24,160 nucleotides of DNA, from IMG/VR virus record IMGVR_UViG_3300042691_014395, positions 1 to 24,160 of that record; one strand, written 5' to 3'. The notes below the pieces were generated by a model. The model did no database searches, was not told the origin of the DNA, and saw only the letters and a program-made list of their open reading frames with translations. The stretch's first letter is position 1; the number at the start of each line of letters is the position of its first letter. This stretch comes from a virus. Position numbers and translations under genes: made by a program. This document shows positions 1-24,160 of this stretch, piece by piece.

Positions 1-1180
1 ACAGGGTCAGGGTGCCGCTGCCGGATGCCGGCCATGCTGCGACGGTGAAGGTGACTGTGAGCCCTGAGACGCTGGCAATCGCATAGCGGCCTGGGATGCC
101 AGCAGCACCAGTGATTTGCGACAGTCGCACGCTCTGGCCGACATTGGCCGCTGTGAACGGGTTGGTGGTGGGAAAGGTGACCGTGACGCTGGTGGCGCTG
201 TTGATTGTGTAGGACAGCGCCGCACCAATCAAATCAGCCAGCTCGTATCTGAATGTCTGGTTAGCGATCCTCTGAGACAGGATCACCTTCAGGCGTGCCA
301 GCAATGAGCCTGAGAACGCATCAATCGAGCGGATCACCGTTTCGCTGTTGGCGGTGGTGCCGGTCGTGATGACAAGGTTTCCGGCCGACTGGTTCACCGT
401 CATGCCGCTGCCCGTCTGCAGCAGGGTGAAATCCTCAGCCGCTTTGCCGACGATCCCGCTGCCGACTTCAGCAAAGCCCGCACGCATGAATGCTGGGCTG
501 GTGTTGATCACCTCTACAGGCGTGGCCCGCAGCTCGGTGTCTGTCAGTCCGCCACCGCCAGCCGGCAACACCACCGGCAGCCGGCCGCTGTCCAGCGCTG
601 GAAGCTTCCCGTTCACTGCTGCCAGCGTCGTTTCTGTTGCGGCGCCAGTCGGGAGCGGTAGGGCGCTGGCGCTCACCGGCTGCGTGGCCTGCCAGAACGT
701 GCCACTCACCGGCACCGCCGTGGCTCGCAGCTGAGTGTCGGTCAGCGGGCCGGAGACCGTGGGGGTTCCACTGATAGTGACCGCAGGGGTTCCACTGATC
801 GAAACAGTTCCACTGATCGGCTGAGTCGCCTGCCAGAAGGTGCCAGACACAGGCACCGCCGTGGCTCGGAGCTGCGTGTCCGTGAGCGGGCCGCTTACGG
901 GAACCGCTGCGGCTCGGAGTTGCGTGTCAGTGAGGGGGCCTGAAACGGCAGCAGTGCCGCTGATTGAGACTGCCGGTGTCCCGCTGATTGACACGCTGCC
1001 GCTGATCGGCTGTGTGGCCTGCCAAAAGGTGCCAGACACCGGCACGGTCTGGTCGTTGGCAATGTTGACCGAGACGCTGTTGGCGGTGGTCTTCGCGCCA
1101 GTGCGAGCCTCCAGCCAGGTCTTGATTGCAGTGACTGTGGCGTCAAGGGCGAGCGCCCCAAAAGCGTTGCGGAGTGCCAT
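1..1180 (-). CDS. Repeat-rich tail fibre/appendage protein, 3' end beyond window
   Basis: The reading frame is open from ATG at 1180 to the left edge; 393 residues are visible and no stop is reached. Residues 1-45 form a conserved-looking head (MALRNAFGALALDATV). Residues 46-171 hold tandem repeats built from VPVSGTFWQATQPISG, VSISGTPAV and SGPLTDTQLRA, with a 47-residue unit. A short spacer with LPAGGGGLTDTELRATPVEV follows, then a beta-rich part with Thr/Ser/Val-rich strands. The SGTFWQATQPVS type of repeat is known from many phage tail and fibre proteins, so an exposed fibre or baseplate appendage is likely. The ATG overlaps the stop of the upstream gene as TAATG, which suggests translational coupling. 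The receptor and the exact place in the tail cannot be read from the sequence. Confidence 0.8.
   Translation of the reverse strand, partial: MALRNAFGALALDATVTAIKTWLEARTGAKTTANSVSVNIANDQTVPVSGTFWQATQPISGSVSISGTPAVSISGTAAVSGPLTDTQLRAAAVPVSGPLTDTQLRATAVPVSGTFWQATQPISGTVSISGTPAVTISGTPTVSGPLTDTQLRATAVPVSGTFWQATQPVSASALPLPTGAATETTLAAVNGKLPALDSGRLPVVLPAGGGGLTDTELRATPVEVINTSPAFMRAGFAEVGSGIVGKAAEDFTLLQTGSGMTVNQSAGNLVITTGTTANSETVIRSIDAFSGSLLARLKVILSQRIANQTFRYELADLIGAALSYTINSATSVTVTFPTTNPFTAANVGQSVRLSQITGAAGIPGRYAIASVSGLTVTFTVAAWPASGSGTLTL
668..1045 (-). repeat. Tandem coding repeats (47-residue/141-bp unit) in the fibre gene
   Basis: The unit runs from VPVSGTFWQATQP to GPLTDTQLRA. One full copy covers residues 46-92, a short 16-residue copy (VPVSGPLTDTQLRATA) covers 93-108, a second full copy covers 109-155, and a partial third copy covers 156-171. 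The copies are near-identical in protein and very similar in DNA. Such arrays can gain or lose units by slippage or recombination. Confidence 0.85.
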
Positions 1181-1428
1181 TAGGAAAGTCCGTCCTCGAT
1201 CCAGAGCGTGAGGTCATTGCCTGAGGTGTCCCACCAGGCGTAGGTGGTGAGGCCACTGATCTGGCCGGCGCTTGGCTGCGTCGCTTGAATGAACGTCGGG
1301 CTGCCTCCGCTAGTGCCAGACGACCCCGGCGGTCCCTGCGGGCCTGGCGTGATCAGCTCGATGACATTGAGAGCCGTCTCGGTGACCAGCACCTGCTGTG
1401 TCGTGGTGATTTCGGTTGCCATGTTCAT
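1180..1428 (-). CDS. Small collagen-like tail protein
   Basis: An 82-residue protein. It begins with a polar beta-type segment (TEITTTQQVLVTETALNVIELI) and continues with a short Gly-X-Y run (GPQGPPG), then GSSGTSGGS. It ends with a compact segment containing TYAWWDTSGNDLTLWIEDG. Short collagen-like stretches are common trimerising or linker elements in phage tail fibre and baseplate proteins. The segment FIQATQPSAGQ also echoes the WQATQPISG repeat of the downstream fibre gene. The start overlaps the previous stop as ATGA, and its own stop overlaps the next ATG as TAATG. It is likely a minor tail or adhesin component. A second in-frame ATG two codons downstream is an alternative start. Confidence 0.75.
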   Translation of the reverse strand: MNMATEITTTQQVLVTETALNVIELITPGPQGPPGSSGTSGGSPTFIQATQPSAGQISGLTTYAWWDTSGNDLTLWIEDGLS

Positions 1429-1772
1429 GCCGGTGCTGAATAGCCCTCACTCGGCCTGGCAATGCCTTCGAGGTAATACTCACGCAACCCACTCGGGTTG
1501 ATCAGCATCACGTCGTAGTAATACTCCGCAGCGGTCATGTTGACCGTTACGGTGTGCGGCAGCCTCAGCGACACCTGGCCATTGGCCGCGCTGGTAACGG
1601 TGACGGTGAAATCACCCACCTTTGCAGTGCGGGCCTTGTCCCACATCTGGGCCACCACCGTCCAGCCGGTCAGGTTGATGGCTGCGCCGGTGCTGTCCTT
1701 GAACGTGACGGCCAGCGGATAATCCGCCCGCCGTTGCGGCCTGATCAGGAGTGACGCGGGTGTGATCGCCAT
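1425..1772 (-). CDS. BppU-like baseplate/tail protein
   Basis: 115 residues from ATG at 1772. The text LLIRPQRRADYPLAVTFKDSTGAAINLTGWTV, followed by AQMWDKA, a beta-rich middle and LPHTVTVNMTAAEYYYDVMLINPSG, has the layout of the N-terminal domain of phage baseplate upper proteins: a short immunoglobulin-like fold carrying the pattern 'D-x-G-x-x-x-[LN]-x-G'. The frame stays open to 1910, but the extra 46 residues are not protein-like. The ATG at 1772 also lies directly after a copy of the start-associated motif (GGCAACTTTGGGT), so I choose the shorter form. The gene overlaps the next one by 4 nt (ATGA). The role is inferred from fold-type patterns and neighbours. Confidence 0.72.
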   Translation of the reverse strand: MAITPASLLIRPQRRADYPLAVTFKDSTGAAINLTGWTVVAQMWDKARTAKVGDFTVTVTSAANGQVSLRLPHTVTVNMTAAEYYYDVMLINPSGLREYYLEGIARPSEGYSAPA

Positions 1773-1785
1773 ACCCAAAGTTGCC
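1773..1785 (-). repeat. Start-associated motif copy (GGCAACTTTGGGT)
   Basis: The motif ends one base before the ATG at 1772. It is one of the copies at close spacing: 13 nt from the first motif base to the start codon. Confidence 0.7.
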
Positions 1786-1798
1786 TGCCGCCACAGGC

Positions 1799-2200
1799 TC
1801 AATCCACGATCTTCTCTGGGTTGGCCTGGATGTCCACGCGCATCTGCGCCCGTGGCCCAACACCCTGCGGCACATTGATGCTGATCGCATTGCTGCCGGG
1901 ATAGGCCCACAGCAGGCGGCCAGCCACCTCCTGCAAGCTCACGCCCTCATCAGTCCACTGCACCAGGTACAGCGTCCAGCGCGTGAAAGCGTGCTCCTTG
2001 CTGTACTGGCGGATCGGCACCAGCTCAGGGTCGCGCACGATCACGCATTCCAGCCCCGTCACGGTGGTGCCTGCCGGCAGGCTTTCACCGGTGGCGCGAA
2101 CGCTGATCGCTGGTGTTGTGGCCCCATTGGCCAGCCTGTAGACACCGAGCACGTCCACCAGCGTGGTTTCCAGCTCAGTTCGTAGCGTCAGCACGTTCAT
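1799..2200 (-). CDS. Conserved-looking tail-module protein, possible tail terminator
   Basis: 133 residues, alternating helix and strand: an N-terminal helix (NVLTLRTELETTLVDVLGVYRLANG), a beta-rich core (TPAISVRATGES, TGLECVIVRDPEL, HAFTRWTLYLVQW) and a second helix (GVSLQEVAGRLLWAYPG). Size and order of elements are reminiscent of phage tail-terminator/minor tail U-type proteins, but I recognise no diagnostic motif and offer this only as a possibility. The start at 2200 lies 26 bases inside the end of the preceding frame (2175) and directly behind a motif copy (GGCAACCTCGGGGC). That supports both the start and independent initiation. Confidence 0.7.
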   Translation of the reverse strand: MNVLTLRTELETTLVDVLGVYRLANGATTPAISVRATGESLPAGTTVTGLECVIVRDPELVPIRQYSKEHAFTRWTLYLVQWTDEGVSLQEVAGRLLWAYPGSNAISINVPQGVGPRAQMRVDIQANPEKIVD

Positions 2201-2852
2201 GCCCCGAGGTTGCCCCCGAGACCAGCAACAACCCGGCTTCTAGCCAACCCGCCAGTGGTCGCTTCGGCACCTGCACCTCATAGGTGGCAAGGCTGCGGTC
2301 TATGTCCCTCAGCACGAAATCACCGTGAGCGCAGCCGGTTGTCATCACCAGGCCGCCACGGATGTTGCGTCCCTCCCAGCTGGGGGCCAGCACCCACACC
2401 CGTCCGTCATCACTGCGCAGGGCGCGGATGCTCGGCACCTTGGCGCTTTCGCTGGCGCTGGCCAGAACGGCACGCCACGCTACCAGCAGCACAGGCGGCG
2501 CCATGCCCTCATGCCGCAGCGCCAAGGCCACAGCAGCCACCTCGGGTGATAGCTGCGCCTTCTGCTGCTCTTGCTCGCGAAACAGCGCAAAATCGGCGGG
2601 CGAGAAGGCTTTGCTTTTGTTGGGGTCGCGATTGATGTTGGCGGTTAATGCCGCAAGGTTGGCAACGGGCAGCTCAGCCAGCGCCATTTCCTCGCGCTTG
2701 AGGGTCTGCAGTGCCTTCCAGGCCGTCAGCACCGTCACCCGCAGTTCGCGGCTGTAGGTGCGCCGCTGGAACTGACCGGGAAAGCCTCGCGCTAGTTCCC
2801 AGAAGAGCGCCGCCCAGTCCGTTTGTGGCCGGTCGGTGTGACCGGCTGCGGC
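2175..2852 (-). CDS. Tail assembly chaperone, C-terminal part reached by -1 frameshift
   Basis: This frame continues the upstream chaperone ORF after a -1 slip at 2852-2858. Joined to the first 173 residues of that ORF it would give a 398-residue product. The first 38 codons before the earliest listed start (GTG 2738) read as good protein (TDWAALFWELARGFPGQF, then RRTYSRELR), so the true coding region extends upstream of any conventional start. The remainder is partly helical (LTAWKALQTLKREEMALAELPV) with a beta-rich C-terminal half. The architecture, a short product plus a rare extended product, is that of lambda gpG/gpGT tail assembly chaperones. The position differs from the usual one, being far downstream of the tape measure. 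An alternative is independent initiation at GTG 2738. Confidence 0.75.
   Translation of the reverse strand, partial: AAAGHTDRPQTDWAALFWELARGFPGQFQRRTYSRELRVTVLTAWKALQTLKREEMALAELPVANLAALTANINRDPNKSKAFSPADFALFREQEQQKAQLSPEVAAVALALRHEGMAPPVLLVAWRAVLASASESAKVPSIRALRSDDGRVWVLAPSWEGRNIRGGLVMTTGCAHGDFVLRDIDRSLATYEVQVPKRPLAGWLEAGLLLVSGATSGHERADATN
2204..2214 (-). repeat. Start-associated motif copy (GGCAACCTCGG)
   Basis: The motif lies 14 nt (first base to start codon) upstream of the ATG at 2200. Here it sits inside the coding end of the preceding frame, so sequence conservation is kept in spite of the overlapping gene. Confidence 0.65.
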
Positions 2853-3370
2853 TTTCCCAATTCTTCCTCGCTTGGTGGTGTACTGGGCAGCTCCTCGACT
2901 GCCTGCTCATCCTGCGCCAGCTGCCAGAGGCCATCAAACAAGGGCTTGTCCATCTTGCGCGTGTCATCCAGCGTCCAGGCCGGCAGGTTGCAGCGGCTGC
3001 GCACCAAGGCCGTGACGGTGGCCTCCAGGTTGGCCTGACCGGCTTTGGCATAGACGCGGGCCACCTCGGCAATCCGCTCGGCATGGCGCACGCGAATCAA
3101 ATCCGCCTCGGGCTCCAGCGGGCGGCCGGCAATCGCGTTTTCAATCAGCTGGAACGCTTCTGTCAGGCTGATGGATTCCTCCTTGGCAATGGCATCGGCG
3201 ATCTGCGCACCACGCACAAAGGCGCTCTGCTCCTGCGCCAGCAGCTCAGAAATGGTGGCGCTTTCGCCGACTGTCAAACCACCGCGCACCTGCACCTCAA
3301 GCACGCCCACTTGCTCGTTGCCGATCTGGCGCGTGGTGCGTGGCGCAGGTGGCGTGATGAACGGAAGCAT
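2792..3370 (-). CDS. Tail assembly chaperone, zero-frame product
   Basis: 192 residues. It is mostly helical after a short beta-containing N-terminus (residues 15-32). Helices include ESATISELLAQEQSAFVRGA, SLTEAFQLIENAIAG and the region ADLIRVRHAERIAEVARVY. The acidic tail (LPSTPPSEEELGK) leads into the slippery site. After the site the zero frame adds only 19 basic, disordered residues before stopping, as expected for the abundant short form of a gpG-like chaperone. Its ATG overlaps the stop of the 42-residue ORF as TGATG. Family assignment rests on the frameshift architecture, size and helical content, not on a recognised sequence signature. Confidence 0.78.
   Translation of the reverse strand: MLPFITPPAPRTTRQIGNEQVGVLEVQVRGGLTVGESATISELLAQEQSAFVRGAQIADAIAKEESISLTEAFQLIENAIAGRPLEPEADLIRVRHAERIAEVARVYAKAGQANLEATVTALVRSRCNLPAWTLDDTRKMDKPLFDGLWQLAQDEQAVEELPSTPPSEEELGKPQPVTPTGHKRTGRRSSGN
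2828..2858 (-). promoter_or_regulatory. Programmed -1 ribosomal frameshift signal
   Basis: The slippery heptamer G GGA AAG (2858-2852) is in the zero frame of the upstream ORF. It is the same heptamer as in phage lambda G-GT. A 5-nt spacer (CCGCA) follows, then a perfect 7-bp stem GCCGGTC/GACCGGC with a 5-nt loop ACACC (2846-2828). Slipping back one base takes ribosomes exactly into the frame of the 2175 ORF, which is open from here on. Heptamer, spacer, hairpin and target frame all agree. Confidence 0.88.
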
Positions 3371-3498
3371 CAGCGCTTGACGAGTTGTTGCACCAGCTTA
3401 CGGTCTGCAGCTTTACGCAGAAACGCATAGCGATTGGCCTGGATCTGTGCTTTGGCGCGGGCGATGAGTTGCTTGGCTGCCACCTGCTGGGGATTCAT
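3370..3498 (-). CDS. 42-residue basic protein, related to N-terminus of the 733-residue protein
   Basis: A small ORF reading MNPQQVAAKQLIARAKAQIQ at its start, then ANRYAFLRKAADRKLVQQLVKR. It is coupled on both sides: the start overlaps the upstream stop as ATGA (3498-3495), and the stop overlaps the next ATG as TGATG (3372-3368). Ten lysines or arginines and a predicted helical character suggest a small assembly or nucleic-acid-contacting factor, but I recognise no family. Residues 14-24 (RAKAQIQANRY) match RAKAQTQANRF near the N-terminus of the preceding 733-residue protein. Confidence 0.65.
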   Translation of the reverse strand: MNPQQVAAKQLIARAKAQIQANRYAFLRKAADRKLVQQLVKR

Positions 3499-5696
3499 CC
3501 GATAGCCCCTCCGCCGCCACCACCGCCACCGCCGCCGCCGGGCGTGCCCAGTACATCTTCATCAGGATCCAGGCTGGTGATTTCCGATGGCACCTGAACG
3601 GTGTTGCCTGTGTAAAGCTCCCTGGAAGTCAAGCGGATCCCGGACAGGCGCGAAGGCCCATTAAAAATGGTGCCGCGTGGGTTATCCAAATTTTCAACTT
3701 GAGTTGCGGTACCAATCAAAGTCCCAAGCATTTTGTCAAAAACCAAAGCGTAGTCAGCACCTGTGCGTGCTGATTTATACCTGATTCGATAAACAAGCGG
3801 CCTGCGTAGCCTAGTTTGGCCAATTGGCATTTGCTGCAATCCCGAATACATGTAATCCGAGTAAAACTCGTGGATTATGAGACAGGTGTAATCTTGGCCA
3901 TCTAAAGTACGAAAAAGCTGGCCAAACTGATCGTATATCCATATTTTAAGGTAGTCCTTTGTGTAACTAACTGGGTCTGGTGCGACCTCAACCATTTCAG
4001 TAGGGGCGTCTCGTATGCTTGTGTCAAGTATTTCAAGGTCCATTGTCCAAGGATGCCTGCCCTTGACACCGGGCTGAAAACCGGCAGTTGGAACTCCATT
4101 CAAAGATAACAACGGCCATAGCGGGACAATTCCCGAGCCTAGCGTGTTGTCAAACTCCTGCTTAAATGTGTAGTTTCCTGGATCTTCAAAATCATCGACA
4201 CGACCCAACCAGCTCAATTCATTTGTCCATTCAACACGAAATGACTCAGCTTGATAATTTGCACCCTCATCGCCACCAAAGAGGTCCGCATTCATCGTGA
4301 TAAGGCCCCCAGCTTCTGCGCTCGCATGGTCAACAACGCGCCCATACTCTTTGTAAGCTGAATCCCTCAGGCTTGCGTAAACGCGCATGGTTTGCGCACT
4401 CAGCAGTCTGGGGGCAGCCGGTGCCGTGTGCCTAAGCGTGCCCTCGATGTAGAGCCGGGTCTGTTGGTTGGTGAACACCAGGGCGCAATGAACAGGCCGC
4501 GCTGCCAGGCTGTCTGCAGTCTTGAACGTAATTGGAAAGCCAAGCTCATTGCCAAAGGCTTCAACGCCATTGACTCCGACTAGCGTTTTGTTGCCAACCT
4601 TGTCGTAGTCATAGTTAGGACGCCAGAGTGTATTGCGTACTTCGTTCTCGGCGTATTGCACGATGTTGCCAGACTCCGGGTCATTATCGACCGATTGCCC
4701 ACCTTCAAAGTCAAGAAGGTTGGTGCTGTCCGCGTCATTGCCGTGGCCCTGGCGCAAGTACAGGTCAAACTTGTCATAAAGTCCTTGCCCCCAGACACCT
4801 GAGGTGTAGCCCTCCAGCCGTACTTCAAGCTGATTGAGTCCCTTGATTTCGGTGGACGGCAGCCCCTGGTTGAACCTAAGGTTCCCGCCATCTTCAGGAA
4901 TTGTGCTTTGACCGAGTTGCACAATGAACTCCAGCGTCATGGCATTGCGGGCGCCAGGCTGCAAGGTCAGCGGCGTGTTGTCGAGATACTCAAGCCGCTG
5001 CTGGCTGGTGTCATCGCGATAGCGAAAGTTAGTCCGCGTTGCTACGGCATGAGCAATATGAACCTCTGATATAGTCCTCTCCATCCATGGGCCTGTGTGA
5101 AAATTTAGGTTGCTATTGGCATAGCGTTTTGATTTTAGGATCGGACCTTTCAACACGCCATTTTGAAACAATGGTGGGAGGATCTGTTGCGAGATTTCGT
5201 CAATCTCGCCAAGAGGGATATCTAGCTGAGGCCGAGGAACCACTCGGCCGATGTTCCGCCAGACCCCACCGACCACCACGTAGCCGACATACGGGCGCCA
5301 GTTGGTCACCGTCCAGTAGGTGTTGGTGTAGCCGCGCACCAGGCCGGGACTGGCGCCATAGCTGGTGAACTGCGCTCCGGTAGGGTCGCCAAACGGTCCG
5401 ACCGCTGACGTGTCAAACCCCTCGGTCGGCACCAGCAGAAAAGCCAGCAGGCCGGTGCTGGCATTCCGGCGGGCAATGGGTTCCTCGCTGAAGAACAGAT
5501 GCCTGAACAGTCGGCCGCCCAGTCGAGACACCGCCGCAGCGGGCGGCTGCATGATCTGCAGCAACTGCTCTGTCGATTGCTGCACCTTGGCCTGTTGTTC
5601 CGCGTCAACACGCGCAAAGCGATTGGCCTGCGTCTGCGCCTTGGCGCGATCAACCAGATCCCTGTCTCCCGTGAAGACCGTGATCTCGGTGCTCAT
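3495..5696 (-). CDS. Large tail/fibre protein with LamG-like region and poly-Gly tail
   Basis: 733 residues. The N-terminus is helical and charged (residues 10-50, RAKAQTQANRFARVDAEQQA). A conserved, aromatic-rich part follows (YTNTYWTVTNWRPYVGYVVVGGVWRNIGRV). The middle, about residues 190-500, carries beta-sandwich text such as HCALVFTNQQTRLYIEGTLRH, a pattern typical of LamG/concanavalin-like carbohydrate-binding domains. The C-terminus ends in 11 consecutive glycines (TPGG...GGAIG). The DNA of the middle is clearly AT-richer than the flanks (for example 35 percent GC by hand count at 3901-3960), which suggests a receptor-binding region acquired separately. The stop overlaps the next start (ATGA), and the start overlaps the previous gene's stop by one base. 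A host-adhesion role is inferred. Confidence 0.8.
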   Translation of the reverse strand: MSTEITVFTGDRDLVDRAKAQTQANRFARVDAEQQAKVQQSTEQLLQIMQPPAAAVSRLGGRLFRHLFFSEEPIARRNASTGLLAFLLVPTEGFDTSAVGPFGDPTGAQFTSYGASPGLVRGYTNTYWTVTNWRPYVGYVVVGGVWRNIGRVVPRPQLDIPLGEIDEISQQILPPLFQNGVLKGPILKSKRYANSNLNFHTGPWMERTISEVHIAHAVATRTNFRYRDDTSQQRLEYLDNTPLTLQPGARNAMTLEFIVQLGQSTIPEDGGNLRFNQGLPSTEIKGLNQLEVRLEGYTSGVWGQGLYDKFDLYLRQGHGNDADSTNLLDFEGGQSVDNDPESGNIVQYAENEVRNTLWRPNYDYDKVGNKTLVGVNGVEAFGNELGFPITFKTADSLAARPVHCALVFTNQQTRLYIEGTLRHTAPAAPRLLSAQTMRVYASLRDSAYKEYGRVVDHASAEAGGLITMNADLFGGDEGANYQAESFRVEWTNELSWLGRVDDFEDPGNYTFKQEFDNTLGSGIVPLWPLLSLNGVPTAGFQPGVKGRHPWTMDLEILDTSIRDAPTEMVEVAPDPVSYTKDYLKIWIYDQFGQLFRTLDGQDYTCLIIHEFYSDYMYSGLQQMPIGQTRLRRPLVYRIRYKSARTGADYALVFDKMLGTLIGTATQVENLDNPRGTIFNGPSRLSGIRLTSRELYTGNTVQVPSEITSLDPDEDVLGTPGGGGGGGGGGGAIG

Positions 5697-6100
5697 CAGT
5701 CATCCTGCCGCAGACTGATGCGATACGTTTGCGTCTGGCCTGCTACCAGCGTGACATTTGGTGATTCAACGATGATGCTGTGCAGATAGGTTTCACCATT
5801 GATGTAGATGACCACCGTGTCATAGCTGTAGCCCGTGCTGGTGGCTGTAAACGCTGCGTCAATGTCAGGCATGACATAAGCAGCTTCTGTACCGTCGTAG
5901 CTGCCCGTTGCGATGGTGGCGGTGAAGCGGCTGTAGCCGTTGCCGCTCTTCTCCACGCTTTGCCAGTTGGCAACGGTGCTTTGCGCCGTATAGCCCGTCG
6001 CGCCAACAGAGCACAGCATCACCTTGAGCGTTTTGCCCTCGTATGCCAGGGCGGCAACTCGCTGCAGCTCTTTCTGGCTGATAGTGATTGTTTGCGCCAT
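5696..6100 (-). CDS. Small beta-rich tail protein
   Basis: 134 residues. A short N-terminal helix (ISQKELQRVAALAYEG) is followed by beta strands: KTLKVMLCSVGATGY, SVEKSGNGYSRFTATIATGSYDG, YSYDTVVIYINGETYLHSIIVES and TLVAGQTQTYRISLRQDD. The general pattern (KVMLC... SGNGYSR... VIYINGE) resembles short virion proteins encoded beside phage fibre genes, in which I also place the neighbour at 6102. It starts 1 nt after the preceding stop (TGATATG). No enzyme motif is present. It is probably a tail-tip or fibre-base component, with the function unproven. Confidence 0.72.
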   Translation of the reverse strand: MAQTITISQKELQRVAALAYEGKTLKVMLCSVGATGYTAQSTVANWQSVEKSGNGYSRFTATIATGSYDGTEAAYVMPDIDAAFTATSTGYSYDTVVIYINGETYLHSIIVESPNVTLVAGQTQTYRISLRQDD

Positions 6101-6101
6101 A

Positions 6102-6533
6102 TCAAGCCACCGTGAAGGTGCAGATGCCTGCGGCGTCCCAGATCACTTTGAAATCAGTGGTTGCCGGTGCTGTCTTGCTGCCGTCAAAATCAATGAACGC
6201 GACCGGCGGGTCATCAGCGTCTGTGTCGTTGTAGAGGATGCCAAACGCAGCGCTCAGCGAGCCGCCGCTAGCAGTCCAGGTGACATCATCCGCGTCAAGC
6301 TTGGCATCGTTGGTGGTGACAGTGGTGACGGCCACGTTGGCCAGCGTGGCGCCGCCTGTGGTGTAGCCGTTGCCGCTGGCCACCTCGGTGCCACCGGTTG
6401 CGGCAAGAGTGGTGTGCGCCGCGCTGAAGGTGGCTGCCGTCAGCAGCTTCAACTTGTAGGTATCCCCAACGGCATTGGCGCCAGAGGCAAACCGGGCAGC
6501 CGTGTGGTTGTAAAGGCTGATGGTGATCGCCAT
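6102..6533 (-). CDS. Small beta-rich tail-associated protein
   Basis: 143 residues. The sequence MAITISLYNHTAARFASGAN, then TYKLKLLTAATFSAAHTT, EVASGNGYTTGGATLANVAV, LDADDVTWTASGGSLSAAFG, ILYNDTDADDPPVAFIDFDG and KVIWDAAGICTFTVA, has the succession of motifs (SGNGYTTGG, DADDVTWTASGGS, IDFDGSKTAP) that I associate with a widespread family of small phage structural proteins found near tail fibres. The start at 6533 lies 28 nt from a strong motif copy that also contains the stop of the upstream gene. The role within the tail tip is not known. Confidence 0.78.
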   Translation of the reverse strand: MAITISLYNHTAARFASGANAVGDTYKLKLLTAATFSAAHTTLAATGGTEVASGNGYTTGGATLANVAVTTVTTNDAKLDADDVTWTASGGSLSAAFGILYNDTDADDPPVAFIDFDGSKTAPATTDFKVIWDAAGICTFTVA

Positions 6534-6550
6534 GCTGCTGCTTGCGTTGA

Positions 6551-6561
6551 CCTAACTTGCC
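6551..6561 (-). repeat. Start-associated motif copy (GGCAAGTTAGG)
   Basis: It contains the TAG stop of the 6552 gene and lies 28 nt upstream of the ATG at 6533. It is identical in its 11 bases to the copy at 15134-15144. Confidence 0.75.
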
Positions 6562-6962
6562 GGTGGCTGCGGCCAGGTGATGTCAAACGGGTTGGGCGCG
6601 TCGGCCAGGTCGCGCAGCGCCTGGCGGAGCCTGGCCCAGGCTTCACGATCGGCGCCGAGGTCGTAGTCGGTGATCTGCGTCCAGTCACAGGACTGCAGCA
6701 GCTCGATGCGCCGCTGGCGGATCTTGGCGTACTGCGCCTGCAGCTCATCGAAGCTGTAGGGGCGCACCACAAACGCGCTGCCGTCCCAGTCGATTGTTTC
6801 CAGCTTGGGATTACACTCGGGGCGCTGGTAGGGGCCGCTGTAACCGGCGCGCTCCAGCTCGTCAGGTGTGAAGGTGCTGGCGTCCGTGCGGGTGCTGCCG
6901 TCCGCAAAGCGGATGCGGTGCGGCAGGGGTGCTGGGGTGGCGGCGTTATGGGAGTAGAGCAT
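6552..6962 (-). CDS. Phage tail/fibre assembly chaperone-like protein
   Basis: 136 residues. The C-terminal half reads QYAKIRQRRIELLQSCDWTQ, then ITDYDLGADREAWARLRQALRDLADAPNPFDITWPQPPAS. This matches the pattern R-x-x-L-L-x-x-x-D-W-T-Q ... W-A-x-x-R-Q-A-L-R-D ... W-P of the phage tail assembly chaperone/tail fibre assembly domain (Phage_TAC/APC-like). The N-terminal half (FADGSTRTDASTFTPDELERAGYSGPY) is also typical. Such proteins help fold and attach distal fibre proteins encoded nearby, fitting the location beside fibre genes. The start is 2 nt after the previous stop. Confidence 0.85.
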   Translation of the reverse strand: MLYSHNAATPAPLPHRIRFADGSTRTDASTFTPDELERAGYSGPYQRPECNPKLETIDWDGSAFVVRPYSFDELQAQYAKIRQRRIELLQSCDWTQITDYDLGADREAWARLRQALRDLADAPNPFDITWPQPPAS

Positions 6963-6964
6963 GG

Positions 6965-7492
6965 CTAGTTGACGTAGAACTCAGAAATCAAAACCCAAGT
7001 GTTGGCTCCATAAATGCGAATGTATCTAGCATTTACAGGCGTAAAGTTGCCAGGTCCGTAAAACGTGTAGATGCCATCAGCCGCAAAAGTTCCGGTGTTA
7101 AACAGAGTGGTCCAGGTGCTGTCGTCAGTGGATGCTTGCACTAAGCGATTTTCTGTATAACTCTTGTCCCATCCGCCAGGAATGTTATTCGTGCCAGTTC
7201 CAATAGTCACGCTGTTAATGTAGACGCTTTCGCCGTAATCTATTTTGACAAAAGCTACGGCATCATTGTTAGTTGCTGTTGCGGCATCAGTAAATGACCC
7301 GTTGGTCATGTTTGCCCTTGATGCTGCTGTAACGCCAGAATAAAGGGAAGATTGCGAATAAGTGCCTAGCGGCATAGTCCAGAGCCCGGCACGCTTGGCC
7401 ACGCTCTGCTCATTCTGAAACCACAACCCTGATGCTGCGCTGCCTGTCGGCGTGCGCCGGACGCCCATTAAGCCACCGTTAAAGCCCAACAT
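6965..7492 (-). CDS. Virion protein with F5/8 discoidin-like domain
   Basis: 175 residues. The N-terminal 36 residues (MLGFNGGLMGVRRTPTGSAA, then SGLWFQNEQSVAKRAGLW) are a recognisable leader of phage/cyanophage virion proteins, with the GLW...EQ...A-R-AGLW pattern. The rest has the layout of a discoidin/F5/8 type C sugar-binding domain: ASRANMTNGSFTDAA, FVKIDYGESVYINSVTIGTG, LVQASTDDSTWTTLF and the final ARYIRIYGANTWVLISEFYV. A receptor- or glycan-binding role at the tail tip is likely. The discoidin part is AT-richer than its neighbours (about 42-45 percent GC at 7141-7260 by hand count), so it may have been exchanged. The start overlaps the previous stop by one base. Confidence 0.82.
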   Translation of the reverse strand: MLGFNGGLMGVRRTPTGSAASGLWFQNEQSVAKRAGLWTMPLGTYSQSSLYSGVTAASRANMTNGSFTDAATATNNDAVAFVKIDYGESVYINSVTIGTGTNNIPGGWDKSYTENRLVQASTDDSTWTTLFNTGTFAADGIYTFYGPGNFTPVNARYIRIYGANTWVLISEFYVN

Positions 7493-7860
7493 CAGCTGAT
7501 GTCCTCATACGAAATCACCAGCTCCAGGTCGTTGGCAGCGCTGGCCTGTGCGCGGAGGCTGTGGCCTTCCTCTAGGTAGATGTATGCCTCGCGGGTCACC
7601 AGCACCTGAGTGGCATCCGCTGGCACGGCGATGGTCTTGCCGATGGCAAAGCCGGTGGTGCCGTTGTAGTGCTCCAGGCTGATGTCAGCCGCTGCGGCGC
7701 CATCCACGTTGGCGCAGTACACCGAGTTGATTTTCAGCACCTTGCCGCTGCTGGCGCCATTGCTCAGCGCTGCAGCCATCGAGGTGGTCACGGCATAACC
7801 CACGGTCTTGCCGACGACCGTCGTGACCGAGCTGCCGCTCTTGATGTTGGGGGCTGCCAT
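7492..7860 (-). CDS. Small conserved phage virion protein
   Basis: 122 residues: MAAPNIKSGSSVTTVVGKTV, then GYAVTTSMAAALSNGASSGKV, LKINSVYCANVDGAAAADIS, IAVPADATQVLVTREAYIYLEEGHSLRAQASAANDLELVISYEDIS. The order 'SNGASSGKVLKIN ... YCANVDG ... IYLEEG-x-SLR ... A-x-A-x-x-DLE-x-V-SYE-[ED]-IS' is shared with small structural proteins that I know from marine cyanophages and other tailed phages. The fold is probably a beta-sandwich. It lies between the tail hub and the discoidin protein, so it is probably a tail-tip or fibre-base component. The ATG follows the preceding stop by 29 nt, including a degenerate motif copy. Confidence 0.8.
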   Translation of the reverse strand: MAAPNIKSGSSVTTVVGKTVGYAVTTSMAAALSNGASSGKVLKINSVYCANVDGAAAADISLEHYNGTTGFAIGKTIAVPADATQVLVTREAYIYLEEGHSLRAQASAANDLELVISYEDIS

Positions 7861-7875
7861 GGCCTGACAACGTGT

Positions 7876-7887
7876 CCCTAGCTTTCC
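7876..7887 (-). repeat. Degenerate start-associated motif copy (GGAAAGCTAGGG)
   Basis: It lies 27 nt upstream of the ATG at 7860, directly after the stop of the hub gene. Together with following bases (GACACG) it parallels the copy at 15134 (GGGCACACG). Confidence 0.45.
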
Positions 7888-7889
7888 GG

Positions 7890-10520
7890 CTACTCATTAC
7901 TCAGCAGCCCCACACCATCCTCTGCCCAAGCCCAGTCGCGCCAGAACGCCACTCCAGCATCCTGGCCGCCGGCGCCAACACTGAGCGACGGCGTGACGGC
8001 AGCCACAACCATAGCAGCGGTCGGGGCCAGCACGTCAACGCCTCCCGCCTGCAGGCTGGGCACACTGACGCTGATCGCAATGCTGGCTGCCGGTGCATTG
8101 ACGACAACTGATATGCCCACCTCAGGCAACTGCGCCGCCACTGTGATCGCCGCTGCCGGTACAACCACCACAGTGGTGAGCGCCACATAGGGAGCGCTAG
8201 CGCTGATAGCAACGCTTGCTGCTGGGATCTGAATCGAGGAGGTGGCAAACACGGTCATCTTTGACCGCACGCTCAAGGGCACGACAGACAGCTGGGTCAG
8301 GGCATAGCCGTATGCCGTCACCACCATCTTGGATTTGACCACGGCCTGCAGCGACTCCGTGACACCCCACGGTGGCACCACTGCCGTCACCGTCATCTGG
8401 CCATTCACCACCGCAGGTGCTGTCGGCAGCGTTGTGATCCCAGGTGCAACCGGGAACCAGAACGTTCCCGTTCCTGCCACAGCTCCCCAGAACAGCAGAT
8501 CGCTGCTCACGACAATCCCATCGGCACTGATCGCCCAGCTGGTGCCGTTGGTGCGGTACAACGCGCTCAGCCCATTGGCGCTGATGATCACCGGACTGAA
8601 CGGTGCGGCCGGCAGGATGTCAGGGCCGGTCTGGACGTTCATCCCGTAGCGGTTGCCCAGCAGCAGCCTGTTCTGCGTCTCTCCGTAAAGGCGTGCCGTG
8701 CTGCGGGCATTGCTGGGGAAGGCATAGTATTTGTTGCCGCTTTTGGTAAAGCGATCATCGGAGACGTAGGGCGGCGTCATTCGGATCACTCGCTGCGCTG
8801 ACAGCTCGCCATACGCGAATGCCAGCTCGCTAGTTGATTCGGTTCTGTAGCTGTCCAGCGGGTTGCCCGTGTCCGCTGCATCCTTGGCGTTGTTGCGCTC
8901 AACCGGTTCGGGACGCTTCTGCAAGCCCAGCTCTCGCCCGGTTGTGATGTTGACCTCAACGCCATCAGGCGTCAGATCAGCTGCCTTGAGCAGCATCTTT
9001 TCGGCAAGTCCTGTGGACTCCTTTTCGGTGCCGCTTTCGCTGACGAAATCAAACAGCTTGGCCTTGTCAAAGGCAGATGCCAGTGCCTGCTGCCCGCGCT
9101 GCGTGTAGCCATTGGCCTTGCTTAGCTCGCGGATTGTCTTGGTAACCTGTGCGCCTTCAAAATCAACGGACTGCTCCTGGCGCTCGACAGTCTTCTCGGC
9201 AACAAACAGATTGACAGGGTCAAGCTTCCAATCGAAATACACCCCCGCGTCATAGGCTTTGTCGTAAATCGACGTCGATGCCGCCAGCTTGATCAGGGGC
9301 TCCTCAACCACAACCGAACGGTTGTCAACGGTTTCGTAGTCCTTTGGCGGTTTGCCATCAGCCTGGCGCGGCTCGTATTGGTTGACTCTGTAGGTAAATG
9401 TTTCGGTGGTGCGGATGTAGTAAGCGGAGCTGCCAATGCCGGGAGCTGTGACGCCTCGCTTGACGTTGCTGTCTTCAGTTTCTTTGTTGGCCAAATGCAC
9501 AATCAGCATCGGCGCCACATCCGCCAGGATTGTGTATTCCGTCGTGACCCGCACGGCCACGCGATCCAGCTCGTCGTAGGTGGTTTCTGTGACCGAGCGC
9601 GGCGAATAGGCGTAGTCAAATGACTCAGCCGCGTCATATGGTTCAGGGCCGGGGCCAATCGTCCCCAAGCCAATGATGGTGCCGGCCAATGGATTGGGGA
9701 TGCGAACCACCGTCACAGCGCCGATCGTCTCGTCGCGTTCCCAGTTGCGGTTCTTGACGGCCTGCTCCTCGACAACCGGATCGTTGGGGTCCGCGTCGGC
9801 TGGTTTCTCCTCGCCCTCGTCGTACTTGAGCTTCAGCGTGCTGTAGCTGACGACCACCGCATCAGCAGGCAACTGGCCAACGCCAACCGGCGCCAGGTCA
9901 ATGATGCTGCCCGCATCCACAACCGGACCGGTGCCGCCTTTTTGATCCAGGCTGAAGACCTGCAGCTGCTCGCTGGTGTCGAGGTAGCCGCAGTGGCTCA
10001 TTGAAACCAGCAAGTCGCTGAGGATGCTGGCGTAGCCCGCCGAGAAATCAAACGACGGGATTGAAAAGGAAAGGTTGATCGGATTTGACGATGCCGTAAT
10101 GCCAAGCTCGCTTAAGCACTTCTGAGCAATCGAATAGCCGCTGATCGGGATCGTGACAATGCGCTGCTCTTCGTCCGTGCGGCTGCTGTTGGCAGGGTCG
10201 TCTAGTGGGCGCCAGCTGACGCGCTCTGCTAGATCCTGCAGGTAGGTCAACTTGCAGCCCAGCTCCACCGAGGTGGTGCGCCGGTACGGATCGGCAAAAC
10301 TGCTGAGCACGCGCAGCTTGCGCGGCAACGTGAACTGCTGACCGGCCTTCGTGTAGGAGAAGGTGACGACAGTCCCCGGCGCTGGCGTGATGGTGCCTCG
10401 GATTTCAGCTGATCCCTTGGTCTTGATCAGGCCCGTGCCTTGCACGTAGTCGTCGTTGATTGAGGCGCTGATCAGCGTGCCAAGGCTGCAGGTGACTGTG
10501 GCGCGAATGTCAATGGCCAT
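7890..10520 (-). CDS. Large tail hub/baseplate protein with C-terminal repeats
   Basis: 876 residues. Residues 1-100 (IDIRATVTCSLGTLISASIN, DPYRRTTSVELGCKLTYLQDLAERV) and the later parts (GYSIAQKCLSELGI, SILSDLLVSMSHCGYLDTSEQLQVFSL) resemble the beta-barrel/tail-hub organisation of Tal or gp27-like proteins, which follow the tape measure and distal tail genes in siphoviruses. Residues about 765-853 contain four 22-23-residue repeats of the type VPAAAITVAAQLPEVGISVV, known in phage tail proteins. The C-terminus DAGVAFWRDWAWAEDGVG is aromatic. The position, third after the tape measure, fits a hub to which tip proteins attach. The start overlaps the previous stop by one base. I see no peptidase motif. 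Confidence 0.82.
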   Translation of the reverse strand: MAIDIRATVTCSLGTLISASINDDYVQGTGLIKTKGSAEIRGTITPAPGTVVTFSYTKAGQQFTLPRKLRVLSSFADPYRRTTSVELGCKLTYLQDLAERVSWRPLDDPANSSRTDEEQRIVTIPISGYSIAQKCLSELGITASSNPINLSFSIPSFDFSAGYASILSDLLVSMSHCGYLDTSEQLQVFSLDQKGGTGPVVDAGSIIDLAPVGVGQLPADAVVVSYSTLKLKYDEGEEKPADADPNDPVVEEQAVKNRNWERDETIGAVTVVRIPNPLAGTIIGLGTIGPGPEPYDAAESFDYAYSPRSVTETTYDELDRVAVRVTTEYTILADVAPMLIVHLANKETEDSNVKRGVTAPGIGSSAYYIRTTETFTYRVNQYEPRQADGKPPKDYETVDNRSVVVEEPLIKLAASTSIYDKAYDAGVYFDWKLDPVNLFVAEKTVERQEQSVDFEGAQVTKTIRELSKANGYTQRGQQALASAFDKAKLFDFVSESGTEKESTGLAEKMLLKAADLTPDGVEVNITTGRELGLQKRPEPVERNNAKDAADTGNPLDSYRTESTSELAFAYGELSAQRVIRMTPPYVSDDRFTKSGNKYYAFPSNARSTARLYGETQNRLLLGNRYGMNVQTGPDILPAAPFSPVIISANGLSALYRTNGTSWAISADGIVVSSDLLFWGAVAGTGTFWFPVAPGITTLPTAPAVVNGQMTVTAVVPPWGVTESLQAVVKSKMVVTAYGYALTQLSVVPLSVRSKMTVFATSSIQIPAASVAISASAPYVALTTVVVVPAAAITVAAQLPEVGISVVVNAPAASIAISVSVPSLQAGGVDVLAPTAAMVVAAVTPSLSVGAGGQDAGVAFWRDWAWAEDGVGLLSNE
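7962..8228 (-). repeat. Four 22-23-residue coding repeats at C-terminus of the hub
   Basis: The units start IPAASVAISASAP, VPAAAITVAAQLP, APAASIAISVSVP and APTAAMVVAAVTP, each followed by 9-10 residues. They share the P-A-A-x-[IV]-x-[IV]-[AS] core and are diverged rather than recent copies. Confidence 0.8.
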
Positions 10521-11284
10521 CAGATGATCTGCAGCGCTGTCAGGGAGACGCTGTACCGGGTGCTCTTGGCGCCGCCGCTGATGATCACCTCAGCCGTTGC
10601 GCTGGGCGGCGAGATTGGGAACCAGCTGGTGCTGCTCGGTATAGCGGCAATCGTCTCGTCGTACCAAGACAACACGTCGTCGTAGCTGCCCGTGGTGAGA
10701 TAGCCCTCGATCTGGCGCACCTTGTGCGCCGCCAGTGCACCGGTCACGTAGCTCACGCCCGTTGCGGTCAGCGACACGCTGGGGCCGTCCTGGCGGGTCA
10801 GCATCGGCTTGGTCAAGGTGACAATCGGTGAGGTGCCTGTAGCCCGCGTCAGGGTGACCGTGCCAAGGCTGGGCACCGTTGCCTCAGAGTTCTGGCGGCT
10901 TTTCTCCTGCTCCCGCAGCAGCACGGCCAGCGCTTGCGCCGCATCCACCAACGTGGCATTGGCACTGATGTAGGGGCCAGCTTGCTCCCCACTGGGGGGC
11001 TCAGTGAACCAGCAGGCCAAGCCGCTGATGCTCAGGCCGTTGCTGCTGGCGATACTGACGCTGACGGTGGTGCCAACGCTGGCGCTGCTGAGCGTGTCGG
11101 CATCGGTGAGGCGCGAGTTGCGCCAGGTGCCGTACTCGCTCACCAAGGCTTGCCACTGAGCGCTGGTCAGCAACCCATTGACGCGGAAGGTGCGAGCGGT
11201 CAGGCCGGTGCGGGCATCGCCTTCGTAGCCAAACGGCTGCGCCGTGAGAACGCTGGTGCTGAAGCTGCCAATGGTGATAGTCAT
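10520..11284 (-). CDS. Distal-tail-type protein (Dit candidate)
   Basis: 254 residues between tape measure and hub. The beginning MTITIGSFSTSVLTAQPFGY, then EGDARTGLTARTFRVNGLLT and AQWQALVSEYGTWRNSRLTD, matches the beginning of distal tail/minor tail proteins that sit under the tape measure, where a strand pair is followed by a 'GLLT-x-x-x-W-x-x-L' helix. The central helix AAQALAVLLREQEKSRQNSE separates two beta-rich halves; the second contains GPSVSLTATGVSY and TRYSVSLTALQII. The start overlaps the tape measure stop by 4 nt (ATGA). Function is inferred from order and general architecture. Confidence 0.75.
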   Translation of the reverse strand: MTITIGSFSTSVLTAQPFGYEGDARTGLTARTFRVNGLLTSAQWQALVSEYGTWRNSRLTDADTLSSASVGTTVSVSIASSNGLSISGLACWFTEPPSGEQAGPYISANATLVDAAQALAVLLREQEKSRQNSEATVPSLGTVTLTRATGTSPIVTLTKPMLTRQDGPSVSLTATGVSYVTGALAAHKVRQIEGYLTTGSYDDVLSWYDETIAAIPSSTSWFPISPPSATAEVIISGGAKSTRYSVSLTALQII

Positions 11285-13416
11285 GACAGCGCTCCATTGA
11301 CAGCATTGAGCACGTCACCGCTGGCGCTGCCGCCGGGAACGTTGACGTTGACCGCCCAGGACTTGGCCGCCAGCTCGCGGGTTGCCGCAAGCAGCTCCCG
11401 GTTGACACCCACCAGGTCTGCGGTGTTCTTGTTCAGCGCTTCCTGCAGGTTGGCAACGTTGGTGTTGGCGGCCTTTTCACGATCGACTTGCTGAATGAAC
11501 TGCCGCACGGATTCGACAACATCACTCGTCGAACCGCTGAACTCTGGCGCCTGCGCACCGGTGATCCGAGTGAAGTCAGCCTGCGCATCACGGAACAGCG
11601 GCAGGATGGAGCGCAACGTTTCCAGTCCGCGCCGATCGCGCTGCTCTGGATTCAGGAACTGATTCAACCCCTTGGGGTCATTGCGAATGCCGGCCAGCTC
11701 CAGCGTTGCCTGCTTGAGGTCATCGCGCAGCTGCTTGCCTGCAGTCTTCAGTGCTGTGGCGCCTTCGATCAGCTTGAGCCGCACCTCTTCTGATGCGACG
11801 ACCTGCTGATCCACCAGCTTTTGCATGTCAGGGCCGGTGTCTTTGCCCTGCAGGCGCAGCGCATCAATCTGGGCACCGATCTGAATCACCTGATTTTTGG
11901 CCGCCTGGACGCCAGCCTCGATTTCCTGGCGCTGCTGGATCGTCTGACGCACGACGCCAGCTTCGGCAGCGGCCAGCTCATTGGCTGCGGCAATGCGCTG
12001 CTTGACGGTCTGCAGGGCCAGCTGGGCCTCAACCCGCTGCTGCTGTTGCTGGGCCAGCAATTTAAGATCGGGCGGCTGGGGCTTGCTGGACAACTCGCCG
12101 GATGGCGTGGTCGCGGCTCCAGGCTTGACCGTTGGCGCATTCAATGGCTGCGACTTGGCCCAGTCGTTCCATTTGCGCTCGACTGTCTTGTATTCAGCCT
12201 CAATGAATTTCTGAAATCCGCCAGCTTTGATGATGTCTTGAGCAAACTTAAGGGGGTTGCTAACGCCGCGAATGGACAGCTCTGCATTCTTGGCAATCTG
12301 AGCGCCAAGAGCGGAAGCTGCCAAAAAGGCTCTGCGGATTGCCAGCTCAACCAGCAAAAAGTCTCTGATTAGCTTTTTGCCGTCGATGTTGTTGAGAATG
12401 TCAGAGACAAACTTTAACCCATCCGCAATGTTGTTGACAATGATGGAGGCCCATTCACGGGTTGCCGCTGCGATTGTGCTGATCAGCTCAGGGTTGCCGG
12501 CCAATGCCTCAGAAAATGCCTTGGCTTGTGCGGTGAGCGGTGCAAACAGCTGTTCAATGGATGACAGGCTTGGAAACGCCTGGTCAAAGACTTGGTTGAC
12601 AACCCCGAAGGCTGCCGACAATGCCGGGGCGATAGATGACGCAAAGCCCCCGAACAGTTGGCCGAAGTTGTCAAAGATGTTGTTGAACTGAACGTCTACC
12701 GCTTGACCAGCAAGCTGCAACGCAGTCATGTCGCCAGTGGCCAGCACCAGCGCCTTGTTGAAGTCGTTGGTGCTGATCTGACCTTTGGACATTGCGTCCT
12801 GCAATGCGGTGCCACTTTTGCCGGTGACCTGGGCCAGCTCCTGCGTCAGATCAACGCCAGCCTCCAGAAGCTGCAAGTTTTCTTCGCCCTGCAGGCGGCC
12901 TTTGGCATAGACCTGCGCGTAGATCAACGCCAGGCGTTCCAGCGGCTGACCGGACTGCGCCGCAATGGCGCCCACGCGGCTGATCGTGCCTTGCAGCTGG
13001 TTGACATTGACGCCAACTGCCAGGAAACGCTGGGCAGCAGTGAGAATCTCCTCGTTTTTGAACGGAGTGGTCTTGCTCAGGGTGAAGAGATCCTGCCGCA
13101 GCTGCTTGGCGGCCTCAGCTGAACCGGTCAGGCCAGTGAAGGCGGCATTGAGCTTTTGAATGCTGCCGGCAGTTTGCGTTGCTGCAAAGCCAATTCCTGC
13201 AATGGCTGCACCAACGCTTGCGATTGCAAGCGCTGCAGGGGCAGCAGCTGCTCCAATAGCAGACAGAAGGCCTGCTGCACTCCCAGCAGACTTTGCGCTG
13301 CCGCCGATGTCTTCAAGGGCTTTATCTGCGTTCGATCTGGCGCGATTCAGTCCGGCATTGAACTGCCGATCGTCAACGGTCAGCGTCAGTACAGCCTGCC
13401 CAAGCTGATCCGCCAC
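11281..13416 (-). CDS. Tail tape measure protein
   Basis: 711 residues from GTG 13416 (the frame is closed just upstream by TGA). Residues 1-35 (LTLTVDDRQFNAGLNRARSNADKAL) are the typical beginning of tape measure proteins. A strongly hydrophobic Ala/Gly segment follows at residues 48-80. Then comes the conserved tape-measure block with NAAFTGLTGSAEAAKQLRQD, TTPFKNEEILTAAQRFLAVG and GEENLQLLEAGVDLTQELAQ. The C-terminal half includes a long coiled coil (QQQQRVEAQLALQTVKQRIA and onward). A 711-residue ruler is short, consistent with a tail near 100 nm by the usual 1.5 angstrom per residue. It is divergently oriented to the plus-strand gene at 13464. Confidence 0.93.
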   Translation of the reverse strand: MADQLGQAVLTLTVDDRQFNAGLNRARSNADKALEDIGGSAKSAGSAAGLLSAIGAAAAPAALAIASVGAAIAGIGFAATQTAGSIQKLNAAFTGLTGSAEAAKQLRQDLFTLSKTTPFKNEEILTAAQRFLAVGVNVNQLQGTISRVGAIAAQSGQPLERLALIYAQVYAKGRLQGEENLQLLEAGVDLTQELAQVTGKSGTALQDAMSKGQISTNDFNKALVLATGDMTALQLAGQAVDVQFNNIFDNFGQLFGGFASSIAPALSAAFGVVNQVFDQAFPSLSSIEQLFAPLTAQAKAFSEALAGNPELISTIAAATREWASIIVNNIADGLKFVSDILNNIDGKKLIRDFLLVELAIRRAFLAASALGAQIAKNAELSIRGVSNPLKFAQDIIKAGGFQKFIEAEYKTVERKWNDWAKSQPLNAPTVKPGAATTPSGELSSKPQPPDLKLLAQQQQQRVEAQLALQTVKQRIAAANELAAAEAGVVRQTIQQRQEIEAGVQAAKNQVIQIGAQIDALRLQGKDTGPDMQKLVDQQVVASEEVRLKLIEGATALKTAGKQLRDDLKQATLELAGIRNDPKGLNQFLNPEQRDRRGLETLRSILPLFRDAQADFTRITGAQAPEFSGSTSDVVESVRQFIQQVDREKAANTNVANLQEALNKNTADLVGVNRELLAATRELAAKSWAVNVNVPGGSASGDVLNAVNGALS

Positions 13417-13434
13417 GCCAACCCATCATCTTTC

Positions 13435-13445
13435 CCAAGGTTGCC
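13435..13445 (-). repeat. Start-associated motif copy (GGCAACCTTGG)
   Basis: It lies 29 nt upstream of the tape measure GTG at 13416. It is one arm of an inverted pair with the plus-strand copy at 13452-13461. Confidence 0.75.
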
Positions 13446-13451
13446 GCCGCA

Positions 13452-13461
13452 GCAACCTAGG
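13452..13461 (+). repeat. Start-associated motif copy on plus strand (GCAACCTAGG)
   Basis: This is the only strong plus-strand copy, and it precedes a plus-strand gene: GCAACCTAGGCC directly abuts ATG 13464. The motif thus follows the direction of the gene rather than the direction of the operon. Confidence 0.75.
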
Positions 13462-13463
13462 CC

Positions 13464-13859
13464 ATGACAAGCGCTCTAGCCGGTCTCGCCAACGCCACAG
13501 CCACCTTCAATGTGGCCACCGTTGGCACCACCACCGACCCTGACACCGGCAACGTTCTGCCAGCCACAGAAGCGCTCACCGTCAGCCTGTACCTGCGCCA
13601 GGGCGGCAGCAGCAGCGCCAACCTGCCGGGCGTTGACGCTGACACCGAGGTGCTGGAGGGTTATGCGGTGAGCCCGCAGGCCCTGGATGCACGGATCAAG
13701 CCAGGCACCACCGGCACCCTCAACTTCGCCGGCCAAGGCAGCGCCGACTGCGAGGTCATCAGCAGCCGCTTTCCTTACGGCAGCACCGGCACAATCGGCA
13801 GCACGCTGCAACAGGTGCTCGGCGACAAGATCCGCATTGCCCGCTACCTGCAGAACTGA
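13464..13859 (+). CDS. Probable head-closure/head-tail joining protein (reverse orientation)
   Basis: 131 residues on the plus strand. It has a beta-rich beginning (ATATFNVATVGTTTDPDTGN), a middle LTVSLYLRQGGSSSANLPGVD, and the end ADCEVISSRFPYGSTGTIGS, TLQQVLGDKIRIARYLQN. Size, beta content and the adjacent gp10-like gene fit a head-closure (gp16/Phage_H_T_join-like) protein that connects the portal assembly to the tail. I recognise no diagnostic motif, so the name rests on context. The stop overlaps the next ATG as TGATG. It and its partner are the only genes in the window on the plus strand, although connector genes are normally co-directional with head and tail genes. Confidence 0.75.
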   Translation: MTSALAGLANATATFNVATVGTTTDPDTGNVLPATEALTVSLYLRQGGSSSANLPGVDADTEVLEGYAVSPQALDARIKPGTTGTLNFAGQGSADCEVISSRFPYGSTGTIGSTLQQVLGDKIRIARYLQN

Positions 13860-14305
13860 TGACCGTTCAGGTCAAGGCCACCTACAAGCTGACCGGCTGG
13901 AACAGCACCCAGCTCAAGCTGCGGATCCCGGTCATCCTCACCGGCTACGGCAAGGTGATGGACCAGCAGCTCAAAGAGGAAATCCAGTCGCCACAGTTCA
14001 ACTGGCCGCGTGAAACACGCCGCCGCAATGGCTCCCGCGTCAGCAGCCCGCGTGACATCGTGGACTTGGGCAAGTTCCTGCGCTCACAACGGCGCGATCG
14101 CCCCAGCGCCACACAGCTGCGTTTCACGTGGGATGTCAAAAGCGACAGCGGTTTTTCCTATGCGCCGCTGATCCTGACCGGCTACACCACCAGGCGCGGC
14201 ACCATTGTTCCCGGTCGCAACTGGATCCAGCCAGCACTGGAAGCCAGGCCGCTTGATCGCTTCTTTGCCGCCGAATGGCGCCGACTTGAAAGCAGCGGAC
14301 TGTAG
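13859..14305 (+). CDS. HK97 gp10-like neck/tail-connector protein (reverse orientation)
   Basis: 148 residues. The basic N-terminal half includes ILTGYGKVMDQQLKEEIQSP and NWPRETRRRNGSRVSSPRDI. It is followed by VDLGKFLRSQRRDRPSATQL, RFTWDVKSDSGFSYAPLILT, GYTTRRGTIVPGRNWIQPAL and DRFFAAEWRR. The order of a helix at the start, a 'YAPL-x-x-x-G' segment, then 'GRNWI-x-PAL' followed by a helix, is that of gp10/minor-capsid-type neck proteins ('YAxxVHxG ... R-x-F-x-x-PAL'). A role in the connector between head and tail is likely. It is translationally coupled to the previous gene (TGATG). The stop lies next to the terminator of the opposite strand. Confidence 0.8.
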   Translation: MTVQVKATYKLTGWNSTQLKLRIPVILTGYGKVMDQQLKEEIQSPQFNWPRETRRRNGSRVSSPRDIVDLGKFLRSQRRDRPSATQLRFTWDVKSDSGFSYAPLILTGYTTRRGTIVPGRNWIQPALEARPLDRFFAAEWRRLESSGL

Positions 14306-14310
14306 ACAAG

Positions 14311-14339
14311 AAAAAAGCGGTCGCCTCCACAACGACCGC
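14311..14339 (-). terminator. Intrinsic terminator for minus-strand transcription
   Basis: In minus-strand sense, GCGGTCG and CGACCGC form a perfect 7-bp GC-rich stem with a 9-nt loop (TTGTGGAGG), followed by six T then CTT. It lies 28 nt after the stop of the major tail protein gene and separates it from the opposite-strand gene end at 14305. A second small hairpin, GACTC-3 nt-GAGTC (14346-14358), lies just upstream of it. On the plus strand there is no T-run after the stem, so it should act only on the minus-strand transcript. Confidence 0.85.
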
Positions 14340-14356
14340 CCCCTCGACTCACCGAG

Positions 14357-14366
14357 TCTAAGTTGC
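14357..14366 (-). repeat. Motif copy at the right end of the inverted block (GCAACTTAGA)
   Basis: It immediately follows the stop of the major tail protein gene, in minus orientation, with no minus-strand gene start downstream within 900 bp. It forms an inverted pair with the plus copy at 13452, and the pair brackets the two flipped genes. Confidence 0.6.
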
Positions 14367-15113
14367 TCAGCTCACGGTTGCCACAGTCAGCACCGGCAGC
14401 GTATCGCCAGTGCCAAAGACGGTGGGGTCGTCGATCGTCAACACATCGCCCACCTTGTAGTTCTCGCCAGAGGCCACGATGGTTGCGGTCTGGATCACAC
14501 CAGAACCATTCACTGTGATCGTGACGGTGGCATTCTTGCCCGAGCCATTGCCTTGTGCCGGAGTGGTGCTGACCAGCGGAACGCCAGTCTGAGCGGACAG
14601 GCCAAGGCCGCCGTTGGTGACCGTCAGCGTGGCAATGCCGTCACCCTGCTGGTAGTTCTTGGGTGCGCCATAGCCCACCAGGTCAAAGGTCACAGCCGCC
14701 ACTGAGCCAGCTTCCAGGCTCTCAGACCAGTTGCCCACAAACGCTACTCCGGCATCGACTTGCGCATCGGTGTTGCCAGCACCCAGCAGCGGCAGCTGAC
14801 GGTACCACTGAACCGCCACGTTGTTGGCCGAGGTCTGCGCTGCACGCTTGAGGATCAGGTAGCCCGTGGAGGTCGGGTCCAGGTTCAGCGCGGCACTGAT
14901 CGTATAGCTGTTGCCGGTAACAATGCTGGACTTGAAGCCGAAGTCGGTGCTGTAGTCCAGCACATCCTGCGTGTCCGAGCTGACCGAGATTGAAGCATTG
15001 GTCAGGCTCAGCACCTCCGTCATGGTGCTGGAGCTTGTCGGAGCGCTGGAAGCGGTGGTGCCAGCCTTGACCCAGAACCTGAGATCAAGAGCGGCGAAAT
15101 AGGTTCCGGCCAC
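14367..15113 (-). CDS. Major tail tube protein with extra C-terminal domain
   Basis: 248 residues from GTG 15113. The N-terminal two thirds (AALDLRFWVKAGTTASSAPT, EVLSLTNASISVSSDTQDVL, DYSTDFGFKSSIVTGNSYTI, WSESLEAGSVAAVTFDLVGYG) has the succession of strands expected for a siphoviral tail tube protein. Its location after the adaptor genes and before the tape measure supports this. Residues about 165-248 form a second, beta-rich, Gly/Thr-rich domain with KNATVTITVNGSGVIQTATI and ASGENYKVGDVLTI. This 'G-x-x-Y-x-VGDVLTI' pattern is common in appended domains of phage structural proteins. A surface-decorating tail domain is inferred. A strong motif copy lies 31 nt from the start, and an intrinsic terminator follows the gene. 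Confidence 0.82.
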   Translation of the reverse strand: MAGTYFAALDLRFWVKAGTTASSAPTSSSTMTEVLSLTNASISVSSDTQDVLDYSTDFGFKSSIVTGNSYTISAALNLDPTSTGYLILKRAAQTSANNVAVQWYRQLPLLGAGNTDAQVDAGVAFVGNWSESLEAGSVAAVTFDLVGYGAPKNYQQGDGIATLTVTNGGLGLSAQTGVPLVSTTPAQGNGSGKNATVTITVNGSGVIQTATIVASGENYKVGDVLTIDDPTVFGTGDTLPVLTVATVS

Positions 15114-15133
15114 GTGGGTGTTGTTGCGTGTGC

Positions 15134-15144
15134 CCTAACTTGCC
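15134..15144 (-). repeat. Start-associated motif copy (GGCAAGTTAGG)
   Basis: It contains the TAG stop of the sigma-like gene and lies 31 nt from the GTG of the major tail protein at 15113. Confidence 0.75.
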
Positions 15145-15722
15145 GCCAGCCGCTCTTCCTCTGCTTCCAGCACCTCCCACGGTGTCGGGATCGGCGAGAC
15201 GTGCAGGTCGAAGCCTTTGACGTCATGCGCAATGCCGGCGGTGGCCAGCAGCGCATCCTTCAGGTCGGTCTTGCTGCAGCTCAACTCGCGGCACACGGCT
15301 GCAGACTCCCAGCCCAGCGCCATCAGCTTGCGGGCCTGGTTGCCGAGCAGCCGCGCCTTGTGCGTCGCCTTGATTGTCCAGTTGTGGCTGCGCAGGTAAT
15401 GCAGCACCTCACCTTGCGCAAAGGCCCAGAAGATGGTGCTCAGCCTTCCGCGGTCCGGGTTCCAGGCCTTGCACGCCTTGATGAAGGCCATGTCCACGCA
15501 GGAAAAGATGTCTTCGCGTGCAATGCAGTGCCCGTACTTGCGTGCCAGCTTGCCACCGAAGCTCTTGATCAGGCCAATGTGCTCGGCATACATGCGCCCG
15601 ATGCGGCGCTGCTCAGAGCGGGTCAGCGGGTTGGCTAGATACGGTTCAGCACGTCGCTTAAGCGGTGCAACTGCAGCAACCGCAAACAGATCAAGCTGGC
15701 ATTCAGCGACGGGCATTTTCAC
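15135..15722 (-). CDS. Sigma-70-like RNA polymerase sigma factor
   Basis: 195 residues. Residues about 40-115 match sigma-70 region 2: GRMYAEHIGLIKSFGGKLAR, KYG, then AREDIFSCVDMAFIKACKAW, NPDRGRLSTIFWAFAQGEVL and HYLRSHN. The 'F-x-KA-x-x-x-[WF]-[ND]-P-[DE]-RG-x-[LF]-ST-x-x-x-x-x-x-x-x-[EI]-x-x-[YF]-[LI]-R' pattern is characteristic. Residues about 130-160 (ARKLMALGWESAAVCRELSC, SKTDLKDALLAT) form a region-4-like helix-turn-helix. The C-terminal 35 residues are acidic. It should bind host core RNA polymerase and redirect it, plausibly to late phage promoters. It starts at GTG 15722 or ATG 15716. Its location between adaptor and tail tube genes is unusual, since such regulators commonly sit outside the structural module. 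Confidence 0.85.
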   Translation of the reverse strand: MKMPVAECQLDLFAVAAVAPLKRRAEPYLANPLTRSEQRRIGRMYAEHIGLIKSFGGKLARKYGHCIAREDIFSCVDMAFIKACKAWNPDRGRLSTIFWAFAQGEVLHYLRSHNWTIKATHKARLLGNQARKLMALGWESAAVCRELSCSKTDLKDALLATAGIAHDVKGFDLHVSPIPTPWEVLEAEEERLAAS

Positions 15723-15723
15723 A

Positions 15724-15735
15724 CTCTAACTTCGC
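15724..15735 (-). repeat. Degenerate start-associated motif copy (GCGAAGTTAGAG)
   Basis: It contains the TAG stop of the adaptor gene and lies 13 nt from GTG 15722 (19 nt from ATG 15716) of the sigma-like gene. Confidence 0.5.
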
Positions 15736-16283
15736 AACACCGGCACTGATCGGGCGCTGGAATTGGAGCCGCTCAGGCACAAGCAACCGAGCACTTGCTT
15801 CAAGTGCGGCACCACGTTCAAAGCGTTCTTGGCTTCTGCCTGGCCGGCCTGGTTGAACTCCACGTCGATCACGTCCACCCGCGCTCGCTTCAGGTTGGCA
15901 TTGGGGATGCCAGGGATCAGTTCACTGCTACCAGCGCCGGTGCCGCTGAGCACGTTGCTGTCACCCAGCAGGTATTCCGCCAGGTCAAAGGCGGCTTGCT
16001 TGATCGGCTGCGGAATCTCGCTGCTGGTGAAGCTCCAGTCGCCGCATTCAGCATCACTGCGCGGCCAGAGCAGCGCCTGCGTTGTGGAAGCCTTGCTGCC
16101 CACGTATTGCAGCTCGTCAAGGTAGCGGGTCGCCATGATCAGCGCCCGGCCCTTGTTGTCAGTGGTTGCCGTGGCCCAGTTCAGGGTGCCGAGGTACAGG
16201 TTGGCCAGATCATCAGCAGCGGCCACCGACAGGTAGCTGTTGGCATTGCTGGCCCCGGCAGTGGCGACAACGGTGACGGGCAT
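15726..16283 (-). CDS. Head-tail adaptor (DnaT-like/gp6-type connector)
   Basis: 185 residues. The pattern ASNANSYLSVAAADDLANLY, then LNWATATTDNKGRALIMATR, YLDELQYVGSKASTTQALLW and PRSDAECGDWSFTSSEIPQP, IKQAAFDLAEYLL, is that of the phage family often labelled 'DnaT-like ssDNA-binding' but placed as a head-tail connector ('NSYVS-x-x-EAD-x-Y ... ALI-x-AT-x-x-LD ... Q-x-L-x-WPR'). It follows the minor head protein, the normal place for the first adaptor ring. The last 25 residues (LGCLCLSGSNSSARSVPVLRS) are unlike the rest. The start lies 28 nt from a strong motif copy. Confidence 0.85.
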   Translation of the reverse strand: MPVTVVATAGASNANSYLSVAAADDLANLYLGTLNWATATTDNKGRALIMATRYLDELQYVGSKASTTQALLWPRSDAECGDWSFTSSEIPQPIKQAAFDLAEYLLGDSNVLSGTGAGSSELIPGIPNANLKRARVDVIDVEFNQAGQAEAKNALNVVPHLKQVLGCLCLSGSNSSARSVPVLRS

Positions 16284-16300
16284 GGCGGCGCACTCTTGGC

Positions 16301-16311
16301 CTTAAGTTGCC
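16301..16311 (-). repeat. Start-associated motif copy (GGCAACTTAAG)
   Basis: It contains the TAA stop of the minor head protein gene (CCACCGGCAACTTAAGG) and lies 28 nt upstream of the ATG at 16283. The CCACCGGCAA prefix is shared with the copy at 6551. Confidence 0.75.
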
Positions 16312-17327
16312 GGTGGCGTCTTCGGTGCTGACCAGAGCTTGACGGCCTTGTCGAAGCCGATCTCGCCGTCCACCAGGCGCTGGCCGAGCTTCTTGCCGAA
16401 GATGGCCTGCGCAGTTGCAGGGTTGTCGCTGACCCACTGCCTAGCCGCAACCTTAAAGCTCAGCGCTTGCTCAGCGCCATCGCCGTCGGCGGGTCGCTTG
16501 GGCGGCACCTTGTTGCCACTCGGGTCGGTCATGTCTTCGCTGCGCCACTTCCACGGCAGGAGGTAGCAGCGGCACTGCATGTGCGGGCTGACCTTGCGGT
16601 AGTCAGTCGGGAAGCGCTTGCCGTCCAGCTTCAGGCAGATCGGGCAGACCGCGCTGTCCAGAACTGCCGTCCACACCAGCCCTTCAGGCCCCATCCATGC
16701 CGGGTCAGCCTCGAACTCATAGATCGCCTGCTGGGCCGCGTTGCCCACCTCCTGCACCCCGGTGCGGATGATGGCCTCGACGTTGTTCTCCGTGACGCGA
16801 ACGACCGCATCCTCATAGGTGCGGAACACTTCGCCGCCCAGATCGGACAGCCCCAACCGGATGTAGCGCTCCACGCGATCGGCCACAGCGGCCGGCAGTG
16901 TTGCGGTCAGCTGTGTGCTGAGCGTCTTGCCGCCCACCACGGCATCGTTCACCAGGCGGTTGACCTGCGCCTGTGTGACCTGCACCGCACCATCGGAGGC
17001 CAGCTCACCGCCGGCCATGGTGACCATGCGGCGGGCAAAGTCCAGCTGCCGCTCGACAAATGGCGCCAAGGCGTTCTGCATGGCCGCCAGCTGCGGCACG
17101 CCGAAGCTGTCCTGCACGCTGCGGCCAACAGCTGCAACGATGCTGGCAATGATGCGCTCCCGGCCTGGCCCTACAGCCAGAGCGCCGGAACTGCCCACCG
17201 CACGCTCCACAACTGCCAGCGTGGTGCGCAGATCGCGCAACGCCTGCTTGATCAGGCGGTCTTCCAGCTTCTTGGCCGAAAGGGCATTGCGCAGGAAGGC
17301 TTCGACCTGTGCTGACAGATCAGCCAT
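16302..17327 (-). CDS. Mu F-like minor head (head morphogenesis) protein
   Basis: 341 residues from ATG 17327, whose codon overlaps the previous stop as TGATG; an upstream in-frame start at 17381 adds 18 atypical residues and is less likely. The N-terminal two thirds is helical. The C-terminal domain carries the Mu F signature: TAVLDSAVCPICLKLDGKRF with Cys228 and Cys231, then SPHMQCRCYLLPW with His249, Cys252 and Cys254. These residues commonly form a metal-binding cluster in this family. The protein is expected inside or at the portal vertex, where it may be ejected with DNA. A C-terminal extension (AARQWVSDNPATAQAIFGKK, LGQRLVDGEIGFDKAVKLW) is the common tail of such proteins. Confidence 0.92.
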   Translation of the reverse strand: MADLSAQVEAFLRNALSAKKLEDRLIKQALRDLRTTLAVVERAVGSSGALAVGPGRERIIASIVAAVGRSVQDSFGVPQLAAMQNALAPFVERQLDFARRMVTMAGGELASDGAVQVTQAQVNRLVNDAVVGGKTLSTQLTATLPAAVADRVERYIRLGLSDLGGEVFRTYEDAVVRVTENNVEAIIRTGVQEVGNAAQQAIYEFEADPAWMGPEGLVWTAVLDSAVCPICLKLDGKRFPTDYRKVSPHMQCRCYLLPWKWRSEDMTDPSGNKVPPKRPADGDGAEQALSFKVAARQWVSDNPATAQAIFGKKLGQRLVDGEIGFDKAVKLWSAPKTPPAT

Positions 17328-17629
17328 CAGGCGGCAAACACCCTCGATGGATGCTTGGGCGAGACGACATAGGCGTCCCACCCCTCAGGCAGCTCACCGA
17401 CGAAGTTGACGTGCCAGCCGCTCAGCAGCGTGGGTGGGGTAAGCACTTCGCCGGTCTCGGGGTCGTAGGTGCCGCCTCGGTAGATGGGGCCGATCACATC
17501 CAGGGCGTGGGTGTGGCTGGCGGTGAGCACCACGGTGTCGCCGTCGTCATTGGTGGTGGTAAGGCCAGCAGCATCCAGGGCAGCCATGCCGGTGGATTCG
17601 TCGGGGAAGCGGAGGTATGTGGTGGTCAT
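17327..17629 (-). CDS. Small conserved protein downstream of head-fibre gene
   Basis: 100 residues: MTTTYLRFPDESTGMAALDA, AGLTTTNDDGDTVVLTASHT, HALDVIGPIYRGGTYDPETG, EVLTPPTLLSGWHVNFVGEL, PEGWDAYVVSPKHPSRVFAA. It is a small soluble alpha/beta or beta protein with the motifs IGPIYRGGTYDPETGEV and GWHVNFVGELPEGWDAY. I associate similar proteins with phage structural cassettes, where they follow fibre genes; the exact function is unknown. It overlaps both neighbours (ATGA at its start, TGATG at its stop), so it is tightly coupled to the fibre gene and to the minor head protein. Confidence 0.78.
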   Translation of the reverse strand: MTTTYLRFPDESTGMAALDAAGLTTTNDDGDTVVLTASHTHALDVIGPIYRGGTYDPETGEVLTPPTLLSGWHVNFVGELPEGWDAYVVSPKHPSRVFAA

Positions 17630-18684
17630 TGCGTGATGGTTTGGAGGGTGCTGTTGGAAAGGCGCTGGGGCCAGTAGGTGAGGCGGCGGATGTGAACGTT
17701 GCCTTGGGAACCGTTGCCAATAGGCTCCATGCCAATTCCAGCGCGATCAACGCTCGGCATTGTTCCAGAAGAATCTGATTGCGACGCTCCTCCGTTTTCG
17801 GCAAATCCAAAATCATTTGCTTTTGCAGCTAAAGCGGCTCTGTATTCAATACCTGCGGCATAAGCGCCTTGGTTAAAAGATGCTTGTGATACGCTGGCAT
17901 CTGTTACATCGTAAATACGATTAACGCCGCCTTGAGCACGTAACCAAATTAAGTTTGTTGCAGCGGCGTTAGTAAATTGAAATACTCTGCCGCCGCCTGC
18001 AGTAGGGCTTTGCGGAAAGCTGTACCTTGCAAACACCGTCCCCTCATCCTGCCGATACCAGGAGCTGAAGTTCGCCCCCGTGATGCTGGCCACATCTGCG
18101 GCGCGGGTGGCAGTGGCTCCGGCGGTGGCGATGTAGGAAGTCCGAAACGCACCGGCTTCAAGCTGTGCATTGGTAACAGTGCCGCTCACTGTCAGCGTCA
18201 GGCTGCCTGCGGTTGGTGTAAACGTCAGGCTGACCCGATTAGCCTCGCCAGTGCCGGTGCCAACCAGCGGGCCGGCGGTGCTGGCGCCTGTCAGCGTGAT
18301 GGTGCCGGTGCCGGTGAAATGCAGGGTATGGGCAACAGCGGTAACAGTGGCGCTCTGGGTTGACAGGGTGCCGCTGTTTAGCAGCAAATTAGTCCGCGCC
18401 TCCTCCACCAACAGCCCCAGGCTCTCGCCGGTCGTGGGGTTGTGGTCAAACCTCGGCACATCCGTGGCAGCCGTCTGCAGCGTTCCCGCGCTGTCGATGA
18501 AGGTCGCGCTGCTGGCGCGGGTGAAGGTAATCAGGCTCTGCCCCGTTCTGGAGTCAACCAGCGATTTGCTATCCGCAAAGCGCAGATCAAGGCTTGGCAC
18601 CGCTTTTGCGCTGCGCCAGAGGGCGTTGTGCACCCACAGGCCTGGCATCAACGCAGCGCGGCGCGATGGCAGTATCAACGTCAC
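17626..18684 (-). CDS. Putative head fibre/spike protein (LamG-like)
   Basis: 352 residues. N-terminal text PSLDLRFADSKSLVDSRTGQ, SLITFTRASSATFIDSAGTL, RFDHNPTTGESLGLLVEEAR, TNLLLNS is the typical start of phage head-spike/fibre proteins ('F-x-RAS-x-A-x-x-x-x-x-G ... R-x-[DE]H-x-P-x-TGE-x-LGLL-[VI]-EEARTNLLL'). The middle SGTVTNAQLEAGAFRTSYIA and TRAADVASITG is also typical. The C-terminal half is a LamG-like sandwich (YRQDEGTVFARYSFPQSP, IEYRAALAAKANDFGFAENG). Because it lies between capsid and minor head genes, a capsid-attached fibre is likelier than a tail fibre. Bases 17760-17970 are AT-richer (45-48 percent GC by hand count of three lines), consistent with exchange of the binding domain. 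Confidence 0.83.
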   Translation of the reverse strand: MTLILPSRRAALMPGLWVHNALWRSAKAVPSLDLRFADSKSLVDSRTGQSLITFTRASSATFIDSAGTLQTAATDVPRFDHNPTTGESLGLLVEEARTNLLLNSGTLSTQSATVTAVAHTLHFTGTGTITLTGASTAGPLVGTGTGEANRVSLTFTPTAGSLTLTVSGTVTNAQLEAGAFRTSYIATAGATATRAADVASITGANFSSWYRQDEGTVFARYSFPQSPTAGGGRVFQFTNAAATNLIWLRAQGGVNRIYDVTDASVSQASFNQGAYAAGIEYRAALAAKANDFGFAENGGASQSDSSGTMPSVDRAGIGMEPIGNGSQGNVHIRRLTYWPQRLSNSTLQTITQ

Positions 18685-19229
18685 AGGCCAGCCTCCAGTG
18701 TCACTACCCGCAGGCTGTGAGCAGTGCCGCTGGCTGGGGTGTACGCGCCACGGGTTTCAAGTTCGGCATAAAGGATGTTGCTGCCGGCTGCCAGTTTGAT
18801 TGCCGTGCCGCAGTAGTCAGATTGCGTGAACAACGTGCTGCCCAGGTCTTGCGGCGCTGAAAGATCGACAAACCCCGCATAGGCACCCACTTCGCCGCTC
18901 ACCAGATCAAACGCGGCGTTGTCCAGAATCGCGGTGGGAATGGCGGTGTAGAAGTGCAGCCGGAATCCGGCCATGCCGCTGGGCACCGTGGTGCTTGCAA
19001 TCATCAGGCGCACCGACTGCACTAGCACGTAGCCACCGCTGGGGCCGATGCTGGGCAGGGTGATGATGGCGCTGCCCGCATTGGCGGGCGTGACGCTATC
19101 AGCCACACCAATCACATCACCGGCGGTGTAGGCCGTGGTATTGCTGGGGCGCGTGATGGTGACCGCAGCGCGATAAGCGACACCGCTTGCTTCTACTGCA
19201 GCCTCGCCGCCGCCCAGAAAGGTGGCCAT
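18681..19229 (-). CDS. Virion beta-sandwich protein in head-fibre cassette
   Basis: 182 residues. AAVTITRPSNTTAYTAGDVI, then GVADSVTPANAGSAIITLPS, IGPSGGYVLVQSVRLMIAST, AGFRLHFYTAIPTAILDNAA, FDLVSGEVGAYAGFVDLSAP and GSTLFTQSDYCGTAIKLAAG, SNILYAELETRGAYTPASGT follow the pattern of a common phage structural family ('RP-x-[DN]TTAY-x-AGDV-[IV]-G ... F-x-L-x-[FL]-x-x-x-x-P'). It probably sits on the capsid together with the LamG-like fibre. The start overlaps the previous stop as TGATG, and the stop overlaps the fibre start as ATGA. Confidence 0.8.
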   Translation of the reverse strand: MATFLGGGEAAVEASGVAYRAAVTITRPSNTTAYTAGDVIGVADSVTPANAGSAIITLPSIGPSGGYVLVQSVRLMIASTTVPSGMAGFRLHFYTAIPTAILDNAAFDLVSGEVGAYAGFVDLSAPQDLGSTLFTQSDYCGTAIKLAAGSNILYAELETRGAYTPASGTAHSLRVVTLEAGL

Positions 19230-19384
19230 CAGTCTTCTGTCACCTGGATTTCCTTAGGTTGCCGACCACGGCGGCGAGGCCTGGCCTCTTCCTTTGGCGA
19301 GGTCTGCTCAACAGCAAAAGAGGCCGCCTCCGCAGAGGCAGCCTCCAGCTGTTCACGCAGTCGCCTGAACGCGAACAATCCCAC
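19229..19384 (-). CDS. 51-residue charged protein
   Basis: A small ORF with GTG start at 19384, 3 nt after the preceding stop: MGLFAFRRLREQLEAASAEA, ASFAVEQTSPKEEARPRRRG, RQPKEIQVTED. The N-terminus is an amphipathic helix and the C-terminus is disordered and rich in Arg, Lys and Glu (RPRRRGRQPKE). It fills the otherwise empty space between decoration and fibre genes exactly, and its stop overlaps the next ATG as TGATG, which supports translation. I recognise no family. Its coding sequence contains a motif copy. Confidence 0.65.
   Translation of the reverse strand: MGLFAFRRLREQLEAASAEAASFAVEQTSPKEEARPRRRGRQPKEIQVTED
19252..19263 (-). repeat. Start-associated motif copy (GGCAACCTAAGG)
   Basis: It lies inside the end of the 51-residue gene, 34 nt from the next ATG at 19229. 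The AAGGA at its end could serve as a Shine-Dalgarno-like element, although it is far from the start. Confidence 0.65.
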
Positions 19385-19387
19385 TGA

Positions 19388-19768
19388 TCACTTCCGGTAG
19401 AAGATGACTGTGGAGCTGGTCGCCACACGGCCAACAAAGGTGGCCGAGCTGGCTGCTGCCACGGTGGCAGAGCCGGTCACGGTCACGCTTGCACCACCAG
19501 CAAAGGTGATGGCGTGAGTGGCGCCTGCGAGGTTGACGATCGTCACCTCAAAGCACTGGCCGACCATGCCACTGTCGCCCAGCTCGCTGATGATCTCAGC
19601 AGCGGTGGCGGTGGTGTAGGTGCGGCCCGTGGATGGGGTCACCGTGATCAGGCTCTCAACGCTCTGGGCAGCGGTGAGGGTGGTGTCAGCGTTGCTGCCG
19701 GCCAGCAGCACTCGGCCCTGGGTAGCGCGGCCGAAGTTGGCCTGCTCCAGTTCAAAGATGGATGCCAT
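19388..19768 (-). CDS. Capsid decoration-type protein
   Basis: 126 residues directly downstream of the major capsid gene. After a short N-terminal segment (MASIFELEQANFGRATQGRV) it is beta-rich: SVESLITVTPSTGRTYTTAT, AAEIISELGDSGMVGQCFEV, TIVNLAGATHAITFAGGASV, TVTGSATVAAASSATFVGRV, ATSSTVIFYRK. The pattern 'AAEIISEL...VG-x-x-FE-x-x-IVN-x-x-xx-x-x-[IL]-x-x-xx-G...A-x-F-x-[GV]R' is common among small virion proteins of phages that infect cyanobacteria and others. Location and size suggest that it decorates the capsid surface. A purine-rich TGAGGTAA precedes the ATG. Confidence 0.78.
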   Translation of the reverse strand: MASIFELEQANFGRATQGRVLLAGSNADTTLTAAQSVESLITVTPSTGRTYTTATAAEIISELGDSGMVGQCFEVTIVNLAGATHAITFAGGASVTVTGSATVAAASSATFVGRVATSSTVIFYRK

Positions 19769-19779
19769 CGTTAGTTACC

Positions 19780-20805
19780 TCAGAAGTTGGGGTTGGAAAC
19801 GATGCTGACGACACCAATGTTCTTGGTCTCGTAGATCTGCGTCCAGTTGCTGGCCGCTTCCAGCGTGGCGCGGGAAGGGTTCACGCCACCAGAGGTGTAG
19901 GACACACCGAGGGGGTGATAGAGGTTGTGCCAATGCACCGACATGGCATCGCTCAGAGCGAGGATGTCACGGTCGGTCTCGGTCACAAGGCCCGACTGGG
20001 TGCCGGAAGCCATGGCACCGGGGGTGAACAGGTACGAGGCGAAGTTGGTGCCATCGTTGTTCACGTCGTCAGAGACGATCACGCGCATCCCCATGTAGAA
20101 GGGAACGGTGAGGTCGCTGGCAAAGGCTGCGGCCATGCTGCCGCCAAACACCGGGGCAATGCCGGTGGTGGCTTCAGTGCCGCCGCCACGTGCCTCATCG
20201 TTGGTCACGTAGTCGATCGCCTTGCGCTCCACGAGGTCGTAGAAGCACTTGCTGTGCATCGCAATGACGCTCAGCTTTTCGCCTTGATCGCCAAGAGCAG
20301 CGCGGGCTTCAGCCACCTTGCCGGGGTTGAGGGTGACTGCCGTTGCGTTGGAATCAATGGCCAACGCACGCAGCGCACCGGTGGTGTTGCTGGTCAGCGG
20401 GCCAAAGACACCGCGCAGGATGGAGAACACATCCTTCTGCTGCTGGTGGCTGATGTAGTCGGCGACCTTGCGGCCAATGGCCTGCATGGGGTCGTCGCCA
20501 GCGGCCAGCGCGGCCAGGGTGCGCACTTCCCAGGCGCGGCCACGGTGCAGGACCGGGCAGATCTGCTTTTCAGCACCGATCTTGCCAGGGATCAAGCTGG
20601 TGGTGTCGCTCAGGACTTCAGCGTCGCCGCTGAGGTTGGCGGACCAGGAAGGGACGTTCACATAGTCGCCGCCTTCTGTGGCATTGAGAATGTCCAGAGG
20701 TTGGATCACGCCGCTGTTGATGAAGGCCGACCGAGTGGTGACAGCCTCGTCAACGTAGGCAGTGAACACCTCGGGGACAATGATGTCGCTCCGAAGGGTT
20801 GCCAT
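19780..20805 (-). CDS. Major capsid protein
   Basis: 341 residues. The sequence RSDIIVPEVFTAYVDEAVTT, RSAFINSGVIQPLDILNATE, GGDYVNVPSWSANLSGDAEV, then RGRAWEVRTLAALAAGDDPM and QAIGRKVADYISHQQQKDVF, SILRGVFG, has the typical layout of HK97-fold major capsid proteins of the type found with DUF4055 portals: an N-terminal arm, E-loop, a long spine helix and a P-domain. Later segments KLSVIAMHSKCFYDLVERKA and FYMGMRVIVSDDVNNDG, ASYLFTPGAMASG are equally diagnostic. Scaffold upstream and decoration protein downstream complete the capsid set. It is preceded by a 75-bp leader that may carry its own signals. Confidence 0.92.
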   Translation of the reverse strand: MATLRSDIIVPEVFTAYVDEAVTTRSAFINSGVIQPLDILNATEGGDYVNVPSWSANLSGDAEVLSDTTSLIPGKIGAEKQICPVLHRGRAWEVRTLAALAAGDDPMQAIGRKVADYISHQQQKDVFSILRGVFGPLTSNTTGALRALAIDSNATAVTLNPGKVAEARAALGDQGEKLSVIAMHSKCFYDLVERKAIDYVTNDEARGGGTEATTGIAPVFGGSMAAAFASDLTVPFYMGMRVIVSDDVNNDGTNFASYLFTPGAMASGTQSGLVTETDRDILALSDAMSVHWHNLYHPLGVSYTSGGVNPSRATLEAASNWTQIYETKNIGVVSIVSNPNF

Positions 20806-20880
20806 GATGATGGTTTAAGAGGATTGGGACGCGGCCACAGGCCTTCACGGGTCAGCACAGCCTTCCCTTACGGCTATAGA
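20806..20880 (-). promoter_or_regulatory. Leader of the major capsid gene
   Basis: This is a 75-bp non-coding gap, long for this tightly packed operon. In the minus-strand sense it contains TATAGC near the scaffold stop, two related segments (CCGTAAGGGAAGGC and CCGTGAAGGCC), the small hairpin GGCC-TGT-GGCC and a pyrimidine-rich stretch before ATG. There is no Shine-Dalgarno sequence at the usual distance. It may hold a promoter, processing site or translation enhancer for capsid protein; I cannot decide which. Confidence 0.3.
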
Positions 20881-21570
20881 TTACCGCTTGGCCTCTGATT
20901 TGAGCTTGGCGTATAGCTCGGGGTTTGTTTTGAACAGGCGGCCCTGTTCGGTGAGGTTGTAGTGCTCAGCGCTGAACGGGTTCTTGGTGCCTGATGGAAC
21001 AACCGCAGCGCTGCGACTTCCGGCCGGTGCGCCGGTGCCCTGTGGCTTGGGTGCTTTGAGCCGATACTGCGGCAGGCTGGTCTTGGCCCAGTCGTTGATT
21101 GGTGTGCGCTGATAGCCATCCACCACAACAACGGTGCCATCGGGCTCGCGTTCGATCTGCTCCGGCTTAAGGCGCAGGCGGATCACCTCGTCAGGGTCGT
21201 GAACAATGTCCGCCAGGGCAGCGACCGCAGGGCCGATCAACTTCAGCTCGCGGTTCTCAGCTTCCAGGGCATCAAGGCGCTGCTGCAGCGTGCCTTCGCG
21301 CTCGCGGTACTGCTGCTCCAGCTTCTGACGGGCTTCGCTGTAGTTGCCCTGCTGTTCCAGCTCGGTCTGCTCGGCGCGTTGCTTGAACTCCAGCAGTGCC
21401 CGCACGTCGGTGCCATCAGGCAACTCTGCTGCCATCTGCTCGTATTTGCGCAGCTTGCGCTTTTCTTCCAGCAGTTCCTTGTTCTTGCTGCGCAGCAGGT
21501 TCAGCTCAGCTTCTAGGGCCGAGGCATCAGGTGCAGACTGCTCCACAGGAGCGGTGTCGTTGTCAGGCAT
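20881..21570 (-). CDS. Capsid scaffold protein
   Basis: 229 residues from ATG 21570; a TTG start at 21588 would add 6 residues. Residues 18-105 are a long highly charged coiled coil (LEAELNLLRSKNKELLEEKR, KLRKYEQMAAEL, QRAEQTELEQQGNYSEARQK, LEQQYREREGTLQQRLDALE). A shorter folded part follows (IVHDPDEVIRLRLKPEQIER, VVVDGYQRTPINDWAKT) and then a basic C-terminus with NPFSAEHYNLTEQGRLFKTN, PELYAKLKSEAKR. This is the standard scaffold layout between portal and capsid genes. The C-terminal helix normally binds the coat protein. A strong motif copy lies 37 nt from the start. Confidence 0.9.
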   Translation of the reverse strand: MPDNDTAPVEQSAPDASALEAELNLLRSKNKELLEEKRKLRKYEQMAAELPDGTDVRALLEFKQRAEQTELEQQGNYSEARQKLEQQYREREGTLQQRLDALEAENRELKLIGPAVAALADIVHDPDEVIRLRLKPEQIEREPDGTVVVVDGYQRTPINDWAKTSLPQYRLKAPKPQGTGAPAGSRSAAVVPSGTKNPFSAEHYNLTEQGRLFKTNPELYAKLKSEAKR

Positions 21571-21596
21571 GAAGACCCACAGGGTCAAAGGTGCGG

Positions 21597-21607
21597 CCTA
21601 GGTTGCC
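21597..21607 (-). repeat. Start-associated motif copy (GGCAACCTAGG)
   Basis: It lies just after the stop of the 45-residue gene, 37 nt from the scaffold ATG. It shares CAACCTAGGCC with the plus-strand copy at 13452. Confidence 0.75.
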
Positions 21608-21608
21608 G

Positions 21609-21746
21609 TCACAGCCGGTGACTACCGGTGCGTTCCTGGCGTTCCTGCTCGCGGATCGCAGCGCGGATGTTGGCAGCCATGAAGGTGTTGCCGCACTTGT
21701 CGGCGATCTCCAGCGCCTTGAGCAGACGTTGCATCCGCTCGCTCAT
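21609..21746 (-). CDS. 45-residue helical protein between portal and scaffold
   Basis: The ORF reads MSERMQRLLKALEIADKCGN, TFMAANIRAAIREQERQERT, GSHRL. The ATG (21746) overlaps the portal stop as ATGA, the same coupling used by other genes here, and the ORF fills the gap up to the motif before scaffold. It should be one or two amphipathic helices with a charged C-terminus. No family is recognised. Possibilities are a small assembly factor or a portal or scaffold cofactor. Too short for many gene callers. Confidence 0.65.
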   Translation of the reverse strand: MSERMQRLLKALEIADKCGNTFMAANIRAAIREQERQERTGSHRL

Positions 21747-23191
21747 GGCAGCTGCTGCAGGTTGGCGCTCAGTTGCTGCTCTTGTGCCCCCAAGCGCCGC
21801 TCCTGCTGCGCAGCCGTGGCTTCCAGCTCGGCATCCACATCGAAGTCGTCATAGAGCCATTCGCCATCGGCCAGTTGGATCAGCAGCGTTTCCTGGGTGA
21901 TGTCACCGCCGACGCGCAGCTTGATCAGCTCGGCCACATGCGAGGGCTCCAGCTTGTGCGCCACGAAGTCGTTGTTGACCATGCTGCTGCCCGCTGTTGG
22001 CAGGTTCAGGTAGGCCGCATGAAACCGCAGGCAGGTATCAATCAGGTTCTGCAGGCCCAGGGCCACAGCCATCAGCGCAGCATCACCCTGGCTGCGGTCG
22101 ATGCTCTTGGATTCGGCGGCCTGGTTGGTCATGTTCTGACCGAGCACGGCAGCTAGACCCAGCTCGGCAATCTGCTTTTCAATGCGATCCAGCTCGGTGA
22201 AACGGGCCTGATAGCTGGTGCCGGTGGGTTCGCTGAACTCAGCGCGTGCATCCACCGGGAATGCCATGGCTGACGCTGGCCCAGCGTCCAGCTCGTCCAG
22301 TTCAGCCGGCACGCCGAACAGGTTGTAGCGGGGGACAGCTGCAACGTGGAGGATGTTGGCCTGATCGGATTCGGCGCGGTAGGCCTTGAGATTCAGCCAG
22401 GCCACTTCCTCCAGCGGCGGGGTGGATTCCATCAGGCCGGTGCGGTTGGCATAGGCCACTGCAAACGGGATCTCATCAAGGGTGGTGGCGCCTTCGCTGA
22501 TCAGCTCCCAGTTGCGGCTCTTGGATGCCTGCTTGCGGAACAGGCGGAAGCGGCCGGGTTCCAGCAGGCGCACCTGCTCGCAGACTTCCTCGCCGAACTC
22601 GCCGTAGGGCACAGTAACCCGCTCCAGCAGGCGCAGCTGCGTCAGCTTCTGGCTGCCGCCGATCACATCAGTACGCCAGCCGAGGATGTCACGCGGCGTG
22701 TAGCTGACCCAGTAAGGCCGGCTGAAATCAGTGACCGGGGTGTCATCGCCCTCGTCGCCGCGTGGGTAGTCCACCAGCACGCCGACGTGGCCGTAGCGGA
22801 TGCAGGTGCGGGCCAGCTCCTGCAGGTAGGCATTGAGATCGTTGCCGGCTAGGTCTGTGTCAAAGAGGTGCTCCTGGATCGGATCGGGCACGTTGTCGAG
22901 GCGCACCGGCTTGCGGCACAACATCCCGGCCAGCATCTGCTCCAGACGCAGCATGTAGGGCGGACAGACGCTGCGGGCCAGGCGGGCGCTGTAGGCCTCG
23001 TCATCTTCGCGGGGCTCCTGCGGCAGGTAGCGCTTGCCAGCGGCCTGCATTCCGAGCGTGCCAAGGCCAAGCTGCTCGATGAGCCGCCAGCGGGGTTCCA
23101 TACGCTGCCAGGCCAGCGATGGATCGTGAACCTGCAGCTCTTCAACAGTGGTGAGAGACAGGTTGTTCAGGCTGGCGGCGAGGTTATGCAC
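21743..23191 (-). CDS. Portal protein (DUF4055 type)
   Basis: 482 residues from GTG 23191; the true start may be slightly upstream, since no ATG or Shine-Dalgarno is present. PRWRLIEQLGLGTLGMQAAG, RYLPQEPREDDEAYSARLAR, SVCPPYMLRLEQMLAGMLCRKPV is the conserved N-terminal pattern. The middle DYPRGDEGDDTPVTDFSRPY, WVSYTPRDILGWRTDVIGGS, QKLTQLRLLERVTVPYGEFG and EVAWLNLKAYRAESDQANIL, HVAAVPRYNLFGVPAE are typical of DUF4055 portals. Twelve subunits form the DNA channel at the capsid vertex, where terminase docks. The C-terminal region (QLADGEWLYDDFDVDAELEA, TAAQQERRLGAQEQQLSANL) is helical. Terminase, capsid and minor head genes around it agree. Confidence 0.92.
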   Translation of the reverse strand: MHNLAASLNNLSLTTVEELQVHDPSLAWQRMEPRWRLIEQLGLGTLGMQAAGKRYLPQEPREDDEAYSARLARSVCPPYMLRLEQMLAGMLCRKPVRLDNVPDPIQEHLFDTDLAGNDLNAYLQELARTCIRYGHVGVLVDYPRGDEGDDTPVTDFSRPYWVSYTPRDILGWRTDVIGGSQKLTQLRLLERVTVPYGEFGEEVCEQVRLLEPGRFRLFRKQASKSRNWELISEGATTLDEIPFAVAYANRTGLMESTPPLEEVAWLNLKAYRAESDQANILHVAAVPRYNLFGVPAELDELDAGPASAMAFPVDARAEFSEPTGTSYQARFTELDRIEKQIAELGLAAVLGQNMTNQAAESKSIDRSQGDAALMAVALGLQNLIDTCLRFHAAYLNLPTAGSSMVNNDFVAHKLEPSHVAELIKLRVGGDITQETLLIQLADGEWLYDDFDVDAELEATAAQQERRLGAQEQQLSANLQQLP

Positions 23192-23219
23192 GGCGGCTTG
23201 GCAGACGGGTATCAGAAGA

Positions 23220-23651
23220 TCACTTGCGCTTGCTTGCCGCCTTTGTCAGCTTGTCGAGTGCCTTTACGTTATTGCGCTCGGCTTTGTCCAACTTGGTAAG
23301 TGCAACGCCAAGAGCAGCATCACGCTTTGGCCCTTTTGGCAGTTTCTTGGCTGCAGAAACAGCTTTCTTGGCCGAACGTTCTGCCGCAGCTGCCTTAATC
23401 GCTCCTGCGCGAGCGCTGCCAACTGGGCTGCTGATGCCTTCTTTCATGACGAGCTTGGCACCTGCCTTGGCCTTAAGCCTTGGCGCTTGCCCCCGGGAGC
23501 TGGGGGCCGCTCTGCCGCTTGTTGCGGCCACGGACCGAGCGACAGAACCGCTTACGCCTTTGCCGCCTTTGGCAATCGTGCCTTTGGGCGTTGACGATCC
23601 ACCGCCCCCAGAAAAACGGCCTCCTGAATCGCGTTTGTAGGAACGGGCCAT
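23220..23651 (-). CDS. Highly basic Ala/Lys/Gly-rich protein
   Basis: 143 residues. It starts MARSYKRDSGGRFSGGGGSS and is mostly Lys, Arg, Ala, Ser and Gly, with stretches such as GTIAKGGKGVSGSVARSVAA, AAERSAKKAVSAAKKLPKGP and DKAERNNVKALDKLTKAASK. The 'MARSY-x-RDS-x-GRFSGGGG' beginning recurs in small phage proteins encoded beside terminase or portal genes. Composition resembles histone H1-like or other DNA-contacting tails, but this is only compositional. Possible roles are DNA packaging help, an internal virion protein, or binding to the portal or terminase. It lies between the HTH microprotein and the portal. Confidence 0.78.
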   Translation of the reverse strand: MARSYKRDSGGRFSGGGGSSTPKGTIAKGGKGVSGSVARSVAATSGRAAPSSRGQAPRLKAKAGAKLVMKEGISSPVGSARAGAIKAAAAERSAKKAVSAAKKLPKGPKRDAALGVALTKLDKAERNNVKALDKLTKAASKRK

Positions 23652-23671
23652 GGCATAGGCAAGATCTACTT

Positions 23672-23681
23672 CAAGGTTTCC
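23672..23681 (-). repeat. Degenerate start-associated motif copy (GGAAACCTTG)
   Basis: It lies 30 nt from the ATG at 23651, just after the stop of the HTH protein. It differs from the consensus by C-to-A at the third base. Confidence 0.4.
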
Positions 23682-23682
23682 G

Positions 23683-23871
23683 CTAGGCCAGGGCTTTCCT
23701 CACGGCATAACGGCTGATGTTGAGGTGCTGGGCGATGCGGGTCTGGCTGTAGCCGGTGCGGTGCAGGCGTTGGATGCGTTGATGGCGGCTCTCGCTGAGC
23801 CAAAGCGCCACGCCGATCAGAACAATCAGCGGCAGCAGCAGCCACGCGGCTGCGCAGGTGATGGTGGTCAT
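23683..23871 (-). CDS. Membrane-anchored helix-turn-helix microprotein
   Basis: 62 residues from ATG 23871; the frame is open to GTG 23931, adding 20 less convincing residues. Residues 5-26 are a hydrophobic segment (CAAAWLLLPLIVLIGVALWL), predicted as one transmembrane helix. Residues 32-60 read RIQRLHRTGYSQTRIAQHLN, ISRYAVRKALA, an excellent helix-turn-helix of the resolvase/Hin type (R-x-x-G-x-[ST]-x-x-x-[IV]-A-x-x-L-x-[IV]-S-x-x-x-V-x-x-[AT]-L). A membrane segment joined to a DNA-binding HTH in so small a protein is unusual. It lies between terminase and the basic protein. It may be a regulator, a DNA-membrane tether during packaging, or a remnant of a larger protein. Confidence 0.6.
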   Translation of the reverse strand: MTTITCAAAWLLLPLIVLIGVALWLSESRHQRIQRLHRTGYSQTRIAQHLNISRYAVRKALA

Positions 23872-23957
23872 GGGGTCAATGCAGTGGTGGTCGGTGGTGG
23901 GCGCTGCCCATCGCTTCCGACTACCGAACACTAGCCCATAGGCTCCGCTATGTCGAG

Positions 23958-24160
23958 CTAGTAGAGCCGCACGCCGCGCACAGCACGCCCGGCCGTTGGC
24001 CGACCCACCTCAAACAGGCGGTGGCACATGTAGCCCAGTCCATCGACCATGTGGTCGTAGCCAGCCTGTTTGTCGGGCTCACCCTTGTCGGTGTAGCTCT
24101 GCAGCTCCAGGCACTCGATCAGCTTGCGGCAGCGCGGATCAATCCACAGGCGGGTTTCGC
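23958..24160 (-). CDS. Terminase large subunit, C-terminal end (5' part beyond window)
   Basis: 66 residues are visible before TAG at 23960-23958; the gene continues beyond the right edge. The text ETRLWIDPRCRKLIECLELQ, SYTDKGEPDKQAGYDHMVDG, LGYMCHRLFEV is the C-terminal nuclease-domain pattern of phage terminase large subunits ('I-[DH]-PRC-x-x-LI-x-x-LE-x-x-x-Y ... D-H-x-x-D-[AG]-LGY'), with Asp in YDHMVDG in the position of the metal-binding residue. The enzyme cuts and translocates DNA into the head through the portal encoded 770 bp downstream. The ATPase part cannot be seen. Confidence 0.88.
   Translation of the reverse strand, partial: ETRLWIDPRCRKLIECLELQSYTDKGEPDKQAGYDHMVDGLGYMCHRLFEVGRPTAGRAVRGVRLY

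Follow-up and report, generated by a model that had tools for sequence, protein, structure and literature searches.

Results and discussion

A recurrent oriented motif in the window

What is a short, directional word doing ahead of one gene after another in a phage genome, and what reads it? The question arises from the window, i.e. the whole stretch of 24,160 nucleotides analysed here, in which the first-pass annotation had noticed an 11-bp motif (GGCAASYTNRG) recurring at gene starts. The observation is real, since the exact pattern occurs eight times on the minus strand (1775, 2204, 6551, 13435, 15134, 16301, 19253 and 21597) and never on the plus strand, dinucleotide shuffles gave a mean of 0.35 exact matches per strand with a maximum of 3, and none of 500 shuffles reached eight. 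The mirrored pattern, used as a control, was found on neither strand. With one mismatch allowed, 32 matches were found against 16.1 expected, a weaker excess than that of the exact pattern. Weaker copies were located at 13451 on the plus strand (AGCAACCTAGG), 7877 (GGAAAGCTAGG), 14357 (AGCAACTTAGA) and 23671 (GGAAACCTTGA). Two of the weaker forms claimed earlier, those at 7877 and 23671, thus stood, but the candidate near 15725 (GCGAAGTTAGA) fell below the threshold of the site scan and was left out of the counts. The latter letters lie 8 nt upstream of the ATG of the sigma-like gene described below, and similar letters are present there in several relatives.

Gene starts were taken throughout from a simple, non-standard gene caller. 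Ten copies in the window lie 2-26 nt upstream of a called start and are oriented with that gene, including, as had been noted, one that is reversed together with a reversed gene (13451, plus strand). The placement at junctions in the direction of the following gene therefore holds for these ten but not for the 14357 copy, which precedes a terminator. No copy is associated with the portal and capsid genes of the window. The features are as follows.

21597..21607, minus strand: putative promoter element GGCAACCTAGG, 26 nt before ATG 21570 of a putatively scaffold-like gene (20881-21570)
19253..19263, minus strand: putative promoter element GGCAACCTAAG, 23 nt before ATG 19229
16301..16311, minus strand: putative promoter element GGCAACTTAAG, 17 nt before ATG 16283, overlapping the stop codon of the upstream gene
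15134..15144, minus strand: putative promoter element GGCAAGTTAGG, 20 nt before GTG 15113, overlapping the stop codon of the sigma-like gene
13435..13445, minus strand: putative promoter element GGCAACCTTGG, 18 nt before GTG 13416, back to back with the site at 13451..13461
13451..13461, plus strand: putative promoter element AGCAACCTAGG, 2 nt before ATG 13464, ahead of a reversed two-gene unit (13464-14305)
7877..7887, minus strand: putative promoter element GGAAAGCTAGG, 16 nt before ATG 7860
6551..6561, minus strand: putative promoter element GGCAAGTTAGG, 17 nt before ATG 6533
2204..2214, minus strand: putative promoter element GGCAACCTCGG, 3 nt before ATG 2200
1775..1785, minus strand: putative promoter element GGCAACTTTGG, 2 nt before ATG 1772
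23671..23681, minus strand: weak putative promoter element GGAAACCTTGA; its distance to ATG 23651, should the gene begin there, is 19 nt
14357..14367, minus strand: weak element AGCAACTTAGA that shares bases with the stop codon of gene 14367-15113; a terminator, not a gene, follows it
14311..14340, minus strand: hairpin and T run resembling an intrinsic terminator, on the downstream side of the element at 14357
15135..15716, minus strand: gene of a 193-aa sigma-like protein, proposed reader of the element

The gene at 11281-13416, which starts with GTG 13416, is probably tape-measure-like. Variants of the 14357 element are found at the equivalent junction in some relatives.

The refined element, its enrichment and its spacing

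Comparison with relatives rendered the refined element c-GGMAASYTARGSCA, with consensus form GGMAASYTARG. The pattern as first written was therefore correct as a motif and too narrow in its letters: both C and A occur at position 3, any of C, G and A at position 6, and the two final positions are loose. The two checks that had been suggested for it, density at junctions against gene interiors and conservation in related genomes, both came out in its favour. Across ten long related contigs and the window, the broad form gave 64 matches in the 45 nt before starts (2.32 per kb) versus four in coding interiors (0.012 per kb), and of the 460 upstream windows left after near-duplicates were removed from 1195, 38 contained GCAACCTA, against 0.23 expected. 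At 80 loci of relatives, many of them near-identical to one another, 106 sense and 13 antisense matches were found, the mirrored control giving 3 and 5.

The distance between the element and the start codon is distributed in two classes. Among 153 non-redundant sites (256 before near-duplicates were removed), selected for a called start between -1 and 40 nt downstream, 20 have a spacing of 2-3 nt, none of 4-9 nt, 132 of 10-37 nt, and one of -1. Portal genes use either class, with at least 10 nt in relatives and 2 nt in G185. In the long-spacing class C13 and A14-A16 are anchored to the element, and a YR step at element positions 13-14 is found at 55 of 116 sites, versus 35 and 24 for two offsets used as controls. 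Genes with a spacing of 2 or 3 nt start with ATG in 19 of 20 cases, versus 93 of 132 for the others (Fisher p 0.026). A -35 partner was not found: counted from the element, every position between -45 and -6 stays at or below 0.12 bit in the 132 long-spacing sites. The element thus has the marks of a phage promoter, being directional, at a set position upstream of genes and accompanied by an initiator, with exceptions in a third phage group treated below.

The distribution among junction types points the same way. Of 104 gaps of 11-60 nt between genes on the same strand, 59 hold an element, versus 7 of 111 overlapping junctions. Of 24 divergent junctions of at most 120 bp in 11 sequences, 12 carry an element for each gene, three for one gene only and nine none; five of these nine flank integrase or HTH_17 genes. 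The twelve junctions with two elements are 42-73 bp long, so that little space is left for a further pair of promoters.

The sigma-like protein and its co-occurrence with the element

The gene at 15135-15716, which sits within the same stretch and did not figure in the earlier finding, encodes a candidate reader. That its product contains sigma region 2 is supported by profile and fold comparisons. The window protein scores 19.8 bits against Pfam Sigma70_r2, under the cut-off of 24, two orthologues score 24.5 and 24.6 bits, and the G185 homologue has no match to this family at E 1. PHROG sigma families were matched at E 9.8e-9 by the window protein and at E 5.5e-10 by an orthologue, and a profile match to FliA spans residues 48-161. 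Sigma factors head the structural match list of the predicted fold, with a best Foldseek E of 0.0016 and hence none at 0.001 or better, and the N-terminal domain of SigE (8b3z) is matched at 1.8-1.9 Å. Region 3 is probable: profile and fold alignments to FliA and sigma-70 reach model residue ~161-169, Pfam Sigma70_r3 being unmatched. No Pfam region 4 match was obtained for the window protein at E 10 or for seven homologues at E 1, residues 161-174 being poorly modelled.

The sigma-like gene is present in all ten long contigs of the family (in G012 and G013 by tblastn), and in KBS-S-2A, S-H1 and MED4-117 neither the gene nor near-start copies of the element were found. A second phage group, which has a distant sigma homologue, clearly carries the same element in its upstream windows (854 reduced to 320 by removal of near-duplicates). 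In the third group (P-SS2/S-CBS2-like) the element is thin, with spacing exceptions at 4, 6 and 9 nt. Around the sigma gene of these contigs there was no enrichment (7 sense, 4 mirrored and 1 antisense matches in 779 windows, 1231 before near-duplicates were removed), perhaps because the flanks are mostly early genes. Nor was there any in the 13 whole records of the group (17 matches versus 34 mirrored). In further stretches of eight of these 13 records, some not followed to their end, sense matches numbered 16 for 596 genes, against 2 mirrored and 6 antisense ones. Within the 50 kb of P-SS2 examined, two elements close to starts were found, one of them ahead of ORF030, given as the major capsid gene in the relevant part of PMC2784084; its GenBank record labels ORF030 'minor head protein'. 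G420 has no site, and Cr-LKS4, despite a sigma profile match (E 1.4e-6), lacks near-start sites over the 50 kb examined. As a correlation, the co-occurrence of gene and element supports the sigma-like protein as the reader.

Other origins and readers were considered. A host origin of the element was rejected, GGMAACCTAGG occurring 2, 0 and 2 times versus 8, 0 and 4 for the mirrored word in three records titled Cyanobium, Synechococcus and uncultured cyanobacterium (3.5, 2.3 and 3.8 Mb). The full-length sigma-70-like gene of G010 was also rejected as reader, its distribution not tracking the motif: it was matched in G010, G003, G006, G002, partly in G005 and in the motif-less KBS-S-2A, and not in G011-G014. 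No single-subunit phage RNA polymerase was recognised by eye among the longest ORFs. A prophage search by peptide pattern in genome contigs gave none; a profile search of 400 genomes of the G020 family matched 23, the best being G185, followed by G209 and G391.

A minimal late promoter as the probable function

The first-pass annotation had offered four options for the motif (translation element, promoter, repressor site or recombination linker), and the evidence favours the promoter. We consider it likely that the element is a phage-specific late promoter with a -10-like element alone, recognised by host RNA polymerase together with the small phage sigma encoded at 15135-15716. The polymerase would carry this sigma to the element, and transcription would start at the A at element position 14 (in ...RGSCA), which would put the GG near -13/-12, the AA near -10/-9 and the TA near -6/-5. 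Since the sigma apparently has no region 4, there would be no -35 element. Each of many late genes without translational coupling to a neighbour would have its own copy. With a spacing of 2 nt the first transcribed base would be the A of the ATG and the mRNA would be leaderless, as would be the case for AGCAACCTAGG at 13451..13461, while the other spacings in the window's family would give leaders of at least 8 nt. As to late timing, the sigma-70, deaminase, ERF and recombinase genes of G010 lie in a part of that genome, from 11.2 to 27.3 kb, that is free of near-start sites; two near-start sites of G011 (12225 and 14763) lie inside a helicase stretch, which counts against a late promoter.

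It could also be the case that the element is an RNA word recruiting the ribosome instead of a Shine-Dalgarno sequence at uncoupled genes, which we hold to be very unlikely. Shine-Dalgarno-like words precede 46% of overlapping genes (n=106) and 24% of genes with an element (n=96), the interior control being 17% (n=327), as this reading would have it, but gapped genes without an element have them just as seldom (24%, n=107). Nearly all sites are within 40 nt of a start codon, a distance that was itself a condition of their selection, and spacings of 2-3 and at least 10 nt are unsuited to a single ribosome position. Moreover, the 14357 copy and a few others stand ahead of terminators, and the element co-occurs with a sigma gene. 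Pairing to rRNA was not above the reversed control (best means of 8.62 versus 8.69, and 8.30 versus 8.69, of 11), a weak test, since the GFB01 rRNA loci used could in part be contaminant DNA. An RNA hairpin formed by GGC..GCC flanks, visible by eye in some sites and missing in others, and a stop-codon element, the core TAA/TAG being the stop of the upstream gene at some sites only, were rejected.

The stoperators of phage L5 are directional short intergenic sites. The present element resembles them in this respect and might be an operator at which a phage repressor silences late genes in lysogens, a reading that comes next in our ranking and is likewise very improbable. Serine recombinases are found in many genomes of the family, which is therefore probably temperate. 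However, an operator would have no reason to avoid the 4-9 nt before start codons, the spacing in divergent pairs ranges over 1-10 bp, unlike a fixed dimer site, and the junctions of 42-73 bp would still be in need of promoters. That need also makes hardly credible an RNA cleavage site splitting a late polycistronic message into single-gene mRNAs, although copies at gene ends and ahead of terminators would suit it and an end near position 14 would likewise account for the spacing classes.

Comparison with known systems

The late promoters of T4 (TATAAATA) are read by gp55. The likely phage promoter described here is similar in that a phage sigma without a -35-reading domain would act on -10-only promoters ahead of many late genes, although its element, GGMAASYTARG, differs from TATAAATA. 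For the cyanobacterial group 3 sigma SigF, the relevant part of PMC2758279 gives type 3 promoters with TAGGC at -32 and GGTAA at -12. The GGMAA of the phage element is alike in letters to GGTAA, and its GG.AA core would lie at about -12, the placement at -13 to -9 depending on the predicted start. In S-CBS2 and S-CRES, the phage sigma has homologues that carry the annotation SigF. On the other hand, the phage sites have no conserved TAGGC-like element at -32, and region 4 was not found in the phage protein. ORF003 of P-SS2, a homologue of the window sigma by profile (E 7.8e-13), is described as a group 3 sigma from which a particular regulon was expected, with no target sequence named in that part of PMC2784084.

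The likeness to start-associated sequences of mycobacteriophages that had been suggested does not extend to position and composition. Those of cluster K, in the part of PMC3203893 that describes them, typically lie 3-7 bp away from the start, have AGGAG in their sequence and occur only in the genome half that holds the non-structural genes; L5 stoperators are named in the same source. Like them, the phage element is a short directional word ahead of gene starts that the host has rarely or not at all, but it is spaced at 2-3 or 10-37 nt and its consensus lacks AGGAG. No paper naming the element was recognised in a literature search that drew largely on openly available papers.

Conclusions

In this virus of freshwater cyanobacteria, a short oriented word stands ahead of many of the genes that are started separately, and in all likelihood it is a signal for starting transcription that is specific to the virus and is read by the virus's own small sigma. 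More tentatively, at slightly less than even chances, a class of cyanobacterial siphoviruses may conduct late transcription by a dedicated minimal sigma (regions 2-3) at compact -10-only promoters before individual late genes, the window's family starting on the AUG or at least 8 nt upstream, so that promoter position would set the mode of translation; the sites at 4, 6 and 9 nt in the third group reduce our confidence in this wider reading. If true, the proposed mechanism would explain how late genes are switched on in this virus group, and it would provide a concrete candidate target for the sigma factors with which cyanosiphovirus genomes have been annotated since 2009 or earlier, among which the regulon of the P-SS2 sigma was left open in the relevant part of PMC2784084. 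It would also predict late transcript starts for many unannotated environmental phages, and the empty spacing of 4-9 nt in the window's family would offer a natural test of leaderless versus leadered translation in cyanobacteria.

Distribution and position of the element

The window is a complete virus record of 24,160 bases. The first-pass annotation had described an oriented 11-bp word, GGCAASYTNRG, before its gene starts. All eight exact copies that it claimed were found in place, eight on the minus strand, which holds 31 of the 33 called genes, and none on the plus strand, as against a mean of 0.35 exact matches per strand and a maximum of 3 in 500 dinucleotide shuffles. The word recurs across 80 related contig stretches from IMG/VR, many of them near-copies of one another, with 106 sense and 13 antisense matches; its mirror image, used as a control, has 3 and 5 there. 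Nor is its density equal inside genes: in the window and ten long related contigs, the broad form GGMAAVYTANR reaches 2.32 matches per kb (64 in all) in the 45 nt upstream of starts and 0.012 per kb (4 in all) in the interior of coding regions, and a further 11 lie elsewhere. The observation of a recurrent directional element is thereby confirmed. In a non-redundant set of 460 upstream windows, GCAACCTA came up 38 times by de novo counting, where 0.23 were expected, and expectation-maximisation seeded with the first-pass word placed a site in 124 of the windows. An alignment of 153 non-redundant sites, chosen on ten core positions, gives the consensus c-GGMAASYTARG, followed by S12, C13 and A14-A16.

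Features of the window discussed here (scaffold, tail and tape-measure labels are inferred from family kin):
13435 and 13451: element pair, one copy serving a tape-measure-like gene and the other a two-gene unit in reverse orientation
13464-14305, opposite strand: this two-gene unit, within the late gene stretch, closed by a convergent terminator region; both genes are present in 10 of 14 genomes compared
14311-14367: element-like site upstream of an intrinsic-terminator hairpin
15135-15716, minus strand: gene of a sigma-like protein
20833-20843 and 21574-21586, minus strand: CCTGTGG word

Of 104 gaps of 11-60 nt between same-strand genes, 59 hold the element; of 111 overlapping junctions, 7 do. 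With start codons taken from a simple gene caller blind to the motif, the spacing between the 11-base core and the start codon at the 153 sites is 2 (18 sites), 3 (2), 10-37 (132) or -1 (1), and never 4-9; if sites were spread flat over 2-28, this empty interval would have a probability of about 7e-17, a rough figure, as sites of related genes are not independent. ATG is the start codon of 19 of the 20 genes with spacing 2-3 and of 93 of 132 others (p 0.026). In the long-spacing class nothing further upstream is conserved except weak preferences up to five bases from the GG, and there is therefore no -35 partner. Portal genes have spacings of at least 10 in relatives and of 2 in G185 (contig C45; loci L206, L210 and L211), a 44-kb phage-like contig with both the sigma gene and the element, inside a cyanobacterial genome whose family also includes a record titled Cyanobium. 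A very weak word at about 15725, 8 nt upstream of the window's sigma gene, lies below threshold and outside this count.

The 11 sequences compared have 24 divergent junctions of up to 120 bp. Of these junctions, 12 carry the element for both genes, 3 for one and 9 for neither, five of the nine adjoining serine-recombinase or HTH_17 genes. The two-sided junctions measure 42-73 bp, so that elements and leaders nearly fill them.

A different word, CCTGTGG, stands before scaffold-like and capsid genes in the window and its relatives (24 of 460 upstream windows, 0.86 expected); its flanks differ yet match each other, as in GACCC-TGT-GGGTC and GAGCC-TGT-GGCTC, and it may form a small RNA hairpin.

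A candidate sigma factor and its co-occurrence with the element

The gene at 15135-15716 came to notice when motif-bearing and motif-less genomes were compared for their gene families. Among PHROG families its product hits those of sigma factors (E 9.8e-9; 5.5e-10 for the orthologue in locus L114); its Pfam Sigma70_r2 score of 19.8 bits falls short of the cut-off (24), which the proteins of L114 (24.5) and L101 (24.6) pass. A family profile matched the solved structure of FliA over residues 48-161 (E 7e-4). The AlphaFold2 model is of moderate quality (pLDDT 73, pTM 0.49), and Foldseek returned no match at E 0.001 (best 0.0016), although all of the 50 entries shown are sigma-bearing going by their titles. 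VIA-align superposed the model on the N-terminal domain of SigE (Z 10.4, 1.9 A, 77 residues), a score that helical folds can reach by chance. Region 3 is likely present, though without a Pfam match, and no region 4 was detected in the protein; a sigma factor lacking region 4 would fit a promoter lacking a -35 element.

The sigma gene was found by tblastn in the window and in each of the ten long contigs (G002, G003, G005, G006, G010-G014 and G185), and not in phages KBS-S-2A, S-H1 and MED4-117. The same distribution came out of a profile search of 14 sequences, which also detected distant homologues in P-SS2, S-CBS2, S-CRES1, S-CRES3, two loci of a second phage group, G020 and Cr-LKS4. At a fixed threshold, near-start sites (copies shortly before a called start) number 8 in the window, 12 in G010, 9 in G013 and 7 in G185; 5 in S-CBS2 and, within the first 50 kb of each, 4 in S-CRES3, 2 in P-SS2 and 2 in S-CRES1; 3, 2 and 0 in second-group loci; and 0 in KBS-S-2A, S-H1, MED4-117 and Cr-LKS4. 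Mirrored near-start sites number 0 in all 15 sequences. Kinship by portal is not enough to explain this co-occurrence, because cyanophage KBS-S-2A, a near relative on that measure with 55% identity to the window's portal protein, has neither sigma gene nor element. Two further portal kin, G209 and G391, showed no sigma match and no near-start site in the 10.6 and 19 kb read, the G391 stretch having 2 called genes.

Other phage groups

The second group comprises 59 loci, fetched with a 25%-identical sigma homologue of the Cyanobium record (L207). Blind k-mer counting found GGAAAGCT in 20 of its 320 windows, where the expectation was 0.04, the lowest value that the method gives; the context of the word is GGAAAGCTAAGCCGTAA. 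In 20 windows chosen by the first family's matrix, spacing is 17-25 in 19 and 31 in one. This group carries the same element as the window's family.

In a third, P-SS2/S-CBS2-like group, loci around the sigma gene gave no clear enrichment (7 sense, 4 mirrored and 1 antisense in 779 windows), and 13 whole records no excess (17 matches, 34 for the mirrored control). A scan at threshold 12 upstream of 377 genes, from S-CBS2, S-CRES1, S-CRES3 and P-SS2 (first 50 kb of the last), gave 15 sense sites, of which 14 have spacing 17-26, as against 1 mirrored and 2 antisense. Those before annotated structural genes are two of S-CBS2, one before the S-CRES3 tape-measure gene and one before P-SS2 ORF030; the remainder precede mostly hypothetical genes, many amid structural ones, and one an S-CBS2 hli gene. 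At threshold 11, eight metagenomic contigs of this group (596 genes) had 16 sense, 2 mirrored and 6 antisense sites, with none in G420. We read the third group as having fewer promoters of the same type, which is a reading and not proof. Since it also has sites at 4, 6 and 9 nt, the rule of an empty spacing interval is confined to the window's family. Around the sigma gene in the contigs of this type (L285-L346), the host-type -10 words TAGACT (36 of 779 windows, 0.9 expected) and TATACT (45 of 779, 2.3 expected) are strongly enriched before genes; they include a GGTAGA(C/A)TGG that stands before the sigma genes of S-CBS2, P-SS2, S-CRES1 and S-CRES3 alike.

Proposed function

Most probably the element is a late promoter tied to the phage sigma factor that the window itself encodes. 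Host polymerase carrying this factor would melt the duplex at the GG.AA..TA core and begin transcription at A14, just after C13. The GGMAA of the phage element is close to GGTAA, published as the -12 element for SigF, a group 3 sigma factor of cyanobacteria (PMC2758279).

With a start at A14, leader length would equal spacing minus 2: a spacing of 2 would give a leaderless transcript, and the long class leaders of at least 8 nt. Very short leaders are perhaps poorly translated, which would account for the empty interval. Shine-Dalgarno-like words precede 46% of 106 overlapping genes, which may rely on coupling; they are not a feature of element genes (24% of 96), nor of gapped genes that have no element (24% of 107), the control taken from gene interiors being 17% of 327.

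We infer lateness from G010, where 11.2-27.3 kb, with sigma-70, deaminase, ERF and recombinase genes, has no near-start site; against it, a helicase stretch of G011 holds two. Two further observations do not fit the late-promoter account well. One is that the element is absent before the window's portal and capsid genes. The other is the presence of copies before terminators, which, if promoters, would give an RNA of about 50 nt: in a non-redundant set of 62 hairpin-plus-T candidates, 7 are preceded by an element-like site at no more than 60 nt (background 2.1%), five of the seven being a single junction, that of the 14357 copy, at which a variant is kept in three of six readable sequence types, doubtful in one and absent in two. 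Such sites lie 15-19 nt upstream of intrinsic-terminator hairpins in the window (14311-14367) and in L019, L058, L063, L065, L095 and L097.

Serine recombinase matches occur in G011, G015, G005, G006, G003, G002, G010 and L061, so part of the window's family is probably temperate.

Phage T4 combines a phage sigma factor with a late promoter consisting of a -10 element only, and the present system would be of the same kind; new with respect to T4 would be the different sequence version, the new phage groups and, in the window's family, the unusual two-class spacing. The spacings of the third group leave the main promoter reading unaffected and make a wider one less likely, to which we give slightly less than an even chance: that these phages form a class of cyanobacterial siphoviruses with a minimal sigma factor and -10-only late promoters, and that in the window's family transcripts would be either leaderless or provided with a leader of at least 8 nt, the position of the element setting the mode of translation.

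Follow-up and report, generated by a model that had tools for sequence, protein, structure and literature searches.

Two connector genes with predicted head-closure and neck roles (A and B) lie inverted behind the major tail protein (MTP) gene in a clade of cyanophage-like siphoviruses, and the comparison of gene orders among relatives indicates that this inversion is real, clade-wide, ancient, and fixed. In what we regard as the probable history, the A-B pair was both inverted and shifted to its place behind MTP in the ancestor of the clade and became fixed there, with a terminator behind MTP splitting the operon and with TMP and A-B transcribed divergently from the spacer between them.

The window analyzed, a 24,160-base IMG/VR viral record, is a fragment in which portal, scaffold, MCP, MuF, head-tail adaptor (Ad1), MTP, and TMP genes are recognized, all on the minus strand. 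Judged by portal and MCP, the isolates most similar to it are siphoviruses of Synechococcus and Prochlorococcus, namely, KBS-S-2A, S-H1, and MED4-184 (50 to 60% identity; 55 to 60% for the portal and MCP of KBS-S-2A), suggesting a cyanophage-like siphovirus, and because these isolates infect Synechococcus or Prochlorococcus, a cyanobacterial host is likely. One related locus falls inside an uncultured cyanobacterial genome bin, a bin member that may itself be a phage contig. The neighbors of A and B are TMP (positions 11281 to 13416, minus strand; Pfam TMP_3, E = 3.3e-25), which is divergent from A, and MTP (14367 to 15113, minus strand; phrog_3884 major tail protein, E = 1.9e-5), and Ad1 occupies positions 15726 to 16283 on the minus strand (phrog_477, E = 2.6e-32). 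Positions 2 to 1180 of the minus strand form an open frame that resembles a tail-fibre gene and contains degenerate repeats (VSGTFWQATQPISG.., SGPLTDTQLRA..).

Coding strand and identity of the inverted genes

Gene A (positions 13464 to 13859, 131 amino acids) and gene B (13859 to 14305, 148 amino acids) are encoded on the plus strand and overlap in the sequence TGATG. An earlier note on this DNA took them to be the only genes on the plus strand within a structural operon that otherwise runs on the minus strand, and their coding signature agrees: among 44 relatives, third codon positions vary 2.8 times as much as second positions in A and 2.1 times as much in B, the codon-position pattern matches that of MTP and Ad1, which served as controls, and the frames opposite A and B carry stops. 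These patterns indicate that A and B are genuine plus-strand genes, and they are the sole credible ones, the other long plus-strand open reading frames of the window lying opposite longer minus-strand genes that are family matched or conserved. The coding signature of codons 2 to 16 of A equals that of the remainder of the gene, so the start at 13464 is sound; a later start, which would gain a leader, is ruled out by the same signature.

Family searches by sequence alone returned nothing named for either protein. For A, no named Hc1 family was matched (phrog_34238, a family of unknown function, reached only E = 0.087, and Pfam gave none), hhalign detected no match to the Hc1 protein of KBS-S-2A, and profile comparisons of A and B with single KBS-S-2A proteins were likewise without a match. 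Structure was therefore used, in the form of AlphaFold models built from alignments of relatives. The model of A (pLDDT 78.7) has the beta-barrel fold of a stopper: its best eight matches in a Foldseek search of the PDB are all phage neck or connector proteins, headed by 9lwa_A of Mycofy1 (E = 4.4e-4; VIA Z 8.3, though unrelated barrels reach Z 8 as well). The best PDB match of the model of B (pLDDT 81.2) is the neck tail-completion chain of SaPI1, 9mu2_P (VIA Z 9.3; 102 residues superposed at an rmsd of 3.0), with the next match at 3.9. B also shares phrog_37577 with the neck gene of two collinear outgroup loci, L048 and L049, a gene whose Pfam match is HK97-gp10_like (E = 0.007, under the cut-off) and which follows head closure in the order Hc1, B homologue, tail terminator, MTP. 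The names head closure and neck, proposed in the earlier note, are thus supported by the folds and by where the genes lie in collinear relatives, without a direct family match, and the models support a head-closure/stopper (Hc1-like) fold for A and an HK97-gp10-like neck/tail-completion fold for B. In two relatives (L021 and L029), B is 53 to 59% identical to that of the window and carries an insertion, yet A is 80% and Ad1 84 to 87% identical; B seems to have been exchanged independently there.

Orientation across relatives

Scanning 2.9 million viral contigs with B, with Ad1, and with a profile built for A yielded more than 150 loci. A-B is opposite in strand to MTP at all of the approximately 140 loci having both, some of which overlap as pieces cut from a shared contig, and it also opposes the sigma-like gene, Ad1, TMP, and the next tail gene wherever both are present. 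With the count restricted to A-B blocks that differ in DNA sequence and include both flanks, 60 of 60 oppose MTP and TMP, and identity in A ranges from 57 to 100%. This uniformity points to an inversion that is older than the clade. An assembly artefact or a mis-called strand might be entertained, since the window is a metagenome contig and a single irregularity occurs among the relatives, a partial MuF match of L027 in the wrong orientation by the contig end (positions 11545 to 11847), itself probably an assembly error; however, the identical arrangement in scores of independent contigs and the plus-strand codon signature of A and B render this explanation exceedingly improbable.

Ancestral gene order

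The outgroups have the canonical order. L048 and L049 carry MCP, adaptor-like, head-closure, neck, tail terminator, MTP, and TMP genes in that order on one strand, with a head closure that gives a profile match to A (phrog_34238 in both) and B homologues that are 31 to 36% identical. In the annotation of KBS-S-2A, the tail genes are preceded by Hc1, Neck1, and the tail terminator, again in this order, and the structural modules of S-H1, MED4-184, and Microcystis phage Me-ZS1 are each on one strand. The alignment of gene order with related phages, suggested in the earlier note, therefore finds L048/L049, KBS-S-2A, S-H1, and MED4-184 collinear, with the connectors before MTP, and its proposal of an ancient inversion is consistent both with these outgroups and with the fixed orientation in the clade.

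Protein roles and neighbors in the canonical siphophage connector module (KBS-S-2A, L048/L049) are homologous to those of the window, but the canonical module lies on one strand ahead of MTP, whereas in the window Hc1-Ne1 follows MTP in inverted orientation and the tail terminator sits at the distal end of the tail gene set. The displaced tail-terminator homologue (positions 1799 to 2200, minus strand) is 29% identical (E = 9e-12) to positions 4547 to 4948 of L048, a gene found after the neck gene and before MTP, and is also homologous to gp018 of S-CBS2. The inverted position of A-B behind MTP and the displacement of the tail terminator to the tail end together mark the rearrangement as ancient, and the latter indicates that an ancestral trio of Hc1, neck, and tail terminator was broken up. 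A single inversion cannot yield the present order; the rearrangement must have taken two or more steps, or a cassette must have moved. By one route, the segment from head closure to MTP would first have been inverted, after which MTP would have been returned or replaced in its old orientation.

Sequences flanking the inverted block

The earlier note described the block as bracketed by inverted motif copies, and the letters are indeed present, with GCAACCTAGG at 13452 (plus strand), GCAACCTTGG at 13435 (minus strand), and GCAACTTAGA at 14357 to 14366 (minus strand). The bracket itself dissolves, its left side being a pair of gene-start motifs and its right side a tandem stop, two unrelated elements. 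GCAACTTAGA starts directly behind the MTP stop and supplies a second in-frame stop (TGA GCA ACT TAG; positions 14358 to 14366, minus strand). Relatives have GCA AAC TAG, GGC TAA, or GCA AGC TAA in its place, and a second in-frame stop occurs 1 to 4 codons past the MTP stop in 39 of 50 distinct MTP 3' ends (in 38 of 50 at a limit of roughly three codons), indicating that the right-hand copy is a tandem stop unrelated to the left motif pair.

The left pair lies in the 47-bp divergent spacer between the TMP and A starts (positions 13417 to 13463). One copy, CAGCAACCTAGG, is on the plus strand 2 nt before the ATG of A (13450 to 13461; position weight matrix [PWM] score 15.4), and the other, CGGCAACCTTGG, is on the minus strand 18 nt before the GTG of TMP (13435 to 13446; PWM 15.7). 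As an inverted repeat, the pairing of 13435 with 13452 is of a kind common in the window: 10-bp inverted pairs with one mismatch and a loop of at most 60 number 100, against a mean of 63.5 in shuffles, and the minus strand matches GCAACCTAGG, at up to 2 mismatches, once per approximately 1.4 kb. What makes the pair real is solely its conservation and not its repeat form, one copy being present on each spacer strand in 55 of 55 distinct contexts. Since each copy is on the strand of its own gene, the repeat noticed earlier is best read as the mark of two divergent gene starts. A hairpin or recombination arm was considered and set aside, the repeat being at chance level in the window and the conserved letters being explained by two directional motifs.

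With start-associated motifs on the left and a tandem stop on the right, recombination at the motif, as the earlier note envisaged, finds no support. The same holds for its suggestion of a switchable segment: the search of related genomes for a block in the opposite orientation found none (0 of 60 distinct blocks and 0 of approximately 140 loci), an outcome that the note itself took to exclude a switch. Such a switch would have a recombinase invert A-B at its flanking motifs, as in the Hin/Gin systems, where an inverted gene segment also lies between inverted repeats; short inverted matches do occur at 13435/13452 and 14357, and a serine recombinase is encoded in 8 of 10 relatives and a tyrosine recombinase in one. 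Unlike Hin/Gin segments, however, A-B is without long arms and has a single orientation, the serine recombinase frames seen (467 to 512 amino acids, in 8 of 10 relatives, many of which are fragments) are of integrase rather than invertase size, and no invertase was seen among them. Moreover, the right-hand copy is unconserved as a motif, and a flipped A-B would be left without a motif and behind a terminator. Taken together, a switch is very improbable. The integrase-sized serine recombinase in 8 of the 10 longer relatives (L187 to L190 and others) suggests that the clade is probably temperate.

Terminators and proposed transcription units

Behind MTP, a G+C-rich stem followed by TTTTTTC on the minus strand (positions 14314 to 14342) has the form of an intrinsic terminator and is conserved across relatives. 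Its RNAalifold consensus is -16.5 kcal/mol (22 sequences), both partners of 7 of its 11 pairs have changed in one or more relatives, consistent with compensatory change, and it is present in 6 of 6 longer records, where the next motif follows 849 to 872 nt on, at TMP. Transcription of the head genes and MTP would end here, and the terminator would bar polymerase from entering B-A in the antisense direction. TMP and A-B must then start anew, in line with the earlier expectation that A-B needs a separate start signal; transcription of TMP (minus) and A-B (plus) would leave the 47-bp spacer in opposite directions, with one motif copy serving either side, and would yield separate transcripts. Read on the plus strand, the MTP hairpin has no T run. 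Since no terminator for that strand was detected downstream of B, transcripts of A-B may continue antisense into MTP.

A second late-operon terminator (positions 19320 to 19345, minus strand), with a stem of 11 that includes 8 G-C pairs and a T run, stands after the MCP unit, and the motif copy at 19253 to 19264 comes next. This terminator is kept in two relatives, with the motif 56 to 73 nt on. MCP and MTP are the two most abundant virion proteins, and terminators behind the MCP unit and MTP would cut the late operon into units that favor them.

A late-gene motif

The motif, with consensus CGGCAAC[C/T]TAGG, is oriented with the downstream gene and precedes about eight late genes. Besides those of A and TMP, copies, all on the minus strand, lie before the scaffold gene (positions 21597 to 21608; PWM 18.0), the gene at 18681 to 19229 (19253 to 19264; PWM 16.8), Ad1 (16301 to 16312; PWM 16.3), MTP (15134 to 15145; PWM 16.9), the gene at 7492 to 7860 (7877 to 7888; PWM 16.5), and the gene at 6102 to 6533 (6551 to 6562; PWM 16.9). 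At a strict score, the late strand has 7 copies in the window against 0.2 in shuffles, and 7 to 9 in five longer relatives against 0.3 to 0.9; the matrix was partly seeded from the same genomes, so exact counts lean high, but the strand bias and the absence from isolates are independent of seeding. A start codon follows shortly after nearly every late-strand copy. The motif is effectively absent from KBS-S-2A, S-H1, and MED4-184 (0 to 1 copies), and MCP, which is surely highly expressed, is without it.

The motif is 2 nt from the start of A in 40 of 55 contexts and 17 nt in 13 of 55, and 16 to 20 nt from the TMP start in most. The 2-nt spacing leaves almost no leader and does not suit a -10 or -35 element, but it would be compatible with a start-site element or with a signal for translation; a scan for ordinary sigma-70 promoters showed no excess. 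Because TMP and A-B must start anew and the motif copies are the only conserved elements of their spacer, the motif is likely part of a late promoter or late transcription start signal.

Alternatively, the motif could act in translation initiation or as another mRNA element, with the promoters of TMP and A elsewhere, for example, inside TMP or in sequence not recognizable as a promoter. It is asymmetric and near start codons, does not precede translationally coupled genes (B and 10520 to 11284 among them), and often precedes genes without a Shine-Dalgarno sequence, but its bimodal spacing (2 or approximately 17 nt) is unusual for a ribosome signal, it comes after two terminators, and the spacer has no other visible conservation; this role is possible but doubtful. 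The Cluster K mycobacteriophage start-associated sequence (SAS; GGGATAGGAGCCC), with an AGGAG core and located 3 to 7 bp from the starts of non-structural genes, has a proposed role in translation (PMC3203893). Like SAS, the motif is a short asymmetric repeat set in the gene direction just before many starts, sometimes holds the upstream stop codon, and occurs in one phage group only. It differs from SAS in consensus, in lacking the Shine-Dalgarno core, in its association with late genes, and in its distance from the start.

The stoperators of mycobacteriophage L5 and Cluster A bind the phage repressor across the genome and, like the motif, are short directional repeats in small intergenic gaps; unlike them, the motif is confined to late genes. 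The spacer palindrome could, in a stoperator-like manner, be an operator through which a phage repressor or regulator controls TMP and A-B jointly, as a gap of 3 nt separates the two facing copies in the window and the motif is found at late genes only. Elsewhere, however, the motif is single and in the gene direction, and the loop between the spacer copies varies widely among relatives, so that the two-copy symmetry follows from the divergence of the genes; an operator is unlikely, and a late start signal remains the preferred reading.

A sigma-like protein in the late operon

A short sigma-factor-like protein of 195 amino acids is encoded in the late operon (positions 15135 to 15722, minus strand; phrog_351 sigma factor, E = 1e-8; Sigma70_r2, E = 7e-4, under the cut-off). 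It is present in 10 of 10 relatives tested, and no isolate with A or the sigma-like protein was found among the phage records searched. As a guess, it is a candidate reader of the motif. We hold only tentatively the broader idea that CGGCAAC[C/T]TAGG is a clade-private signal read by the clade's own sigma-like protein, with the paired spacer copies forming a bidirectional late promoter and a start at each gene permitting connectors to be flipped and relocated with their timing intact. Other sigma genes occur among related phages: G003 has what seems, judged from its N terminus only, to be a full-length RpoD-like gene (39734 to 40648, minus strand), on the opposite strand, KBS-S-2A also has an annotated RpoD-like gene, and in L096 (Cylindrospermopsis phage Cr-LKS4) a sigma-factor gene (7053 to 8144) directly adjoins a B-like gene and is encoded on the strand opposite to an otherwise one-way structural operon.

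Implications for siphophage gene order and late control

Few features of siphophages are as well conserved as the order of their genes between portal and tape measure, and this order is used in annotating them. The literature searched, which covered the field in part, contained no account of late promoters in cyanosiphoviruses or of an inversion of their connector genes, and to our knowledge little is known of late gene control in these phages. The existence of a large environmental cyanophage clade with inverted Hc1 and neck genes and a moved tail terminator indicates that assembly does not need collinearity, and synteny-based annotation would be misled by such a clade. The clade-specific motif and the short sigma-like protein, occurring in one operon, provide a testable candidate for late control in cyanosiphoviruses.
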